This document shows, one piece after another, positions 1-64,000 of a DNA stretch of 64,000 nt. The notes under the pieces are model-generated. The model was given only the letters and a program-made list of their open reading frames with translations, had not been told where the DNA came from and ran no database searches. This stretch comes from Microbacterium maritypicum (lineage in GTDB: Bacteria; Actinomycetota; Actinomycetes; Actinomycetales; Microbacteriaceae), in NCBI RefSeq assembly GCF_041529975.1, contig NZ_CP168030.1, positions 3,286,001-3,350,000 of the forward strand. The letters run 5' to 3'. The translations under genes and the position numbers were made by a program. Within the stretch, counting starts at the first letter, position 1; each line of letters starts with the position of its first letter.

Positions 1-407
1 TTGCCGCCCACGATGATCACCGCCACGTGCGGACGGTAGTCGGCGGGGAGCGCGTCGAGCTGCGCGGGAAGGTCGGGTGACTCCGAGCCCACGACCGCAG
101 CGGTGCGCAGCCGCACCGGTCGATGAATCCGCCGGCCCACGCTCTTCGCGAGCCGACCGCCGAGCGTCTCCTTGCGGCGCTCCGCCCCGAGACCCGCGGC
201 GATCGAGTCGCCCAACACCAGCAGATCGAGGGGCTCGCCGTCGAGCGCTCGACGCCACACCCGGTCGGCGTCGAGGGACTCCTCTCCCAGCGGCTTCCCG
301 ATCCGCTTCCGCGCGATGGCGGCCTGCTGCACGAGGGCGAAACGCGCACCGCTCAGCACCGCCGCGAGGGCCAGCGTCACGACGGCGAGGGTGCGGAAGC
401 GGCTCAC
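1..407 (-). CDS. SGNH/GDSL-type hydrolase, N-terminal part (gene runs off window)
   Basis: Only the first 135 codons are inside the window. The GTG start gives a short basic N-terminus and a hydrophobic stretch over residues 2-20, a signal peptide or membrane anchor. The nucleophile block VLGDSIAAGLG follows near residue 65, and the visible end stops at VIIVGG, where the GxND block III of SGNH hydrolases would begin. This supports an exported or membrane-anchored esterase/lipase-like hydrolase; the substrate cannot be told. It is downstream of hisS on the same strand with a 67-base gap. The family call is firm, the function is not, and the catalytic Asp-His pair lies outside the window. Confidence 0.72.
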   Translation of the reverse strand, partial: MSRFRTLAVVTLALAAVLSGARFALVQQAAIARKRIGKPLGEESLDADRVWRRALDGEPLDLLVLGDSIAAGLGAERRKETLGGRLAKSVGRRIHRPVRLRTAAVVGSESPDLPAQLDALPADYRPHVAVIIVGG

Positions 408-474
408 GCCCCGATTCCACCGCGCCGGCGTGAACGCGGCGTGAACGCGACGCGGGGCCCTTCCGAACCTCGCG

Positions 475-1752
475 TCAGGAGAGCGGCTTGACGTCGAGGT
501 CGTCGGCACCCGCGGACACGGTCGCGAAGGCCGTGTATCCGTCGGCCGCCGAGCGCTCGAGCAGTGCCTTGACGTTCTTCGTGCGTCGCTCGAGCCGAAC
601 CCGGGCACCATCGGCGATGAGCGCGGCCTTGTGACGGACGAGCTCATGCACGGGAACGTCGGCGTCGTGGATCAGCACGACCGCCTCGGCCGCAGCATCC
701 ACCTCATCGGCGATCAGATCGACCAGACGCTCGAAGCCCAGCGAGAACCCGACCGCGGGCACCTGCTGCCCGAGGAAGCGACCGATCATGCCGTCGTACC
801 GCCCGCCGCCGCCGAGCGAGTATGCGACAGACGGGTGCGCGAGCTCGAAGATCGTGCCGGTGTAATACCCCATGCCGCGCACGAGGAACGGGTCGAAGAC
901 GAGCGGGATGTCGGACTGACCACGCCCCGCAGCGACGGCCTCGCCGATGCCGACCAGGTGCTCGATCAGTTCGGCAGGGGCGCCATCGGGCAGCGCCTTG
1001 CGGATCTGACGCTCCCCGAACGGGTTGTACTCCATCGTCTGCGGCCGACGCAGGAAAGCGTCGAAGGCGTCGGCGGCAGCGGTCGAGGCACTGCGCTCAT
1101 GCAGCTCGGCGGCGACTCCTTCCGGACCGATCTTGTCGAGCTTGTCGATCGTGATGAGCACGCCAGGACGCTCCTCGGCAGTGAACCCGAAGGAGTCCAG
1201 CATCCAGTCCAGAACGCGTCGGTCGTTGATCCGCACGGTCGCGCCCTCGAGACCCAGGGCGTCGACCGCGTCGAGCGAGGCGACCATCAGCTCGGCCTCG
1301 GCACGAGACGAGTCGTCTCCCATGATGTCGATGTCGCACTGCACGAACTGCCGGTAGCGTCCCTTCTGCGGGCGCTCCGCACGCCAGACCGGACCGATCT
1401 GGATCGAGCGGAAGACGGTGGGCAGCTGACCGCGGTTGCTCGCGTAGAAACGGGCGAGCGGCACGGTGAGGTCGTAGCGGAGGCCGAGGTCCGAGAGCGC
1501 GGCAGGGTCGTCGGCCGCCGCACGGATCGCGTCGGCGTCGAGCCCGCGCCGCAGGATGTTGTACGAGAGCTTCTCGTTGTCGCCGCCGATCCCGGCATGC
1601 AGGCGTTCGTAGTCCTCGACCACGGGAGTCTCGATCTCGTCGAATCCGTGCGCGAGGTAGCGCTCGCGGATGACGGAGAGCACGCGCTCACGGCGGGCCT
1701 TGTCGGCGGGGAGGATGTCGCGCATACCGCGCGGCGGGTTCACAGTAGCCAC
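475..1752 (-). CDS. hisS: histidyl-tRNA synthetase
   Basis: A 425-residue class II aminoacyl-tRNA synthetase that charges tRNA-His in the cytosol. The N-terminus NPPRGMRDILP is the usual HisRS opening. Visible motifs are class II motif 2 (FRSIQIGPVWRAERPQKGR), the histidine-binding GGGGRYDG loop, and motif 3 (AVGFSLGFERL), followed by the C-terminal anticodon-binding domain. I chose the GTG at 1752 because the conserved PRGMRDIL opening follows directly; the frame stays open upstream but that part does not look like HisRS. The length matches the bacterial family (about 420-430). It follows mazG after a 37-base gap, so it may be cotranscribed with mazG and nhaA. Confidence 0.96.
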   Translation of the reverse strand: MATVNPPRGMRDILPADKARRERVLSVIRERYLAHGFDEIETPVVEDYERLHAGIGGDNEKLSYNILRRGLDADAIRAAADDPAALSDLGLRYDLTVPLARFYASNRGQLPTVFRSIQIGPVWRAERPQKGRYRQFVQCDIDIMGDDSSRAEAELMVASLDAVDALGLEGATVRINDRRVLDWMLDSFGFTAEERPGVLITIDKLDKIGPEGVAAELHERSASTAAADAFDAFLRRPQTMEYNPFGERQIRKALPDGAPAELIEHLVGIGEAVAAGRGQSDIPLVFDPFLVRGMGYYTGTIFELAHPSVAYSLGGGGRYDGMIGRFLGQQVPAVGFSLGFERLVDLIADEVDAAAEAVVLIHDADVPVHELVRHKAALIADGARVRLERRTKNVKALLERSAADGYTAFATVSAGADDLDVKPLS

Positions 1753-1789
1753 GCGTCCATCTTCCCAGGTCGGGCACCCCGGCCGTGCG

Positions 1790-2464
1790 TCAGGAGCCGG
1801 CTTCGGCCGCCCGGACGTCGTCTTCGAGCGCGCGGAGCCGTTCGCGCAGTGCACGTTCCGCGTCCCAGCCCTCGGCGCGCGCGGTCGCCACGAGCACGAG
1901 CAGTGCCTCGCCGAGGTCGGCTTCGGATGCCGGGGGCACAACCGTCGACGCCGGTGCGATCGCCACACCGACCCCGGCCGCGCGACCGACGAGCTTCTGG
2001 GCGAGCGCGAGCGCCGGCATCCCCCGCGGCACGCCGTCGAGCACGCTGCGGCGGGTCCGCTTCTCCGCGGCCTTCGCCGCGTTCCAGTGCACCAGCACCT
2101 GCTCGGGCGTCTCGGCCACCTCTCCCGCGAAGACGTGCGGATGCCGGCGCACCATCTTCTCGGTCAGGGTGCGCGCCACGTCGTCGATGTCGAACGGGTC
2201 CTCCGGATCCTGCGCCGCGATCGCCGCGTGGAACAGCACCTGCCACAGCAGGTCTCCGAGCTCTTCGCGGAGGTCGTCGCGGGTGCCGGACTCGACCGCG
2301 TCGATCACCTCGTGCGACTCCTCGATCAGATACGGCACGAGGTCGCGGTGCGTGATCTGCTGCGACCACACGCAGCGGTCGCGGACCGCGTGCATGGTGT
2401 CGGCGGCGGTGCGGAGCGGGTCTTCCCCGTCAGGACGGGACTCAGACGCGGGCTGCGAGTTCAC
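1790..2464 (-). CDS. mazG: nucleoside triphosphate pyrophosphohydrolase (MazG family)
   Basis: 224 residues. MazG enzymes hydrolyse NTPs and dNTPs to the monophosphate plus pyrophosphate and act in nucleotide-pool cleaning and stress physiology. The MazG core lies at about residues 14-110: the two acidic helices EESHEVIDA and EELGDLLWQVLFH carry the E-x-x-E and E-x-x-D magnesium ligands, followed by the KMVRRHPHVF element that marks the family. The protein has one MazG domain plus a diverged C-terminal half, as in actinobacterial homologues. It lies between nhaA (31 bases upstream) and hisS (37 bases downstream) on the same strand. The ATG start is the first in frame after the upstream stop. 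Confidence 0.92.
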   Translation of the reverse strand: MNSQPASESRPDGEDPLRTAADTMHAVRDRCVWSQQITHRDLVPYLIEESHEVIDAVESGTRDDLREELGDLLWQVLFHAAIAAQDPEDPFDIDDVARTLTEKMVRRHPHVFAGEVAETPEQVLVHWNAAKAAEKRTRRSVLDGVPRGMPALALAQKLVGRAAGVGVAIAPASTVVPPASEADLGEALLVLVATARAEGWDAERALRERLRALEDDVRAAEAGS

Positions 2465-2495
2465 GCGACCTCCTTCGGTCGGTCCGGATCCGCGC

Positions 2496-3665
2496 TCACG
2501 ACGAGGCGGATGCGACCCGACGGTACCAGCGTGCCCGCAGCGACACGATGAACCCGGAGAGGACGAGCGCGATCAGCGAGCCGACGAGCACACCGAGGAT
2601 CGCCTGGTCGCGGATGCCGCCGTCGCTCGCGAAGGCGAGGTTGGCCAGGAGGAGCGAGACCGTGAAGCCGATACCGCCGAGCGCACCGGCCGCGAGGATG
2701 TCGGCGAACGGCAGCGCAGGATCTGCGCCCTTCGGACGGATGCGCATCGCGATCCAGCCGAACAGCGAGATGCCGATGATCTTGCCGACGGGCAGCGCCA
2801 CCACGATCGCCCAGAACGCGGGTGACAGCTGCGTGATCGACACCGCCGGGATCACGACGAACGCCGCGACGAAGGCGAAGACGGGGAGGATCACGCCGTT
2901 CACGGTCGGCTCCAGCGCGTGCCGCGTGCGGCCCGCGGGGACCGGCGACATGACGAGCCCGAGCAGCACCCCGGCGATCGTCGCATGGATGCCGGAGGAG
3001 GCGACGAGACCCCAGGTGATGACACCCACCACGACCATGGCGACCGCGATGAGCGGGTGCCCCTTCGCGTGCAGGACACGGCTGAGCGCCCAGAACACGG
3101 CGACACCCACGACCGCGAGGCCCAGCAGCAACCACTGCACGTCGTCGGCGAAGAGCACCGCGATGAAGATGATGCCGATGATGTCGTCGAGGATCGCCAG
3201 GGCGAGGAGGAACACCCGAACGCGCGAGGGCAGCCCCTTGCCGAACATCGCCAGCACCCCGAGAGCGAAGGCGATGTCGGTCGCCGTCGGGATCGGCCAG
3301 CCCGACGACGTGGAGCTGTCACCGCCGGCGATCAGCAGATACACCGCGATCGGGACGAGCACTCCGCCGCCCGCGGCGATCGCCGGCTGCACGGCCTTGC
3401 GCGGCGAATCGAGCTCGCCGTGCGTGAGTTCGTGACGCAGCTCGATCGCGACGACGAGGAAGAAGATCGCGAGGAGGCCGTCGGACACCCAATGCGAGAT
3501 CGACAGATCGAGCGCGGTGCCCGGCACCGCGATGTGGAAGTCGAGGAACGCCGCCAACCCGTCGTGCGTCGGCAGGTTCGCGAGCAGCAGGCCGAGGCCG
3601 GCGGCGACGAGAAGGAGGACGGCGGGGAACTGCTGACCGCGGAGGGGGTTCGCTGAGATGCGCAT
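2496..3665 (-). CDS. nhaA: Na+/H+ antiporter NhaA
   Basis: A 389-residue inner-membrane sodium/proton antiporter with about 11-12 transmembrane segments. It carries the diagnostic PTATDIAFALGVLAMFG helix and the LAILDDIIGII helix, whose paired aspartates form the ion-binding site in NhaA proteins. It should expel Na+ or Li+ in exchange for protons at alkaline pH. An in-frame ATG nine bases upstream (3674) is also possible. I prefer 3665 because a TACGAT -10 box (3673-3678, minus strand) overlaps the upstream ATG and lies seven bases from this one, the leaderless spacing seen at other genes here. It diverges from ppc. Confidence 0.95.
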   Translation of the reverse strand: MRISANPLRGQQFPAVLLLVAAGLGLLLANLPTHDGLAAFLDFHIAVPGTALDLSISHWVSDGLLAIFFLVVAIELRHELTHGELDSPRKAVQPAIAAGGGVLVPIAVYLLIAGGDSSTSSGWPIPTATDIAFALGVLAMFGKGLPSRVRVFLLALAILDDIIGIIFIAVLFADDVQWLLLGLAVVGVAVFWALSRVLHAKGHPLIAVAMVVVGVITWGLVASSGIHATIAGVLLGLVMSPVPAGRTRHALEPTVNGVILPVFAFVAAFVVIPAVSITQLSPAFWAIVVALPVGKIIGISLFGWIAMRIRPKGADPALPFADILAAGALGGIGFTVSLLLANLAFASDGGIRDQAILGVLVGSLIALVLSGFIVSLRARWYRRVASASS

Positions 3666-3672
3666 CCCCTCC

Positions 3673-3678
3673 ATCGTA
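3673..3678 (-). promoter_or_regulatory. -10 box for nhaA, probably leaderless
   Basis: TACGAT reads on the minus strand seven bases before the nhaA ATG at 3665. It fits the TANNNT hexamer seen at the same distance from several other starts in this window. No clear -35 box is visible. Confidence 0.5.
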
Positions 3679-3766
3679 GGTCGCCGGGATATCGCCGCGC
3701 CCGCGGTCTCGCTGCGTCGCGCCGGCGCCGGGCGTCATGCGTGCAGGACACCCCCACCGCCCGGGA

Positions 3767-3772
3767 TACTCT
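3767..3772 (+). promoter_or_regulatory. -10 box for ppc, probably leaderless
   Basis: TACTCT, then exactly six bases, then the GTG at 3779. The purines just before the GTG are too close to act as a ribosome binding site, which favours a transcript starting at or next to the start codon. Confidence 0.55.
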
Positions 3773-3778
3773 CGAAGG

Positions 3779-6472
3779 GTGACCCCCGCACACTCTTTCT
3801 CCGAGCCCACGAACACCGAGGCGATCCGTGTGATCGGCCGATTCGAAGCCGGTCGCGGCACGCCGGATGCGATGCGCACCGATGTCAGGATGCTCGGGCA
3901 GCTGCTCGGGCAGGTGCTGCGCGAAGCCGGCGGCGACGGCCTCTTCGAAGACGTCGAGCGTCTGCGCCTCGCGACGATCCAGGCGTACGACGAGGAGACG
4001 CCCGACGCGTTCGAGCGTGCCGCGGCGATCGCCGAGTCGTTCACGATCGCCAGGGCCGACGAGGTCGCCCGGGCCTTCACCTGCTATTTCCACCTCGTGA
4101 ACCTGGCCGAGGAACACCAGCGCGTTCGCGTGCTGCGTGAGCGCGCCGGACAGCCGGGACGGGAGGATGCCGCCGACACCGTCGCGACCGCCTATGCCCG
4201 ACTGCGCAGCGAGGTCGGCGACGAAGAAGCCCGCCGCCGCCTGGACGGCCTCCGCTTCCACCCGGTCTTCACCGCGCACCCGACCGAGGCCCGCCGCCGC
4301 GCCGTCTCCTCGAGCATCCGCCGCCTGTCCGAACTGCTGACCCAGCACGACGCGGCGAGCGCCGGCGGATCCGAGGAGCACCGCGCCCGCCGCCGGATGC
4401 TGGAGGAGATCGACACTCTCTGGCGCACCGCGCCGCTGCGATCGCAGAAGCCTTCCCCGACGGACGAGGTCCGCACCGTGATGGGCGTGTTCGACGAGAC
4501 GCTCTTCACGACCGTGCCCCACGTGTACCGCCGCATCGACGACGCTCTGCGTGGCGAGGACTCCGGATCCAGCGCCCCGGTGGTGCCCGCGTTCGTGCGC
4601 ATCGGCTCCTGGGTCGGCGGCGACCGCGACGGCAACCCGTTCGTCACGGCCTCCGTGACGCGTGAGGCCTCGCAGATCGCGGCCGACCACGTCCTGCGCG
4701 GCCTCGAGCGCGCGCTCGACCGCATCGGCCGGACCCTCACGCTCTCGGCCGACGACACCCCGCCGAACGCCGAGGTCGTCGCCCTGTGGGACCGTTTCGT
4801 GGCGGCCGAACCGGAACTCGCCGCCGAACTCGCGGCCCGCTCCCCCGATGAGCCCCACCGCCGCGTGCTGCTCGTCCTGTCCCGACGGGTCTCCGCGACC
4901 CGCCACGGCGACTCGACCCAGGGTTACTCGCGTCCCGAGGAACTTCTCGCGGACCTGCGGGCCGTGCAATCCTCGCTCGCGGAGGCCGGCGCCAAGCGCC
5001 ACGCCTTCGGCGGCGTGCAGCACCTGATCTGGCAGGTCGAGACCTACGGCTTCCACCTCACCGAGCTCGAGGTGCGTCAGCACTCGCAGGTGCACGCGAA
5101 GGCTCTGGCCGAGCTCGATGCGGGAGAGGCGATCAGCGCCCAGACCGAGGAGGTGCTGGAGGTCTTCCGCGCGATCGCGGACATCCAGCGCGACCGCGGC
5201 CTGCGCGCGGCCGGACGCTACGTCGTCTCCTTCACCCAGGCCGCCTCGGATCTCGCCAACGTGCACCGCCTCGCTCGGTACGCGCTCGGTGACGACGCTC
5301 CGGTGCTCGACGTGGTGCCGCTGTTCGAGACGTTCGCCGACCTTCAGGCAGCGCCCGGAATCCTGGCCGAGGCCGTGACGTTCCCGGAGTTCCGCGAGCG
5401 CATGGCCGCCACCGGCAACCGCCTCGAGGTCATGCTCGGATACTCGGACTCGTCGAAGGATGTCGGCCCCGTCGCCGCGAACCTCGCCCTGTACGAGGCA
5501 CAGGAGAAGATCGCGCGCTGGGCGCAGGAGTCCGAGATCGAGCTGACGCTCTTCCACGGTCGCGGTGGCGCCCTCGGGCGCGGTGGCGGGCCCGCCAACT
5601 CCGCGATCCTCGCGCAGCCGCCGCACTCGGTCGACGGTCGATTCAAGCTCACCGAGCAGGGTGAGGTCATCTTCGCGCGCTATGGCGAGCCGGCCATCGC
5701 GATGCGGCACATCGACCAGGTCGCCGCCGCCACGCTGCTCGCGTCGTCCCCCACCGAGGAGGAGCGCACCAGTCGCGCGGCCGAGCGCTACGCGGAGGTC
5801 GCCTCGGTCATGGACGCCGCCTCCCGCGAGCGCTTCTTCTCGCTCGTGAAGGCTGATGGATTCGCGCCCTGGTTCGCCACGGTCACCCCGATGGAGGAGA
5901 TCGGGCTGCTCGCGCTCGGCTCCCGCCCGGCGCGCCGCGGACTGTCCGTCGAGTCGCTCGAGGATCTGCGGGCCATCCCGTGGGTGTTCGCGTGGACGCA
6001 GGCGCGCATCAACCTCGCCGGCTGGTTCGGTCTCGGCACCGCCCTGGACGCCGTCGGCGATGAGGAGCTGCTCGTCGAGGCGTACCGCGAGTGGCCGCTG
6101 CTTCGCACAATGATCGACAACGTCGCGATGAGCCTCGCCAAGACCGACGAGCGCATCGCGCGGCAGTACCTGGCGCTGGGCGACCGCGATGATCTGGCAC
6201 AGCTCGTCCTCGACGAACTCGCGATCACGCGGCGCTGGGTGATCCGGCTCACCGGCGGCGAGCGCCTGCTGGAGAACAAGCCGGTTCTGCAGCGGGCCGT
6301 GCAGCTGCGCAGCCCCTACGTCGACGCGCTCTCGCTGCTGCAGCTGCGCGCCCTGCGGGCGCTGCGCTCGGCGAGCGACGAGCCCACCGGCTCGGGCGCC
6401 GATGCCGAACAGCAGCGCCTGCTCCTGCTCTCGGTCAGCGGCGTCGCCGCCGGCCTTCAGAACACCGGGTGA
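3779..6472 (+). CDS. ppc: phosphoenolpyruvate carboxylase
   Basis: An 897-residue anaplerotic enzyme that carboxylates PEP with bicarbonate to oxaloacetate, a cytosolic homotetramer in the family. Conserved parts in order are the catalytic-histidine motif HPTEARRRAV near residue 170, GSWVGGDRDGNPFVT, the glycine-rich FHGRGGALGRGGGP loop, and the C-terminal QNTG. The length is typical for bacterial PEPC. The GTG start is chosen from a TACTCT-N6-GTG leaderless promoter; the reading frame is open 42 bases further up without a plausible start. It diverges from nhaA. Together with pckG (29438-31300) it sets the PEP-oxaloacetate node. Confidence 0.96.
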   Translation: MTPAHSFSEPTNTEAIRVIGRFEAGRGTPDAMRTDVRMLGQLLGQVLREAGGDGLFEDVERLRLATIQAYDEETPDAFERAAAIAESFTIARADEVARAFTCYFHLVNLAEEHQRVRVLRERAGQPGREDAADTVATAYARLRSEVGDEEARRRLDGLRFHPVFTAHPTEARRRAVSSSIRRLSELLTQHDAASAGGSEEHRARRRMLEEIDTLWRTAPLRSQKPSPTDEVRTVMGVFDETLFTTVPHVYRRIDDALRGEDSGSSAPVVPAFVRIGSWVGGDRDGNPFVTASVTREASQIAADHVLRGLERALDRIGRTLTLSADDTPPNAEVVALWDRFVAAEPELAAELAARSPDEPHRRVLLVLSRRVSATRHGDSTQGYSRPEELLADLRAVQSSLAEAGAKRHAFGGVQHLIWQVETYGFHLTELEVRQHSQVHAKALAELDAGEAISAQTEEVLEVFRAIADIQRDRGLRAAGRYVVSFTQAASDLANVHRLARYALGDDAPVLDVVPLFETFADLQAAPGILAEAVTFPEFRERMAATGNRLEVMLGYSDSSKDVGPVAANLALYEAQEKIARWAQESEIELTLFHGRGGALGRGGGPANSAILAQPPHSVDGRFKLTEQGEVIFARYGEPAIAMRHIDQVAAATLLASSPTEEERTSRAAERYAEVASVMDAASRERFFSLVKADGFAPWFATVTPMEEIGLLALGSRPARRGLSVESLEDLRAIPWVFAWTQARINLAGWFGLGTALDAVGDEELLVEAYREWPLLRTMIDNVAMSLAKTDERIARQYLALGDRDDLAQLVLDELAITRRWVIRLTGGERLLENKPVLQRAVQLRSPYVDALSLLQLRALRALRSASDEPTGSGADAEQQRLLLLSVSGVAAGLQNTG

Positions 6473-6484
6473 CCGAGTTACCGT

Positions 6485-6515
6485 CCGGCCGGGTGCGCGA
6501 TCCGCATTCGGCCGG
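6485..6515 (+). terminator. inverted repeat after ppc
   Basis: CCGGCCG (6485-6491) pairs with CGGCCGG (6509-6515) across a 17-base loop, 12 bases after the ppc stop and just before the gdhA promoter. There is no T-run, as is common at this GC content. The loop is long, so support is moderate. Confidence 0.35.
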
Positions 6516-6519
6516 CCGC

Positions 6520-6525
6520 TAGAGT
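6520..6525 (+). promoter_or_regulatory. -10 box for gdhA
   Basis: TAGAGT fits TANNNT and lies 80 bases before the gdhA GTG, giving an untranslated leader of roughly 75 bases, unlike the leaderless genes around it. Confidence 0.4.
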
Positions 6526-6527
6526 GA

Positions 6528-7976
<1,449 letters not shown>

Positions 7977-7988
7977 TCCGAACGACAT

Positions 7989-8020
7989 GAGGCCGGGCAT
8001 CCGCAGGGGTGCCCGGCCTC
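7989..8020. terminator. strong hairpin between gdhA and the convergent hexapeptide gene
   Basis: GAGGCCGGGCA and TGCCCGGCCTC form an 11-bp perfect stem with a short loop. It lies 12 bases after the gdhA stop and 18 bases from the convergent gene's stop, so it could end transcription from both sides. Confidence 0.7.
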
Positions 8021-8037
8021 GTCGTCTCCGCGGCGTC

Positions 8038-8640
8038 TCAGTCCGTGATCTCGCGGTCGTGGGCGTGCCTGGCGAGCGAGCTGCCGTAGCGCTCGGTGAG
8101 CTGCACCATCAGGTCGGGGGTGTCTCGGTCGACGCCGAACACGTGACCGGGGAAGTCGAGCTCGGGCTGCGCAGCGGCGATCTCCTGATCCCGGTCGGGT
8201 GAGAGCAGCTGCACCGGGTCGCCGACGGCCACCCACCCGATCGGGACCACCGTGCCCTCGGGCAGCACGGCGCGGCGGTGCACGATCGCGTTGACCCGCA
8301 CCTCGCAGCGGGCCCCCACGAGGGCGCCGTTGAAGACGCGGGCGCCGGAGGCGAAGAAGACCTCCTCACCCACCGTCGCCCCGGCGATGCTCGCCAGCGT
8401 CCCGATCAGCGTGTGCGCGCCGACATGGACCGCATTGGCCGCGGTGGCGCGGATCAGCGCGTTCTCCATCACGATCACGTTCTCGCCGAGGGTGATCGGG
8501 CCGCCCTCCGCCGTGATGACGGCGCCGTGCAGCACCTGGCAGCCCGGCCCCACCTCCACATCGCCGGAGACGACGGCGGTGGGGGCGATGACGGCGGTGT
8601 CATGGATGCGGGGGCGAGCCCCGAGGTGCTCGTACAACAT
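8038..8640 (-). CDS. left-handed beta-helix (hexapeptide-repeat) protein, gamma-carbonic-anhydrase-like
   Basis: 200 residues. Residues 12-130 are imperfect hexapeptide repeats of the [LIV]-G-x-x-x-x type (for example VVSGDVEVGPGCQVLHGAVI), which fold into a left-handed beta-helix. This resembles the YrdA/PaaY/gamma-carbonic-anhydrase group. The HVGAH segment could supply metal-binding histidines, but I cannot confirm the full three-histidine set. A roughly 60-residue polar tail follows the helix. It may be a carbonic anhydrase, an acyltransferase relative or a thioesterase-linked protein; activity is open. The ATG start is fixed by TAGTCT-N6-ATG. It lies 46 bases downstream of mfd, but with its own promoter. 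Confidence 0.8.
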   Translation of the reverse strand: MLYEHLGARPRIHDTAVIAPTAVVSGDVEVGPGCQVLHGAVITAEGGPITLGENVIVMENALIRATAANAVHVGAHTLIGTLASIAGATVGEEVFFASGARVFNGALVGARCEVRVNAIVHRRAVLPEGTVVPIGWVAVGDPVQLLSPDRDQEIAAAQPELDFPGHVFGVDRDTPDLMVQLTERYGSSLARHAHDREITD

Positions 8641-8646
8641 GCGGCC

Positions 8647-8652
8647 AGACTA
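8647..8652 (-). promoter_or_regulatory. -10 box, leaderless, for the hexapeptide protein
   Basis: TAGTCT on the minus strand, exactly six bases before the ATG at 8640. The same hexamer and spacing occur in front of mfd. Confidence 0.6.
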
Positions 8653-8686
8653 GTCCCGCCGCAGCCGCGAAAGCAGCCACCGCACG

Positions 8687-11600
8687 CTACTCGGCTTTGG
8701 CCGGTTCCGGGAAGATCGCGGTGAACAGCTGCTCGACCCATTCGAGAAGCTGTGCGTCGGGCAGCGGCTCGAGCCCCACGCCCACAGCGGCGGGAACCGT
8801 GGGCATCGGCACGACCAGCGCCTCTCCCCCGGTCACGAGCTTCGCCTTCGGATACAACCGCTGCAGCCGTACCTTGATCGAGTCCTCGAGCCGCGCCGGT
8901 GCGATGCGCAGGTTCGAGCCCATGACCACCACGTCGGTCAGCCCGGCGCGCGCAGCCCGACGACGCAGTCGCGAGATCGCCAGCAGTCCCTCGACCTCTT
9001 CCGGCGGCGTGCCGTAGCGGTCAACGAGCTCCTCGATCACGAGATCGATGGCCCCGTCCTTCGCTGTGGCCGCCGACGCCGCCGACAGCTTCTGGTACGC
9101 CTCGAGACGCAGCCGCTCGCTGTCGATGTAGTACTCGGGGATGCGGGCATCGAGGGGAAGCTCGAGCCGCAGCTCCTGCCCGGTCTCGACCTCGTCGCCG
9201 CGGAACGTCGCCACCGCCTCGCCGATCATCCGCAGATACAGGTCGAATCCGACGCCGGCGATGTGTCCGGCCTGCTCCGCACCGAGCATGTTGCCCGCGC
9301 CGCGGAGCTCGAGGTCCTTCAGCGCGACCTGCATGCCCGAGCCGAGCTCGTTGTTGACCGCGATCGTCTGCAGCCGGTCGGCGGCGGTCTCGGAGAGCGG
9401 CTTCATCTCGTCGTAGAGGAAGTACGCGTACGCCCGCTCACGCCCTCGCCCGACCCGACCGCGGAGCTGGTGCAGCTGGCTGAGGCCGTACTTGTCGGCG
9501 CGGTCGATGATGATCGTGTTCGCGTTCGAGATGTCGAGGCCGGTCTCGATGATCGTGGTCGAGACGAGCACGTCGAACTTGCGCTCCCAGAAGTCGTCGA
9601 CGACCTGCTCCAGTTGGTGCTCACCCAACTGCCCGTGGGCGACGGCGATGCGCGCTTCGGGCACGAGCTCCGCCAACTGCGCCGCGACGCGCTGAATCGA
9701 CTGCACGCGGTTGTGCACGAAGAAGACCTGCCCCTCGCGCAGGATCTCGCGCCGGATGGCCGCGGCGATCTGCTTGTCGCTGCGGGGGCCGACGAACGAC
9801 AGGATCGGATGCCTGTCCTCGGGCGGCGTCGCGAGCGTGGACATCTCGCGGATGCCCGTGACCGCCATCTCCAGCGTGCGCGGGATGGGGGTGGCGCTCA
9901 TGGCGAGGATGTCGACGTTGGTCTTCAGCTTCTTCAGCGCGTCCTTGTGCTCGACGCCGAACCGCTGCTCCTCATCGATGATCATCAGGCCGAGATCCTT
10001 GAAGATGACCCCTTCCGTGAGGATGCGGTGGGTGCCGATGATCATGTCGACCGACCCCTCCAGCAGCCCCTGGAGCGTGAGCCGGACTTCCTTGTCGGTC
10101 TGGAAGCGCGACAGCGCGCGCACCTTGACCGGGAAACCGGCGAAGCGCTCGGTGAACGTCTCCATGTGCTGCTTCACCAGGAGCGTCGTCGGCACGAGCA
10201 TCGCGACCTGCTTGCCGTCCTGGATCGCCTTGAACGCCGCGCGCACGGCGACCTCGGTCTTGCCGAAGCCGACGTCGCCGGAGAGCAGCCGGTCCATCGG
10301 GATCGGCCGCTCCATGTCGGCCTTGATCTCGTCGATGGTCTGCAGCTGGTCCTGCGTCTCCGCGAACGGGAACGCCTCCTCCAACTCGCGCTGCCAAGGC
10401 GTGTCCGGGCCGAAGGCATGGCCCTTGGCGCTCATGCGCGCGGAGTACAGCTTCACGAGCTCGACGGCGATGTCGCGCACCGCCTTGCGGGCCTTGCCCT
10501 TGGCCTGCGACCAGTCGCTGCCGCCCATCTTCGACAGGGTCGGGGCCTCGCCGCCGACGTACTTCGAGAGGGAGTCGAGCTGATCCGTCGGCACATACAG
10601 CTTGTCGCCGGGGTAGCCGCGCTTGGAGGGGGCGTATTCGAGGATGAGGTAGTCGCGCACGGACTTGGTGGCGTTGCGTCCACCGGTGGACACCTCGCGC
10701 TGCGTCATCTCGACGAACCGCCCGATGCCGTGCGTGGCGTGCACCACGAAGTCGCCCTGCTTCAGCTGCAAGGGGTCGACGACGTTCTTGCGCCGCGAGG
10801 CGAGCTTCTTGACGACCCGCTGGTCGCCACCGATCGTGCGTCCGTAGAACTCGTTGTCGGTGAGGACGGCGAGCTTCGCCTCGGGCACCTGGAATCCGGC
10901 TTCGACGGACCCCATGACCAGGGTCGCGACACCGGCCTCTGGCGCATCCGTGAGACTCTCCACGACGCGGGCCGCGAGGCCGCGATCGGACAGCACATCG
11001 CGTGCACGGTCGACCAGGCCGCTTCCGGCTGCGATCACCACGACGCGCCAGCCGTCGGTGACCTTGGCCTCGACGAACGAGATCGCCCCGTCGACGTTGC
11101 CGTGGAACGACGGGATGATGGCGGCACCGAGGGTGGCGGCATCCGTGTCGGAAGCCGCATCGCCGTCGCCGACGCTGATGCCGAAGGGGCTCAGCTGCCA
11201 CCAGACGCCACCCCGGTCGCGCACGACCTCGCGCAGTTCGGCGACCGTGAGGAAGTCGCCGGCCCCGAGGTCGATGGGCGCCGACGCACCAGAGGTGGCC
11301 GCGCTCCAGGCGGCATCGAGGAACTCGCGGTTGGTGTCACCCAGCGTGATCGCACGCGCGGTGGAGCGGTCGGGATCGACGACGGCCGTCGCGGCCCCCG
11401 CCGGCAGATACTCGGCCAGGGACTTCAGCGGCCCCGCGACCGCAGGCAGGAGCGATTCCATGCCCTCGACCGGGATGCCCTCGGACATCTTCTCGAGCAT
11501 CCCTCTGATCGCCGGGAAGCCCTCGATCAGCTCCCGCGCGCGATCGCGGACATCGGCGGTCAGCAGCAGCTCGCGGCTCGGCGGCAGGTCGACGCCGGGC

Positions 11601-12274
11601 ACGTCGCCGGGGAGCGAGCGCTGATCGGCGACGGAGAAGGCGCGGATCTGGTCGATCTCGTCGCCGAAGAACTCGATGCGGAACGGGTGCTCCGAGACGG
11701 GAGGGAAGACATCGAGGATGCCGCCGCGCACGGCGAACTCGCCACGGCGGGAGACCATGTCTACACGGGAGTATGCCCGCTCCACGAGCTGCTCGACCAC
11801 GCGGTCGAGCCCGTTGCCCCTGCTGCCGACAGAGAGTTCGAGCGGCGCGATCTCCCCGAGGTTGCCCGCGATCGGCTGCAGCGCCGCGCGCACGGAGGCG
11901 ACGATCACGAGCGGGTGGTCACCGGACCACTCCGCGATGCGGCGCAGTGTCTGCAGGCGCTGGCCCACCGTGTCGACGCTGGGGCTCAGGCGCTCGTGCG
12001 GCAGCGTCTCCCAGGCCGGGAACGTCAGGATGTCGGCCGTGGGCAGGTAGGCATGCATCGCCAGCGCCAGGCTCTCGGCGCGGCGCCCGGTGGGGACGAC
12101 CGCGAGGAGGGCGGGAGGATGCCCCGCCGCCGCGCGCTTGCCGAGCAGACCGGCGAGCGCCGGCGCATCGAGCCCGTCGACCAGACCGAGGTCGGCATCG
12201 GTGTGCGCCCACTTCAGAGCGTCACGGTACAGAGACGCCTCTTCCAAGGCGCGCAGAATCCCCGGAACAGTCAC
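8687..12274 (-). CDS. mfd: transcription-repair coupling factor
   Basis: A 1195-residue SF2 translocase that removes stalled RNA polymerase from DNA lesions and recruits UvrA. In order: an N-terminal UvrB-like module, the RNA-polymerase-interacting domain starting at KQGDFVVHATHGIGRFVE (about residue 500), the helicase core with Walker A SGDVGFGKTE and the DEEQ box MIIDEEQRFGVEH, then the TRG motif region ELRGAGNMLGAEQAGHIAG, and the C-terminal UvrA-binding autoinhibitory domain. The length is normal for actinobacteria. The GTG start at 12274 is fixed by TAGTCT-N6-GTG. It diverges from an acetyltransferase gene. Confidence 0.97.
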   Translation of the reverse strand: MTVPGILRALEEASLYRDALKWAHTDADLGLVDGLDAPALAGLLGKRAAAGHPPALLAVVPTGRRAESLALAMHAYLPTADILTFPAWETLPHERLSPSVDTVGQRLQTLRRIAEWSGDHPLVIVASVRAALQPIAGNLGEIAPLELSVGSRGNGLDRVVEQLVERAYSRVDMVSRRGEFAVRGGILDVFPPVSEHPFRIEFFGDEIDQIRAFSVADQRSLPGDVPGVDLPPSRELLLTADVRDRARELIEGFPAIRGMLEKMSEGIPVEGMESLLPAVAGPLKSLAEYLPAGAATAVVDPDRSTARAITLGDTNREFLDAAWSAATSGASAPIDLGAGDFLTVAELREVVRDRGGVWWQLSPFGISVGDGDAASDTDAATLGAAIIPSFHGNVDGAISFVEAKVTDGWRVVVIAAGSGLVDRARDVLSDRGLAARVVESLTDAPEAGVATLVMGSVEAGFQVPEAKLAVLTDNEFYGRTIGGDQRVVKKLASRRKNVVDPLQLKQGDFVVHATHGIGRFVEMTQREVSTGGRNATKSVRDYLILEYAPSKRGYPGDKLYVPTDQLDSLSKYVGGEAPTLSKMGGSDWSQAKGKARKAVRDIAVELVKLYSARMSAKGHAFGPDTPWQRELEEAFPFAETQDQLQTIDEIKADMERPIPMDRLLSGDVGFGKTEVAVRAAFKAIQDGKQVAMLVPTTLLVKQHMETFTERFAGFPVKVRALSRFQTDKEVRLTLQGLLEGSVDMIIGTHRILTEGVIFKDLGLMIIDEEQRFGVEHKDALKKLKTNVDILAMSATPIPRTLEMAVTGIREMSTLATPPEDRHPILSFVGPRSDKQIAAAIRREILREGQVFFVHNRVQSIQRVAAQLAELVPEARIAVAHGQLGEHQLEQVVDDFWERKFDVLVSTTIIETGLDISNANTIIIDRADKYGLSQLHQLRGRVGRGRERAYAYFLYDEMKPLSETAADRLQTIAVNNELGSGMQVALKDLELRGAGNMLGAEQAGHIAGVGFDLYLRMIGEAVATFRGDEVETGQELRLELPLDARIPEYYIDSERLRLEAYQKLSAASAATAKDGAIDLVIEELVDRYGTPPEEVEGLLAISRLRRRAARAGLTDVVVMGSNLRIAPARLEDSIKVRLQRLYPKAKLVTGGEALVVPMPTVPAAVGVGLEPLPDAQLLEWVEQLFTAIFPEPAKAE

Positions 12275-12280
12275 CGGACA

Positions 12281-12286
12281 AGACTA
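12281..12286 (-). promoter_or_regulatory. -10 box, leaderless, for mfd
   Basis: TAGTCT on the minus strand six bases before the mfd GTG. No ribosome binding site precedes the start. Confidence 0.6.
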
Positions 12287-12341
12287 GTCGCGCCCGCCGA
12301 CACTCCGGCCCGCCCGCTCGTTCCGAGGGGGCTCACCTCAA

Positions 12342-12347
12342 TAGGCT
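12342..12347 (+). promoter_or_regulatory. -10 box, leaderless, for the GNAT gene
   Basis: TAGGCT followed by six bases and the ATG at 12354. Confidence 0.6.
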
Positions 12348-12353
12348 GTCGGG

Positions 12354-12917
12354 ATGGAATCCGTCGCCCTGACCACCGAACGTCTCGTCCTGCATGCACC
12401 GACGGAGGCGGACATCGATGCGATCACGGAGGCGTGCCAGGATCCGGAGATCGCGCGCTGGACGACGGTTCCGAGCCCGTACAACCGCGAGGATGCCGAG
12501 CACTTCGTGCGTCTCGTCGCGGGGTCGTGGGCCGACGGCTCGGAGGCCGTCTGGGGCATGTACGCCGGCGACGAGCTCGTGGGCATGATCGGTCTGCACG
12601 GCATCGCCACCCACGTCACGGGTGGGGCCGCCGAGCTCGGGTACTGGGTGACCCCGGCCGCTCGGGGCAAGGGTCATCTCGCGGAAGCGGCACGCGCCGT
12701 GATCGACTGGGGTTTCACCGAGCTCGGGCTCGTCCGCATCCGCTGGCAGGCCGTCGCCGGGAACGTCCCTTCGGCGCGGGCCGCCCGTGCGCTCGGCTTC
12801 CGCTATGAAGGCCTGCAGCGCCAGGCGCTCACGAGCCCGCGTGGCCGCGACGACGGCTGGATCGCCGGCATGCTGCACGATGACGACCGCACGCCGGTGG
12901 ACTGGCCGATCCTCTGA
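12354..12917 (+). CDS. GNAT-family N-acetyltransferase (RimJ/RimL-like)
   Basis: 187 residues covering one GNAT fold. The start TTERLVLHAPTEADIDAI is the typical RimJ/RimL-type opening, and ELGYWVTPAARGKGHLAEA holds the acetyl-CoA-binding R/Q-x-x-G-x-G/A motif at about residues 95-112. The C-terminal LGFRYEGLQRQAL strand is also typical. Members acetylate protein N-termini or small amines; the acceptor here is unknown. The start is supported by TAGGCT-N6-ATG. It is 51 bases upstream of the DNA glycosylase on the same strand and may be cotranscribed with it. Confidence 0.85.
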   Translation: MESVALTTERLVLHAPTEADIDAITEACQDPEIARWTTVPSPYNREDAEHFVRLVAGSWADGSEAVWGMYAGDELVGMIGLHGIATHVTGGAAELGYWVTPAARGKGHLAEAARAVIDWGFTELGLVRIRWQAVAGNVPSARAARALGFRYEGLQRQALTSPRGRDDGWIAGMLHDDDRTPVDWPIL

Positions 12918-12968
12918 GGAGTGAGCCCACCGGGTGACAGTGTCGGCGGCCGATGACAGGATGAAGGC

Positions 12969-13832
12969 ATGCCGGAGATGCCGGAAGTCCAGGGCCTGAC
13001 CACGTTCCTCGCCGACCGCGCCGTGGGGCGCACGATCACCCGCACCAGCGTCGCGGCGATCGCCGCGTTGAAGACCTACGATCCGCCGATCACCGCGTTG
13101 CAGGGCGCCACGATCACGGCGGCCGCCCGGCTCGGCAAGTTCGTCGTGCTTTCCTGCGGCGACGAGCTGCACCTCGTGTTCCACCTCGCGAAGGCGGGGT
13201 GGCTGCGTTGGTACGAGACGCTGCCGACGACGCTCATCAAACCCGGCAAGTCGCCGATCGCCCTGCGCATCGCGCTCGACGACGACAGCGGTTTCGACCT
13301 CACCGAGGCCGGAACGAAGAAGTCGCTCGCCGTCTACGTCGTCCGCGACCCGCAGGAGGTGCCGGGCATCGAGCGGCTCGGGCCCGACCCGCTCGACTCC
13401 GCCTTCGACCGCGACGCCTTCGCCGCGCTGCTGGAGGACCGGCGGATGCAGATCAAGGGGCTGCTGCGCGACCAGGCGGTGATCGCGGGGATCGGCAACG
13501 CCTACTCCGACGAGATCCTGCACGCCGCCCGGATGTCGCCGTACGCGATCGCCGGGAAGCTCGACGATGCCGAGATCGACCGCCTGTTCGACGCGATGCG
13601 CGAGACGCTGACCGAAGCGGTCGCCGAGGCATCGGGCAAGCCGCCCGCCGACCTCAAAGACGCCAAGCGCCGCGGGATGCAGGTGCATGCGCGTCGCGGC
13701 GAGACGTGCCCCGTCTGCGGCGACACCGTCCGCAGCGTGTTCTTCGCCGACCGCTCGCTCGAGTACTGCCCCACCTGCCAGACCGGCGGCAAGGTGCTCG
13801 CCGACCGCCGTCTCTCTCGACTGCTGAAGTGA
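12969..13832 (+). CDS. Fpg/Nei-family DNA glycosylase
   Basis: A 287-residue base-excision repair enzyme. The opening MPEMPEV keeps the proline nucleophile (Pro2 after Met removal) and Glu3. It also has the lysine of AARLGKFVVL, the helix-two-turn-helix segment around IAGIGNAYSDEIL, and a C-terminal zinc finger (CPVC...CPTC, residues about 243-268). It should excise oxidised bases and nick the AP site. Substrate preference (8-oxoguanine against oxidised pyrimidines) cannot be decided from the sequence; the LPEV to MPEV change and the QGL after it are closer to actinobacterial Nei/Fpg-like variants than to classical MutM. Confidence 0.88.
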   Translation: MPEMPEVQGLTTFLADRAVGRTITRTSVAAIAALKTYDPPITALQGATITAAARLGKFVVLSCGDELHLVFHLAKAGWLRWYETLPTTLIKPGKSPIALRIALDDDSGFDLTEAGTKKSLAVYVVRDPQEVPGIERLGPDPLDSAFDRDAFAALLEDRRMQIKGLLRDQAVIAGIGNAYSDEILHAARMSPYAIAGKLDDAEIDRLFDAMRETLTEAVAEASGKPPADLKDAKRRGMQVHARRGETCPVCGDTVRSVFFADRSLEYCPTCQTGGKVLADRRLSRLLK

Positions 13833-13885
13833 TCGCGGCCCTGCCGGTCCATGTCTTGGAATGAAATGCGCGCAGGTGCGTTGAG

Positions 13886-13891
13886 TACACT
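13886..13891 (+). promoter_or_regulatory. candidate -10 box for the riboflavin operon
   Basis: TACACT fits TANNNT and lies about 15 bases before the first conserved helix of the FMN riboswitch. No convincing -35 box is seen. Confidence 0.35.
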
Positions 13892-13903
13892 CAGAACAAC
13901 AAC

Positions 13904-14043
13904 GTGCTCCGGGGTCGGTGGGAATCCGAACCGGCGGTGACAGTCCGCGAGCGTCTCGAGAGATCGGGATGCCGATCCGGTGGAATTCCGGGACCGACGG
14001 TGATGCGAGGGAGACCTCGCTAGTCCGGAAGGGAGGCAGCACG
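13904..14043 (+). promoter_or_regulatory. FMN riboswitch (RFN element)
   Basis: The stretch carries the conserved RFN blocks in order: GGGGTCGGTGGGAATCC, ACCGGCGGT, AGTCCGCGAGC, a variable hairpin, CCGGTGGAATTCCGG, ACCGACGGTGATG and AGTCCGGAAGGGAG. It lies 66 bases upstream of ribD. Bound FMN should lower expression of the four rib genes. A GACGCA/TGCGTC hairpin (14045-14060) follows, without a T-run. A ribD ribosome binding site (AGAGGAGG, about 14095) lies further down, so control at translation initiation or by Rho is more likely than a classical intrinsic terminator. Confidence 0.93.
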
Positions 14044-14108
14044 AGACGCATCCGTGCGTCCGTTCCGCCATCCCTGTCTGACCCCGGAGCCTCAGAGGAG
14101 GACGACGG

Positions 14109-15158
14109 ATGGCAGTGAACGCGGCAGAGCGCAGCGCGATGGATCGCGCGCTCCAGCTCGCCACGCGCGGACCGCGCGGGGCGAACCCGCAGGTCGGCGC
14201 GGTCATCCTCTCCCCCGATGGCACGGTCCTCGCCGAGGGCTGGCATCAGGGAGCCGGGACACCGCACGCCGAGGTCGATGCGCTCTCGAAGCTCGCGCCC
14301 GGCGACGCCCGCGGCGCCACTGCCGTCGTGACGCTCGAGCCCTGCAACCACACCGGCCGTACCGGGCCCTGCGCCGTCGCCCTCATCGAGGCGGGCGTGG
14401 CCAGAGTCGTGTACGCCCTCGACGATCCCGGCGCCGAATCGGGAGGCGGAGCGGAGCGCCTGCGCGCCGCCGGCGTCGACGTCGACTCGGGTGAGCAGGC
14501 GGATGCCGCGCATGCCCTGATCGACGGCTGGCTGACGGCACAGCGCCTGGGACGCCCGCACATCACGGTCAAGTGGGCGCAGAGCCTCGACGGTCGCGCC
14601 GCTGCCGCCGACGGCTCGAGCCAGTGGATCACGGGACCGGCCGCTCGGGCCGACGTGCACCACCGCCGCGCGGAGGCCGACGCGATCGTCGTCGGCACCG
14701 GCACCGTGCTCGCCGACGACCCTGCTCTCACCGCCCGCGACGGCGACGCTCTGCTGTCGCACCAGCCCGTCCCGGTCGTCATCGGTTCGCGCCCGACGCC
14801 GACGGACGCCGCCGTGCACCGTCATCCGCACTCCCCGCTCTTCTACGACACCCACGATCTGCACGCGGTGACCGCCGATCTGCACGCGCGTGGCATCCAG
14901 CGCGTCTTCGTCGAGGGTGGGCCGACCCTGGCCAGCGCCTTCATCCAGGCGGGCCTGGCCGACCGGGTGCTCGCCTACATCGCGCCGGTGCTGCTCGGCG
15001 GCGACAAGCTCGCCCTCGGCGACATCGGCGTCGCATCGATCGACCATGCGCGCCGCCTCACGATCGACGAATGGGTCCCCCTCGGACCCGATCTGCTCGC
15101 CGTCGCACGCCCCGCAGCACCGACAGACCCTCAGAACCAGAACGAAGGAGCCGCCTGA
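14109..15158 (+). CDS. ribD: bifunctional riboflavin deaminase/reductase
   Basis: A 349-residue enzyme for steps two and three of riboflavin synthesis. The N-terminal deaminase domain has the zinc site HAEVDAL (about residue 57) and PCNHTGRTGPC (about residue 83). The C-terminal reductase begins at HITVKWAQSLDGRAA (about residue 153) and uses NADPH; VFVEGGPTLASAF is its conserved core. A good ribosome binding site (AGAGGAGG) precedes the ATG. It is the first gene of ribD-ribE-ribBA-ribH under the FMN riboswitch, and its TGA shares a base with the ribE ATG. Confidence 0.96.
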   Translation: MAVNAAERSAMDRALQLATRGPRGANPQVGAVILSPDGTVLAEGWHQGAGTPHAEVDALSKLAPGDARGATAVVTLEPCNHTGRTGPCAVALIEAGVARVVYALDDPGAESGGGAERLRAAGVDVDSGEQADAAHALIDGWLTAQRLGRPHITVKWAQSLDGRAAAADGSSQWITGPAARADVHHRRAEADAIVVGTGTVLADDPALTARDGDALLSHQPVPVVIGSRPTPTDAAVHRHPHSPLFYDTHDLHAVTADLHARGIQRVFVEGGPTLASAFIQAGLADRVLAYIAPVLLGGDKLALGDIGVASIDHARRLTIDEWVPLGPDLLAVARPAAPTDPQNQNEGAA

Positions 15159-15787
15159 TGTTCACCGGAATCATCGAGGAGATGGGCGAGATCACCGCGA
15201 TCGCGCCCGCGGGCGACGGCTGGCGCCTGACCGTGCGCGCCCCCCGCGCGGCAGCGGATGCCGTGCACGGCGAGTCCATCGCCGTCTCGGGCGTGTGCCT
15301 CACGGTCGTCGGCTCGACTGCCGACACCTTCGACACCGACGTGATGAAGCAGACGCTCGACGTCGCCGCGATCGGCTCGGCGACGGTCGGCACCCGCGTC
15401 AACATCGAGAAGGCCATGCCTGTCGGTGCACGACTGGGCGGACACATCGTGCAGGGACATGTCGACGGAGTCGGCGACGTACTCGAGGTGCGACCCGGTG
15501 CCCAGTGGAGCGTGCTGCGCATCAGCCTGCCGACTGACCTCGCCCCGCTCGTGGTCGACAAGGGCTCCATCTCCGTCGACGGAACGTCACTGACCGTGAG
15601 TGCCGTCAGCGAGCCCGCCGACCCCTCCCCGTGGTTCGAGGTCTCGCTGATCCCGGAGACCCTCGCCGCGACCACCCTCGGCAGCCGCGCCGTCGGCGAC
15701 CGTGTGAACCTCGAGACCGACATCCTCGCCCGTCACGTCGAGCGCCTGCTCGCGTTCCGCGCCGCACCGGAAGGAGGCTCGCGATGA
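15158..15787 (+). CDS. ribE: riboflavin synthase, alpha subunit
   Basis: 209 residues. It dismutates two 6,7-dimethyl-8-ribityllumazine molecules into riboflavin and the pyrimidinedione recycled by RibH. The start MFTGIIEEMGEI is the family signature and fixes the ATG. Two internally repeated lumazine-binding barrels follow, each with a GESIAVSGVCLTV-like block (residues about 35-50) and KGSISVDGTSLTV (about 132-145). Length is normal. The start overlaps the ribD stop by one base and the stop overlaps the ribBA start, so translation is coupled. Confidence 0.96.
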   Translation: MFTGIIEEMGEITAIAPAGDGWRLTVRAPRAAADAVHGESIAVSGVCLTVVGSTADTFDTDVMKQTLDVAAIGSATVGTRVNIEKAMPVGARLGGHIVQGHVDGVGDVLEVRPGAQWSVLRISLPTDLAPLVVDKGSISVDGTSLTVSAVSEPADPSPWFEVSLIPETLAATTLGSRAVGDRVNLETDILARHVERLLAFRAAPEGGSR

Positions 15788-17052
15788 GCCTTTCCACCAT
15801 CGCCGAGGCCCTGGAGGCGCTGCGCGCCGGGCGCCCCGTGCTCGTCGCTGACGACGAGAATCGCGAGAACGAGGGCGACGTGATCCTGTCGGCCGAGCTG
15901 GCCACGCCCGAGTGGGTGGCCTGGACGGTGCGCTGGTCGTCCGGCTTCATCTGCGCGCCGATGCCGACCGACCTCGCCGACCACCTGAACCTGCCGCCGA
16001 TGGTGGCCGCCAGCGAAGACGCCCGCTCCACCGCCTACACGGTGAGTGTGGACGCGGCCGAGGGCGTCACCACCGGCATCAGCGCCCACGACCGCGCGCA
16101 CACGCTGAACGTGCTGGCGAACCCGGGATCGACGGCGACCAGCATCATCCGTCCGGGCCACGTCCTGCCGCTGCGCGCCGTCGACGGAGGCGTGCGTGAG
16201 CGCAGCGGTCATACCGAGGCCGCCGTCGAGCTGATGAAGCTCGCGGGCCTGCGACCGGTCGGTGCGATCGCCGAGGTGGTCGCCGAAGACGGCAGCATGA
16301 TGCGTCTCCCCGGCCTGATCGACCTCGGAGCGCGCGACGGCGTGCCGGTCATCACGATCGAGCAGCTCATCGCGCACCTCAACGAGATCGATCCCGAAGG
16401 CGCCACGCCCTCGGCGCATCGCGGGCGCCGCGTGAGCCTGCGGGCCGACGCCACGGTGCCGACGACCCACGGGGTCTTCCGGTTCCTCGCCTACAAGGAC
16501 CGGGTGACGGGGACCGACCACATCGCCGTCGTCTCGGGCGAGCTCGGCGAGACGGCCCTCGTGCGCGTGCACTCGGAGTGCCTGACCGGCGAGGCGTTCG
16601 GCTCGCTGAAGTGCGAGTGCGGACCGCAACTGGATTCGGCGCTCGACGCGATCGAGAAGCAGGGCGGCGTCGTCATCTACATGCGCGGGCACGAGGGACG
16701 CGGCATCGGCCTCATCAACAAGCTGCGGGCATACAGCCTGCAGGAGGAGGGCCTCGACACGGTCGACGCGAACCTCGCCCTCGGCCTGCCCGCCGACGCG
16801 CGCGACTATGCCGCAGCAGCGGGCATCCTCGCCGATCTCGGCGTATCGAAGGTGCGGCTGCTGACGAACAACACCGACAAGGTGGAGCAGCTGCGCGAAC
16901 TGGGACTCGACGTCATCGAACAGGTCCCCCTGATCGTGGGCGTCGGACCGAACAACCACCAGTACCTGGAGACCAAGCGTGACCGGATGGGTCACATCAT
17001 CGGCGAAGCGGAACTCGCAGAGGCGCTCGCCCACGGGAAGGACGAGAAATGA
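15784..17052 (+). CDS. ribBA: 3,4-DHBP synthase / GTP cyclohydrolase II fusion
   Basis: 422 residues joining the two committed enzymes of riboflavin synthesis. The N-terminal half (about 1-200) makes 3,4-dihydroxy-2-butanone 4-phosphate and holds the acidic loop DDENRENEGDVI. The C-terminal half opens the GTP ring; its zinc cysteines are in CLTGEAFGSLKCECGPQ, and RGHEGRGIGLINKL is the GTP-binding and catalytic region. Both active-site loops are intact, so both activities are expected. The ATG at 15784 overlaps the ribE stop by four bases. Confidence 0.96.
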   Translation: MSLSTIAEALEALRAGRPVLVADDENRENEGDVILSAELATPEWVAWTVRWSSGFICAPMPTDLADHLNLPPMVAASEDARSTAYTVSVDAAEGVTTGISAHDRAHTLNVLANPGSTATSIIRPGHVLPLRAVDGGVRERSGHTEAAVELMKLAGLRPVGAIAEVVAEDGSMMRLPGLIDLGARDGVPVITIEQLIAHLNEIDPEGATPSAHRGRRVSLRADATVPTTHGVFRFLAYKDRVTGTDHIAVVSGELGETALVRVHSECLTGEAFGSLKCECGPQLDSALDAIEKQGGVVIYMRGHEGRGIGLINKLRAYSLQEEGLDTVDANLALGLPADARDYAAAAGILADLGVSKVRLLTNNTDKVEQLRELGLDVIEQVPLIVGVGPNNHQYLETKRDRMGHIIGEAELAEALAHGKDEK

Positions 17053-17522
17053 GCGGCGCAGGAGCACCCGAGACGGGCGACATCGATGGACGCGGTCTGA
17101 ACGTCGTGATCGTCGCCGGCACCTGGCATGAGACGATCTCGAACGGCCTGATCGCCGGCGCGGAGCGCGTGCTGAATGAGGCGCAGGCCACACACCGCCT
17201 CGTACGGGTGCCCGGCTCGTTCGAGCTCGCTCTCGCTGCACAGGCCGCATTCGCCGGCGGCGCCGATGCGGTCGTCGCGCTCGGCGTCATCATCCGGGGT
17301 GGCACCCCGCACTTCGAGTACGTGTCGGCAGCGACCACCGACGGGCTCACCCGCGTCGCGCTCGATGCCGGCAAGCCGGTCGGGTTCGGCGTGCTGACCC
17401 TCGACGACGAGCAGCAGGGGCTCGACCGCGCGGGCCTGGAAGGCTCCAAGGAAGACAAGGGCGCCGAGGCGGCGGACGCGGCACTGCGCACCGCCCTCGT
17501 CGTCCGGGACCTGCGCGGCTGA
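17049..17522 (+). CDS. ribH: 6,7-dimethyl-8-ribityllumazine synthase
   Basis: 157 residues. It condenses the ribityl-pyrimidinedione from RibD with 3,4-DHBP from RibBA; the family forms pentamers or icosahedral capsids. VPGSFELALAAQ, the phosphate-binding ALGVIIRGGTPHFEYVS region and the C-terminal GSKEDKGAEAA helix are all in place. The start overlaps ribBA by four bases. A hairpin that begins inside its last codons (17510-17542) ends the operon. Confidence 0.96.
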   Translation: MSGAGAPETGDIDGRGLNVVIVAGTWHETISNGLIAGAERVLNEAQATHRLVRVPGSFELALAAQAAFAGGADAVVALGVIIRGGTPHFEYVSAATTDGLTRVALDAGKPVGFGVLTLDDEQQGLDRAGLEGSKEDKGAEAADAALRTALVVRDLRG

Positions 17523-17542
17523 GGCGGGCCCCACCGCGCAGG
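17510..17542 (+). terminator. hairpin at the end of the riboflavin operon
   Basis: CCTGCGCGG (17510-17518) and CCGCGCAGG (17534-17542) are perfect 9-base arms. The left arm is inside the last codons of ribH. Confidence 0.5.
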
Positions 17543-17581
17543 TCAGCCTGGCCTTGCTAGCGCGGACCGCCCCGCACCTCC

Positions 17582-17587
17582 TACGGT
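17582..17587 (+). promoter_or_regulatory. -10 box, leaderless, for the small membrane protein
   Basis: TACGGT followed by six bases and the ATG at 17594. Confidence 0.55.
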
Positions 17588-17593
17588 GAGGGC

Positions 17594-17947
17594 ATGGAGA
17601 CTCTGCGCCACATCGTGCTGTTCGTCCACCTCATCGGCTTCGCCGTGCTCTTCGGAGCGTGGGCGGTTCAGGCGTTCGGCGGCAAGCGCGAGTTCACTCG
17701 TCTGATGAACATCGGCATGGCGATCGCCGCGGTCGCCGGCCTCGCTCTCGCCGCCCCCTGGGGAATCTCGTATGAGCTCAACTACGTCAAGATCGGCGTC
17801 AAGCTCGTGATCCTGCTCGTCATCGGTGCGCTGCTCGGAATCGGCCTGGGCCGTCAGCGCCGCGGAGCAGCCATCCCGCCGGCGGTGTTCTGGCTCGTCG
17901 GCATCCTCACCGCCGCCAACGCCGCCATCGCCGCGATCTGGCGCTGA
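17594..17947 (+). CDS. small four-helix membrane protein of unknown function
   Basis: 117 residues, almost entirely hydrophobic, with four predicted membrane helices near residues 5-25, 38-55, 66-85 and 94-114. The opening ETLRHIVLFVHLIGFAVLFG resembles small integral membrane proteins common in actinobacteria that carry no known activity. A conserved-looking GKREFTRLMNIG loop lies between helices 1 and 2. The start is fixed by a leaderless TACGGT-N6-ATG promoter. It converges on the LacI gene, and its stop lies inside a shared terminator hairpin. No function can be given. Confidence 0.75.
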   Translation: METLRHIVLFVHLIGFAVLFGAWAVQAFGGKREFTRLMNIGMAIAAVAGLALAAPWGISYELNYVKIGVKLVILLVIGALLGIGLGRQRRGAAIPPAVFWLVGILTAANAAIAAIWR

Positions 17948-17963
17948 GCGCGAGCGCTCAGCG
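17942..17963. terminator. bidirectional terminator spanning two stop codons
   Basis: CGCTGAGCG and CGCTCAGCG form a 9-bp stem with a CGAG loop. The left arm contains the TGA of the membrane protein; the right arm contains the TGA of the LacI gene on the other strand. Confidence 0.6.
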
Positions 17964-19001
17964 TTTCCGCGGCGCCGCCGTGCTCTCCCGCACGACCAGC
18001 TCGGTGCTCACGAGCGGCGTCTGCTGACGTCCGCTGCCGTCGAGCTCGGCGAGCAGCGCGTCCACCGCGAGGGCCCCGACCCGCTCCGGATGCTGCTGCA
18101 CCGTGGTCAGTGGCGGCCACAGCTGCGCGGCATCGGGCAATCCGTCGAAGCCGACGAGGCTCACATCGCCCGGCACCTCGCATCCGGCCTCCCGGAACGC
18201 GCGGAGCACGCCGATCGCCATCTGGTCATTCGCGACGAACACCGCGGTGACGCCGTCCATCTCGCGGAGCCGGAGACCCGCCTCGTACCCCGACGCGGCG
18301 GACCAATCGCCCTGGAGCGGCTCGGGCACGGGTCGCCCGTGCTTCTCGAGGGTCTCCCGCCAGGCATCGCGACGCCGTTCCGCGGAGTACGAGCGCGCGG
18401 GACCCGTGACGTGCCACACCGTGTCGTGTCCGAGCTCGAGCAGATGCTCGGTCGCCAGTCGCGCACCCTGCGCCTGGTCGGTGTCGACGAACGGCAGCGT
18501 CTCGCCGCGGTTGGAGTCGACGAACACCACGGGCAGGGCATCGGGGATCTCGATATCGGCCTCGTCGAGCTGGTGTGCCTCGATCACGATGATGATCCCG
18601 TCGACCGCGTGCTCCTCCAGGCGCCGGAACGCACCGGCCACGGTCTCGCCGGCACTCGACTCCACGGGGATGAGGGTGAGCGCGTAGCCGAGCTGGGCGG
18701 CGCGCACCGCGATCGCGTCGAGCGTGCGCTGGTTGCCGTAGGAGCTGAACGAGAACATCACGACGCCGATCGTGCGGAATCGCCCTGACCGCAACGCGCG
18801 GGCTGCGCTGTTGGGGCGGTAGCCGAGGCTCTGCATCGCGGCTTCGACGCGCTCGCGGGTGGCGGCACCGACGTATCCCCTGGCGTTCACGACGCGGGAG
18901 ACCGTCTGTCCGGAGACGCCGGCCTCGCGGGCGACGTCTTCCATCGAAGGCTCACGACGACGTGCCGACGTCTCTGTCGGATGCTCTGGGGTCACGATCA
19001 C
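17958..19001 (-). CDS. LacI-family repressor of the adjacent beta-galactoside genes
   Basis: 347 residues. An N-terminal LacI helix-turn-helix (MEDVAREAGVSGQTVSRVVN, about residues 20-40) with hinge helix RPNSAARALRSGR precedes a periplasmic-binding-protein-like sensor domain (FRTIGVVMFS onward, ending LLSTELVVRES). It should bind a sugar ligand, release DNA and allow transcription of the divergent transporter and GH35 genes. I chose the GTG at 19001, which has an AGGGG ribosome binding site five bases upstream; an ATG at 19013 is also open but lies in the first operator repeat. Two identical operator candidates lie at 19011-19064. Confidence 0.9.
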   Translation of the reverse strand: MIVTPEHPTETSARRREPSMEDVAREAGVSGQTVSRVVNARGYVGAATRERVEAAMQSLGYRPNSAARALRSGRFRTIGVVMFSFSSYGNQRTLDAIAVRAAQLGYALTLIPVESSAGETVAGAFRRLEEHAVDGIIIVIEAHQLDEADIEIPDALPVVFVDSNRGETLPFVDTDQAQGARLATEHLLELGHDTVWHVTGPARSYSAERRRDAWRETLEKHGRPVPEPLQGDWSAASGYEAGLRLREMDGVTAVFVANDQMAIGVLRAFREAGCEVPGDVSLVGFDGLPDAAQLWPPLTTVQQHPERVGALAVDALLAELDGSGRQQTPLVSTELVVRESTAAPRKR

Positions 19002-19010
19002 CCATCCCCT

Positions 19011-19064
19011 CATATGTTGACGTTGACACACTAGCAGCGCATCGCATATGTTGACGTTGACACA
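19011..19064. promoter_or_regulatory. two identical 20-bp operator repeats in a divergent promoter
   Basis: CATATGTTGACGTTGACACA occurs at 19011-19030 and again, unchanged, at 19045-19064. The core TGTTGACGTTGACA is an imperfect palindrome close to the TGTnAACGTTnACA form of LacI-family operators. A -35 TTGACA (19023-19028) falls in copy one and a -10 TATGTT (19047-19052, 18-base spacer) in copy two, so a bound repressor would cover both promoter elements of the permease operon. The copies are 34 bp apart and could also act on the LacI gene. Confidence 0.8.
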
Positions 19065-19103
19065 CGGCGCACGGTGCGCCGGAACCGTAAGAAGGAATCG
19101 TCG

Positions 19104-20021
19104 ATGACGACTGAAACCCCCGCAGCCCTGGGCGCCTCCGGCCTCCGGCGCCGCGACAAGCGCGACTGGAAGGGCTGGGCCTTCGTCGGCCCGTTCATGG
19201 TCGTCTTCGCCCTGGTGTTCCTGACACCGCTCGCCTACGCGCTGTACCTGAGCTTCTTCCAGGAGAAGCTCATCGGAGGCAACGCCTTCGTCGGCCTGGA
19301 CAACTACGTCCGCGCGCTCACCGACCCGCAGTTCTGGGAGGCGTTCGGCCGCGTGCTGATCTTCCTCGTCGTGCAGGTGCCGATCATGCTGGTCCTCGCC
19401 CTCGGCGCCGCCCTCGCCATCGACAGCGCACGTCTGCGCGGAGCATCGTTCTTCCGCATCCTGATCTTCCTGCCCTACGCCGTGCCCGCCGTCGTCGCGG
19501 TGCTGATGTGGGGCTACATCTACGGCGACCAGTTCGGACTCACGAGCAACATCAACGACTTCCTCGGAGTCGATGCGATCACGCCGTTCGCCAAGGAGTG
19601 GATGCTGGTCTCGATCGGCAACATCGTCACGTGGGAGTTCGTCGGCTACAACATGCTGATCTTCTACTCGTCACTCAAGACAATCCCGACCGACATGTAC
19701 GAGGCCGCCTCCCTCGACGGAGCGGGGGCATGGCGCACGATCTTCTCGATCAAGATCCCCTCCGTGCGCGGCGCGCTCGTGATCGCGACGATCTTCTCGA
19801 TCATCGGCAGCTTCCAGCTCTTCAACGAGCCGAACATCCTGCGGCCCCTGGCTCCGAACGTGATCACCACGTTCTTCACGCCGAACATGTACGCCTACAA
19901 CCTGTCGTTCGCCGGACAGCAGTTCAACTACGCCGCCACGATCGCCATCATCATGGGCATCATCACCGCGGTCATCGCCTACGTCGTGCAGCTGCGCGGC
20001 TCGAAGTCGGAGGTGCGCTGA
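19104..20021 (+). CDS. sugar ABC transporter permease (MalF type)
   Basis: A 305-residue inner-membrane permease of the CUT1 carbohydrate ABC family, with about six membrane helices. The cytoplasmic EAA loop that docks the ATPase is EAASLDGAGAWRTIFSIKIP, at about residues 210-229. An ATG with GAAGGAA upstream sets the start, and the first 25 residues are a soluble basic tail. It is the first gene of the LacI-controlled operon and is followed one base later by the second permease. No ATPase gene is in the operon, so a shared MsiK-type ATPase encoded elsewhere is expected. Confidence 0.93.
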   Translation: MTTETPAALGASGLRRRDKRDWKGWAFVGPFMVVFALVFLTPLAYALYLSFFQEKLIGGNAFVGLDNYVRALTDPQFWEAFGRVLIFLVVQVPIMLVLALGAALAIDSARLRGASFFRILIFLPYAVPAVVAVLMWGYIYGDQFGLTSNINDFLGVDAITPFAKEWMLVSIGNIVTWEFVGYNMLIFYSSLKTIPTDMYEAASLDGAGAWRTIFSIKIPSVRGALVIATIFSIIGSFQLFNEPNILRPLAPNVITTFFTPNMYAYNLSFAGQQFNYAATIAIIMGIITAVIAYVVQLRGSKSEVR

Positions 20022-20022
20022 C

Positions 20023-20913
20023 ATGGCACTCCCCCTCGCCCGCCCCTCTCGCCGACGTCACGATCCGCTGAACCCGCGCAAGTCCAACACGCTGCTGATC
20101 GTCATGATCGTCTACGCGCTGTACACGCTCGTGCCCCTGGTCTGGCTGCTGTTCAGCTCGACGAAGACGCAGGCGGGACTCTTCAGCTCCTTCGGGCTCT
20201 GGTTCTCGGACGACTTCGCGTTCTTCGACAACCTCGTCGCCACGTTCTCCTACCGCGACGGCATCTTCCTGCGCTGGCTCGGCAACACGCTCCTGTACGT
20301 CGTGGTCGGCGCGGGCGGCGCGACTCTGCTCGCCACACTGGCCGGCTACGGCCTCGCGAAGTTCCGCTTCCCGGGTCGGCGCGCGGTCTTCGCCGTCGTC
20401 CTCGGAGCAGTCGCCGTTCCCGGTACGGCACTCGCCGTCCCGACGTTCCTGCTGTTCAGCGAGTTGGGCCTGACCAACACCCCCTGGGCCGTGATCATCC
20501 CGTCTCTCATCAGCCCCTTCGGGCTGTACCTGATCTGGGTCTTCGCCTCCGAGTCCGTGCCGACCGAGCTGCTGGAGGCCGCGCGCATCGACGGCGCCGG
20601 AGAGTTCCGCACGTTCTTCACGATCTCAATGCGCCTGCTCGCGCCGGGCATCGTGACGGTCGCGCTGTTCACGGTCGTGGCGACCTGGAACAACTACTTC
20701 CTCCCGCTGATCATGCTGTCGGATCCCGCCTGGTATCCGCTCACGGTCGGTCTGAACCAGTGGAGCGCCCAGGCCATCGGCGCCGGCTCCCAGCCGATCT
20801 ACAACCTCGTGATCATGGGCTCGCTGCTCACGATCATCCCGATCGTCATCGCCTTCCTGCTGCTGCAGCGCTTCTGGCAGTCAGGTCTCACCGCGGGAAG
20901 CGTCAAGCAGTAG
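20023..20913 (+). CDS. sugar ABC transporter permease (MalG type)
   Basis: A 296-residue partner of the preceding permease with about six membrane helices. Its EAA loop is EAARIDGAGEFRTFFTISMR (about residues 186-205). The C-terminal LLLQRFWQSGLTAGSVKQ is typical of MalG-type proteins (usual ending G-x-x-K). It starts one base after the upstream stop, so translation is probably coupled. With the MalF-type protein it forms the membrane channel for the sugar delivered by the lipoprotein encoded next. Confidence 0.93.
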   Translation: MALPLARPSRRRHDPLNPRKSNTLLIVMIVYALYTLVPLVWLLFSSTKTQAGLFSSFGLWFSDDFAFFDNLVATFSYRDGIFLRWLGNTLLYVVVGAGGATLLATLAGYGLAKFRFPGRRAVFAVVLGAVAVPGTALAVPTFLLFSELGLTNTPWAVIIPSLISPFGLYLIWVFASESVPTELLEAARIDGAGEFRTFFTISMRLLAPGIVTVALFTVVATWNNYFLPLIMLSDPAWYPLTVGLNQWSAQAIGAGSQPIYNLVIMGSLLTIIPIVIAFLLLQRFWQSGLTAGSVKQ

Positions 20914-20978
20914 CCCCGCACTCCTTCCTCACCCCCTCGCGATCCGATGCTGGATCGCACCCCCGAAAGGACACAGCA

Positions 20979-22340
20979 ATGAAGCACCTTCCCTCACCGA
21001 CACGGCGCGCCCTCGCGGTGCTCGCCGCAGGATCCGTGGCAGCACTGGCGCTGGCCGGCTGCAGCACCGGCAGCGACGCCGGCAGCGGCTCCGGCTCCGA
21101 CGCCGGATCCGGCTCCTTCGACTCCGTCGAGGCCGCGCTCGAGAAGGGCGGCGAGATCACGTACTGGTCGTGGACGCCGTCTGCCGAGGCGCAGGTCGAG
21201 GCGTTCCAGAAGGAATACCCGAACGTCAAGGTCAACCTCGTCAACGCCGGCACCAACAACGAGGAGTACACGAAGCTGCAGAACGCGATCAAGGCAGGCT
21301 CCGGCGCGCCCGACGTCGTGCAGATCGAGTACTACGCGTTCCCGCAGTTCGCACTGACCGACGCCTTCGCCGATCTGTCGAAGTACGGCTTCGCCGACTT
21401 CGAGGACGACTACACCGCATCCACCTGGAACTCGGTCACCAGCGGCGACGCCATCTACGGCCTGCCGCAGGACTCCGGCCCCATGGCGCTGTTCTACAAC
21501 AAGACCGTGTTCGACGCCGCGGGCGTCGAAGTGCCGACCACGTGGGACGAGTACTACGAGGCGGCGAAGAAGATCCACGCCGCGAACCCCGACGCCTACA
21601 TCACCAACGACACCGGCGACGCCGGCTTCGCGACCTCCATGATCTGGCAGGCCGGAGGCAAGCCGTTCGAGACCTCGGGCACCGATGTCACGATCGACCT
21701 GCAGGACGAAGGGTCGAAGAAGTGGACCGAGAACTGGAACCGCCTCGTCGAAGACGACCTCGTCGCGCCCTACGGCAGCTGGAGCGACGAGTGGTTCCGC
21801 GGCCTCGGTGACGGCAGCCTCGCCACCCTCGTGATCGGCGCCTGGATGCCCGGCAACCTCATCACCGGCGCCCCCGACGGCGCAGGCGACTGGCGCGTCG
21901 CGCCGATGCCGACCTACGACGGCACTCCGGCGAGCGCCGAGAACGGCGGTGGCGGTCAGGCCGTCACGACGCAGAGCAAGAACCCGGAGTTGGCGGCCGG
22001 CTTCCTGTGGTGGCTGAACAACTCGGAGGAAAGCATCTCGATCTTCCTCGAGTCCGGCGGCTTCCCGTCGACGACCGCCGAGCTCTCCAGCGAAGAGTTC
22101 CTCGCCGATGCTCCGGAGTACTTCGGTGGCCAGAAGATCAACGAGGTCCTCGCGGCCGCAGCCGACGACGTGGTCGAGGACTGGAGCTACCTGCCCTACC
22201 AGGTGTACGCGAACAGCATCTTCGGCGACACCGTGGGCCAGTCGTACCAGAACGGCACCGACCTGAACGAGGGCCTGACGGCCTGGCAGGACGCGCTGGT
22301 CGAGTACGGCAACGCGCAGGGCTTCACCGTCAACAAGTAA
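20979..22340 (+). CDS. sugar-binding lipoprotein of the beta-galactoside ABC transporter
   Basis: 453 residues. A lipoprotein signal peptide ends in the lipobox LAGC (cysteine near residue 28), followed by a Ser/Gly/Asp-rich linker and a family-1 solute-binding domain starting at GGEITYWSWTPSAEAQVEAF. A GAAAGG site precedes the ATG. It should capture an oligosaccharide outside the cell and pass it to the two permeases. A perfect 13-bp hairpin (22350-22380) between this gene and the GH35 gene probably thins transcription so that the binding protein is made in excess. The sugar is inferred from the adjacent beta-galactosidase. Confidence 0.93.
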   Translation: MKHLPSPTRRALAVLAAGSVAALALAGCSTGSDAGSGSGSDAGSGSFDSVEAALEKGGEITYWSWTPSAEAQVEAFQKEYPNVKVNLVNAGTNNEEYTKLQNAIKAGSGAPDVVQIEYYAFPQFALTDAFADLSKYGFADFEDDYTASTWNSVTSGDAIYGLPQDSGPMALFYNKTVFDAAGVEVPTTWDEYYEAAKKIHAANPDAYITNDTGDAGFATSMIWQAGGKPFETSGTDVTIDLQDEGSKKWTENWNRLVEDDLVAPYGSWSDEWFRGLGDGSLATLVIGAWMPGNLITGAPDGAGDWRVAPMPTYDGTPASAENGGGGQAVTTQSKNPELAAGFLWWLNNSEESISIFLESGGFPSTTAELSSEEFLADAPEYFGGQKINEVLAAAADDVVEDWSYLPYQVYANSIFGDTVGQSYQNGTDLNEGLTAWQDALVEYGNAQGFTVNK

Positions 22341-22349
22341 CACCCGTGG

Positions 22350-22380
22350 CTGAGCCGGCCCCAGAGCGGGGCCGGCTCAG
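22350..22380 (+). terminator. hairpin between binding protein and GH35 (partial terminator)
   Basis: CTGAGCCGGCCCC (22350-22362) and GGGGCCGGCTCAG (22368-22380) form a 13-bp perfect stem with loop AGAGC. There is no T-run. The downstream GH35 gene has no obvious promoter of its own, so read-through is likely. Confidence 0.65.
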
Positions 22381-22406
22381 CTCCTCGATCGAAAGCACTC
22401 CGACAC

Positions 22407-24143
22407 GTGACCACGTTCTCTCTCGGCGACACCGACTTCCTCCGCGACGGTCAGCCGCATCAGGTGATCTCCGGCGCCATCCACTACTTCCGGGTGCACC
22501 CGGACCTGTGGCAGGACCGCATCCGCAAGGCACGGCTGATGGGCCTGAACACGATCGAGACGTATGTCGCCTGGAACGCGCACGCCCCGCGGCGCGGTGA
22601 GTGGGACACGACCGGGTGGAACGATCTCGGACGCTTCCTCGACCTCGTTCATGCCGAGGGTCTGGATGCGATCGTGCGCCCGGGTCCCTACATCTGCGCC
22701 GAGTGGCACAACGGCGGTCTGCCGGTGTGGCTGACCGGGAGCATGGAGAACCTGCGATCGTCGGCTCCCGACTTCCTCGTCGAGGTGAGCGCCTACCTGC
22801 GACGCGTGTACGACATCGTCGCGCCGCGCCAGATCGACCGGGGCGGACCCGTCGTGCTCGTGCAGATCGAGAACGAATACGGCGCCTACGGAGCGGACAA
22901 GGCCTACCTCGAGGCACTGGTCGCCGTCACGCGGGACGCCGGCATCACGGTGCCGCTGACGACCGTGGATCAACCCGTGGATCAGATGCTGAGCGACGGC
23001 AGCCTCCCCGAGCTGCACAAGACCGGCTCCTTCGGATCCCGCAGCGCGGAACGCCTCGCGACTCTGCGCCGGCACCAGCCGACGGGACCCCTGATGTGCT
23101 CGGAGTTCTGGGACGGCTGGTTCGACTGGTGGGGCGGAGTGCATCACACGACCGACGTCACCGCTGCCGCAGCCGACCTCGACGCCCTGCTCGCCGCCGG
23201 AGCATCGGTCAACATCTACATGTTCCACGGCGGCACGAACTTCGGGCTCACCAACGGCGCGAACGACAAAGGTCGCTACCTGCCGCTCGTGACCTCCTAC
23301 GACTACGACGCGCCGCTCGACGAGGCCGGCACCCCCACGGAGAAGTTCTTCGCCTTCCGAGAGGTGATCGCGAAGTACGCCCCGGTGCCGGAAGAGGTGC
23401 CAGCCTTCGCGAGCGCGGCACCGGCGCTCGAAGTCTCCCTCTCCCCCGTCGGGGCGTGGACGGATGCTGCCGGATCCGGTGCGGTCGCCGCACAGCCGCA
23501 GAGCTTCGACGCCCTCGGGCATCTGAGCGCGCTGGTGCGATACGACGTCGACCTCCCGGACGGGAAGGGCGGCCAGTTGCTCATCGACGAGGTGCGCGAC
23601 CTCGCCTGGGTGAGCGTCGATGGCGTCGCCGTCGGCACGCTCTCCCGCACGCGGCATGACCGTGCGATCCGCATTCCGGCCGGCCGCACCCTCAGCATCC
23701 TGGTCGAGGACCAGGGCCGGGTGAACTACGACCACCGGCTCGGCGAGGAGAAGGGGCTGATCGGCGCGGTCACTCTCGACGGCACAGTCGTGACCGGGTG
23801 GCGCTCGACACCGCTCGACGTCGCCGCCATCGCCGCCGAGCTCGCCTCGGCACAGCCGACGGATGCTGCGGGAGACGGCCCGCTCGCGTGGACCGCCGAG
23901 TTCACAGTGGACACCGCGACCGACCTGTTCCTCGACACCGCACCGTGGAGCAAGGGATACGCGTTCGTCAACGGCTTCTTCCTCGGCCGCTACTGGCGCA
24001 ACGGGCCGCAGCGCACGCTCTACGTGCCCGCACCGGCGACACGCACCGGCGGCAACCGGCTCGTCGTGCTCGAGCTCGAGCAGATCCTGGCACCCGTCGC
24101 CCGCTTCGTCGAGGCACCGGCGCTCGGCGTCACGGAGGAGTGA
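22407..24143 (+). CDS. beta-galactosidase, glycoside hydrolase family 35
   Basis: 578 residues. The catalytic barrel fills about residues 1-330, with acid/base Glu in QIENEYGAYG (about residue 156) and nucleophile Glu in MCSEFWDGWFDWWGG (about residue 233). Two C-terminal beta-sandwich domains follow and end with the FVNGFFLGRYWRNGPQRTLYVP signature. There is no signal peptide, so it should act inside the cell on beta-galactosides brought in by the upstream transporter. GTG is the start; the frame upstream holds the terminator hairpin. The linkage cleaved and the natural substrate (lactose, galacto-oligosaccharides, plant galactan fragments) are not decided by the sequence. Confidence 0.93.
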   Translation: MTTFSLGDTDFLRDGQPHQVISGAIHYFRVHPDLWQDRIRKARLMGLNTIETYVAWNAHAPRRGEWDTTGWNDLGRFLDLVHAEGLDAIVRPGPYICAEWHNGGLPVWLTGSMENLRSSAPDFLVEVSAYLRRVYDIVAPRQIDRGGPVVLVQIENEYGAYGADKAYLEALVAVTRDAGITVPLTTVDQPVDQMLSDGSLPELHKTGSFGSRSAERLATLRRHQPTGPLMCSEFWDGWFDWWGGVHHTTDVTAAAADLDALLAAGASVNIYMFHGGTNFGLTNGANDKGRYLPLVTSYDYDAPLDEAGTPTEKFFAFREVIAKYAPVPEEVPAFASAAPALEVSLSPVGAWTDAAGSGAVAAQPQSFDALGHLSALVRYDVDLPDGKGGQLLIDEVRDLAWVSVDGVAVGTLSRTRHDRAIRIPAGRTLSILVEDQGRVNYDHRLGEEKGLIGAVTLDGTVVTGWRSTPLDVAAIAAELASAQPTDAAGDGPLAWTAEFTVDTATDLFLDTAPWSKGYAFVNGFFLGRYWRNGPQRTLYVPAPATRTGGNRLVVLELEQILAPVARFVEAPALGVTEE

Positions 24144-24182
24144 CGCGGGAGCGCATCGGAGCGCGGTAGACGGGCGGATGGT

Positions 24183-24680
24183 TCACGGCAGCGGCACCAG
24201 CGTCGCGTCCACATTCGTCCCCTCGATCGTGACCCACATCATGGTGCACGCCGGCTGCCGACGGCGGTCCGTGGGCGACCCGGGGTTGAGCAGTCGCAGG
24301 CCCGCAGGGGACACGGTGTCCCAGGGAATGTGCGAGTGCCCGAATACGAGGAGATCGATGCCGGGGTACGCCTCGTCCATCCGCTCTTCGCGCCTGCGGG
24401 ACTCCCCCGTCTCATGCACGACGGCGATATCGACGCCCTCGACCGTGAACCGGGCGACCTCCGGCAGGCGTGCCCGCAGCTCGGGGCCGTCGTTGTTGCC
24501 GAACACTCCGTGCAGCACTCGCGCCCGGGACTCCAGCAGATCGAGCGTCGCTTCGTCGACCCAGTCGCCCGCGTGCACCACGATCTCGGCATCGTCCACC
24601 GCCTGCAGCACCGCATCCGGCAGCCTTCTCGCCCGCTTCGGCACGTGGGTGTCGGCCAGGAGCAGCATCCTCGTGGTCAT
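24183..24680 (-). CDS. YfcE-type metallophosphoesterase
   Basis: A 165-residue protein of the calcineurin-like superfamily. All metal-binding blocks are present: LLADTHVPKR (DxH), HAGDWVD (GDx2D-like), GNND and VFGHSHIPW, plus a further His near HETGE. This is the small YfcE/MJ0936 type, which hydrolyses phosphodiesters such as cyclic nucleotides in vitro; the physiological substrate is unknown. The ATG at 24680 has a strong GGGGAGGAA site. It converges on the GH35 gene with 39 bases between the stops and no clear hairpin. Confidence 0.9.
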   Translation of the reverse strand: MTTRMLLLADTHVPKRARRLPDAVLQAVDDAEIVVHAGDWVDEATLDLLESRARVLHGVFGNNDGPELRARLPEVARFTVEGVDIAVVHETGESRRREERMDEAYPGIDLLVFGHSHIPWDTVSPAGLRLLNPGSPTDRRRQPACTMMWVTIEGTNVDATLVPLP

Positions 24681-24827
24681 CGTTCCTCCCCGTCTTGCGC
24701 CGCCTCCGACTCTATGCAACGGCATCGCGCGCCGGATGACACGCGAAACGCGTACACAGCCAACACTCAGGAAGGCGTAAACTCGCCGAGTCCCCGGTAT
24801 ACCAAAGGGGCTGAACGGAGGAGCCTC

Positions 24828-26287
24828 ATGAGTACTGCCACTGCGCCCGCGAACCCGCGCTCGCGCGTCATCACCGCGAGTCTGGTCGGCACGACCATCG
24901 AGTTCTACGACTTCTACGCGTATGCGACGGCGGCCGTTCTCGTGTTCCCCGTGCTGTTCTTCCCGACCGGAGACGACACCACCTCGCTCCTGTCGTCGTT
25001 CGCCGTCTTCGGTGCGGCGATGGTCGCGCGTCCCATCGGCGCCGTGGTCTTCGGCCACTTCGGCGACAAGTTCGGCCGCAAGGCCACCCTCGTCGCGTCG
25101 CTGCTGACCATGGGCATCGCGACCTTCGTGATCGGCCTGCTCCCCACCTACCAGGACATCGGCTGGTGGGCAGCGCTCCTGCTGCTGATCTGCGTCTCGC
25201 CCAGGGCTTCGCGCTCGGTGGCGAGTGGTCGGGTGCCGCGCTGGTCGCCACCGAGAACGCCCCGAAAGGCAAGCGCGCCTGGTACGGCACCTTCCCGCAG
25301 CTGGGTGCACCGCTCGGCTTCATCATCGCCAACTTCCTCTTCCTCGCGATCAACTGGCTGCTGCCGCACGCCGAGAACCCGGTCCTCAAGTCCGAGGCGT
25401 TCCTCTCCTGGGGCTGGCGCATCCCGTTCCTCTTCTCGGCCGTCATGGTGATCATCGGCCTGTGGGTGCGACTGAAGCTCGTCGAGTCCGACACGTTCAA
25501 GAAGGCCGAGACGAAGGGTGTGATCCGCAAGCTCCCGCTCGCGACGGTGTTCCGTCACCACTGGAAGCAGCTGATCCTCGGCACGTTCATCATGCTGGCG
25601 ACCTACGTGCTGTTCTATCTGATGACCAACTTCACGCTCGCCTACGGCACCAAGCCCGCGTCGCTCGAGACCGCTTCGGCCGCCGCGAAAGTCGCAGCCG
25701 AAGCGACGGGCGCACCGTTCGACCCGACCAAGTTCGCGGCACAGTTCTACCCCGGCCTCGGATTCGGCTACACCGACTTCGTGCTGATGCAGATCATCGG
25801 CGTGGTGTTCTTCGGCATCTTCACGCTGCTCTCCGGGCCGATCGCCGACGCTGTCGGACGCCGGAAGCTGCTGCTCTGGGTCACGGGCGCGATCATCGTG
25901 TTCGGCTTCACGTTCAACACGTTCTTGCTGCCCGCCGTCGACCCGAAGTTCACCGGTGCACTCGCCCAGGCGTTCCTCGTGTTCGGGTTCATGCTGATGG
26001 GGGCGACGTTCGGACCGATGGGCGCCCTGCTCCCCGAACTGTTCCCGACGAACGTGCGATACACGGGGTCGGCGATCGCCTACAACGTGTCGTCGATCCT
26101 CGGCGCGGCTGTGGCGCCTCTGATCGCGCTCTGGCTGTGGGCGCTCGGCGACGGCGCGCCGTGGCTGGTGGGCCTCTACCTGTCCGCGATGGGTGTGCTG
26201 ACCTTCGTCGCACTGCTTCTCTCCCCGGAGACGAAAGATCACGACTACGACGACGACCTCGGGGTCGCCGCCGCCGTCGAGCTCTGA
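24828..26287 (+). pseudogene. MHS-family MFS transporter with a one-base frameshift
   Basis: The first part, from an ATG behind GGAGGAG, encodes the MHS opening TTIEFYDFYAYATAAV and runs in one frame to about 25190. The protein then continues in another frame with LRLAQGFALGGEWSGAALVA and stays intact through about ten further helices to a stop at 26287. In intact relatives these parts are contiguous (LLLI-LRLAQGFALGGEW), so one base, probably a C in GATC-CTGCG, is missing near 25188-25192. With it restored the product would be about 486 residues, a normal length for metabolite/H+ symporters of this group. Either a real inactivation or a sequencing error. A GGTATACC element at 24796-24803 may hold the -10 box. 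Confidence 0.88.
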
Positions 26288-26294
26288 TCACGGA

Positions 26295-26328
26295 GAGCGG
26301 CAGCCGCCGGCGTCGGAGGCTGCCGCTC
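26295..26328 (+). terminator. terminator after the MHS transporter
   Basis: GAGCGGCAGCC (26295-26305) pairs with GGCTGCCGCTC (26318-26328), an 11-bp perfect stem eight bases after the stop. Confidence 0.65.
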
Positions 26329-26350
26329 CCGCAGGACTCAGATCAGCACG

Positions 26351-26365
26351 CGGGCGTGACGCCCG
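26351..26365 (-). terminator. small hairpin directly after vapC
   Basis: CGGGCG-TGA-CGCCCG ends against the vapC stop codon (26366-26368, minus strand). The stem is short, so support is modest. Confidence 0.4.
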
Positions 26366-26743
26366 TCAGAGGACGATGACCTCGCAGTAGCGCGCCGCCG
26401 TCTTCGCGAGCTTCCGGTCGAGCGTGAGCAGCGGGATGCCGAGGGCCTCGGCGAGCGCGACATACCCGGCGTCGTAGGCGGTGACATCGTCCCGCAGCAT
26501 CCAGATCCGCGGTATCAGCCGGCGCAGCGGATGCCGCGTGATCTGCAGCTCGCCGAAGAGGTCGAGCGCCTCCCGCGCGCGGTGAGCCGGCAGGCCATCG
26601 TGGAGCGTCTGACGCCGCAACACCGAGAGCACCTCGATGTCGAGCCCGGCGTGTGCGTGAAAGTCGTCGCCGTTCACCCAGTCACTCGTGCCCAGCAGGG
26701 CATCGATCGCTGCGGAGGCATCGAGCACGACCGCGGTGCTCAT
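26366..26743 (-). CDS. vapC: PIN-domain ribonuclease toxin VapC
   Basis: A 125-residue PIN-domain protein. The acidic active-site residues are visible: Asp8 in VVLDASAAIDALL, the Glu of GLDIEVLSVLRR, Asp in TAYDAGYVALAEAL and the Asp of LLTLDRKLA. VapC toxins cleave tRNA or rRNA when freed from their antitoxin. Its ATG overlaps the stop of the upstream antitoxin gene by four bases, the usual coupled vapBC arrangement. All catalytic positions look intact, so it should be active. The RNA target cannot be inferred. Confidence 0.9.
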   Translation of the reverse strand: MSTAVVLDASAAIDALLGTSDWVNGDDFHAHAGLDIEVLSVLRRQTLHDGLPAHRAREALDLFGELQITRHPLRRLIPRIWMLRDDVTAYDAGYVALAEALGIPLLTLDRKLAKTAARYCEVIVL

Positions 26744-26991
26744 GGGGCGAGCTCGTCGTCCCTGTCGGCACGAGCCGCGTCACGCGCCGCGAGGATCTGA
26801 CTGCGTGTGAGCGCGCTTCCGTCACTCACCGACCTCGCGCGCGCTGCGGCGATGATCTCCGCGTTCGTCCGGTACTGCACGAGGTCCGCGAGTTCGCGGG
26901 CCACGTAGTCGGACAGCGACATGCGCTCCGCGGCGGCGCGTTCCTTGAGGCGTGCATGAACATCGTCCGGGAGATTTCGTACCTGCAGCAT
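26740..26991 (-). CDS. vapB: VapB-type antitoxin (ribbon-helix-helix)
   Basis: 83 residues. The opening MLQVRNLPDDVHARLKERAA followed by MSLSDYVARELADLV is a ribbon-helix-helix DNA-binding fold of the kind that represses vapBC promoters. The C-terminal half (ALTRSQILAARDAARADRDDELAP) would wrap the toxin. The ATG at 26991 has GGAAGAG ten bases upstream; a much longer open frame upstream has no RHH-like sequence. Overlaps vapC by four bases. Confidence 0.88.
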   Translation of the reverse strand: MLQVRNLPDDVHARLKERAAAERMSLSDYVARELADLVQYRTNAEIIAAARARSVSDGSALTRSQILAARDAARADRDDELAP

Positions 26992-27060
26992 CCGACCCAC
27001 TCTTCCAGGATCGCATGTGTTGCGCATGCGCGAAAGAGCGGTCTGTGGATAACCCGCGGC

Positions 27061-27104
27061 GTCAACAAAAATTGACATCCGTGGCAAAGTCAACAAGAAT
27101 TGAC
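27061..27104. promoter_or_regulatory. twin 16-bp palindromes upstream of a small HTH gene
   Basis: GTCAACAAAAATTGAC (27061-27076) and GTCAACAAGAATTGAC (27089-27104) differ by one base. Each has GTCAA/TTGAC arms around a six-base A-rich centre, and their centres are 28 bp apart. They sit 15-58 bases before the ATG at 27119 and look like operators, perhaps for the HTH protein itself. Confidence 0.7.
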
Positions 27105-27118
27105 GCAGGAGGTGCATC

Positions 27119-27325
27119 ATGACAATGCCGACCGCGATCGCACAGGACGACGGCAGCGAGCCCCTGGCCGCACTGCACAGGCTCGCCGAGGCGCGTAAGG
27201 AGATCGCCCGCGCCGAGGAGGCGAATGTGCGCCGCGCCCGTAACCTCGGATACTCGTGGCAGGCGATCGCGAGCGCACTGGGCGTGAGCAAGCAGGCCGC
27301 GCACCGGCGGTTCGGTCGCTCCTGA
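27119..27325 (+). CDS. 68-residue helix-turn-helix protein
   Basis: An acidic N-terminal part is followed by a charged helix (LHRLAEARKEIARAEEANVRRARNLG), and the C-terminus GYSWQAIASALGVSKQAAHRRFG is a clear helix-turn-helix of the sigma-70-region-4/MerR-like kind. The ATG has an AGGAGG site eight bases upstream. The protein is short enough to be a single DNA-binding unit that dimerises through the helix. Two near-identical palindromes directly upstream suggest autoregulation. Similar short HTH proteins are common in Microbacteriaceae, but I know of no assigned function. Confidence 0.8.
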   Translation: MTMPTAIAQDDGSEPLAALHRLAEARKEIARAEEANVRRARNLGYSWQAIASALGVSKQAAHRRFGRS

Positions 27326-27364
27326 CGCCCGGCCCCGACACCGCTCACCCTTACAGCCCGCCCA

Positions 27365-27370
27365 TAGGAT
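27365..27370 (+). promoter_or_regulatory. candidate -10 box for the ABC exporter
   Basis: TAGGAT fits TANNNT and lies 53 bases before the ATG at 27423. Confidence 0.35.
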
Positions 27371-27381
27371 TCGGCCGCGAA

Positions 27382-27400
27382 CGAAGTACGGTCGAAGTAC
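27382..27400 (+). repeat. short direct repeat in the exporter leader
   Basis: CGAAGTAC at 27382-27389 and at 27393-27400, one helical turn (11 bp) apart, lie just downstream of the candidate start site and before the ATG at 27423. Confidence 0.5.
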
Positions 27401-27422
27401 CATCTCCAGATCGAGGTCCCGC

Positions 27423-29309
27423 ATGTCCGGTTCGGCGACAGCACGCCGCCGCGGACGTGGCGCACAGCCCGAAGGCCCGCGCGCCACCTTCCGCCAGCTC
27501 CTCCCCTTCCTCTTCGAACACAAGCGAACCCTGATCGTGGTCGCCGTGCTCAGCGTCGTCGGTGCCGCCACGTCTCTCGTGCAACCCCTGCTCGTCGGCC
27601 AGGTCATCGAGGCGGTGCAGTCCGACACCGGCATCGGGATCCTCGTCTGGCTGCTGGTCGGCTTCGTGATCGTGTCGTCCGTCATCTCCGGCTTCCAGCA
27701 CTACCTGCTCCAGCGCACCGGCACCGCGGTCGTGCACTCGAGCCGCCGCAAGCTGATCGCCCGCATCCTGCACCTGCCGACCTCCGAGTTCGATGCCCGC
27801 CGCACCGGCGACCTCGTCTCACGCGTCGGCACCGACACGACCCTCCTCTACGCCGTGCTCACGCAGGGCCTCGCGGATGCCGTCGGCAGCGCCGTGCTCT
27901 TCCTCGGCGCGCTGATCGCGATGCTGCTGATCGACCCGATCCTCCTGCTGCTCATCGTGGTGGTGATCGGCATCTCCGTCACGGTCGTCGTGCTGCTCAG
28001 CGGCCGCATCCGCACCGCCTCGACCGCCCAGCAGGAGAAGGTCGGCGAGCTCGCCTCCGGCGTGGAGCGTGCGGTCGGCTCGATCCGCACCATCCGCGCC
28101 TCGGGCGCCACCGAGCGCGAGACGGCCGCGGTGTCGGAGCTCGCCTCCGACGCGTACGGCATCGGCGTGCGCATCGCCAAGATCTCGTCGATGGTCGTGC
28201 CCGTCTCCGGCATCGCGCTGCAACTGTCGCTGCTCGTGGTCCTCGGCGTCGGCGGGTTCCGGGTGGCCGCCGGCGCGATCACCATCGCGTCGCTGATCTC
28301 GTTCATCATGTTCCTGTTCCTCCTCGTGATGCCGCTCGCCACGACCTTCGGCGCGATCACTTCGGTGAACCAGGCACTCGGCGCACTCGGTCGCATCCAA
28401 GAGGTGCTGGACCTGCCGACGGAATCGCAGGACGACGAGGCCATCGCCGCCGCCCTCCCTCACGAGGACGCAGCCCCCGGCGCACCGGCCATCGAGTTCC
28501 GCGACGTCCGCTTCCACTACCCCGCGAACGTGGTGGCAGCCCGTCAGGCCGCAGCGAAGGCAGCGCGGACTCTCCTCGCGGACGCGCATCTGGAATCGGT
28601 CGAAGATGCGGCACCGGCCGCGCAGGACCACGAAGTGCTCCGCGGGGTGTCGTTCGCCGTTCCGCACGGTTCTCGCGTCGCCCTGGTGGGGCCCAGCGGG
28701 GCCGGAAAGAGCACGATCCTGTCGCTGATCGAGCGGTTCTACGACCCGACCGGCGGGTCCATCCGCCTGCACGGCCACGACGCGCGCACCTACCCGCGCG
28801 ACGACCTGCGCGCCAACTTCGGATACGTCGAGCAGGATGCTCCCACCCTCGCCGGCACGCTCGCCGAGAACCTGCGTCTCGCCTCACCCGATGCCTCCGA
28901 CGCGGACTGCGAACGGGTGCTGCGTGCCGTGAACCTCGGCGACGTGCTCGAACGCAACCCGCTGGGCATCGACGCGCCCGTCGGCGAGGATGGCGTCATG
29001 CTGTCCGGCGGCGAGCGCCAGCGTCTCGCGATCGCCCGCGCCCTGCTCACCGATGCTCCGATCCTGCTGCTCGACGAATCGACGTCATCGCTCGACGGCG
29101 TGAACGAGCAGCGGATGCGCGAAGCCATCGATGCCGTCTCGACCGACCGCACACTCATCGTGATCGCGCACCGCCTGTCGACCGTGGTCGACAGCGACCT
29201 GATCGTGGTGCTGCAGGACGGCGTCGTGGTCGGCCAGGGCACGCACGAGGAGCTCGTGGAGTCGACACCGCTCTACCGCGACCTCGCCCGGCACCAGCTG
29301 CTCACCTGA
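27423..29309 (+). CDS. ABC exporter half-transporter (fused membrane and ATPase domains)
   Basis: 628 residues. Six membrane helices fill about residues 30-310. The ATPase domain has Walker A GPSGAGKST (about 423), the signature LSGGERQRLA (about 526), Walker B ILLLDEST and the H-loop IAHRLST. It should work as a homodimer or with a partner as a multidrug- or lipid-type exporter. A feature of note is an Ala-rich insertion of about 32 residues (about 370-402) between the first strand of the ATPase domain (VRFHYP) and VLRGVSF, where most relatives have five to eight residues. It stands alone; the substrate is unknown. Confidence 0.92.
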   Translation: MSGSATARRRGRGAQPEGPRATFRQLLPFLFEHKRTLIVVAVLSVVGAATSLVQPLLVGQVIEAVQSDTGIGILVWLLVGFVIVSSVISGFQHYLLQRTGTAVVHSSRRKLIARILHLPTSEFDARRTGDLVSRVGTDTTLLYAVLTQGLADAVGSAVLFLGALIAMLLIDPILLLLIVVVIGISVTVVVLLSGRIRTASTAQQEKVGELASGVERAVGSIRTIRASGATERETAAVSELASDAYGIGVRIAKISSMVVPVSGIALQLSLLVVLGVGGFRVAAGAITIASLISFIMFLFLLVMPLATTFGAITSVNQALGALGRIQEVLDLPTESQDDEAIAAALPHEDAAPGAPAIEFRDVRFHYPANVVAARQAAAKAARTLLADAHLESVEDAAPAAQDHEVLRGVSFAVPHGSRVALVGPSGAGKSTILSLIERFYDPTGGSIRLHGHDARTYPRDDLRANFGYVEQDAPTLAGTLAENLRLASPDASDADCERVLRAVNLGDVLERNPLGIDAPVGEDGVMLSGGERQRLAIARALLTDAPILLLDESTSSLDGVNEQRMREAIDAVSTDRTLIVIAHRLSTVVDSDLIVVLQDGVVVGQGTHEELVESTPLYRDLARHQLLT

Positions 29310-29333
29310 TTCTCGTCCGTTCCCGGGACAACA

Positions 29334-29392
29334 CGAAGGCGGGACGTCGGAGACCACTCAGCCATGGGTTCGTCTCTGATGTCCCGCCTTCG
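29334..29392. terminator. long hairpin between the exporter and pckG
   Basis: CGAAGGCGGGAC (29334-29345) and GTCCCGCCTTCG (29381-29392) form a perfect 12-bp stem; the 35-base interior contains further partial pairing (GGAGAC with GTCTC). It can serve both convergent genes. Confidence 0.6.
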
Positions 29393-29402
29393 CGGGTGTG
29401 AG

Positions 29403-29428
29403 GGTGCCGGCTCCCCCGAACCGGCACC
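29403..29428 (-). terminator. hairpin downstream of pckG
   Basis: GGTGCCGG (29403-29410) and CCGGCACC (29421-29428), ten bases after the pckG stop on the minus strand. Confidence 0.5.
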
Positions 29429-29437
29429 GGTCTGGGG

Positions 29438-31300
29438 CTACGCCTTGGCGAGGCGGTAGCGCAGCGACGCCAGCTCGGCGCGCAGCGCCGCCGGAACCCT
29501 GTCGCCGAAGGTGTCGTAGAACTCCTCGGTCAGGTCGGCCTCCGTCTGCCACGCCGCGGCGTCGACGGCGAACAGCTCGTCGAGGTCGGCGGCGGGGATG
29601 TCGAGTCCGTCGAGGTTGAGGTCTTCCACGCGCGGCAGGCGTCCGATCGGGCTGTCGACCGCCGGCACGTCGCCGGCGATGCGGCGGATGATCCAGTCGA
29701 CGACGCGCGAGTTGTCGCCGAAGCCGGGCCACAGGAACCGGCCGTCGTCACCGCGGCGGAACCAGTTCACCTGGAAGATGCGCGGTGCGCGGTCGAAGCG
29801 CAGACCACGACCGACCTTCAGCCAGTGGCCGAAGTAGTCGGCCATGTTGTAGCCGCAGAAGGGCAGCATCGCGAACGGGTCACGGCGCAGCTCCCCGACC
29901 GTGCCCTCGGCCGCAGCCGTGCGCTCCGACGAGATGTTCGAGCCGAGGAAGACACCGTGCGTCCAGTCGGTGGCCTCGACCACGAGCGGGACGTTGCTGG
30001 CGCGGCGTCCGCCGAAGAGGATGACGTCGAGTGGCACGGCCTCCTCCCAGTCGTCGGAGATCTGCGGGCACTGCGCCGCCGACACCGTGAACCGGGAGTT
30101 GGGGTGCGCTGCCGGTCGACCGGAGTCGGGCGTCCACTCGTTGCCCTCCCAGTCGATCAGGTTCGCGGGCGCCTCGTCGGTCAGCCCCTCCCACCACACG
30201 TCGCCGTCGGGACGGAGCGCGACGTTGGTGAAGATCGTGTTGCCCCACAGCGTCTCGACCGCCGTGACGTTGGTCGACTCGCCGGTGCCCGGCGCGACGC
30301 CGAAGAAGCCGGCCTCGGGGTTGATCGCCCACAGGCGACCGTCTTCGCCCGGACGGATCCAGGCGATGTCGTCACCCAGGGTCTCGACCTTCCACCCCGG
30401 GATCGTGGGGCGGAGCATGGCGAGGTTCGTCTTGCCGCACGCCGAGGGGAACGCGGCCGCGACGTGGTACGCCTTGCCCTGCGGGTCGATCACGCGGATG
30501 AGCAGCATGTGCTCGGCGAGCCAGCCCTCGTCGCGGGCGATCACCGAGGCGATGCGCAGCGCGAAGCACTTCTTGGCGAGGATCGCGTTGCCGCCGTAGC
30601 CCGAACCGTAGGAGTAGACCTCGAGCGTCTCGGGGAAGTGGACGATGTACTTGTCGTCGTTGCAGGGCCACTCGACGTCGTTCTCGCCCGGGGCGAGGGG
30701 CGCGCCGACCGTGTGCACGGTCTTGACCCACGGAGCCCCCTCGGCGATCTGACGCGTGACGGCATCGCCGACGCGCGTCATGATGCCGATCGACGCGACC
30801 GCGTAGGCGCTGTCGGTGATCTGCACGCCGATGTGCGAGAGCGGGCCGCCCACGCGTCCCATCGAGAACGGCACGACGTACATCGTGCGGCCGCGCATCG
30901 ATCCCTCGAAGATCTCGTCCATCTTCGAGTGCATCTCGGCGGGGTCGGCCCAGTTGTTCGTGGGGCCGGCATCCTCTTCGCGCTCGGAGGCGATGAACGT
31001 GCGTCCCTCGGTGCGGGCGACGTCGCTGGGGTGCGAGCGGGCGAGGTAGGAGCCGGGACGCCACTCGGGGTTGAGCTTGATGAGCTTGCCCTCGTCGACG
31101 AGGCCGTGCAGCAGCCAGTCGTTCTCGGCGCGCGAGCCGTCGACCCAGTGCACGGAGTCGGGCTGGGTGAGAGCGCGGATCTCCTCGACCCACGCGGCCA
31201 GCTCGGCCATGGCGGGGGTGTCATACGTCGGAGCCGCGCCGAACGTACGCGTCGGTGCGACGGGAGACGTGCGAGGGGTGAAGACTTCGGCGAAGGCCAT
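29438..31300 (-). CDS. pckG: phosphoenolpyruvate carboxykinase (GTP)
   Basis: 620 residues. It converts oxaloacetate and GTP into PEP, CO2 and GDP, the entry to gluconeogenesis. The GTP-type P-loop is [12 protein letters not shown] (about residue 273), and the [13 protein letters not shown] and [13 protein letters not shown] blocks are conserved. The length is normal for actinobacterial PCK. The ATG has AAAGGAG eight bases upstream. It diverges from a RamB/ScfR-type regulator across a 112-base region containing a 16-base palindrome. In Corynebacterium glutamicum the RamB regulator controls acetate and gluconeogenic genes, so control of pckG by its neighbour is plausible. Confidence 0.97.
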
Positions 31301-31380
31301 GACGTGTGCTCCTTTGAATTGTGGGGCGTTGCACCTATCTTCTTCCGCTTCCGACCGGACTTTCGGACAAATCGAGCGAT

Positions 31381-31396
31381 AAGAACTGCAATTCTT
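31381..31396. promoter_or_regulatory. palindrome in the pckG/ramB-like divergent promoter
   Basis: AAGAACTGCAATTCTT matches its own reverse complement at 14 of 16 positions. It ends four bases before the -10 box of the regulator gene, so it covers the -35 region. Known RamB sites contain a TTTGCAAA-like core; the central TGCA here is compatible with that. Confidence 0.5.
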
Positions 31397-31400
31397 TCGC

Positions 31401-31406
31401 TACACT
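31401..31406 (+). promoter_or_regulatory. -10 box, leaderless, for the RamB-like regulator
   Basis: TACACT followed by six bases and the ATG at 31413. Confidence 0.55.
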
Positions 31407-31412
31407 CAAGGA

Positions 31413-32855
31413 ATGGCGTCCTCCGGCATACACCTCACGACTCTCGGTCATCGCATCCGTCACCACCGGCTCGAGAAGGGGTTCACCCTCGACGAGCTCG
31501 GCGCGCTGGTCGGCGTCGCCGGGTCGCAGCTCAGCCTGATCGAGAACGGCAAGCGCGAACCCAAGCTGTCGCTGCTGCAGGCGATCGCGCACGCCACGAG
31601 CACCGAGGTGACCGACCTCATCTCGGGCGAGCCGCCGAACCGTCGCGCCGCCCTGGAGATCGAACTCGAACGCGCCCAGGAGAGCCCCGTCTTCCGGCAG
31701 CTCGGCGTCGCACCCGTGCGCGTGACCAAGGGCATGAGCGACGAGACGATCGAGTCGGTGCTCGGACTGCACCGCGAACTGCAGCGTCGCGAACGCGAAG
31801 CCATCGCCACCCCGGAGGAGGCACGGCGCGCGAACACCGAGATGCGGCTGCGCATGCGCGCGCAGAACAACTACCTCCCCGAGATCGAGAAGCTCGCCGA
31901 GAAGCATCTGAAGGCCGCCGGGCACGTGCAGGGCGCGCTCACCCACCGCACGGTGAGCATCATGGCCGAGAAGCTCGGCTTCGAGCTGATCTACGTCAAC
32001 GACCTGCCCCATTCCACGCGATCGGTCACCGACCTCGAGAACGGGCGGATCTACCTGCCGCCGGCATCGATCCCCGGCGGTCACGGCCTCCGCTCGATGG
32101 CCCTGCAAGCCATGGCCCACCGCTACCTGGGGCACACGCCCCCGACCGACTACGCCGACTTCCTGCAGCAGCGGCTGGAGATCAACTACTTCGCCGCGTG
32201 CTGCCTGATGCCGGAGACGGCCGCTGTCGCGTTCCTGCAGCAGGCCAAGAAGGATCGCAACCTCGCGGTCGAGGACTTCCGCGACGCGTTCGGGGTGACG
32301 CACGAGGGAGCCGGCATGCGCATGACGAACCTGCTCACCCAGCACCTCGGGATGTCGCTGCACTTCCTCCGCGTGGACGCCACGGGCGCGATCACGAGGG
32401 TCTACGAGAACGACGACCTGCCGCTGCCCATGGACGTCACCGGCGCGGTGGAGGGACAGCGGGTGTGCCGCAAGTTCCAGGCGCGCGCGGCGTTCACCCA
32501 GCAGAACCGCACCACGGAGCATCACCAGTACACCGACACGCCCTCGGGCACGTTCTGGTGCTCGACACAGACCGGGGCGTCGACCGACGGAGAGTTCTCC
32601 ATCACGGTCGGGGTCCCCTTCGACGACGCGCGCTGGTGGCGCGGGCGCGAGACCAGCGATCGCGCCGTGTCGACCTGCCCCGACGAATCCTGCTGCCGTC
32701 GCCCCTCCGCCGAGCTCACCGAACGCTGGAACGGCAGGGCCTGGCCGAGCGCGCGCGTGCACACGCACATGTTCTCGCCGCTCCCCCGCGGCGCGTTCCC
32801 CGGCGTGGACGACAACGAGGTCTACAACTTCCTCGGTCGGCACGCGAGTGAGTGA
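31413..32855 (+). CDS. RamB/ScfR-type transcriptional regulator
   Basis: 480 residues. An XRE helix-turn-helix at about 10-65 (GVAGSQLSLIENGKREPKLS) is followed by an IrrE/ImmA-like region whose usual HExxH is degenerate (AMAHRYLGH), then a cysteine-containing C-terminal domain (FWCSTQTG, CPDESCCRR) of the short-chain fatty acyl regulator family. Relatives (RamB, ScfR, PrpR) sense acyl-CoA or related metabolites and control acetate, propionate, glyoxylate and gluconeogenic genes. The missing HExxH makes protease activity unlikely. Leaderless start. It diverges from pckG and is followed 45 bases later by the S10 peptidase pair. Confidence 0.88.
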   Translation: MASSGIHLTTLGHRIRHHRLEKGFTLDELGALVGVAGSQLSLIENGKREPKLSLLQAIAHATSTEVTDLISGEPPNRRAALEIELERAQESPVFRQLGVAPVRVTKGMSDETIESVLGLHRELQRREREAIATPEEARRANTEMRLRMRAQNNYLPEIEKLAEKHLKAAGHVQGALTHRTVSIMAEKLGFELIYVNDLPHSTRSVTDLENGRIYLPPASIPGGHGLRSMALQAMAHRYLGHTPPTDYADFLQQRLEINYFAACCLMPETAAVAFLQQAKKDRNLAVEDFRDAFGVTHEGAGMRMTNLLTQHLGMSLHFLRVDATGAITRVYENDDLPLPMDVTGAVEGQRVCRKFQARAAFTQQNRTTEHHQYTDTPSGTFWCSTQTGASTDGEFSITVGVPFDDARWWRGRETSDRAVSTCPDESCCRRPSAELTERWNGRAWPSARVHTHMFSPLPRGAFPGVDDNEVYNFLGRHASE

Positions 32856-32872
32856 TTAAGCTATATTCAATT
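32855..32872. promoter_or_regulatory. island motif, copy A
   Basis: Reads AATTGAATATAGCTTAAT on the minus strand, 28 bases before the first S10 peptidase gene. It shares AATTGAAT and the following AAT with copies at 42327, 45535 and 51561, with one extra base in the spacer. TATATT (32862-32867) inside it could be the -10 box. Confidence 0.6.
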
Positions 32873-32900
32873 CACTCATTCATTTTCCCGAGGGAGACCT

Positions 32901-34367
32901 GTGACCGAGCCGACCCCCGCAGACGCACCTGACACGGAGACCTTCACCTCGCGCCGCCACCGCATCACCGCGGGCGGCCGCTCGCTCGACTACACCGCCG
33001 GCGCGGGCACCGTGATCGTCCGCGACGACGAGCACCGCCCACTCGCGAGCGTGTTCTACACCTCGTACATCGCCGACCGCGAGGAGGGCGCCCCGGTGCG
33101 CCCCGTGACGTTCCTGTTCAACGGCGGCCCCGGTTCGGCGAGCCTCTGGCTCAACATCGGTGGCTTCGGACCGAAGCGCACGCCCACGAACACACCCCTC
33201 GCGACGCCGCCCGCCCCCTACGCGAGCGGCGACAACCCGCACACGCTGCTCACCGCCTCCGACCTCGTGTTCATCGACGCGCCCGGCACCGGATACTCAC
33301 GTCTCCTCGGCGATGCGACCCCGGCAGAGCTGTGGGGCGTCGACCAGGACGTCGCCGCGTTCGCAAAGGCGATCACGCGCTGGCTCACGATCACGAACAA
33401 CTGGAATGCGCCGCGCTTCCTGTTCGGCGAGTCGTACGGCACCACGCGCGCTGCGTCGCTCGTGCATCGGCTGCAGAACCAGGGCCTCGACTTCAACGGC
33501 GTCGTGCTTCTGTCGACCGTGCTCAACTGGGGCGAGAGCAACCTCGGCGGACCCCGCGAGTACATCAATCTGCTCCCTTCGTACGCGGCGACCGCCTGGT
33601 ACCACGGCAAGGCCCGCACCGGGCACACCGAGCTCGAGCCACTCCTCCTGGAGGCACGCGAGTTCGCGCAGGGTCCGTTCGCCGAGGCGCTGCTACGCGG
33701 CGATCTGCTGCCCGCCGACCTCGAGGACGCCGTCGCCGAACGGATGAGCGCCCTCATCGGGCTCGACGCCGACTACCTGAAGAAGTACCACTTCCGCATC
33801 GGGATGGAGCAGTACCGCTACGCCCTGCTCGCCGACGAAGGGCGCGTGATCGGCCGCTTCGACACCCGCTTCACCGCCGAGCACCAGTACGTCGTCGGCA
33901 ACGGCTCGCACGACCCGGCCACCGACGACGCGGCCACCGCCGGCGTCAACAGCGCACACCTCTCGACGTACCGCGCGCACCTCGTGGACGACATCGGCTT
34001 CACCAGCGACCTGCACTACCGCCACCTGCACAACATGCCGATCTCCCGCGCGTGGGACTGGAAGCACAAGGCACCGGGCGTGGATGCCCCGCAGCTGGTG
34101 CCCGACGTCTCCATCGACCTGTCGGCCGCCGTGCGCCGCAACCCGAACCTGAAGGTTTTCGTGATGGGCGGGTACTACGACCTGGCCACTCCGTTCTTCG
34201 GACCCGAGGTCGACGTGGCGCACCTGTACCTGGCGCCGAGCCTGCGGGAGAACATCCGGTTCACGTTCTACGAGTCGGGTCACATGACCTTCGTGGACGA
34301 ACGGGCGGTGGAGCGCATGAAGAGCGATCTCGACGACTTCTACCGCGACGCCACGACGCACGGATGA
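32901..34367 (+). CDS. cytoplasmic S10 (serine carboxypeptidase) family protein, first of pair
   Basis: 488 residues with an alpha/beta-hydrolase fold. Oxyanion motif NGGPGSASLWL at residues 74-84; catalytic triad candidates are Ser178 in GESYG, Asp427 in GGYYDLATPF and His461 in ESGHMTFVD, all intact. S10 enzymes remove C-terminal residues from peptides, and some act as acyltransferases. No signal peptide is visible, unlike most S10 proteins, so it should work on imported substrates. GTG start behind GAGGGAG. Its stop overlaps the second S10 gene by four bases, and island motif copy A lies upstream, tying it to the transporter and catabolic genes that follow. Confidence 0.87.
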   Translation: MTEPTPADAPDTETFTSRRHRITAGGRSLDYTAGAGTVIVRDDEHRPLASVFYTSYIADREEGAPVRPVTFLFNGGPGSASLWLNIGGFGPKRTPTNTPLATPPAPYASGDNPHTLLTASDLVFIDAPGTGYSRLLGDATPAELWGVDQDVAAFAKAITRWLTITNNWNAPRFLFGESYGTTRAASLVHRLQNQGLDFNGVVLLSTVLNWGESNLGGPREYINLLPSYAATAWYHGKARTGHTELEPLLLEAREFAQGPFAEALLRGDLLPADLEDAVAERMSALIGLDADYLKKYHFRIGMEQYRYALLADEGRVIGRFDTRFTAEHQYVVGNGSHDPATDDAATAGVNSAHLSTYRAHLVDDIGFTSDLHYRHLHNMPISRAWDWKHKAPGVDAPQLVPDVSIDLSAAVRRNPNLKVFVMGGYYDLATPFFGPEVDVAHLYLAPSLRENIRFTFYESGHMTFVDERAVERMKSDLDDFYRDATTHG

Positions 34368-35755
34368 TCGGGCTCGGGGCCGCGGGTCGGGTCGGCGACC
34401 TGGCCTACACCGCCCGCCTCGAGGAGCTCCCGCTGCGGCGCTCGGACGGCGCAGTCCAGGGGAGGATCTCGGCGTTCAGCTACATCGTCGAGGGCACGGA
34501 TCGCCCCGTGCTGTTCCTCACCAACGGCGGTCCGGGGGTGTCGACGCTCTATCTGCACCTGAGCGGGATCGGGCCGATGCGCGCGCACGTCCCCGTCGAC
34601 CTCGCCGACGACGGGCTCCCTCCCTACGGCGTGGAGGAGAGCCCGTCGACGATCCTCGACGTCGCCGATCTGGTGTTCCTCGACGCACCCGGTACCGGGT
34701 TCGGGGGCTTCGCCGACGATGCCGATGCGTCGGACTTCCGTTCCGTGGAGGGAGACGCCGACGCCATCGCCGCCGCCATCTCGGACTGGGTCGACAGGCA
34801 CGGTCGCTGGAACTCCCGGAAGTTCTTCCTCGGAGAGAGCTACGGCACCCTGCGTGCGGCATTCCTCGCGACCTCATCGCACAGCATAGACACCGCGCCG
34901 CTGGACGGCATGGTGCTGCTGGGGCAGGCCGTCAACATCCAGGAGACGCTGGATCGTCCGGGCAACGTGGTCGGAGCGCTCGCGAACCTGCCGTACAAGG
35001 CAGCGACGGCCTGGTATCACGGCGTCGGCTCCCGCGAACACGAGACGGTCGAGGACGCGATCGCCGCGGCACTGGACTTCGCTCGAGGCGACCTCGCCCT
35101 CGCGATGCTGCAGGGCGACCAGCTGCCGGCCGACGAGCGTGCCGGGATCTCGGAGCGCCTCTCGCGGATGATCGGGATTCCCACGGGCGAGCTCGCCGAC
35201 GATCGACTCTGGGTCAGCAAGCAGGACTTCCGCTCGCGCCTGCTCCCCGGACGCGTGCTCGGAGTGACCGACAGTCGGTACTCCGCACCGGCGGCCGACC
35301 GCCGCTCCGGTGAGCTCGACCACGACCCCTCCGATGTGGCACTCTCCCCGCGGTACGTGGCGGGACTGCAGCAGTTGATGCGACACGTCTTCGGCACCGC
35401 CCCCGCGCAGCCGTATCGCGTGGTCGACCCGGAGGCGGGCCGCGACTGGGAGTGGGACGAGCAGGGCGGTGCGGGGTTCGTCGCCTACGGACGCCCCTCC
35501 CCGTTCCGCACGTACCCGTACCCGGCACGGCTGTCACGCTGGATGAAGCAGACACCGCGCGGACGACTGTTCATCGGCACCGGCGTGTACGACTCGCTGA
35601 CGACCGTCGGCGCGGCCGACCACCTGCTGCGGCAGTGGGGGTTGCCGCGCGAGCGCACCGAGACCCACTGGTACCGCGCCGGGCACATGATGTACAGCGA
35701 CCCCGAGGTCGCGGTGCGCCTGAACGCCGACCTCCGCGCCTTCCTCACCCGCTGA
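34364..35755 (+). CDS. cytoplasmic S10 family protein, second of pair
   Basis: 463 residues, a diverged paralogue of the preceding gene. Oxyanion motif NGGPGVSTLYL, nucleophile Ser159 in GESYGTLRAA, Asp410 in GTGVYDSLTT and His441 in YRAGHMMYSD. Again no signal peptide. The ATG overlaps the upstream TGA (ATGA), so the two are translated together and may form a complex or split substrate range. The stop is 21 bases from the convergent M20 amidohydrolase. Exact substrate unknown; peptidase, esterase and acyltransferase roles are all open. Confidence 0.85.
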   Translation: MIGLGAAGRVGDLAYTARLEELPLRRSDGAVQGRISAFSYIVEGTDRPVLFLTNGGPGVSTLYLHLSGIGPMRAHVPVDLADDGLPPYGVEESPSTILDVADLVFLDAPGTGFGGFADDADASDFRSVEGDADAIAAAISDWVDRHGRWNSRKFFLGESYGTLRAAFLATSSHSIDTAPLDGMVLLGQAVNIQETLDRPGNVVGALANLPYKAATAWYHGVGSREHETVEDAIAAALDFARGDLALAMLQGDQLPADERAGISERLSRMIGIPTGELADDRLWVSKQDFRSRLLPGRVLGVTDSRYSAPAADRRSGELDHDPSDVALSPRYVAGLQQLMRHVFGTAPAQPYRVVDPEAGRDWEWDEQGGAGFVAYGRPSPFRTYPYPARLSRWMKQTPRGRLFIGTGVYDSLTTVGAADHLLRQWGLPRERTETHWYRAGHMMYSDPEVAVRLNADLRAFLTR

Positions 35756-35776
35756 GGAGTCCGACGAGGCTGCAGA

Positions 35777-36961
35777 TCAGGCCGTGAGCGTCTCCATCGC
35801 GAAAGCCGCGAGCGCCACGGCCTGATCGGCGAGGACCGCATCGTCGAACACGACCGTCGGAGAGTGGTTCGGAGACGCCGTCTCGAGGTCGACCTCCGCC
35901 GGCGTCGCCCGCAGGAACAGGAACGCCCCCGGAACCTGTTCGAGCACGAAGGAGAAGTCCTCCGATCCCATCACGGGGTGCGCGGTCTCCCACACGCGTT
36001 CGTCGCCGAACAGGCCCCGCAGCGTGGCTCGCACCCGCTCCACCGCGCGGGCATCGTTCACGGTGGGCGCGCACAGCACGGTCACATCGACCTGGGCCGT
36101 GCAACCGTGGGCGGCCGCGATCTCGCGGACGAGTGCGGGGAGCTCCGTCTGCACGCGCGCACTCGACTCGTGCGACAGCACCCGCACCGAGGCGACGAGC
36201 GTCGCGGTGTCGGCGATGATGTTCCGGGCCGGTCCCCCGGCATGCAGCTGCGTGACGCTGAGGACGACCGGGTCGAACACATCGAAGCGGCGGGTGACGA
36301 ACGTCTGCAGCGCGGTGACGAGTTCGGCGGCCACCGGCACGGGGTCCCGGGTCAGGTGCGGTGCCGAGGCGTGGCCCCCGGCTCCCGTGACGGTGATCTC
36401 GACCTCGATCGCGCCGGCCATGAGCGCGCCGGGACGGGTCGAGAACACGCCGTACTCGCCGGGCACGACATGGATGCCGAAGGCCGCGACCGGCCGGGAC
36501 CCGGTGGTCTCGAGGAGCCCCTCGGCGAGCATCCGCTTCGCGCCGTCGCCGAGCTCCTCGCCGGGCTGGAACATCAGCAGGACATCGCCGTGGAGCTCCT
36601 CGCGACGCCCCGCCAGCAGGTGCGCGGCTCCGACGAGACCGGCGACGTGCAGGTCATGCCCGCAGGCGTGCATCCGCTCCCCCGTCGCCGCGTAGTCGAG
36701 CCCCGTGTCCTCGACGAGCGGAAGCGCGTCCATGTCGGCACGCAGCAGCACGGTCGGTCCGGGATGCGCGCCGCGCACGACCGCGGCGATCGAGCTCAGG
36801 CCCTCACCGAGGACCACCTCGAGTCCGAGGGTCTCCAGCGCGTCGAGCACCCGTCGCTGGGTGCGCGGCAGCTCGAGACCCAGCTCGGGGTCGGCGTGGA
36901 TGGCGCGGCGCAGGGCCACGAGCTCGGGCAGCAGGACCTGAGCGTCGTCGAGCAGGGTCAT
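35777..36961 (-). CDS. M20-family amidohydrolase (HipO/IAA-amino acid hydrolase type), copy 1
   Basis: 394 residues. Metal-binding motifs LRADMDALPLVEDTG and HACGHDLHVAGL (about residues 73-115), FQPGEE (about 139) and the C-terminal PVMGSEDFSFVL identify the M20D group, which cleaves N-acyl amino acids such as hippurate or indoleacetyl amino acids. The dimerisation lid domain (about 185-295) is present. The ATG directly follows the TGA of the transporter ATPase gene, so it is the last gene of the TPP-enzyme/ALDH/transporter operon. A second M20 protein (46421-47602) is clearly related. It should act in the cytosol on the imported conjugate. Confidence 0.9.
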   Translation of the reverse strand: MTLLDDAQVLLPELVALRRAIHADPELGLELPRTQRRVLDALETLGLEVVLGEGLSSIAAVVRGAHPGPTVLLRADMDALPLVEDTGLDYAATGERMHACGHDLHVAGLVGAAHLLAGRREELHGDVLLMFQPGEELGDGAKRMLAEGLLETTGSRPVAAFGIHVVPGEYGVFSTRPGALMAGAIEVEITVTGAGGHASAPHLTRDPVPVAAELVTALQTFVTRRFDVFDPVVLSVTQLHAGGPARNIIADTATLVASVRVLSHESSARVQTELPALVREIAAAHGCTAQVDVTVLCAPTVNDARAVERVRATLRGLFGDERVWETAHPVMGSEDFSFVLEQVPGAFLFLRATPAEVDLETASPNHSPTVVFDDAVLADQAVALAAFAMETLTA

Positions 36962-37765
36962 TCAGGATCCGATCGAGTGGAGGAGGCTGTCGGTGCCGGC
37001 GTTCTGGATGCGCGGGATGGCCGCCACGAGCGCCTGTGTGTAGGGATGCTGCGGGTTTGTGACGATCGCGTCGGCATCGCCGTGCTCGACGATCTCGCCG
37101 CTGCGCATCACGGCCGTGGTGTCGGCGATGTAGCGCACCGCGGCGAGGTTGTGGGTGATGAACAGCACCGAGAGCTCGAGCTCGCGCTGCAGGTCGCGCA
37201 TCAGGTTGAGCACCGCGCCCTGCACCGAGGCGTCGAGGGCGGACGTGATCTCATCCGCGATGATCAGGCGCGGCTTCACCGCGAGGCAGCGGGCGATCGC
37301 GACGCGTTGCCGCATGCCGCCGGACAGGCTCGACGGATGCAACTCCGACACACCGGGCTTCAGCCGCACGAGTTCGAGCAGCTCCTTGACGCCGGCCGCA
37401 CGAGCCTTGGCGTTGCCGGAGCCGTGGGTGGCCAGCGCCTCGTCCAGGGTCTCGCCCACCGACATGCGCGGGTTCAGCGACGAGTACGGGTCCTGGAAGA
37501 TCATCTGCACGTCTCGGGCGTGGGCCCGGCGATCACGGCGTCCGACCGCGAGGTCTTTGCCGTCGAGCAGGATCCGGCCCGACGTCGGCTTCTGGAGCCC
37601 CGCGACCGTGCGTGCGACCGTGGACTTGCCCGATCCGGATTCGCCCACCAGCCCCACCGTCGTGCCGTGCGGCACCGTGAGCGACACGTCGTCCACCGCA
37701 TTCACGGCGTGGGGCCCGCGGCCGAATGTGACCACGAGGTTCTCGATGACGAGATCGGCCATCAT
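36962..37765 (-). CDS. peptide-type ABC transporter ATPase (DppF/OppF-like)
   Basis: 267 residues. Walker A VGESGSGKSTVAR, Q-loop MIFQDPYSSLNPRMSVG, signature LSGGMRQRVAIAR, Walker B PRLIIADEITSALD and the H-loop ITHNLAAV are complete. The C-terminal PQHPYTQALVAAIP is typical of peptide/nickel transporter ATPases. It powers the uptake system together with the ATPase half of the fused protein encoded just upstream; its ATG overlaps that gene's TGA by four bases. The first gene product cleaving the imported compound (M20) follows with no gap. Confidence 0.93.
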   Translation of the reverse strand: MMADLVIENLVVTFGRGPHAVNAVDDVSLTVPHGTTVGLVGESGSGKSTVARTVAGLQKPTSGRILLDGKDLAVGRRDRRAHARDVQMIFQDPYSSLNPRMSVGETLDEALATHGSGNAKARAAGVKELLELVRLKPGVSELHPSSLSGGMRQRVAIARCLAVKPRLIIADEITSALDASVQGAVLNLMRDLQRELELSVLFITHNLAAVRYIADTTAVMRSGEIVEHGDADAIVTNPQHPYTQALVAAIPRIQNAGTDSLLHSIGS

Positions 37766-39687
37766 GCACCCGCCTTCGCGAATTCGTCTTCGTGCACGCC
37801 CACGTCCTGCGGGTGCCAGCACGCCACGCGGCCGGAGCCGTGCGCGACGAGCTGAGGGGTCTCGGTGCGGCAGAGCTCGGTGGCGAACGCACAGCGCGGG
37901 GCGAACGCGCAGCCGACCACCGGCTGCGCGAGGTCCGGCGGCTCGCCGGGGATCGTCGCGAGCGGTGCCGTGCGGTCGGTGTCGAGATCCGGCAGCGACT
38001 CCGCCAGCGCGCGGGTGTACGGATGCGCCAGCCGTTCGGGTTCTGCAAGGTGGCGGACGTCGACGTCTTCGACGATGCGGCCGCCGTACATGACCAGGAT
38101 GCGCTGGCAGAGCTCGGCCAGCACCGCGATGTCGTGCGAGACGACGATCGCCGCTGCCCCGGTCTCCTCGCACTCGCGGCGGAGCAGGGCGAGCACCCGC
38201 TGCTGCACCGTGACGTCGAGCGCCGTGGTGGGCTCGTCGGCGATGATCAGCCGCGGCTTCCCGATCTGCGACATCGCGATGAGCGCACGCTGCCGCATGC
38301 CACCGGAGAACTCGTGCGGGAACTGCTTGGCCCGACGCGCCGGATCGGTGATCGACACGGCAGCCAGAGCGTCGACGGCCGCGGCATCCGCTTCCCGCCG
38401 CGTCGCCTTCTGGTGCACGCGCGGCACCTCGGCGAGCTGCGTGCCCACGCGGAGCGCCGGGTTCAGCGCGGTGAGCGAGTCCTGGAACACGATACCGACC
38501 CTCGTGCCGAGCTTCTTCGCCGCACGCTCGCTCGACAGTCCGGACAGCTCCTCTCCCGCGAAGGTGAGGCGCTGCGCGCTGACGGCGGCCCCGGCCGGAG
38601 CCAGCTGCGCGATCGCCATCATCGTGACGCTCTTGCCGCTGCCGGACTCGCCGACCACGCCGACGATCTCGCCGGGTGCGATGCGGAACGAGACGTCCTG
38701 CACGGGGCGCACCCAGCCGTGCTCACCGGGGAAGGAGACGCTGAGGCCCGCAACGTCCAGCAGCGGTTCCACGTCGTCCCTCCGCTCCTCGACGGCAGTG
38801 GTCGAGGAGACGCGGTCAGGATCGCCGAGCTCGCGGACGCTGAGCGTGCGGGTGCGCCCCCGGCCGCGCATGTGGGAGGCCAGCGCCTCGCCGAACATGC
38901 CGAACATGATTCCGGCGAGCACGACCATCACACCCGGCCCCAAGATCGCGGACGGCTGGCTGTAGACCTGCTCGAAGCCCTCGCTGAGCAGGCGGCCCCA
39001 GTCGTACTCGGGCGGCTGCACGCCGACGCCGAGGAAGCTGAGGCTCGACAGGGCGAGGAGTCCCCCGCCGATCGAGATCGTGACGTTGACGATCACCGGC
39101 TCGGCGATGTTGGGGAGGATGTAGCGGGTGAACTGACGCGTCTTCGACACCCCGAGCAGGCGGGCCGCGGCCAGGTACTCCGAACCCCCGACGCGCGAGG
39201 AGAGGGTCTGTGCGAGGCGGGCGAACGAGGGGGTCATGGTCAGCGCGAGCGCGATCACGGCCGTCGTGGAGCCGGTGCCGAGCAGGATCACTGTGAGCAT
39301 CGCGACCAGCAGCACCGGGAAGGCGAGCCAGGTGTTGATGACCGAGCCGAACATGCGCTGCACGCGCGGACCGGCGACGACCGGCAGCGCACCGAGGATC
39401 AGACCGGCCACGGCACCCAGAGCGGTCGCGGTCAGCGCCATCACGAGCGACAGCCGCGTGGCCACGAGCGTGCGCAGCAGCAGGTCCCGCCCGAGCGCGT
39501 CGGTGCCGAGAGGGTGCTCGGCGCTCGGTGGCTGGAGGAGGTCGGCGGGCGACGGGGTCTCGGCCTGCGTACCCCACAACATCGGGGCGAACACGGCGAG
39601 GAGGGCGAAGATCGCGATGAAGGTCAGCGAGATCAGCGCCATCGGGGACTGCAGCAGCCAGGTGCGCCGCCGGTGCGAGGAGGTCAT
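37762..39687 (-). CDS. fused permease-ATPase of a peptide-type ABC transporter (DppC-DppD fusion)
   Basis: 641 residues. The N-terminal ~280 residues are a DppC-type permease with about six helices and the EAA-like loop YLAAARLLGVSKTRQFTRYI. After a polar linker (about 280-305) a complete DppD-type ATPase follows: Walker A GESGSGKSVT (about 349), signature FSGGMRQRALIA, Walker B RLIIADEPTTALD, and the C-terminal CAFAPRCAFATELC cysteine motif of oligopeptide ATPases. These are usually separate genes. No stop or frameshift lies between the halves. It overlaps both neighbouring genes by four bases. Confidence 0.93.
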   Translation of the reverse strand: MTSSHRRRTWLLQSPMALISLTFIAIFALLAVFAPMLWGTQAETPSPADLLQPPSAEHPLGTDALGRDLLLRTLVATRLSLVMALTATALGAVAGLILGALPVVAGPRVQRMFGSVINTWLAFPVLLVAMLTVILLGTGSTTAVIALALTMTPSFARLAQTLSSRVGGSEYLAAARLLGVSKTRQFTRYILPNIAEPVIVNVTISIGGGLLALSSLSFLGVGVQPPEYDWGRLLSEGFEQVYSQPSAILGPGVMVVLAGIMFGMFGEALASHMRGRGRTRTLSVRELGDPDRVSSTTAVEERRDDVEPLLDVAGLSVSFPGEHGWVRPVQDVSFRIAPGEIVGVVGESGSGKSVTMMAIAQLAPAGAAVSAQRLTFAGEELSGLSSERAAKKLGTRVGIVFQDSLTALNPALRVGTQLAEVPRVHQKATRREADAAAVDALAAVSITDPARRAKQFPHEFSGGMRQRALIAMSQIGKPRLIIADEPTTALDVTVQQRVLALLRRECEETGAAAIVVSHDIAVLAELCQRILVMYGGRIVEDVDVRHLAEPERLAHPYTRALAESLPDLDTDRTAPLATIPGEPPDLAQPVVGCAFAPRCAFATELCRTETPQLVAHGSGRVACWHPQDVGVHEDEFAKAGA

Positions 39688-40706
39688 GCGGTCTCCAGAA
39701 TGGTCGTACGACGGTCGAGGATGGCGAGCACCACATCCACCAGCAGGTTCACGACGAGGATGATCGCCGCGTAGACGATCGCGAGCCCCTGCACGATGCC
39801 GTAGTCCTTGGTGATGATCGCCTGCACGAAGGCACTGCCCATGCCCGGCCAGTTGAAGACCCGCTCGACCAGGACGCTGCCGGCGATCATCGTCGCGAGC
39901 AGGGCGCCGCCGAGGGTCAGGGTGGCGGTGAGCATGTTCGGCAGGGCGTGCCGGAAGTACACCATCGCGGCCGGGAGCCGCTTGGAGCGCGCGGTGCGGA
40001 TGTAGTCGTCGCTGAGCACATTGAGCGCCTCGACACGAGCGATGCGGGACAGCGACGCCGACGCGCCGAGCGCGAGCGCGAGGACGGGGAGGATGTACGA
40101 CTGCGGGCCGCTGATGCCGGCGACCGGGAGGAGCGGGATCGTGATCGCGAACAGCGTCAGCAGTGCGACACCGATCAGATACTCCGGCACGGCGGCGAAG
40201 AAGCCCGTCACCGAGGTGAAGGCGACCTCGACGGGGCGACGGCGGTTGCCGGCGGTGAGGATCGCGATGGCGAGCCCGAGGGGGATCGCGATGAGGAGGA
40301 TCACGATGAACGCGATGCCGGCGAGCTGCACGGTGGCGGGGAGCCGGTACTCCACCAGCTCGTTCACCGATCGTCCGGTGATCAGGGAGACGCCCAGATC
40401 GCCACGGAACACGATGCCCGTCAGATAGTTCCAGAACTGCACGATGAGAGGATCATCGAGCCCGAGCTGCGCCCGGCGCTCCGCCACCACGGATGCCGGT
40501 GCGGTCGGCCCGAGTGCCGCGCGGACCGGGTCTCCCCCGGCGGCGCGGAGGACGACGAACGCCGCCGTCACGATCACGAACATCGCGATGAGCATCCGGC
40601 CGATGCGCCGGAGGAGGAAGGGGATCCAGCGGCCGCCGCCGTGGCGACCACCCCGAGGGGTGGCCACCACGACGGTCTTCGGCCGCGTCACGATCTGCGA
40701 CGTCAT
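39684..40706 (-). CDS. peptide-type ABC transporter permease (DppB-like)
   Basis: 340 residues. A cytoplasmic 35-residue tail is followed by the DppB signature RRIGRMLIAMFVIVTAAFVVLR and about six membrane helices; the EAA-like loop is DYIRTARSKRLPAAMVYFRHALPN. The periplasmic segment between helices 1 and 2 (GGDPVRAALGPTAP) is also typical of peptide/nickel permeases. It starts four bases after the binding-protein stop and overlaps the fused permease-ATPase gene, forming the membrane pair with its permease half. Confidence 0.93.
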   Translation of the reverse strand: MTSQIVTRPKTVVVATPRGGRHGGGRWIPFLLRRIGRMLIAMFVIVTAAFVVLRAAGGDPVRAALGPTAPASVVAERRAQLGLDDPLIVQFWNYLTGIVFRGDLGVSLITGRSVNELVEYRLPATVQLAGIAFIVILLIAIPLGLAIAILTAGNRRRPVEVAFTSVTGFFAAVPEYLIGVALLTLFAITIPLLPVAGISGPQSYILPVLALALGASASLSRIARVEALNVLSDDYIRTARSKRLPAAMVYFRHALPNMLTATLTLGGALLATMIAGSVLVERVFNWPGMGSAFVQAIITKDYGIVQGLAIVYAAIILVVNLLVDVVLAILDRRTTILETA

Positions 40707-40710
40707 CCTG

Positions 40711-42285
40711 TCACTCTGTCACGCGGATCGTGGTCGGAGCGAGGATGCTCTTCGACATGCCGAACTCCACACCGACACCGTAGAAAGTCGACGTCGACGA
40801 GTAGACGGGCAGCACCTCGAGGTTGCGGAACAGGGAGTCCTGCGCAGCCTGCCAGGCGTCGCACGAGTCGGCTCCGGCCAGCGCCTGCGCCTCGCCCACC
40901 AGGTCGAAGTACTCCTGGTTGCTGTTGTAGGTCCAGTTACCGCCGTTGGGCGGGAACTCGCCGCCCAGGATGCCGGCCCAGTCACTCGGGAGGCTGGTGA
41001 AGATCGGCGCCCACACGATGTCCCAGTCGCCACCGGAGAAGATCACGTCGGTGTAGGACGCGGACGGGGTGGGCACAGCATCCACACCGATCTTCTTGAA
41101 CTCGGTCTGCAGCAGTTCGATCGCGGCGGTGACGCCCTGGCTCTCGGATGCCGGGTAGAGCATCAGGATGGACAGCGGCTTGCCGTCCTTCGCGCGGATG
41201 CCGTCGGCACCCTCGACCCAGCCCGCGGCGTCGAGTGCGGCAGCAGCAGCATCCACGTCGTAGTCGGGGATGGCGCCGGAGCTGTCCATGGCGGTGCACG
41301 CGGCGCCGAATTCGGACACGAGTGTCGTGATCTGCTCGCCGCGACCGGCGGAGGCGACAGGCCCGACGGCTTCGCGGTCCACAGCCTGGGCGAGAGCTTC
41401 ACGGACGGCGAGATCGTGGCCGACCCGGCCTTCCGCCTGGTTGAAGAAGATCAGTCCCGGGCGCAGCGGCACCTCGAGTTCTTTCGCGAACTCGGTCTTG
41501 TCGAGCCGGTCGCGCTCGCTGCCGCCGACCTCGGCGACGTTGGCCTCGCCGGTCTGGAGCATGTTGGCGGCGGTCGAATCGCTCTCGATGATCGAGACCT
41601 CCACCGTGCCGGGCAGCCCTGCTGTCTCGCTGGTCGTGTCGTCGGGACCCCAGGTGTAGTCGTCACGCAGCGTGAACGTGTACGACTGCCCCGGGGAGGA
41701 CGCCTTCAACGCGTAGGCGCCGGTGCCGTGGAACTCGGTGTCGAGAACGGCCGGGTCGGCGAGACCGGACGCGCACACGATCGGCAGGGCGCCGATCGTC
41801 TCGGCGAGGAAGCTCTGGGCGTTCGCGCTGGTGAAGGTGACCGTGCGGGCATCGTCGTCCGCCTCGATCGTGAGGCCCTCGGCCGGGAAGTACACGCCCT
41901 TGTACGGCGAGCCCGTCTCGTCGGCCGCGGCGTACTCGAATGTGGACTTGACATCGGTCGCGGTCAACGGCGTGCCGTCGGCGCAGAGGATGCCGTCCTT
42001 GAGCGTGAACTCCACGCCGGTCGTGGTCGACTCCCACGAATCCGCGAGCAGCCCTCGGGGCTCCTCCCCGGTCGGGTAGAAGAGCAGCGACTCGTACCCG
42101 AACGTGGATACGGACTCACTCGCGTTCGTCGCGTTCGTGATCGGGTTGAGCGTTCCGGGATCCGATTGCACGGCGATCTTGATCGTCTGTGCTTCTCCTC
42201 CCCCGGGCTCCGCCGTACCGGCGCAGCCGGACAGGGCGAGGGCCGTCACGCCGACGGCGGCCGCGGCGACAATGCTGCGTCTCAT
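40711..42285 (-). CDS. substrate-binding lipoprotein of the peptide-type ABC transporter
   Basis: 524 residues. Lipobox LSGC near residue 20 and a family-5 solute-binding domain beginning KIAVQSDPGTLNPITNATNA. Family members bind peptides, nickel, opines and various conjugates, so the ligand is not fixed by the family. I chose the second ATG (42285) because GAGAGGAC precedes it; the ATG at 42300 lacks a site. Island motif copy B lies 42 bases upstream in the 102-base gap after the aldehyde dehydrogenase gene, so the transporter section may have its own promoter. Confidence 0.92.
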   Translation of the reverse strand: MRRSIVAAAAVGVTALALSGCAGTAEPGGGEAQTIKIAVQSDPGTLNPITNATNASESVSTFGYESLLFYPTGEEPRGLLADSWESTTTGVEFTLKDGILCADGTPLTATDVKSTFEYAAADETGSPYKGVYFPAEGLTIEADDDARTVTFTSANAQSFLAETIGALPIVCASGLADPAVLDTEFHGTGAYALKASSPGQSYTFTLRDDYTWGPDDTTSETAGLPGTVEVSIIESDSTAANMLQTGEANVAEVGGSERDRLDKTEFAKELEVPLRPGLIFFNQAEGRVGHDLAVREALAQAVDREAVGPVASAGRGEQITTLVSEFGAACTAMDSSGAIPDYDVDAAAAALDAAGWVEGADGIRAKDGKPLSILMLYPASESQGVTAAIELLQTEFKKIGVDAVPTPSASYTDVIFSGGDWDIVWAPIFTSLPSDWAGILGGEFPPNGGNWTYNSNQEYFDLVGEAQALAGADSCDAWQAAQDSLFRNLEVLPVYSSTSTFYGVGVEFGMSKSILAPTTIRVTE

Positions 42286-42326
42286 GGTGTCCTCTCTCAC
42301 GGGTTCCGCACGGTGCGGGTCAACCC

Positions 42327-42344
42327 AATTGAATGTTATGAATT
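42327..42344. promoter_or_regulatory. island motif, copy B
   Basis: AATTGAATGTTATGAATT on the plus strand, between the aldehyde dehydrogenase and the binding-protein gene. Its orientation relative to the gene it precedes is opposite to copy C. Confidence 0.6.
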
Positions 42345-42387
42345 ACTCTTTATTGGCTCGTGTCGCCGGTGTTTCGGGTATGTAACT

Positions 42388-43827
42388 TCACGAGCGATCG
42401 TCGAGGAGGGCAGCGGCGCCCATCACCGACTTGAGCTCGAGGAACTCCTCGAACCCGTGGACACCGCACTCCCGACCGACGCCCGACTGCTTGTATCCGC
42501 CGAAGGGCGCACCGACATCGAGGCCTGCGCCGTTGATGCCGACGGTCCCGGTGCGCATGCGCAGAGCGATGTCGAGGGCGCGTCGAGGGTCGCTCGACCA
42601 CACGCCGCCCGACAGTCCGTAGACGCTGTCGTTGGCCAGGTCGACAGCCTCATCGACCGTGCCGTAGGGGGTGATCGTGAGCACCGGACCGAAGACCTCC
42701 TCGTGGAAGATCCGCATGTCCGGCGTCACATCGGTGAAGATCGTGGGCTGCACGTAGGCGCCGCCTGCCGTCGGTTCGACGATATCGAGACCGCCGGTCA
42801 GCACCTGCGCGCCCTCGTCGATCGCCGTGGCGATGTGCGCCCGGACGCGATCGCGCTGCAGAGCCGAGGCGAGGGGCCCGGTCGCGGTCCCCTCCTCGCG
42901 CGGATCACCGGGGGCCCAGCCCGCGGCGACCTCGAGCGCGGCCTTCTGCCAGGCATCGCGCATGCTCTCCGGTACCAGGACGCGGGTCTGCGCGGCGCAG
43001 GTCTGGCCGGCGTTCGCGAAGCACGAGGCGAGCACTCCCCGCACCGATTCCTCGAGCGGTGCGTCGTCGAGCACGATCGCGGCGGACTTGCCGCCCAGCT
43101 CGAGAGCGACCTTCTTGATGGTCGCCGCCGCGGCGCGAGCCACCTGCTCCCCCACCTGGCGTGAGCCGGTGAAGGTGACCATGTCGACGCCCGGGTGGGC
43201 GACGAGGGGCGAGCCGACTCCTGCGCCGTCGCCGTGCACGATGTTCACGACACCGGCCGGCAATCCGATCTCGCGGAGGATGTCCCCGATGATCGCGGCG
43301 TTGAGAGGGGCGACCTCGCTGGGCTTGAGCACCACCGTGCAGCCCGCGAGAAGGGCGGCGCCGACCTTGAGCACGATCTGGTGCAGCGGGAAGTTCCACG
43401 GGGTGATCGCGGCGACGACGCCGACCGGCTCCGAGACGACGAGGGAGTTCGACACCGCCTCCCGCTCGACGTGCGCGCGGGCGGCATCGGCGAGCATGTT
43501 CAGGTCGGCGATCGCGACCCCGACCTGAGCGGAACGCGCGAACGCGATCGGCGAGCCCATCTCGGCACTGAGGGTCGCGGCGAGAAGCTCACGGTGGCGC
43601 GCCAACCCCTCGGCGAGCGCCTCTACGTAAGCGATCCGCTGCGCCATCGGCGTCGTGGACCAGCTGCCGAACGCGTCCGCGGCCGCAGCCACCGCGCGAT
43701 CGACGTCCGCGGGGCCGCCTGCGACGACGGCGCCGATGACGGTGCCGTCGGCCGGGCTGACGACATCGATCGCCCTGAGGCCATCGACATCTTCCCTGAT
43801 GCCTGCGATGTCGTGCCCGATGGTCAT
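42388..43827 (-). CDS. aldehyde dehydrogenase (NAD(P)+)
   Basis: A 479-residue member of the ALDH superfamily. The nucleophile is Cys277 in AGQTCAAQTR and the general base Glu243 in LELGGKSAAIV; TPWNFPLHQI and FGPVLTITPY are family blocks. It oxidises an aldehyde to the acid. It begins one base after the stop of the ThDP-enzyme gene (TGA-C-ATG). A decarboxylase that makes an aldehyde from a 2-oxo acid would supply its substrate directly. The aldehyde's identity is not readable from the sequence. Confidence 0.93.
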   Translation of the reverse strand: MTIGHDIAGIREDVDGLRAIDVVSPADGTVIGAVVAGGPADVDRAVAAAADAFGSWSTTPMAQRIAYVEALAEGLARHRELLAATLSAEMGSPIAFARSAQVGVAIADLNMLADAARAHVEREAVSNSLVVSEPVGVVAAITPWNFPLHQIVLKVGAALLAGCTVVLKPSEVAPLNAAIIGDILREIGLPAGVVNIVHGDGAGVGSPLVAHPGVDMVTFTGSRQVGEQVARAAAATIKKVALELGGKSAAIVLDDAPLEESVRGVLASCFANAGQTCAAQTRVLVPESMRDAWQKAALEVAAGWAPGDPREEGTATGPLASALQRDRVRAHIATAIDEGAQVLTGGLDIVEPTAGGAYVQPTIFTDVTPDMRIFHEEVFGPVLTITPYGTVDEAVDLANDSVYGLSGGVWSSDPRRALDIALRMRTGTVGINGAGLDVGAPFGGYKQSGVGRECGVHGFEEFLELKSVMGAAALLDDRS

Positions 43828-43828
43828 G

Positions 43829-45496
43829 TCAGACCCCTGCCCGCTGCACGAGGTGCGCGTCGGGCGCGAGCGGAACGGGACGCGGGACGCCCTCATGGAT
43901 GAGGTGCCACGGCGAGGGGAACTCCCCCACCGGCACGTCGATGAGGATCGGCTCGTTCGCGGGGACCGCATCGGCGAGCACACCCGCCAGTTCCTGCGGC
44001 GTGTACGCCCGCGCGGAGCGGATGCCGTACGCGTCGGCCAGCTTGCCGTAGTCGGGGTTCGTCAGGTCGCTGGCGAAGTAGCGCGCGCCGTAGCGGTTCT
44101 TCTGGATGCGGCGCACGTTGCCGTAGAACCCGTCGTGGAAGACGATCGTCACCAGTCCGAGGCCGTAGCGCTTCGCCGTCGACAGCTCCTGCAGGGTCCA
44201 GGAGAATCCGCCGTCGCCGTTGACCGAGACCACCGAGCGGGTGGGATCCGCGGCCTTCACACCCAGCGCCGTCGCGAAGCCGTAGCCCAGCGTGCCCTGG
44301 TAACCGGGGCCGATGTAGGTGCGCGGCTGGTACGCGGGGTAACAGGCGCTGGCCGCGTAGCCGACCTGGGTGAACTCGCTCACGAAGACGCCGTCCTCGG
44401 GCAGCGCACCGCGGATCGCGGCGAGGTACTCGCGCTGCGGGGCGATGTCGTCGAACTGCTCGGCGAGCCAGGAGCGGACGCGGACGAACTCGCTCTCGCG
44501 GGAATCGCGCTGCGGGGACCCCACCTCGGCGGCGAGCGCGGCGAGCGCCAGCCGGGCGTCGGCGTGGAGGGTCTGCACGGCGGCGCGCGGGCCGCCGAGG
44601 TCTGCCTCTTCCGCGTTCACGAGGATCACCGGTGCACCATGGGTGTCCACCTGGGTTCCGAAGGTGGAGACGAAGCGGGTTCCGACCGCCAGTACGAGAT
44701 CGGCGTCCTCACGGAAGGCGCGGAGCGCGAGCGAGTCGAACGCGAGGCGGTGCCGGGCGTCGAGCGCTCCCCGGCCGTTCTCGGTCATCAGCACGGGAAT
44801 CTCCAGCGCCTCAGCGAGCGCCTGCAGAGCGACGGACGCGTTCGAGGCGAGCACTCCGCCGCCGACGACGATCATCGGCCGCCGGGCGGCGAGGAGCCGG
44901 GCCGCCGCGTCGCGGATCTGCTGCTCGTCGGGAACGAGCGGGGCGTCGGCGACCATCTCGGCCGCCGCCATGCGCGAGGTGGCGGCGAGCACGTCCGGCG
45001 GCACCTCGATCGCGACGGGACGCGGGCGGCCGCTGCGCAGCTGCACGAAGGCCTCGCGCACGAGTCCGGGGATCTCGTCGGCGGAGCGGGCGATGCCGGT
45101 CCACTTGGTGAGCCGTTCGAGGATGCCCGTCTGGTCCGGGATCTCATGCAGGGCGCCGAGTCCGCGGCCGATGGCCTTCGAATCGATCTGTCCGGCGATG
45201 AGCAGTATCGGCGAGTTCGCGGAGTAGCCCGTCGCCACACCGGAGAGGGCGTTGAGCACTCCCGGGCCGGGAACGACCATGGCGACACCGACGTCTCCGG
45301 TGCTGCGCGCATACCCGTCTGCCATGTAGGTCGTCGCCTGCTCGTTGCGAGCGCAGATGAAGTCGACCTGGTCGGCGCGGGCATGGAGGGCGTCTGCGGC
45401 GGCATCGAGCTGAACGCCCGGAATGCCGAAGATCCGTGAGACTCCCTGGTTGATGAGGGAGTCTGCGAGCAGATCGCCACCGGTGTGGTCGGTCAT
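43829..45496 (-). CDS. ThDP-dependent 2-oxo acid decarboxylase / acetolactate-synthase-like enzyme
   Basis: 555 residues. Catalytic Glu52 in CARNEQATTYMADGYAR, the central FAD/nucleotide-like domain, and the ThDP-magnesium motif NGDGGFSWTLQELSTAKRY (Asp428) ending in FHDGFYGN. Overall layout matches benzoylformate/arylpyruvate decarboxylases and acetolactate-synthase relatives. Sitting directly before an aldehyde dehydrogenase gene, decarboxylation of a 2-oxo acid to an aldehyde is the simplest reading; carboligation is the alternative. Branched-chain synthesis is unlikely because no small subunit (ilvN) is present. It is the first gene of a seven-gene operon and diverges from a GntR regulator across island motif copy C. 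Confidence 0.85.
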   Translation of the reverse strand: MTDHTGGDLLADSLINQGVSRIFGIPGVQLDAAADALHARADQVDFICARNEQATTYMADGYARSTGDVGVAMVVPGPGVLNALSGVATGYSANSPILLIAGQIDSKAIGRGLGALHEIPDQTGILERLTKWTGIARSADEIPGLVREAFVQLRSGRPRPVAIEVPPDVLAATSRMAAAEMVADAPLVPDEQQIRDAAARLLAARRPMIVVGGGVLASNASVALQALAEALEIPVLMTENGRGALDARHRLAFDSLALRAFREDADLVLAVGTRFVSTFGTQVDTHGAPVILVNAEEADLGGPRAAVQTLHADARLALAALAAEVGSPQRDSRESEFVRVRSWLAEQFDDIAPQREYLAAIRGALPEDGVFVSEFTQVGYAASACYPAYQPRTYIGPGYQGTLGYGFATALGVKAADPTRSVVSVNGDGGFSWTLQELSTAKRYGLGLVTIVFHDGFYGNVRRIQKNRYGARYFASDLTNPDYGKLADAYGIRSARAYTPQELAGVLADAVPANEPILIDVPVGEFPSPWHLIHEGVPRPVPLAPDAHLVQRAGV

Positions 45497-45529
45497 CTGT
45501 TTCCTCTCGTGAGCAGCATTGCGTGATTG

Positions 45530-45558
45530 ACTGTATTAGATACATTCAATTACTGCAA
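45530..45558 (-). promoter_or_regulatory. promoter of the ThDP-enzyme operon
   Basis: On the minus strand -35 TTGCAG (45553-45558) and -10 TACAGT (45530-45535) are separated by exactly 17 bases. Island motif copy C fills that spacer, so a protein bound there would block RNA polymerase. Confidence 0.55.
45535..45551. promoter_or_regulatory. island motif, copy C
   Basis: Reads AATTGAATGTATCTAAT on the minus strand, in the 159-base region between the ThDP-enzyme operon and the GntR regulator gene. This is the natural autoregulatory and operon-control position. Confidence 0.65.
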
Positions 45559-45605
45559 ATAGGAGAATCGCCCTGATCCGCCGCTCCCCGGCGGCGGGGC
45601 GTCCC

Positions 45606-45611
45606 TAGGAT
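45606..45611 (+). promoter_or_regulatory. candidate -10 box for the GntR regulator
   Basis: TAGGAT fits TANNNT and lies 44 bases before the GTG at 45656, which has a GAAGGA site. Confidence 0.4.
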
Positions 45612-45655
45612 GTGAGAGATCCGCTGCAGAACACTGCCCCGACCGAAGGATTCCC

Positions 45656-46384
45656 GTGGCCAGCACCCAGGATGACGCGCGCACCTTCCAGCGTGTCGCG
45701 CCCGCACAGTCCGTCGCCGACCGCGTCGTGACCGAGGTCGAAGCGATGATCAAGTCCGAGGGCCTCACCCCCGGCCACCGCATCGGCACACGACAGGACC
45801 TGTGCGAGCAGTTCGGCGTCGCGCCGGCCACACTCGGCGAAGCGCTGCGCGTGCTGCGCGCCCGCGGCTCCGTCGACCTGCGCCCTGGCCCGGGCGGCGG
45901 CATCTTCGTCGCCGACCAGTCGCCGCTCATCCGCCTCGCCCACAGCGTGCTCCGTCTGCGCCAGACCGGCGCTCCGGTCAACGACGTGATCAAGGTGCTC
46001 GATGCGCTCGACGAGGCGGTCATGCATGACGCCGTCCTGAACCGCACCGATGCGGACATCGCCGACCTCGACGCGGTCATGTCCGACCTCGCCGACCACT
46101 GGCACGACCCGATCGAGGGGCTGCACGGCAACTGGCGGCTGCATCGCCGCATCGCCGAGATCTCGCCGAACGCGGTGCTGCGGACGTTCTACCTCAACCT
46201 CGTCGACTACATCGAGGGCGAGACCGCCGGCGCGGCGGATGAGGACGCACTGGCCGTCCCCGGATTCCGCCAGGACACGGACGAGCGCCTGCACATCCAC
46301 GAGGCACTCATCGATGCGATCCGCAGCAGCGACGTCGAGGCCGGGCGCAAGGCCGTGCTGGACCACCGCACGCTCGGCCGCTGA
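45656..46384 (+). CDS. GntR-family (FadR/FCD-type) transcriptional regulator
   Basis: 242 residues. A winged helix at about 20-85 contains the GntR core (GTRQDLCEQFGVAPATLGEALRVLR) and the wing LRPGPGGGIFVAD. An all-helical FCD ligand domain follows, with His residues in LHGNWRLHRRIAEIS and LHIHEALIDAI that fit the usual metal/carboxylate-binding site. FCD regulators respond to small carboxylic acids. Its position between the two catabolic operons, next to island motif copy C, makes it the best candidate to bind all four motif copies. Whether it represses or activates is not known; motif placement suggests repression. Confidence 0.9.
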   Translation: MASTQDDARTFQRVAPAQSVADRVVTEVEAMIKSEGLTPGHRIGTRQDLCEQFGVAPATLGEALRVLRARGSVDLRPGPGGGIFVADQSPLIRLAHSVLRLRQTGAPVNDVIKVLDALDEAVMHDAVLNRTDADIADLDAVMSDLADHWHDPIEGLHGNWRLHRRIAEISPNAVLRTFYLNLVDYIEGETAGAADEDALAVPGFRQDTDERLHIHEALIDAIRSSDVEAGRKAVLDHRTLGR

Positions 46385-46420
46385 CCGCGGTTCGGTACCG
46401 CGACCGGACGGCGCCCGCGC

Positions 46421-47602
46421 CTAGCGGGACACGTGCCGGAGAGCGAGCGCGGCCAGCGCCGCGGCCTGATCGCCGAGCACCGCATCGTCGAAGACCGCGT
46501 GCGGTGAATGGTTCATCGGGATCTCGTCCGGGTCGACGTGCAGCGGCGTCGCGCTCAGGAACAGGAAGGTCCCCGGCACTTCGCGGAGCACGAATGAGAA
46601 GTCCTCCGAGGCCATCCAGGGCACGGCGAGCTCTTCGACCCGGTCGTCGCCGAACTCCTCCCGGAGCACCGCCGTCGCCGCCGCGGTCTCCGGGGCCGTG
46701 TTGACGGTCACCGGATAGCCGATGATCACCTCGACATCGGCCGTGCACCCGTGCGCGGCCGCGATGCGCTCGACGAGGGGCGGAAGTTCCGCCTGGGCCT
46801 GTGCGATCGAGGCCTCGGACAACGTGCGCAGCGTCGCGGCGAGGCCGGCCTGCTCGGGGATCACGTTCACGACCTCGCTCGCGAACAGCTTCGTCACCGA
46901 GAGCACCACGGGGTCGAACACGTCGACGCGCCGGGTGACCCAGCTCTGCAGCGCCAGCACGATCTCGGCGACCGCGGGCACCGGGTCGACCGCCTGATGC
47001 GGGCGGGAGCCGTGGCCACCCCGGCCGTGCACGGTGACCCTCAGCACGTTCGCACCGGCCATGATCGTGCCCGGTTTGAGTTGGAACGTGCCGCGCTCCC
47101 CCGGACCGACATGGATGCCGTATGCCGCTTCGACCCTCGCGCCTGACGCCTCGAGCACGCCGTCGCGGATCATCAGCGGCGCACCTCCGCCGGCCTCCTC
47201 GCCCGGCTGGAACATGAAGACGACGGACCCCGCGATGCTCTCCCGCCGTGCCGCGAGCAGCCGGGCGGCACCGACGAGTCCGGCCACATGGAGGTCATGT
47301 CCGCACGCGTGCATGGCGCCGTTCACGGACGCGTACTCGAGCCCGGTCTCCTCGACGATCGCCAGCGCGTCCATGTCGCCCCGCAGCAGCACCGACGGCC
47401 CGTCCGCCGCTCCGCGCAGCACCGCGGTGACCGAGCTCAGGTCACTGCCGGTGGTGATCTCGAGGCCGAGGTCGGCGAGTTCCGCGAGCACGACGGCCTG
47501 CGTCTGCGCAAGCTCGAAACCGACCTCGGGGATGCGGTGCAGGCGGCGTCGCAGATCGACCAGCTCGGGCAGCAGGCGGGCGGCATCGTCGCGCAGCGTC
47601 AC
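46421..47602 (-). CDS. M20-family amidohydrolase (HipO/IAA-amino acid hydrolase type), copy 2
   Basis: 393 residues. Metal sites LRGDMDALAIVEETG, HACGHDLHVAGLVGAARLL, FQPGEEAGGGAP and VPWMASEDFSFVLREVPG, with the lid domain between. Strongly similar in order and wording to the copy at 35777-36961, including the C-terminal NHSP-VFDDAVL-DQA-ALAALA pattern, so the two arose by duplication. It should hydrolyse an N-acyl amino acid or similar amide in the cytosol. The GTG overlaps the TGA of the upstream amidohydrolase (GTGA). Last gene of the oxygenase operon; converges on the GntR gene with a 36-base gap. Confidence 0.9.
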   Translation of the reverse strand: MTLRDDAARLLPELVDLRRRLHRIPEVGFELAQTQAVVLAELADLGLEITTGSDLSSVTAVLRGAADGPSVLLRGDMDALAIVEETGLEYASVNGAMHACGHDLHVAGLVGAARLLAARRESIAGSVVFMFQPGEEAGGGAPLMIRDGVLEASGARVEAAYGIHVGPGERGTFQLKPGTIMAGANVLRVTVHGRGGHGSRPHQAVDPVPAVAEIVLALQSWVTRRVDVFDPVVLSVTKLFASEVVNVIPEQAGLAATLRTLSEASIAQAQAELPPLVERIAAAHGCTADVEVIIGYPVTVNTAPETAAATAVLREEFGDDRVEELAVPWMASEDFSFVLREVPGTFLFLSATPLHVDPDEIPMNHSPHAVFDDAVLGDQAAALAALALRHVSR

Positions 47603-48780
47603 AAGTTCTCCTTCTTCGCGGTGTAGACGGTCCGTCCGTCGATGAGCACCTCCCGCACGGTCGAGGCGACGTCGAGCGGGTCTCCGGTCCACAGAACCAC
47701 ATCCGCGTCGCGGCCGACCTCCAGCGCACCGACGCGGTCGCCGATGCCGGCGATGTCGGCCGCGGCGGAGGTCACGGCGGCGATGGCGGTCTCGCGGGGA
47801 AGGCCGGCACGCACGGCGACGGCAGCCTGCAGAGCGAGGAGCCCGATGGGAACCACCGGATGATCGGTGGTCAGGGCGACGCGCACTCCCGCGGCGGCGA
47901 GGGTCGCGAGGTTCGCAGGATCGGCCTCGCGCACCTCGACCTTGGATCGGCTCGACAGGATGGGGCCGAAGATGACGGGCACATCGCGCTCCGCGAGCAC
48001 GTCGGCGAGCTTGTGGGCCTCGGTTCCGTGGTTGAGCACGAGACGCAGCCCGAACTCCTCGGCGATGCGCAGCGCCGTCGCGATGTCGTCGTGCCGATGC
48101 GCGTGCTGCTCCCAGGAGAGCGCGCCGTCGAGGGCCTCGGTGAGCGCCTGCTTTCCCAGGTCGACCGCGAACGGTGTGCCCTCGGCGCGGGCGCGATCCC
48201 GCCGTTCGGCGTAGTCGCGCGCATCCAGGAGCGCCTGCCGGATGACGAGCGCGATGCCGAGACGGGTCGACGGCAGCTGCTTGCGCTCCCCATAGGCCTG
48301 CTTCGGATTCTCGCCGAGCGCCGACTTCATGCCGAGGGCCGCGCGGATGACCTGCTCGTCGACCGAGCGTCCACCGGCGGTCTTGATCGCCACGCTCTGC
48401 CCGCCGATCGGATTCCCCGATCCCGGTTTCACGACGACCGCCGTGATGCCGCCTGCCAACGCGTCGGCGAACGCCATGTCCTCGATGTTGATCGCGTCGA
48501 TCGCCCGCACGCCGGCGGTCACGGGCGACGACACCTCGCTGCCGTCGAAGCCCGCGGGGCCGTTGGCTTCTTCGTGCACGCCGATGTGGCTGTGCGGGTC
48601 GATGAGTCCGGGCAGGACCCAGCATCCCGTCGCATCGATCACCCGCGCACCGTCCGGCACCGCGATCCCGACACCGACCGCCTCGATGCGGCCGCCCGCC
48701 ACGAGCACCGTGCCGCCGTCGAGCTCCTCGCCGAGGCCGGTGACCACGCGTCCGCCGACGATCGCGACGTCAGCGCTCAT
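47599..48780 (-). CDS. imidazolonepropionase-like metal-dependent amidohydrolase
   Basis: 393 residues. N-terminal beta-sandwich (VAIVGGRVVTG), then the first metal motif PGLIDPHSHIGVH (about residue 57-69), later histidines in WEQHAHRHDD and NHGTEAHKL, and the catalytic Asp in ALTTDHPVVPIG near residue 315. The C-terminal GALEVGRDADVVLWTGDPLD is typical of the amidohydrolase superfamily. Such enzymes hydrolyse cyclic amides, dipeptides (prolidase-like) and toxins with amide bonds. Its neighbours, an M20 hydrolase and a Rieske oxygenase, point to catabolism of an amide-linked compound. It overlaps the HAD-like gene upstream and the M20 gene downstream by four bases each. Confidence 0.87.
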   Translation of the reverse strand: MSADVAIVGGRVVTGLGEELDGGTVLVAGGRIEAVGVGIAVPDGARVIDATGCWVLPGLIDPHSHIGVHEEANGPAGFDGSEVSSPVTAGVRAIDAINIEDMAFADALAGGITAVVVKPGSGNPIGGQSVAIKTAGGRSVDEQVIRAALGMKSALGENPKQAYGERKQLPSTRLGIALVIRQALLDARDYAERRDRARAEGTPFAVDLGKQALTEALDGALSWEQHAHRHDDIATALRIAEEFGLRLVLNHGTEAHKLADVLAERDVPVIFGPILSSRSKVEVREADPANLATLAAAGVRVALTTDHPVVPIGLLALQAAVAVRAGLPRETAIAAVTSAAADIAGIGDRVGALEVGRDADVVLWTGDPLDVASTVREVLIDGRTVYTAKKENL

Positions 48781-49313
48781 CCCTGCTCCTCGCTCGTGTG
48801 CATCGTGTTCCCTCCCGTGCGCCGTTCGACGAGCGCGCGCGTCCGTGTCAGCAGATCATCGAGGTCGAGGCTGAGGATGCCGGCAGCGGGGTCGACCCGC
48901 ACGACGATCCCGTCCTCGCACTCCGGCGGCTCTCCGCTGAGATCCACGAGAGGATCGTCGACCCAGACCCACGGCAGACCATCGGCATAGCGGCGGATGT
49001 GCGCGAGCTTGTCGAACTGCACGGGCAAGAAGGGCCAGGGCTCCTCCGGCAACTCGAGCGGCCCGCGGAACGCCGTGTGCGCGTTGTGTCCCCACTCGGA
49101 TGCCCAGACGATGTCGAAGTGCTCGGCCAGCTCGTGCAGGCGTCGGGCCGCCGAGTCCGGGATGGCGACGTCGCGGACCCACCGGCCCCAGGCGGAGAGG
49201 TGGTGCATGCTCACCGGGACCGAGGGCTCGCCCTCGATCACGAACACGTCGCTGATCCCGAGCACGAGGACCGGGCGGTCTCCGCGCGGCGGTCGCGCCG
49301 TGTACTTCGCCAT
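48777..49313 (-). CDS. HAD-like protein with a degenerate first motif
   Basis: 178 residues. The layout matches small actinobacterial HAD-domain proteins: a first strand (VLVLGISDVFVIEG), then RLHELAEHFDIVWASEWGHN, LPWVWVDDPLV and VRVDPAAGILSLDLDDLL. In active relatives the first strand reads DVDGV; here the two catalytic Asp positions are replaced by Gly-Ile-Ser-Asp, so phosphatase activity is doubtful. It sits inside the Rieske/amidohydrolase operon, one base after the oxygenase stop and overlapping the amidohydrolase start. A structural or binding role is possible. Function unknown. Confidence 0.7.
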   Translation of the reverse strand: MAKYTARPPRGDRPVLVLGISDVFVIEGEPSVPVSMHHLSAWGRWVRDVAIPDSAARRLHELAEHFDIVWASEWGHNAHTAFRGPLELPEEPWPFLPVQFDKLAHIRRYADGLPWVWVDDPLVDLSGEPPECEDGIVVRVDPAAGILSLDLDDLLTRTRALVERRTGGNTMHTSEEQG

Positions 49314-49314
49314 G

Positions 49315-50517
49315 TCAGTCGTCCACCGCGTCGGCGAGCAGCGGCGCGTCTGCGGCACCCTCGAAGTAGTTGCCGCCCTCGATGCGCACCAGCCGCTCCG
49401 CCTCATCGAAGCTCACGCCCACCGGGTCGCCGCCGGCTGCGACCGCGCGGTGCTGCTTGGCCATCATCCGCCGGATCATCGCGATGCCCTGATCGGTGGT
49501 CGTGAGGTGATCCTCGGAGTGCAGCGAGATGGCACCCTGCGACTTCTGCGCCTCGTAGTCACCGGGCAGGCGCTGATGCTCGAGGTCGGTGAGCTCCTTC
49601 CACGGCTTGCCCTCGTGCGTGGAGCGGAGCTTCGCGAGGAAGTCGGGATCGGCATCGCGCGCCACGGTGAAGATGCGGAAGTTCGTGTCATCCATCGGCA
49701 CGACCCAGCCGATCATGTTCGTCTGCCCCGAGCTGAGCTTCGGGCTGGCCACGACCCGCAGGTTCGGGAAGATGACCTCGGTGACGCGGCGCAGCTGACG
49801 ACCGTCGCCGAGCTCGCGCATCTGGATGCTGCGCACGCCGAGCGGCGTGTACTCGTAGCTGACCTCGGGGATGAGCGCCATCTCGGGCGTGAACTGGTTG
49901 CCGCTGAAGCGCGCGTGCAGGATCGGCACGTGGAACGGGTCCATCACGTTCTCCCAGTGCTGCAGCCAGTTGAAGTCGAGCTGGGCGGGTCCGCCGCCGC
50001 CCACGCCCTGGTCGTTGACGATCAGCTGCTCGTCGTCGGCGAGCTCCTCAAGGGTGTCGTACCGCGGAAGCACGGGCTTCTTCTCGGGCGGGCCCAGGTA
50101 CGCCCAGATCAGGCCGTACTGCTCCTCGACCGGATACCAGGGCTGGCGCACACGATCGCGGTGCAGGCCCAGTTCGGGCTCGCACGGCTGCTCGAGGCAG
50201 TGCCCCTCGGTGTCGAACACCCACCCGTGGTAGCAGCAGCGGATGCCCTCCTCTTCGACGCCGCCGTAGAACAACGAGGCGCCGCGGTGGATGCAGCGCG
50301 GGTGCAGCAGGCCGGCCTTGCCCTTGCGGGTGCGGAAGAGCACGAGCTCTTCGCCCAGCACCCGCAGCGAGATCGGGCGCGTCGTCGCATCCTCGACCTT
50401 CGCGACCGGGTGCCAGTAGCGGCGAAGCACCTCGCCGTAGGGGGTACCGGGGCCGACCTGGGCGAGCTCGTTGAGCGGCTGCCCGAGGCGTAGGCCGTAT
50501 GCGGTTCCGGTGTCCAT
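49315..50517 (-). CDS. Rieske non-haem iron oxygenase, alpha subunit
   Basis: 400 residues. The Rieske [2Fe-2S] ligands are Cys75-x-His77 and Cys94-x2-His97 (HPRCIHRGASLF and RCCYHGWVF). The mononuclear iron site includes Asp193-x2-His196-x4-His201 in NVMDPFHVPILHARF. The phthalate-4,5-dioxygenase-like branch with no small subunit fits its neighbour, a phthalate-dioxygenase-type reductase. These enzymes hydroxylate aromatic rings or remove O/N-methyl groups with O2 and NADH electrons. The substrate is unknown. Starts 23 bases after the reductase stop. Confidence 0.92.
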   Translation of the reverse strand: MDTGTAYGLRLGQPLNELAQVGPGTPYGEVLRRYWHPVAKVEDATTRPISLRVLGEELVLFRTRKGKAGLLHPRCIHRGASLFYGGVEEEGIRCCYHGWVFDTEGHCLEQPCEPELGLHRDRVRQPWYPVEEQYGLIWAYLGPPEKKPVLPRYDTLEELADDEQLIVNDQGVGGGGPAQLDFNWLQHWENVMDPFHVPILHARFSGNQFTPEMALIPEVSYEYTPLGVRSIQMRELGDGRQLRRVTEVIFPNLRVVASPKLSSGQTNMIGWVVPMDDTNFRIFTVARDADPDFLAKLRSTHEGKPWKELTDLEHQRLPGDYEAQKSQGAISLHSEDHLTTTDQGIAMIRRMMAKQHRAVAAGGDPVGVSFDEAERLVRIEGGNYFEGAADAPLLADAVDD

Positions 50518-50540
50518 GTTCGCTCCGTTCGTGCGGGGGG

Positions 50541-51509
50541 TCAGATGTCGAGGACGAGACGCTCGCCGAGAGAGCGGGAGACGCAGATCATCATCGTCTC
50601 GTTGCTCTCGCGCTCGTCGGGGGTGAGGATCGAGTCCCGGTGTTCGGGGGTGCCGTCGATCACGGTCGTCTCGCAGGTGCCACAGACGCCCTCGAGGCAG
50701 GAACTCGGCACCCCGATCCCGGCGCTCTCGAGCATCTCGAGGATGCTGCAGCCGCGGTCGACCGTGACGACGAGGTCGGACCTGGCCGCCACGACCTCGA
50801 AGGTGTCGGCGCCCTGCGACTCGCCGAACGTCTTCGGCTGGAAGCGCTCGAGATGCAACGCACCGTGCGGCCAGTCGAGGCTGAGCGTTTCGAGGGCATC
50901 CAGCATGCGTTCGGGGCCGCACGCGTACACGGCGGACCCGGCGGAGGGGACACCGATCCACGCGGCGAGGTCGAGTCGCTCGTCGGCGTCGCCACGGACC
51001 AGGAGCGTCTCGCCCCCGGCCAGCTGGGGGTAGCGGAGGAACGCCATCCGTTCCTCCGTCGAGCCGAGATACGCCAGGCGCCACGGGATCCCGCGGCGGA
51101 CGGCCTCGGACAGCATCGGCAGGATCGGCGTGATGCCGATGCCGCCCGCGACGAACACGTACTCCGTTGCGGGGGCGAGCGCGAAGTGGTTGATCGGGGC
51201 GGAGACGGTCACGAGTTCGCCGACCCGGAGACTCTGGTGCACATAGCGGGAGCCGCCGCGACTCGGGCTCTCGGCCAGGATCGCGACGCGCCAGGCAGTG
51301 CGGTCGGCGGGGTCGGAGCACAGCGAGTACTGGCGCTCCACTCCGTTCGCGAAGCGGAGGTCGATGTGCGCGCCGGGCTCCCACGCGGGCAGGGGCGCGC
51401 CCGTCGGGTCGTCGAGTTCGAGGGACAGCACGTCCCGCGCCTCCCACCGCATCGCCCGCACGCGCAGGGCGAGGGACGCTTCCGGGGAATCCACCGCAGA
51501 ATGGGGCAC
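50541..51509 (-). CDS. oxygenase reductase (phthalate dioxygenase reductase type)
   Basis: 322 residues, matching the ~320 of phthalate dioxygenase reductase. FMN domain (RQYSLCSDP, about residue 55), NAD domain (FVAGGIGITPILPML, about 118-132; YACGPERML) and a C-terminal plant-type [2Fe-2S] ferredoxin domain with Cys271, Cys276, Cys279 and Cys309. It passes electrons from NADH to the Rieske protein encoded next. I chose GTG at 51509 (GGAG five bases upstream); a longer open frame reaches 51575 but would run through island motif copy D. Confidence 0.92.
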   Translation of the reverse strand: MPHSAVDSPEASLALRVRAMRWEARDVLSLELDDPTGAPLPAWEPGAHIDLRFANGVERQYSLCSDPADRTAWRVAILAESPSRGGSRYVHQSLRVGELVTVSAPINHFALAPATEYVFVAGGIGITPILPMLSEAVRRGIPWRLAYLGSTEERMAFLRYPQLAGGETLLVRGDADERLDLAAWIGVPSAGSAVYACGPERMLDALETLSLDWPHGALHLERFQPKTFGESQGADTFEVVAARSDLVVTVDRGCSILEMLESAGIGVPSSCLEGVCGTCETTVIDGTPEHRDSILTPDERESNETMMICVSRSLGERLVLDI

Positions 51510-51560
51510 CGTCGCTCCGCTCCTTCCGTCGTTCCGGCCGCCATCGACCGAATTGACCAC

Positions 51561-51577
51561 ATTCGATATATTCAATT
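51561..51577. promoter_or_regulatory. island motif, copy D
   Basis: Reads AATTGAATATATCGAAT on the minus strand, in the region between the reductase/oxygenase operon (minus) and the HisC-like aminotransferase (plus). A TAGTAT -10-like box for the plus-strand gene lies at 51582-51587, five bases away, so a bound protein could control both sides. Confidence 0.65.
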
Positions 51578-51657
51578 GCGATAGTATGGATGATGCCCGG
51601 CACTGTCAAACGGACGGACGGGTGCCGCACGAGCGGATGATGAGAGAGGCGGAACGG

Positions 51658-52767
51658 ATGTCGGAGCTGAGACTGCGGGAGGACCTGAACGCGATCCCCG
51701 GATACACCCCGGGGAAGGCCGCGCCGCAGGCGGAGACCACCGGACCGGTGTTCAAGGTGTCGTCGAACGAGAACCCCTATCCCCCGCTCCCGTCGGTGAC
51801 CGCGGCCATCGCCGACCGGCTCGCGCATATCAACCGCTACCCCGAGACCGCGGCGACCGCCCTCACCGCCGTGCTGTGCGAGCGGTTCGGCGTCGAGCCG
51901 GTGAACGTCGTGCTCGGCAGCGGATCGGTCGAGGTCGTCTCGCAGCTGATGCGCGCGACGGCCGGCGAGGGCGATGAGATCCTGTTCGCCTGGCGGTCGT
52001 TCGAGGCGTATCCGATGCTCGCTCGCGCGGCCGGAGCCGTGCCCGTCATGGTTCCCCTCACGGACGACCACCGGCACGACCTCGACGCGATGCGGGCGGC
52101 CATCACCGATCGCACGCGCCTGATCCTGGTGTGCAACCCCAACAACCCGACCGGAACGACGATCGGCGACGCCGAGCTCGACCGGTTCCTCGCCCAGGTC
52201 CCGCCGCACATCGTCGTCGTGATCGACGAGGCGTACGTGCAGTTCAACGACCGCGACGACTCCCCCGTCGGCATCGAGTACTTCCGCCGCTACCCGAACG
52301 TCGCCGTCGCGCACACCTTCTCGAAGGCCTACGGCCTGGCCGGCATGCGCATCGGCTACGCGATCGCCCCCGAGCAGTTGGGCGTCGCGCTGCGCAAGGT
52401 CGCCATCCCGTTCGGCGTGACCGACCTGGCGCAGACGGCCGCGATCGCCTCCCTCGCCGCCGAGGACGAGCTCGAGGCCAGGGTCGCCGAGCTCGTCGTC
52501 GAGCGGGAGCGCGTCGTCGCCGCCTTCACCACCGCCGGCCTCGCGCTTCCCGAGAGCAAGGGCAACTTCGTCTGGCTTCCCCTCTGTGATGCCACGGCCG
52601 CTGCCGCCGAGCTGTTGGAACGCCACGGCCTGCTCGTGCGGCCGTTCCCGGGCGAAGGGCTCCGGGCGACCGTCGCCGAGCCCGAGGCCAACGAACGGCT
52701 CATCGCGCTGGCACCCGAGATCGCCGCACTCGTCGCCCCCGCGGAGGCCGTGCTCGCCTCGCGGTGA
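51658..52767 (+). CDS. HisC-like / aromatic amino acid aminotransferase
   Basis: A 369-residue fold-type I PLP enzyme. NPNNPTGTTIGD is the substrate/PLP loop, VIDEAYVQF the aspartate region, and Lys223 in THTFSKAYGLAGMRIGY forms the Schiff base. It belongs to the histidinol-phosphate aminotransferase family, which includes actinobacterial aromatic aminotransferases (Pat). No other his genes are nearby, and it shares a divergent promoter with the oxygenase operon and its motif. That argues for a catabolic role, turning an amino acid into a 2-oxo acid for the ThDP enzyme. GAGAGG precedes the ATG. Confidence 0.85.
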   Translation: MSELRLREDLNAIPGYTPGKAAPQAETTGPVFKVSSNENPYPPLPSVTAAIADRLAHINRYPETAATALTAVLCERFGVEPVNVVLGSGSVEVVSQLMRATAGEGDEILFAWRSFEAYPMLARAAGAVPVMVPLTDDHRHDLDAMRAAITDRTRLILVCNPNNPTGTTIGDAELDRFLAQVPPHIVVVIDEAYVQFNDRDDSPVGIEYFRRYPNVAVAHTFSKAYGLAGMRIGYAIAPEQLGVALRKVAIPFGVTDLAQTAAIASLAAEDELEARVAELVVERERVVAAFTTAGLALPESKGNFVWLPLCDATAAAAELLERHGLLVRPFPGEGLRATVAEPEANERLIALAPEIAALVAPAEAVLASR

Positions 52768-52791
52768 CCGTTTTCTTCGCCGGCGACGCGC

Positions 52792-53838
52792 TCAGTCGCC
52801 GGCGAAGTGCGCGAATCGCGCCAGCGCGGCCTCCACGGCTGCCGGTTCGGCGGGTTCCGCGAACAGCTCCGGCGGCGCGTCGCGGGTCGCGCTCGCGTGC
52901 GTCCAGCATCCGATGACGCGTCCCTGCTCGATGAGCGTGGCGCGCACCATGCCGTTCTTGCCCGGGCCGACGGTGGCCAGGTGCTCGGGCGCGCACACGG
53001 TCGTGCGGTCGGCGTAGGAGATGTAGTACTCGTCGAAGGCAGGGAGGGCGTGGACCGTCGCCGCGCCCGTCGCTCGCCGCGGACGCTGAAGCGACACGAA
53101 CAGCCCTTCGTCCACCTCGTCGACCCGCCCTGCCGCGCGCTCGACCGCCTCGCGTGACTGCCCGAGCGTGAGTCCCGACCACCACGCGAAGTCGGCGACG
53201 CCCGCCGGTCCATGTCCGCCGATGTACCGCACGAACAGCTCGGCGAGTGGGTCTGCCGGGCGGGTGTGCTCGCGGATGTGCTCCTCGGCCAGCACGAACC
53301 GCTGGTCTCTGGTGATGCCCGCCCGCGCGGCGACCGGCCCCTGGCAGATGCGGCCGTCGATCGTGAGGGTGAAGAGCAGATGGATGCCGCGCTGCCCCGT
53401 CGGGTCGATGCCGACGCCCTCGAGGATCTCGAACACCTCGGCGCGGGTGCGGCCACCGTCGCGCAGCTGCGGTGTCAGCGCGCGCACCGCCGTCGCGACC
53501 ATGCCGTCGTCGATGCCCAGCTGACGGTGACGGGAAACCGCCTGCTGCCGCTGTCGGGCGGCGGTGACCTCGAGCATCCAGCCCAGGTCGCGTGCCGGCA
53601 CGGTGTGCAGCGTGCCGCGCATGGTCCACGCCCGCACGAGGTCGCCGCGGTCGAACGCACGGTCGACGTCGCGCAGACGCACCGGCCCGCGGGTACGCGC
53701 GGCGAGCGCCCAGCGGCCCGCGGTGAAGTCCTGGCTCTGCACCGCGAGCATGTGGTGCGCGGCATCCGTCACCGTGCGCGCCGGCGCGCTCAGCCGATGC
53801 GAGCGGAGACGCTCGGTGAGCAGGGTCGCGGTGTTCAT
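52792..53838 (-). CDS. winged-helix DNA-binding protein, AlkZ-like (HTH_42 family)
   Basis: 348 residues. The N-terminal part carries HHMLAVQSQDFTAGRWALAARTRG; the Gln34-Ser-Gln36 pattern corresponds to the Q-x-Q element of AlkZ/AlkX-like glycosylases, which unhook DNA cross-links or remove alkylated bases. WTMRGTLHTVPARDLGWML is the next conserved block, and the C-terminal part (ALPAFDEYYISYADR) is also typical. The DNA repair role comes from the family; many members are uncharacterised. A CATGAT hexamer lies six bases before the ATG, close to the leaderless pattern. It converges on the aminotransferase. Confidence 0.82.
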   Translation of the reverse strand: MNTATLLTERLRSHRLSAPARTVTDAAHHMLAVQSQDFTAGRWALAARTRGPVRLRDVDRAFDRGDLVRAWTMRGTLHTVPARDLGWMLEVTAARQRQQAVSRHRQLGIDDGMVATAVRALTPQLRDGGRTRAEVFEILEGVGIDPTGQRGIHLLFTLTIDGRICQGPVAARAGITRDQRFVLAEEHIREHTRPADPLAELFVRYIGGHGPAGVADFAWWSGLTLGQSREAVERAAGRVDEVDEGLFVSLQRPRRATGAATVHALPAFDEYYISYADRTTVCAPEHLATVGPGKNGMVRATLIEQGRVIGCWTHASATRDAPPELFAEPAEPAAVEAALARFAHFAGD

Positions 53839-53881
53839 GCCCCCATCATGCCGGGCGCCACCGACGCGGCGCAGGAGACTC

Positions 53882-55330
53882 TCAGCCCTGCAGCGTCACT
53901 TCGCGGCGCTCGGGCAGCACGATCGGGTGCGACCCCGCCATGACCTCGAGCACGCGGATCACCTGGCACGAGTAGCCGAACTCGTTGTCGTACCAGACGT
54001 AGAGGATCAGGGTGTCCTCGTCGGCGATCGTGGCGAGGCCGTCGACGATGCCGGCGCGGTGCGAGCCGACGAAGTCGGTGGAGACGACGTCGGGGCTCTC
54101 GACGTAGTCGATCTGCTGGCGCAGCTTCGAGTGCAGCGAGACGCGGCGCAGGTAGTCGTTGACCTGCTCCTTGGTGGCCGGGCGCTCGATGGTGAGGTGC
54201 AGCACCGCGAGCGACACATCGGGCGTGGGCACACGGATCGAGCTGCCGGTGAGCTTGCCCTCCAGCTGCGGGAGCGCCTTGGCGACGGCCTTCGCGGCTC
54301 CGGTCTCGGTGATGACCATGTTGAGCACCGCAGAGCGACCGCGGCGGTCGCCCTTGTGGAAGTTGTCGATCAGGTTCTGGTCGTTCGTGAACGAGTGCAC
54401 GGTCTCGACATGCCCCTTGACGACGCCGTACGCCTCGTCGATCGCCGCCAGCACCGGGGTGATGGCGTTCGTGGTGCAGGAGGCCGCGGAGAGGATGCGG
54501 TCGGAGGCGGCGATCGTCTCGTCGTTGATGCCGTGCACGATGTTCTTGAGCGGGCTCTTTCCCGGTGCGGTGAGCAGCACGCGCGCGACGCCCGTCGAGC
54601 GCAGGTGCTGGGAGAGGCCTTCCTCGTCGCGCCAGCGTCCGGTGTTGTCGACGACGATCGCGTCGTGGATTCCGTGGGCGGTGTAGTCGATGGATGCCGG
54701 GTCGTCGGAGTAGATCACCTGGATGCGGGTGCCGTTCGCGATGATCTGCTCGGCCTCCTCGTCGACGGTGACGGAGCCGGCGAAGCGGCCGTGCACCGAA
54801 TCGCGCAGCAGCAGGGAGGCGCGCTTGGCGAGGTCGTTCTCCGCCCCGCGGCGGACGACGATGGCGCGCAGCCGCAGTCCGCTGCCGCCGCCGGTGTGGG
54901 CGATGAGGATGCGGGCGAGGAGGCGACCGATGCGCCCGAAGCCGTAGAGAACGACGTCGGTGGGCTCGGCGGCGACGGCCCCCATGGCGGGTGCGAGTTC
55001 CTCGGCGAGGTAGTCGTCCAGAGGCCGGCCGCTCTCGGCGTGCCCCGCGACCAGGCGCGCGACGTCGAGCGACGAGGCGCCGGGAGCGAGGGCGTGGATC
55101 GCCTCGAGCACGGCGAGCGTGTCTTCGATCGGGAGCCGCTCGTGCCCGAGTTGGGCGACGCGCTCGTGCACCTCGACCAGTCCCGTCGCCGAGAGCCCGA
55201 GCAGTCGGTGCCCGTGCAGCGAGGTGACCACATCGTGTTCGCGTCGAAGCGCCCCGATGAGCGGGATCATCCGCTCCGCCAGCTCTTCGCTCTCAGCCCA
55301 GTCGTCGCGGTGTGCCGCGGAATCGTTCAT
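53882..55330 (-). CDS. gapB: glyceraldehyde-3-phosphate dehydrogenase, long GapB type
   Basis: 482 residues. A ~120-residue N-terminal extension, absent from glycolytic GAPDH, precedes the Rossmann motif VVLYGFGRIGRLLARI. The catalytic Cys285 lies in SAASCTTNAITPVL, and SVHGRFAGSV and WYDNEFGYSCQVIRV are GAPDH signatures. The same long form occurs in Corynebacterium GapB, which works in the gluconeogenic direction. No pgk or tpi is adjacent. With pckG at 29.4 kb this gives the strain a second gluconeogenic marker in the window, though they are far apart. ATG at 55330; a TACGCT -10 box at 55407-55412 gives a leader with a GCGCGC hairpin. Confidence 0.9.
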   Translation of the reverse strand: MNDSAAHRDDWAESEELAERMIPLIGALRREHDVVTSLHGHRLLGLSATGLVEVHERVAQLGHERLPIEDTLAVLEAIHALAPGASSLDVARLVAGHAESGRPLDDYLAEELAPAMGAVAAEPTDVVLYGFGRIGRLLARILIAHTGGGSGLRLRAIVVRRGAENDLAKRASLLLRDSVHGRFAGSVTVDEEAEQIIANGTRIQVIYSDDPASIDYTAHGIHDAIVVDNTGRWRDEEGLSQHLRSTGVARVLLTAPGKSPLKNIVHGINDETIAASDRILSAASCTTNAITPVLAAIDEAYGVVKGHVETVHSFTNDQNLIDNFHKGDRRGRSAVLNMVITETGAAKAVAKALPQLEGKLTGSSIRVPTPDVSLAVLHLTIERPATKEQVNDYLRRVSLHSKLRQQIDYVESPDVVSTDFVGSHRAGIVDGLATIADEDTLILYVWYDNEFGYSCQVIRVLEVMAGSHPIVLPERREVTLQG

Positions 55331-55406
55331 CTGCGTCCTTGCATGTGTGAGCGCGCGCCGAGATCGCCGGCGCGCGAATGTGCCGGGTGGATCGGGGGAT
55401 GCCACC

Positions 55407-55412
55407 AGCGTA
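55407..55412 (-). promoter_or_regulatory. candidate -10 box for gapB
   Basis: TACGCT on the minus strand, about 77 bases before the ATG. The leader contains a GCGCGC inverted repeat (about 55345-55368) that could form a hairpin. Confidence 0.4.
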
Positions 55413-55510
55413 CAAGCCGCGAGATGACGAGCCGAATCGGCGGCACGCACCGGCTGCGGATCGCCGGCGGTCTCCCCTCGTCATGGAGATCCGCACCCCG
55501 TCACGCTCGG

Positions 55511-56176
55511 TCAGTACTGCGCCGAGAATGCCCCGTCCGACTTGAGCAGCTGTCCCGAGACCCAGCGGCCCTCGTCCGACACGAGGAACTCCACCACGGC
55601 CGCGACGTCGGCGGGCCGTCCGAGTCGCCCGAGCGGCGTCATCCCGGCCAGTTCCGTGCGCGTCTCGTCGTCCATCCAACCGGTGTCGATGGGTCCGGGG
55701 TTCAGCACGTTCGCCGAGATGCCCCGCGGACCGAGCTCGCGGGCAGCCGAGATGACCAACCGGTCGAGAGCGCCCTTGGATGCGCCGTAGGGGAGGTTTC
55801 CGGTCACGTGGTCGCTGGTGAGGGCGAGGATCACTCCCCCGTCGTCGCCGACCTGTCGCGCGAACGCCGCGATCAGCAGCAGGCTCGCCCGTGCGTTCAC
55901 GGCGACGTGCAGGTCGAAGCTCTCGGCCGTGGTGTCGAGCATGCCGGATTGCACGTCGTGCGCATGGCTGAGGATGAGCGCGGAGATCGGACCGTGCGCG
56001 GCCACCACCTCGGCGATCAGGGCCTCCGGTCCATCCACGGTCGACAGGTCGGCGAGGTGGTCGGCGTCGCGGAGGTCGCTCGTCACGACGGTCCAGCCGG
56101 CCGCACGCAGGCGGGGGACGATGCCGGCGGCGATGCTGTTCGCGCGCGCGGCGCCGGTGATCAGGGCGAGGGGCAT
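55511..56176 (-). CDS. short-chain dehydrogenase/reductase
   Basis: 221 residues, SDR fold. The Rossmann start LALITGAARANSIAAGI keeps the TGAAR part of the cofactor motif, though the usual glycines are replaced, which may alter cofactor binding. The catalytic Ser is in LALTSDHVTG, the Tyr-x3-Lys in PYGASKGALDRL, and NPGPIDTGWM follows. Such enzymes reduce or oxidise alcohols and ketones; the substrate is unknown. The start is fixed by TAGCGT-N6-ATG. It stands alone behind gapB on the same strand with a 180-base gap. Confidence 0.87.
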   Translation of the reverse strand: MPLALITGAARANSIAAGIVPRLRAAGWTVVTSDLRDADHLADLSTVDGPEALIAEVVAAHGPISALILSHAHDVQSGMLDTTAESFDLHVAVNARASLLLIAAFARQVGDDGGVILALTSDHVTGNLPYGASKGALDRLVISAARELGPRGISANVLNPGPIDTGWMDDETRTELAGMTPLGRLGRPADVAAVVEFLVSDEGRWVSGQLLKSDGAFSAQY

Positions 56177-56182
56177 CCGGCC

Positions 56183-56188
56183 ACGCTA
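56183..56188 (-). promoter_or_regulatory. -10 box, leaderless, for the SDR
   Basis: TAGCGT on the minus strand, six bases before the ATG at 56176. Confidence 0.55.
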
Positions 56189-56261
56189 CCGGACCGACTC
56201 CCGGGCTCGGCGCGGCCCGCGCAGGGGCCGAGACACATCACGACGGCACCGGCCGCTCCCC

Positions 56262-57197
56262 TCAGGCGAGAGCGGCGATCGCGTCGCGGAGCACCCCGTC
56301 GGCCTCATCGAGCGCGGATGCCGCGGCCTGCGGTGTGGCGTCGACCGCCAGCATCAGCAGGGCGCGCTTGACCGAGCCGTCCGCCCCCTGCAGCGCGGCG
56401 GCCGCGACGTCGATGTCGACGCCGGCGAGCTGCGACACGGTACGGATGGAGCGCGCGTGGAGCTTCTCGTTCGTGGCGAGGAGATCGACCATCACCCCGC
56501 GGTAGGTCTTGCCGAGCTTGATCATCGACAGGGTCGTGAGCATGTTCACGACGAGCTTCTGCGCGGTGCCGGCCTTGAGCCGCGTCGATCCGGAGATGAA
56601 CTCCGGTCCGGTCACGACCTCGATGGCGACCTCCGCGGCGGCACCGATCTCGGAGTCCGCGTTCGAGGCGATCGCCGCCGTGAACGCGCCGACGCTGCGG
56701 GCGTAGTTCAGCCCGCCGACGACATACGGCGTCCGGCCGGAAGCCGAGATGCCGACCACCGTGTCGTCGGCCGAGAGTCCGAGTTCACGCAGGGATCCAC
56801 CTGCCGCCTCCGCGTCGTCCTCCGCATTCTCCACGGCCGAACGGATCGCGATCTCGCCGCCGGCGATCAGCCCGACCACCATCGAGGGGTCCGTGCCGAA
56901 GGTGGGCGGGCACTCGCTGGCATCCAGCACGCCGATGCGGCCTGCCGTGCCGGCCCCGATGTAGATGAGCCGACCGCCGCGCCGGAACCGCTCCGTGATC
57001 GCGTCGACGACCGCCGCGATCTCGTCCGCCCGTTCGGCGACCGCCTCGGGGACCCGCCGGTCCTCGTCGTTCATCCGATGCACGAGCTCGGCCGTGCTCA
57101 ACAGGTCGAGATCCCCGCGCTCGGTCGTGGATGCCTCGGTGCCGAGGCCTTCCAGTACGGAGAGGAGGGAGGCGAGGCGGGAGTCGTCATTCGGCAC
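56262..57197 (-). CDS. murQ: N-acetylmuramic acid 6-phosphate etherase
   Basis: 311 residues. MurQ cleaves the lactyl ether of MurNAc-6-phosphate to give GlcNAc-6-phosphate and D-lactate in cell-wall recycling or scavenging. The SIS domain is visible: GGRLIYIGAGTAGRIGVLDASECPPTFG (split blocks), GISASGRTPYVVGGL, and the EVVTGPEFISGSTRLKAGTAQK signature with the catalytic Glu. A C-terminal helical domain follows. Length is normal. Its start overlaps the kinase gene by 11 bases. The adjacent RpiR regulator and sugar transporter make scavenging of external MurNAc-containing compounds likely. Confidence 0.96.
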   Translation of the reverse strand: MPNDDSRLASLLSVLEGLGTEASTTERGDLDLLSTAELVHRMNDEDRRVPEAVAERADEIAAVVDAITERFRRGGRLIYIGAGTAGRIGVLDASECPPTFGTDPSMVVGLIAGGEIAIRSAVENAEDDAEAAGGSLRELGLSADDTVVGISASGRTPYVVGGLNYARSVGAFTAAIASNADSEIGAAAEVAIEVVTGPEFISGSTRLKAGTAQKLVVNMLTTLSMIKLGKTYRGVMVDLLATNEKLHARSIRTVSQLAGVDIDVAAAALQGADGSVKRALLMLAVDATPQAAASALDEADGVLRDAIAALA

Positions 57198-58083
57198 GGT
57201 GGACGAACCTTTCGTGAGGGAGATCGGTGCGGCGTGCGATCAGCAGCGCGCCGTCGAGGGCGTCGCCGGCGGCGGGGACCACCCGGCGTCCGGCGGCGTG
57301 CAGCGAGGAGATGAGACTGTCTCGGAACCAGGCGTGATCCGTGAGGCCGCCGTGCAGCGCGATGTCGCGAGTCAGTGACGAGGCGGCGACGGCCGTGGCG
57401 GTGAGCAGGCGGATGCCTTCCGTCGCGATCCGGTGGGCGACGTCGTCACCGGTCTCTGCGGCGTCGAGCACGAGAGGCGCCAGGGAGCCGAGACGCCGAG
57501 CGACCGATCCCTCCTCTGCGAGCCAGGTGACCACGTCGTCGGCAGGAAGGATGCTCGCGGCGACTGTTTCACTCAGTCGCGTATCGGGTCCGAGCCCGGC
57601 GGTCGCCCGCTGCACGGCTCTGGCCGCTTCGCGGCCGAGCCAGGATCCGCTGCCGAGGTCGCCGATGTCGGGCCCCCAGCCGTCGATCAGACGGATGCCG
57701 TCTGCGTCGGCGCCGAGCGCCGCAGCGCCGGTGCCCGCGATCAGCAGCACTCCGGGCGAACCGCCGAGAGCGCCCGCGTGGGCGGTGACGACGTCGGACG
57801 CGACGGCGACGCGCGCCCGCACCGACGCGGCGAGAGCGGCCGCGAGCGCCAGAGCGGCGGCGGGTGCGACCCAGGCGCCGGCTGCGCCGACCCCGAGAAG
57901 TTGGGGTGCCGCGTCCTGGTCGAGCAGAGGAAGGATCGACGCGACGGCGTCCTCGACGCCGTTCGGCGTCGCGAGCCCCGGGGAGCCGATGCCCGATCGT
58001 ACGACGCGCTGCTCGGCGTCGACCATGGCGCGGCAACGTGTCTTGCCGAGGTCGACCGCTACGGCCGTCGGGGCGCTGCTCAT
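57187..58083 (-). CDS. BadF/BadG-type amino-sugar kinase (NagK/MurK-like)
   Basis: 298 residues with an ASKHA actin-like ATPase fold: phosphate-1 motif AVDLGKTRCRAMV at the N-terminus, adenosine-side motif LLIAGTGAAALG (about residue 110), and GDLGSGSWLGREAARAV, typical of the eukaryotic-type GlcNAc kinase/MurK group. Next to murQ it most likely phosphorylates MurNAc and/or GlcNAc to the 6-phosphate that MurQ uses. ATG at 58083 with an AGGAGAAGG site. It is the first gene of the two-gene operon and diverges from the RpiR regulator. Confidence 0.88.
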   Translation of the reverse strand: MSSAPTAVAVDLGKTRCRAMVDAEQRVVRSGIGSPGLATPNGVEDAVASILPLLDQDAAPQLLGVGAAGAWVAPAAALALAAALAASVRARVAVASDVVTAHAGALGGSPGVLLIAGTGAAALGADADGIRLIDGWGPDIGDLGSGSWLGREAARAVQRATAGLGPDTRLSETVAASILPADDVVTWLAEEGSVARRLGSLAPLVLDAAETGDDVAHRIATEGIRLLTATAVAASSLTRDIALHGGLTDHAWFRDSLISSLHAAGRRVVPAAGDALDGALLIARRTDLPHERFVHRAE

Positions 58084-58115
58084 CCTTCTCCTCGCTGTGA
58101 CGTTCACAACAGTTC

Positions 58116-58159
58116 GGAAAGAGTCTACATCGGATCTAGACTTACTGAAAAGAATTTAC
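58116..58159. promoter_or_regulatory. candidate operator between the murQ operon and the RpiR gene
   Basis: AGTCTA (58122-58127) and TAGACT (58137-58142) are a perfect inverted repeat with a 9-base spacer. GGAAAGAGTCTAC (58116-58128) and GAAAAGAATTTAC (58147-58159) also resemble each other (10 of 13) at a 31-base distance, about three helical turns. This is where a MurR/RpiR repressor would be expected. Confidence 0.6.
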
Positions 58160-58217
58160 CCAACGTTGCGCAGGGGCCCACGACATACTGAGAATCCCAC
58201 ATCTCTGGAGGAAGCGG

Positions 58218-59075
58218 ATGAGCATTCAGTCGACGATCGAGGCAGCGGCCGCGACGCTGCCCCCGTCTCTCGCCCGCGTCGCCGCAGCGATTCGGGAGAA
58301 TCCGTCCGTCGTCATCGACATGACCATCAACGAACTCGCCGAGGAGTGCCACACCTCCGTGGCCTCGGTCGTACGGTTCTGCCGCGCGATCGGATTCAGC
58401 GGCTATGCGCCGCTGCGCATGGCGCTCGCGACCGAGCTGGGCAAGGAGGCGGCGCAGTTCTCGGCGCGGGGCGCATTCGGGTCCGAGATCTCCGACGAGG
58501 ACACGCTCAGCGAAGCAGTGTCCAAACTCGCCTCTCTCGAACTGCTCGCGATAGAGGAGACGGTGGCCCGACTCGACTTCGACGTACTGGAGGCCGCGAT
58601 CGACGCCGTGGACCGCGCCGACCGCATCCTGATCTTCGGCATCGGGGCGAGCCAGTTCGTCGCAGAAGACCTCGCACACAAGCTCCTTCGCGTGGGCAGG
58701 AATGCCCACGTCCCCTCCGACCCGCACGAAGCGATCGCCGCGACCGTCCTGCAGACCTCCCCCACGGTCGCCATCGGGTTCTCACATGCGGGCTCCACCG
58801 CGGAGACGGTGCGCTTCCTGGAGACGGCGCGTGCCAACGGCGCGGCGACCATCGCAGTCACGTCGGCCAAGGACTCCCCCCTCGCCGGCGCCGCCGATCA
58901 CGCATTGTTCACCGAGGTGCGCGAATCCACCTTCCGCGCCGGAGCGATGGTCAGCCGGATCGCGCAGCTGGCGCTCGTCGACTGCCTGTTCGTCGGCATC
59001 GCGAAGCGCCGTTTCGCCGAAACCGTCGACGCGCTGCGCCGGACCCGCGAGGCCACCCGGGCCCTCCGCGACTGA
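58218..59075 (+). CDS. RpiR/MurR-family transcriptional regulator
   Basis: 285 residues. An N-terminal HTH_6 domain (about 1-75, with CHTSVASVVRFCRAIGFSGY) and a C-terminal SIS sugar-phosphate-binding domain (about 125-260, RILIFGIGASQFVAEDL and IGFSHAGSTAETVRFLE). RpiR proteins such as MurR bind a sugar phosphate; MurR senses MurNAc-6-phosphate and represses murQ. The divergent position and the inverted repeat between the genes support the same role here. It is also oriented toward the transport genes at 59-64 kb. ATG with a GGAGGAAG site. Confidence 0.92.
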   Translation: MSIQSTIEAAAATLPPSLARVAAAIRENPSVVIDMTINELAEECHTSVASVVRFCRAIGFSGYAPLRMALATELGKEAAQFSARGAFGSEISDEDTLSEAVSKLASLELLAIEETVARLDFDVLEAAIDAVDRADRILIFGIGASQFVAEDLAHKLLRVGRNAHVPSDPHEAIAATVLQTSPTVAIGFSHAGSTAETVRFLETARANGAATIAVTSAKDSPLAGAADHALFTEVRESTFRAGAMVSRIAQLALVDCLFVGIAKRRFAETVDALRRTREATRALRD

Positions 59076-59190
59076 GCTCGCGCCGGCCTCCTCCCCCAGG
59101 TTCGACACCCACGGCGACCGGCGGCGAGATCGTCATATTTCCGTAATGTAAACGATCTACGTATCTCTCGACTTTCTTGAACATTGTTGC

Positions 59191-59196
59191 CATACT
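59191..59196 (+). promoter_or_regulatory. candidate -10 box for the transport/deacetylase operon
   Basis: CATACT lies 31 bases before the proposed TTG start at 59228. The 100 bases upstream are unusually AT-rich for this genome (around 59130-59190). Confidence 0.35.
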
Positions 59197-59227
59197 GGCC
59201 ACACCCGAAGGCGAGAGGACGACGACG

Positions 59228-60211
59228 TTGACGTATGAGCACGGCACCACGATGGTGCGCCCCTTCCGACCCGGTGAGAGCGCTGCTCTTGCCGAGGCCT
59301 GGACCCGATCCGCCCCGCAGGACGGGATCACCCCCGCACGACTGCGCGATCTGGTCCTGCTCGATCGGAACTTCGATGCGGACGGCCTCCTCATCGCCGA
59401 GCGCGACGGCGCGATCGTCGGAGCGGCCTATGCCGTCCGCCGCCGCATCGCACACGACGCCGGCGATCTCCAGCCGGAGACCGGGTGGATCCCGTTCTTC
59501 TTCGTCGTCCCCGAGCAGCGCGGACACGGTCTCGGGCGCAGCCTACTGACCCAGGCGATCGGCTGGCTCCGCTCGCACGGCGCGACCGAGGTCGTCTTCT
59601 CGGCGTACACGCCGAACTACGTGCTGCCCGGTCTCGATACCGCCCGCTACCCCGCCGCGTCGGCACTGCTCGAATCGCTGGGGTTCTCTCGCATCGAGCG
59701 TCCGAGCGCGATGGACCGTTCACTGATCGGCTATCAGATGCCCGACGACGTCCGCACTCGGATCGAAGCGCTGCGCGCCGACGGGTGGTATCTCGGAACG
59801 CCGAGCGACGACGACCTCGTGCCGTTGATCCGCATCGCCGGCGAAGCCTTCAATTCCGACTGGGCGCGTGCGATCCGCGAAGGCGTTCTCGGCGGGCTGC
59901 CGCTGGAACGCATCCTCATCGCCAAGAACCCTGAGGGCACGGTGCTCGGCTGGGCCATGCACGGCACCTACGAGTCCGTGATCGAGCGTTTCGGCCCGTT
60001 CGGTGTGCTCCCGGAGAGCCGCGGAACGGGACTCGGCAAGGCGCTTCTCCACCTGACCCTGGAGCGGATGACCGCGCTCGGCGCACACAGCGCCTGGTTC
60101 CTCTGGGCCGATGAGGGATCGACCGCATCGGCCCTGTATGCCAAGACCGGGTTCGCCGCGACCCGCACATTCGACATCCTGCGCGCAGAGATCGGAGAGA
60201 GCAATGTCTAA
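59228..60211 (+). CDS. tandem GNAT acetyltransferase
   Basis: 327 residues with two GNAT folds. The first half has PEQRGHGLGRSLLTQAIGWL (about residues 95-114), the second PESRGTGLGKALLHLTLERM (about 257-276), both intact acetyl-CoA motifs. I chose TTG at 59228, which follows GAGAGGA; an open frame from TTG 59177 would lie across the promoter. Overlap with the deacetylase gene by eight bases indicates coupling, which suggests that this protein acetylates a product related to the deacetylase or transporter substrate, perhaps an amino sugar. The acceptor is not known. Confidence 0.78.
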   Translation: MTYEHGTTMVRPFRPGESAALAEAWTRSAPQDGITPARLRDLVLLDRNFDADGLLIAERDGAIVGAAYAVRRRIAHDAGDLQPETGWIPFFFVVPEQRGHGLGRSLLTQAIGWLRSHGATEVVFSAYTPNYVLPGLDTARYPAASALLESLGFSRIERPSAMDRSLIGYQMPDDVRTRIEALRADGWYLGTPSDDDLVPLIRIAGEAFNSDWARAIREGVLGGLPLERILIAKNPEGTVLGWAMHGTYESVIERFGPFGVLPESRGTGLGKALLHLTLERMTALGAHSAWFLWADEGSTASALYAKTGFAATRTFDILRAEIGESNV

Positions 60212-60896
60212 CACCGTCATCGCGGTCGGCGGCCACATCGGCGACATGGAGCTGACGGCGGGCCCCACACTCGCCAAGGTCGTCCTCGAGGGCGGCCGCG
60301 CCATCATCGTCGACTGCACCTACGGCGAGCGCGGGCATCCGACGGTCGCACCGAGCGTCTACCGCGAGCAGAAACTCCACGAGGCCCGCTTCTTCGCCGA
60401 GACGATCGGCGCTGAGCTGATCACCCTCGACTACTCCGACGGGTTCCTCCCGGACGACGAGGCGGTCGCCGAGCAGATCGCCGAGATCATCCGTGCGACC
60501 AAGCCCGATGTCCTGATCACCCACTGGGTGCACTCCATGCACCGGGACCACGAGCGCGCGGCGCAGGCGGCCCTCCGCGGCGCCTTCCTCGCCTCGATCC
60601 CCCTTGAGGAGATCGAGGCGGCGCGGCATTCCGTTCCGCGGATCCTGCACGCCGAGAACTGGGAGGACATGGAGGGGTTCGAGGCGGACACGTTCTTCGG
60701 CATCCCCGACGAGGCGTTCGACCTCTGGCTCACCGGAATCCAGGAGCACGCCTTCGCGCGCGGCGAGACCTACGGCTTCCGCTTCATCGACTACTACTCC
60801 GCGCTCATGCAGGTCAAGGGCTGCCTGGTCGGTGAGCGGCGCGCAGCCGCATTCCGATCTGCGGGGGCCGAGAAGTTCACCCTCGCAGGCCCCTGA
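60204..60896 (+). CDS. PIG-L family deacetylase
   Basis: 230 residues. The zinc site is a variant: GGHIGDMELTAG, with His11, Asp14 and Glu16, where most relatives read HPDDxE, and the second histidine is in THWVHSMHRDHERAA. PIG-L enzymes remove N-acetyl groups from GlcNAc-linked lipids, mycothiol precursors, or chitobiose-like sugars. Between the tandem GNAT gene (8-base overlap) and an ABC sugar transporter near murQ, an N-acetylated amino sugar or muropeptide fragment is the likely substrate. The changed Pro-Asp positions are unusual but keep the metal-binding residues. Confidence 0.87.
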   Translation: MSNTVIAVGGHIGDMELTAGPTLAKVVLEGGRAIIVDCTYGERGHPTVAPSVYREQKLHEARFFAETIGAELITLDYSDGFLPDDEAVAEQIAEIIRATKPDVLITHWVHSMHRDHERAAQAALRGAFLASIPLEEIEAARHSVPRILHAENWEDMEGFEADTFFGIPDEAFDLWLTGIQEHAFARGETYGFRFIDYYSALMQVKGCLVGERRAAAFRSAGAEKFTLAGP

Positions 60897-60936
60897 TCCT
60901 CCTCACCCACCCGATACGCACAGAAACGAAGGAACC

Positions 60937-62253
60937 ATGAAGAAATCACTTCTCGCGGTCACCGCTCTGGGGCTCGCGACGACGCTGACCCTCGCCGGCT
61001 GCTCCGGCTCTTCCGGTGGCTCCGGCGATGCCGGCGGCTCCCAGGAACTCACATTCCTCACGCACTGGGGACCGGACCAGGTCGCGATGCTGGAGGCCGC
61101 CGGCGCGGCGTTCACCGAAAACCATCCCGACATCACCGTCAAGGTGCAGGCGGTCCCGTTCGGCAACCTGCTCTCGACCCTGCGTACGCAGGGTGCGTCG
61201 GCGGACGGCCCGGCGATCGTCGGCATCTACGACGCGTGGCTGCCCGAGCTGGTGCGCGACGGCCTCGCCGCTGCCGCGCCCGCCGACGTCGCCGACGAGG
61301 TCACGGAGAACTGGCCGGCCGGCGTCGTCTCGGCGGCGAGCAACGGCGGCGACGTGTACGGCATCCCGAACGAGATCGACCTGTACCAGCTCAACTACAA
61401 CTCCGCGCTGTTCGACGCGGCGGGCATCGCCGAGCCTCCGGCCGATTGGGACGCCCTCGTCGAGGATTCCGCGAAGCTCACCACCGGAGACCAGCAGGGC
61501 TTCGGCCTCATCACCGGCTGGAACTCCGGCGTGGTGCATCCGTTCCTGTCGCTGCTCGCGTCGAACGGCGGCTCGTTCCTGAACGAGGAGGGCACGGCTT
61601 CCGAGCTGACCAGCCCGGAAGCCCTCGAGACGGCGGAACTGTACGAGAAGCTGGTCGCCGACGGGTCGAGCGACCCCAGGAAGTCGACGGCGAACGCCAA
61701 CACCACCGGCCCGTACCTCGACGCCTTCGTGAACGGTCAGACCGGCATGATCGTCATGGCCAACTGGTGGGAGAGCGCGCTCCGCGACGGTATGGGCGAT
61801 GACTTCGAGAACGTCGCCACCGCGCCGATCCCGGTCGGCCCCAGCGGCGATGAGTCCTCGTCGATCTCGTACTCCTGGATGACGATGGTCAACGGCAAGG
61901 CTTCCGACGCGCGTCAGAAGGCGGCGTGGGAGTTCCTCACCTACCTCAACGGCCCGGACTCCGGCGAAGCCGGTTCCTCGGCGATGGCCGACATCCTGCT
62001 GTCGATGGGGATCCTGCCCACGCGCTCCTCCGACCTGGAGGCGCACGCCGCTGAGCTGGAGACGCCGTTCCTGTCGTCGTACGTGACGGCTCTGGAGAAC
62101 GCGACCCCGTTCCCGACCGTGCTCGGCGGACCGGCTGCGACCGATGCCCTGCAGCGACAGCTGGAGGCACTCGTGAACGGCCAGGTCGATGCGAAGACGG
62201 CGATGGAGAACGCCGCTCGCGACGTCGACGCCGCGCTCAGCGCCGCTCAGTGA
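60937..62253 (+). CDS. sugar-binding lipoprotein of an ABC transporter (amino-sugar module)
   Basis: 438 residues. Signal peptide with lipobox LAGC (about residue 20), Ser/Gly linker, and a family-1 solute-binding fold starting LTFLTHWGPDQVAMLEAAGAA. The ATG has GAAGGAA upstream. It precedes two CUT1 permeases; no ATPase is visible before the window ends. The ligand is inferred from murQ and the deacetylase nearby (amino sugar or muropeptide disaccharide). A 13-bp hairpin follows at 62260-62291, as after the other sugar-binding gene at 22350. Confidence 0.92.
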   Translation: MKKSLLAVTALGLATTLTLAGCSGSSGGSGDAGGSQELTFLTHWGPDQVAMLEAAGAAFTENHPDITVKVQAVPFGNLLSTLRTQGASADGPAIVGIYDAWLPELVRDGLAAAAPADVADEVTENWPAGVVSAASNGGDVYGIPNEIDLYQLNYNSALFDAAGIAEPPADWDALVEDSAKLTTGDQQGFGLITGWNSGVVHPFLSLLASNGGSFLNEEGTASELTSPEALETAELYEKLVADGSSDPRKSTANANTTGPYLDAFVNGQTGMIVMANWWESALRDGMGDDFENVATAPIPVGPSGDESSSISYSWMTMVNGKASDARQKAAWEFLTYLNGPDSGEAGSSAMADILLSMGILPTRSSDLEAHAAELETPFLSSYVTALENATPFPTVLGGPAATDALQRQLEALVNGQVDAKTAMENAARDVDAALSAAQ

Positions 62254-62259
62254 CACCCC

Positions 62260-62291
62260 GGCGGGGAGGCGGCCTCGACCGCCTCCCCGCC
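62260..62291 (+). terminator. hairpin between binding protein and permease (partial terminator)
   Basis: GGCGGGGAGGCGG (62260-62272) and CCGCCTCCCCGCC (62279-62291), perfect 13-bp stem, 6-base loop, no T-run. The permease gene starts 21 bases later, so read-through is required for its expression. Confidence 0.65.
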
Positions 62292-62311
62292 ATCCTCCCG
62301 AAAGGCCTGAC

Positions 62312-63247
62312 TTGACGACCCTCGAACGTCCCGCCGCCGCGCCGCCCGTCGCGCGCACCTCGAAGCGCCGGAGCATCGCTTCCACCCGACGCTGGTCGGC
62401 GCTGTTCCTCAGCCCGGCGCTGCTCATCATCGGCGTCTTCACCCTCATCCCCACCCTGATGACGGTCTGGATCAGCTTCCACCGCTGGTCGATGTTCACC
62501 CCCATCACCGAGATGACGTGGGTGGGGCTCGACAACTACTCCGGGCTGTTCGCCGATGCGACCAGAGTGCAGGCGCTCGGCAACACTGCCCTCTACGTGC
62601 TGCTGTCGATCGTCATCACCGTGCCGATCGCCCTGCTGATCGCGCTCCTGCTGTACTTTCCGCGCCTCAAGGGCAAGGGCATCGTGCGGGTGCTGCTCTT
62701 CGCGACCTATGTGATCCCGACGATCGCGATCGTGATCATCTGGAGCAACATCTACGCGCCCGGCTACGGCCCGCTGAGCACCATGGTCGCCGCGGTCGGG
62801 ATAGACCCGCCCGGATGGCTCAGCGACCCGCAGTGGGCCCTGGTCTCGCTCGTGATCTTCAACGTCTGGCAGATGCTCGGCTACTACGTCATCCTGCTCA
62901 TCGCCGGGCTCACCCAGATCTCCGAGGACCTCTACGAGGCCGCACGCATCGACGGCGCGGGCATCGTCCGTCAGACCTGGTCGATCACGATCCCGCTGCT
63001 GCGCCCGTCGCTGGTGTTCGTGGTGCTGATGACGTTCATCAACTCGATCCAGGTGTTCGATCCGATCTACCTCCTCACCCAGGGCGGGCCCGCGAACTCG
63101 ACCAACATGGTCTCGTTCGAGATCCAGCGCACCGCGTTCCAGTACGGCATGGCCGGTGAGTCCTCGGCCCTCGCGGTCTCGCTGTTCCTCATGATCATCG
63201 CCGTCGGCGGGGTCCTCGGCATCATCATGAAGGGACGCACGCGATGA
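62312..63247 (+). CDS. sugar ABC transporter permease (MalF/UgpA type)
   Basis: 311 residues with about six helices after a 30-residue basic tail. RWSALFLSPALLIIGVFTLIP is the first helix, and the EAA loop is EAARIDGAGIVRQTWSITIP (about residues 210-229). TTG start, with GAAAGG six bases upstream. The stop overlaps the next permease start (ATGA). It forms the channel with the next gene product and works with the lipoprotein upstream; ATPase presumably supplied by a shared MsiK-type protein or a gene beyond the window. Confidence 0.92.
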   Translation: MTTLERPAAAPPVARTSKRRSIASTRRWSALFLSPALLIIGVFTLIPTLMTVWISFHRWSMFTPITEMTWVGLDNYSGLFADATRVQALGNTALYVLLSIVITVPIALLIALLLYFPRLKGKGIVRVLLFATYVIPTIAIVIIWSNIYAPGYGPLSTMVAAVGIDPPGWLSDPQWALVSLVIFNVWQMLGYYVILLIAGLTQISEDLYEAARIDGAGIVRQTWSITIPLLRPSLVFVVLMTFINSIQVFDPIYLLTQGGPANSTNMVSFEIQRTAFQYGMAGESSALAVSLFLMIIAVGGVLGIIMKGRTR

Positions 63248-64000
63248 GTCTTCAGACCAGGACCTCGGCCCCGACCTCCACGCCGCCTCGGGCTCCGAAG
63301 CCGAAGACGGCGCCGCCCTCTCGGCGTCCGGTTCCGATGCGGCGGCGGCTGTCGACGGCTGGACTCTACGTGCTGCTGGCGATCGTCGCCCTGGTGCCGC
63401 TGTTCCCGCTGTACTGGCTGGTGATCTCGGCGCTGAAGTCGCCCGCGGAGTTCTCCCAGATCCCGCCGACCTGGTTCCCGACCGACCCGACGCTCGATCA
63501 GGCCGCGACCGCGCTGACGGCGGTGCCGTTCATGCAGTCCATGATGAACAGCCTCATCATCGCCGGCGGCAGCACACTCAGTGTCCTCGCCACCAGCATC
63601 CTTGCGGGGTACGTGTTCGCCAAGCACACCTTCAAGGGGCGCGATCTGCTCTTCTGGTCGATCGTCGCGACGATGTTCCTGCCCCCGATCGTGACCCTGG
63701 TGCCGCTGTACTACCTGGTCAACAGCATGGGACTCTCCGACACGTATCTCGGCGTGATGCTGCCGTGGTTGGCGAACGCGTTCGGCATCTTCCTGATGCG
63801 GCAGTTCATCCGCGACATTCCGGACGAACTCATCGAAGCGGCCAGGATGGACGGCGCCGGAGAGTTCCGGATCGTCTGGCAGTTCGTCGTTCCGCTGCTG
63901 AAGCCCGCGATCGTCACGCTCGCCGTCTTCATGTTCGTCTATGCGTGGAACAACTTCATCTGGCCGCTCTCGATCCTGCGTTCGGAGGCGCTCTACCCGG
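63244..64000 (+). CDS. sugar ABC transporter permease (MalG/UgpE type), incomplete at window end
   Basis: The first 252 codons are present. After a Pro/Lys-rich cytoplasmic tail (about 1-35), helices follow, and the EAA loop EAARMDGAGEFRIVWQFVVP (about residues 199-218) is inside the window; the last helix and C-terminus are missing. Overlaps the preceding permease by four bases. Partner of the MalF-type permease in the amino-sugar module. Confidence 0.92.
   Translation, partial: MSLQTRTSAPTSTPPRAPKPKTAPPSRRPVPMRRRLSTAGLYVLLAIVALVPLFPLYWLVISALKSPAEFSQIPPTWFPTDPTLDQAATALTAVPFMQSMMNSLIIAGGSTLSVLATSILAGYVFAKHTFKGRDLLFWSIVATMFLPPIVTLVPLYYLVNSMGLSDTYLGVMLPWLANAFGIFLMRQFIRDIPDELIEAARMDGAGEFRIVWQFVVPLLKPAIVTLAVFMFVYAWNNFIWPLSILRSEALYP

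Follow-up and report, generated by a model that had tools for sequence, protein, structure and literature searches.

What compound is handled by the 16 genes packed at positions 32901 to 52767 of this 64-kb Microbacterium window (by which we mean the whole stretch of DNA analyzed)? The first-pass annotation had proposed a possible undescribed line that imports an amide-linked, perhaps aromatic compound, cleaves its amide bond, and then transaminates, decarboxylates, oxidizes, and hydroxylates it. All of the genes that it named were found within the locus by Pfam and NCBIfam profile matches (Table 1), and the packing is as tight as claimed: spacing splits the set into six units, with intra-unit gaps of −4 to 23 bp. 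Two cluster genes that it had left unnamed encode a GntR/FCD regulator and a small HAD-like protein. The set looks like an import and breakdown line for tyrosine-containing peptides or amides, and we suggest, with a probability of roughly 0.6, that these co-regulated genes serve to break down tyrosine bound in peptides or to acyl groups, with Rieske-type 3-hydroxylation of 4-hydroxyphenylacetate as one of the steps. The idea of a single line on an aromatic compound is thus retained, on the strength of a shared motif and a core kept in relatives, and the likely compound is changed to tyrosine.

Table 1. Genes and promoter elements of the cluster (window coordinates)
Feature	Position	Strand	Evidence or remark
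Motif copy 1, upstream of S10 pair	32863..32872	-	AATTGAATRT
S10a, S10-type serine carboxypeptidase family	32901..34367	+	PF00450, E 3.4e-8
S10b, second S10 family protein, 4-bp overlap with S10a	34364..35755	+	PF00450, E 1.9e-8
M20a, M20 amidohydrolase, TIGR01891 family	35777..36961	-	TIGR01891, 281 bits (cutoff 154)
OppF-type ATPase	36962..37765	-	PF00005
OppC permease and OppD ATPase, fused	37762..39687	-	PF00528 + PF00005 + PF08352, one ORF
OppB permease	39684..40706	-	PF00528
Substrate-binding protein, SBP_bac_5 family	40711..42300	-	PF00496, E 1.5e-48
Motif copy 2, upstream of SBP operon	42327..42336	+	AATTGAATRT
Aldehyde dehydrogenase, proposed 4-hydroxyphenylacetaldehyde dehydrogenase	42388..43824	-	PF00171
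ThDP enzyme, proposed arylpyruvate decarboxylase	43829..45496	-	NF006122, 661 bits (cutoff 571)
Operator-like inverted repeat TGAATGTA-N5-TACAGTCA with motif copy 3, between GntR and ThDP genes	45528..45551	.	
GntR/FCD regulator, proposed regulator of cluster	45656..46384	+	PF07729 + PF00392
M20b, M20 amidohydrolase, ILR1/YxeP-like	46421..47602	-	TIGR01891, 276 bits (cutoff 154)
Amidohydrolase, 3ooq-like	47599..48780	-	PF07969/PF01979; 3ooq, 339 bits
Small HAD-like protein, proposed Rieske accessory protein	48777..49313	-	PF18143, E 4e-4, below cutoff
Rieske non-heme iron oxygenase alpha, phthalate 4,5-dioxygenase type	49315..50517	-	PF00355; proposed 4-hydroxyphenylacetate 3-hydroxylase
Rieske-system ferredoxin reductase	50541..51575	-	PF00111, C-terminal Fer2
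Motif copy 4, between reductase and aminotransferase	51568..51577	-	AATTGAATRT
Aminotransferase, HisC2/Pat type, proposed tyrosine/aromatic aminotransferase	51658..52767	+	NF002878, 490 bits (cutoff 374)

In the proposed line, an Opp-type importer would take up peptide- or acyl-bound tyrosine, and the S10, M20, and amidohydrolase enzymes would release the free amino acid. The aminotransferase would convert tyrosine to 4-hydroxyphenylpyruvate, the ThDP enzyme would decarboxylate this to 4-hydroxyphenylacetaldehyde, and the aldehyde dehydrogenase would yield 4-hydroxyphenylacetate, whose C3 the two-component Rieske oxygenase would hydroxylate to give 3,4-dihydroxyphenylacetate (homoprotocatechuate). 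HpaD-E-G-H-I, encoded elsewhere in the genome, would complete the breakdown. We infer every substrate and every reaction in this line from what is directly seen, namely the gene content, the motif, the kept clustering, the linkage to hpa genes in relatives, and the replacement of the Rieske set in Leucobacter with HpaB and a flavin reductase.

The family assignments constrain the individual enzymes to different degrees. Among the 25 families listed, the ThDP enzyme passes the cutoff of NF006122 only, a model named "hypothetical protein"; it belongs to an acetolactate-synthase-like family and lies outside the characterized aryl-2-oxo-acid decarboxylase families among those listed, and its function as an arylpyruvate decarboxylase is proposed from context. 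The NCBIfam matches listed for the aldehyde dehydrogenase, including the phenylacetaldehyde dehydrogenase StyD, are all below cutoff. The aminotransferase passes both NF002878, by name a histidinol-phosphate transaminase model, and TIGR01141 (hisC, 285 versus 277 bits); we take the HisC2/Pat enzymes of NF002878 to be linked to aromatic substrates. Both M20 proteins pass TIGR01891, a match that does not fix the substrate.

The shared promoter motif noted at first pass is real: the window contains four copies of AATTGAATRT where 0.01 would be expected, one for each of the four promoter regions, and four of the six copies in the whole 3.9-Mb genome are at the cluster. The likely switch of the cluster is a GntR/FCD repressor binding this motif, a predicted pairing of regulator and site. 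Copy 4 overlaps the TTG start of the reductase at 51575, and a −35/−10-like pair (51609–51604 and 51586–51581) lies just upstream of it; this start is therefore probably too early, and the better candidate is the GTG at 51494.

The Rieske frame sits within a 1,103-aa ORF and became clear once its start was placed (PF00355, E 1.8e-17, above cutoff). The CxH...CxxH ligands C75, H77, C94, and H97 are invariant in the 22 sequences aligned, as are D193, H196, H201, and D342 (D-x2-H-x4-H and a C-terminal Asp), which by analogy we take to be the mononuclear iron site. In the partner reductase, PF00111 covers residues 266 to 334, the C-terminal 2Fe-2S domain. The HAD-like protein has Gly/Ser at both catalytic Asp positions and so lacks the DxD of an active HAD phosphatase; among 93 homologues, both Asp are missing in 77, both are present in 13, and one is present in 3. 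Its role as a Rieske accessory protein is proposed.

Independent assortment of the parts in relatives, set beforehand as the refuting observation, was not seen. The core of aminotransferase, reductase, Rieske, HAD, GntR, ThDP, aldehyde dehydrogenase, and importer genes stays clustered across six actinobacterial genera and, in a different arrangement, in a further two, the importer and peptidase genes being more fluid than the rest. A Rieske gene is present at 17 of 22 ThDP loci, each time with the reductase, HAD-like, and GntR genes, and 16 of these 17 also carry the aminotransferase and aldehyde dehydrogenase, the exception being a 4.9-kb fragment. Identities of the Rieske, aminotransferase, and aldehyde dehydrogenase proteins to those of the window follow that of the ThDP enzyme (Spearman 0.93 to 0.95 over 14 loci, uncorrected for kinship). 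At L019 and L028, the aminotransferase (43 to 44% identity) and GntR protein (47%) may be paralogues. The Rieske gene is rare, found in 11 of 295 Microbacterium genomes and in 1 of 394 in the class. A shorter version of the cluster is carried on Aminobacter plasmids, with roughly 1 kb between the Rieske (57 to 58% identity) and ThDP (50%) genes in each of the six records found and the order aminotransferase-ThDP-reductase-Rieske in the two viewed. On plasmid pMET1, an SBP_bac_5 importer, an aldehyde dehydrogenase, an FCD regulator, and annotated hpaF-E-D-FAH-H-I genes lie within about 30 kb; the aminotransferase there matches a different family model, NF006719 (aromatic amino acid transaminase, 515 versus 377 bits). 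A PobA-like flavin monooxygenase gene adjoins the aminotransferase gene in Aminobacter, which we count against the tyrosine/4-hydroxyphenylacetate reading.

The product of the line is suggested by its neighbors. Among 10 Rieske-carrying actinobacterial genomes outside Microbacterium, 7 have one or more hpa meta-cleavage genes within 20 kb of the cluster, and HpaD itself is 6 to 16 kb away in five of those seven. Against the tyrosine reading, the hpa genes lie away from the cluster in those Microbacterium genomes that were compared: 2.2 Mb on the contig in the window's own genome, 1.3 Mb in G239, about 100 kb in L016, L023, and L024, and 89 kb in G465. The own hpaI-H-D-E-G set (L066) encodes HpaD (427 bits, cutoff 321), HpaE (656, cutoff 638), and an HpaG-like NF009399 protein (815, cutoff 444) above cutoff, with HpaH (345, cutoff 351.5), HpaI (306, cutoff 369), and the HpaG domain models below. 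It has no AATTGAATRT even with one mismatch allowed, a result that bears on co-regulation through that motif only. HpaD is not specific to Rieske carriers; it was found in 245 of the 295 Microbacterium genomes, compared with Rieske in 11 and HpaB in 12, and therefore another hydroxylase must be able to feed the hpa route in the genus. A phenol-2-monooxygenase-like gene adjoins the own hpa genes. Of 20 genomes searched for HPPD, 12, the own genome among them, had no match, so no homogentisate route from tyrosine is evident in these 12.

The hydroxylation step is addressed by Leucobacter, a single case, whose cluster is without the Rieske, reductase, and HAD genes; on the same contig, its M20a and M20b genes flank those for HpaB (TIGR02309, 521 bits, cutoff 480) and a flavin reductase that passes no equivalog cutoff. 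No Rieske match was found in that genome at E 1e-20. As a further point against the reading, HpaB-family genes are also present elsewhere in 7 of 17 Rieske genomes; the own genome has no PF03241 (HpaB family) match, and its cluster hydroxylase is of the Rieske type. Because hpa genes adjoin the cluster in relatives and HpaB with a flavin reductase replaces the Rieske set in one of them, bound tyrosine is favored over the auxin conjugates and ochratoxin-like toxins considered at first pass.

The same line might instead serve an analogue of phenylalanine or tyrosine that is methylated or para-substituted (halo-, amino-, or O-methyl-), whether of plant, microbial, or synthetic origin; the Rieske enzyme would then 3,4-dioxygenate or demethylate the arylacetate with loss of the substituent. 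Homoprotocatechuate would still be the product and the hpa linkage would fit; an unusual substrate would suit the rare, patchy spread of the Rieske gene, and Sca, the nearest relative with a tested activity, acts on an ether-linked ring. The two-component Rieske-type 4-chlorophenylacetate 3,4-dioxygenase of Pseudomonas CBS3 reportedly yields 3,4-dihydroxyphenylacetate, although our literature search for this precedent found nothing. The HpaB family, however, requires a phenol substrate, and the Leucobacter cluster therefore points to plain 4-hydroxyphenylacetate, which leaves an analogue unlikely. Phenylalanine conjugates, with 3,4-dioxygenation of phenylacetate and rearomatization to homoprotocatechuate, are quite improbable. 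HisC2/Pat-type aminotransferases do act on phenylalanine, and Rieske dioxygenases normally attack unsubstituted carbons, but no dihydrodiol-type dehydrogenase is among the Pfam matches of the 16 genes, and HpaB could not perform that dioxygenation in Leucobacter; the short-chain dehydrogenase gene outside the cluster (55511–56176) is unmatched in relatives' stretches, many of them too short to reach it. We also consider it very unlikely that this is a general peptide-scavenging locus in which the Rieske enzyme acts, ahead of cleavage, on some other residue still bound in the peptide; the S10, M20, and amidohydrolase genes vary between relatives around a constant Rieske core, but L012 and L013, which are without those peptidases, retain the aminotransferase, ThDP, and aldehyde dehydrogenase genes and an hpa-type neighbor, and the Rieske enzyme therefore belongs with the amino-acid-degrading part. 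Oxidation of indole-3-acetate from indole-3-acetyl amino acids or tryptophan conjugates is hardly credible. In its favor, the best solved relative of M20b is the plant IAA-amino acid hydrolase homolog 1xmb, and a kynureninase gene adjoins the aminotransferase gene in L012; but TIGR01891 M20 enzymes are broad, nothing resembling the kynureninase occurs among the unassigned ORFs at the other 15 gene-called loci, and the recurring extra neighbors are hpa ring-cleavage genes.

For the tyrosine line, "undescribed" is too strong a word, because the chemistry is old: the Gram-positive route from tyrosine through 4-hydroxyphenylacetate to homoprotocatechuate has been known biochemically since the 1970s (Blakley 1977, as cited in excerpts of PMC3534580 and PMC2991359). 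It shares with our proposal 4-hydroxyphenylpyruvate, 4-hydroxyphenylacetate, homoprotocatechuate, and meta cleavage by HpaD. The gene set and the Rieske step appear new. According to an excerpt of PMC2991359, A. arilaitensis grows on tyrosine, and genes for a 4-hydroxyphenylpyruvate oxidase and a 4-hydroxyphenylacetate 3-monooxygenase "were not located"; where those authors sought an oxidase, the cluster would use a ThDP enzyme and an aldehyde dehydrogenase, and it differs further in its Rieske-type hydroxylase and in having import and deconjugation genes inside the unit. If correct, our reading would provide candidate genes for both steps described there as unlocated in a tyrosine-using Arthrobacter (4-hydroxyphenylpyruvate to 4-hydroxyphenylacetate, and 3-hydroxylation) and make a half-century-old pathway genetically testable. 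It would also exemplify one enzyme fold (Rieske) replacing an unrelated one (flavin enzyme) within the same gene cluster, and offer a Rieske route from para-phenols to catechols of possible use in biocatalysis.

HpaBC (EC 1.14.14.9 and 1.5.1.36), the usual catalyst of the reaction predicted here, from genomic context, for the Rieske enzyme, is flavin-dependent and belongs to another family. Tentatively, and at somewhat less than even odds, we propose both that the Rieske enzyme has displaced HpaBC as the 4-hydroxyphenylacetate 3-hydroxylase of a mobile pathway for tyrosine conjugates (in Actinobacteria and, in shorter form, in Aminobacter) and that in Actinobacteria it needs an obligatory, catalytically dead HAD-fold partner, a new kind of Rieske accessory subunit. 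The window enzyme resembles the phthalate 4,5-dioxygenase-type oxygenases in its oxygenase subunit and its reductase with a C-terminal 2Fe-2S domain, and it conserves their Rieske ligands, His-His-Asp triad, and bridging Asp. Sca of S. baderi SC-1 (about 52% identity; gene matched by strain and length), the one relative found whose activity has been tested, is a 3-phenoxybenzoate dioxygenase; its substrate differs from that proposed here, which counts against our reading, and PDB 7fhr is a distant relative (159 bits over residues 16 to 283). Unlike the known phthalate 4,5-dioxygenase-type systems, the Rieske enzyme in the actinobacterial loci is accompanied by the HAD-like protein.

All the genes that the first-pass annotation had described as packed together were located among 16 genes at 32901-52767 of the window, which spans 3286001-3350000 of a 3.9-Mb, one-contig genome (see the table). 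By their spacing, they form six units: S10a-S10b, SBP-OppB-OppCD-OppF-M20a, ThDP-ALDH, GntR, reductase-Rieske-HAD-amidohydrolase-M20b, and aminotransferase. The cluster proteins are 98-100% identical to those of Microbacterium sp. MYb45, the nearest named record found. The claim of a shared promoter motif was also borne out: AATTGAATRT occurs four times in the 64 kb, against 0.01 copies expected, in the promoter regions of S10, SBP, GntR-ThDP, and reductase-aminotransferase. Two of these four regions serve divergent units, so four sites suffice for all six. The genome holds six copies. The GntR-ThDP copy is part of the inverted repeat TGAATGTA-N5-TACAGTCA. Judged by eye, a -35-like and a -10-like box flank this copy, and similar sequences are found upstream of the ThDP gene in several relatives. 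Elsewhere in Microbacterium, six loci (L007-L009, L016, L023, and L024) carry the exact motif at two or all of the three in-stretch promoters; it is missing from a seventh, that of M. album (L010). Outside Microbacterium, one copy each was found in loci L018, L021, and L027, and none in the remaining ThDP loci. We infer that the GntR protein binds this motif.

Features of the cluster, of its surroundings, and of compared loci, with their coordinates
Feature	Sequence	Coordinates	Remark
Two S10 proteins; M20a; M20b; amidohydrolase	window	within 32901-52767	
Importer: OppF, fused OppC-OppD, OppB, SBP_bac_5 protein	window	within 32901-52767	
OppC permease joined to OppD ATPase	window	37762-39687	single reading frame
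ALDH; ThDP enzyme; aminotransferase; GntR/FCD regulator	window	within 32901-52767	
Rieske oxygenase; reductase; HAD-like protein	window	within 32901-52767	
HAD-like protein	window	48777-49313	homologues P0121-P0213
SIS-domain (GKRP-like), BadF-type ATPase, and RpiR regulator genes	window	56262-59075	like an amino-sugar (MurNAc/GlcNAc-type) recycling set
Remaining genome copies of AATTGAATRT	L093; L094	5616; 5217-5226	near an Lsr2-like gene / among glycoside-hydrolase-like genes (by eye)
Kynureninase gene	L012 (Streptomyces)	3776-5143	adjoins the aminotransferase gene
Flavin reductase	L095 (Leucobacter)	5243-5785	between M20a and M20b; Flavin_Reduct family, no equivalog cut-off passed
HpaB	L095 (Leucobacter)	5842-7296	between M20a and M20b; equivalog cut-off passed, 521 vs 480 bits
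Two Rieske-reductase pair copies flanking IS1071	L102; L103 (Rhodococcus pyridinivorans Y6)	13965-22514; 13965-16549	

Named genomes were scanned with the ThDP protein, which gave 22 loci; L025 and L026 among them are pieces of a single assembly. A Rieske gene, at 72-100% identity, occurs in 17 of the 22, and all 17 also carry the reductase, the HAD-like gene, and a GntR gene. The aminotransferase and ALDH genes accompany it in 16, the exception being the 4.9-kb fragment L026. M20a is present in 13 of the 17 Rieske loci and the amidohydrolase in 10; OppB is present in 14. In two others (L019 and L028), OppF, where the stretch ends, is all that is seen of the importer, and the one remaining locus is the fragment. 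The full core with the importer was found in six genera (Microbacterium, Leifsonia, Streptomyces, Arthrobacter, Galactobacter, and Actinophytocola). In Sphaerimonospora and Microtetraspora, the core is rearranged, and the aminotransferase (43-44% identity) and GntR protein (47%) may be paralogues. The identities to the window of the ThDP enzyme, Rieske oxygenase, aminotransferase, and ALDH fall together, with Spearman coefficients of 0.93-0.95 over 14 loci, uncorrected for relatedness; on the same uncorrected basis, the values are lower for the reductase (0.89), HAD-like protein (0.88), and GntR protein (0.82) and lowest for OppB (0.68) and SBP (0.66). The Rieske gene is rare, being present in 11 of 295 Microbacterium genomes and in 2 of 199 genomes of the family (>70% identity), and a class-wide search for independent Rieske loci at E 1e-120 returned 1 of 394 genomes, namely the source genome itself.

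The ThDP loci lacking the Rieske gene are L018, L021, L022, L025 (the fragment), and L027. The L021 locus, from an actinobacterial bin, carries importer, aminotransferase, S10, and ThDP genes, lacks a Rieske gene, and has no ALDH gene within the stretch; its sole match to the HpaD model is weak (23 bits), and it is possibly a shorter line ending at an aldehyde or an acid. Three of the loci (L007, L009, and L014) come from isolates MYb45, MYb66, and MYb23, a prefix given to a C. elegans (nematode) microbiome collection.

Homoprotocatechuate meta-cleavage genes are among the extra neighbors of the cluster in relatives. In L019, an HpaG-like NF009399 protein and HpaH score above their cut-offs, and HpaE is a truncated 276-residue piece (348 bits against a cut-off of 638). 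HpaD was above its cut-off in 19 of the 21 genome handles searched, of which G182 and G202 probably represent a single genome, their coordinates being the same; G212 and G213 have neither HpaD nor the Rieske gene. At least one hpa-type gene lies within 20 kb of the cluster in 7 of the 10 non-Microbacterium actinobacterial Rieske genomes. In five of these, HpaD is on the contig of the cluster, at 15.5 kb in Leifsonia, 14 kb in S. fuscichromogenes, 6 kb in Actinophytocola, 6.7 kb in Sphaerimonospora, and 8.4 kb in Microtetraspora. The linked gene in Streptomyces sp. S3 encodes the NF009399 protein alone, with HpaD on a separate contig, and that in a Streptosporangiaceae bin is an ORF fragment clustering with NF009399-type proteins. 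In the other three genomes (two Arthrobacter and one Galactobacter bin), HpaD is on a different contig. Where both were compared on one contig in Microbacterium, the distance between the cluster and hpa is 2.2 Mb in the source genome, about 100 kb in L016, L023, and L024, 89 kb in G465, and 1.3 Mb in G239. The neighborhoods give little support to the auxin and ochratoxin readings. A kynureninase gene was seen in one Streptomyces cluster; no kynureninase-like unassigned ORF was found in the other 15 gene-called loci.

The source genome has an hpaI-H-D-E-G set, in which HpaH and HpaI are under their cut-offs, together with an IclR-like gene (by eye) and a phenol-2-monooxygenase-like gene. This set was tested for AATTGAATRT, and the motif is not there. 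No HpaB-family match was found in the source genome, nor was an HPPD match, which is missing from 12 of the 20 genomes searched, the source genome included. Across Microbacterium, HpaD is present in 245 of 295 genomes but HpaB in only 12 and the Rieske gene in only 11, the latter two never together; therefore, another hydroxylase must serve hpa in most members of the genus. The absence of HpaB was accordingly dropped as proof of the Rieske role, since 283 of the 295 genomes gave no HpaB match at E 1e-20, and so was co-occurrence with HpaD within the genus, given these frequencies. An HpaB-family gene is found elsewhere in 7 of the 17 Rieske genomes and in none of the other 10.

The cluster of Leucobacter chromiireducens LYC-2 includes genes for S10, M20, GntR-like, and amidohydrolase proteins, the importer, the aminotransferase, the ThDP enzyme, and ALDH, and no Rieske match was found in its genome at E 1e-20. 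A flavin reductase gene and an HpaB gene are on the same contig as the rest of the cluster. HpaB puts a hydroxyl group adjacent to the phenol hydroxyl; the simplest reading of this single case is thus that the HpaB set and the Rieske set do the same job on 4-hydroxyphenylacetate (4-HPA).

In a second phylum, six Aminobacter plasmids carry a Rieske gene (57-58% identical) with a ThDP homologue (50%) about 1 kb away; the plasmid ThDP search returned these six, which are also among the 12 Rieske plasmid records. The order aminotransferase-ThDP-reductase-Rieske was seen in the two plasmids viewed, and pMET1 has annotated hpaF-E-D-FAH-H-I, an SBP_bac_5 importer, ALDH, and an FCD regulator within about 30 kb. 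The aminotransferase belongs to a different family (NF006719), and no HAD-like gene was detected in the Aminobacter cluster. As PobA-like flavin monooxygenase, LigB-type dioxygenase, and RraA/aldolase genes are also present, a second hydroxylase may serve this cluster.

The Rieske domain search matched the genome, and the gene is real though outside the PF00848 model (ring-hydroxylating alpha C-terminal), which has no match anywhere in the genome. The ligands that a functional Rieske oxygenase should have do not vary across 22 sequences. In each of the 17 actinobacterial loci, the HAD-like gene is directly 3' of the Rieske gene; the fold assignment of its product comes from a below-cut-off Pfam match. 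Both catalytic Asp residues of the DxD motif are gone in 77 of 93 homologues and retained in 13, which are among the more distant ones; despite this loss, much of the remaining sequence is strongly conserved. For 25 of the 93 listed homologues, the longest contig has the same length as one among the 120 Rieske matches listed, a hint from lengths only. Our guess is that the HAD-like protein is a non-catalytic accessory.

The nearest tested relative found for the Rieske oxygenase is Sca from Sphingobium baderi SC-1 (52% identical), whose substrate is 3-phenoxybenzoate; the strain and the length of 1,230 bp served to pair it with the plasmid gene. The SC-1 Rieske gene adjoins IS6100 and its product is near-identical to that of Rhodococcus pyridinivorans Y6, where IS1071 is the neighbor, which suggests recent movement between phyla. 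The route from tyrosine through 4-HPA to homoprotocatechuate is on record in Gram-positives, according to passages in PMC3534580 and PMC2991359 (citing Sparnins & Chapman 1976 and Blakley 1977), and a passage in PMC2991359 describes the genes for 4-hydroxyphenylpyruvate oxidase and 4-HPA 3-monooxygenase as "not located". In passages of a 2024 review (PMC10816480), 4-HPA 3-hydroxylase is defined as two-component and flavin-dependent, with no mention of "Rieske", and no Rieske enzyme for 4-HPA hydroxylation was found in searches of open-access papers. From genomic context, the Rieske enzyme is a putative 4-HPA hydroxylase. The import, deconjugation, and oxidation pathway first suggested for an amide-linked compound was right in outline and is now more specific, with tyrosine and homoprotocatechuate as its proposed compounds; it is not undescribed as chemistry, the route of the cluster being old, and it is the choice of a Rieske enzyme and the gene set that are apparently new.
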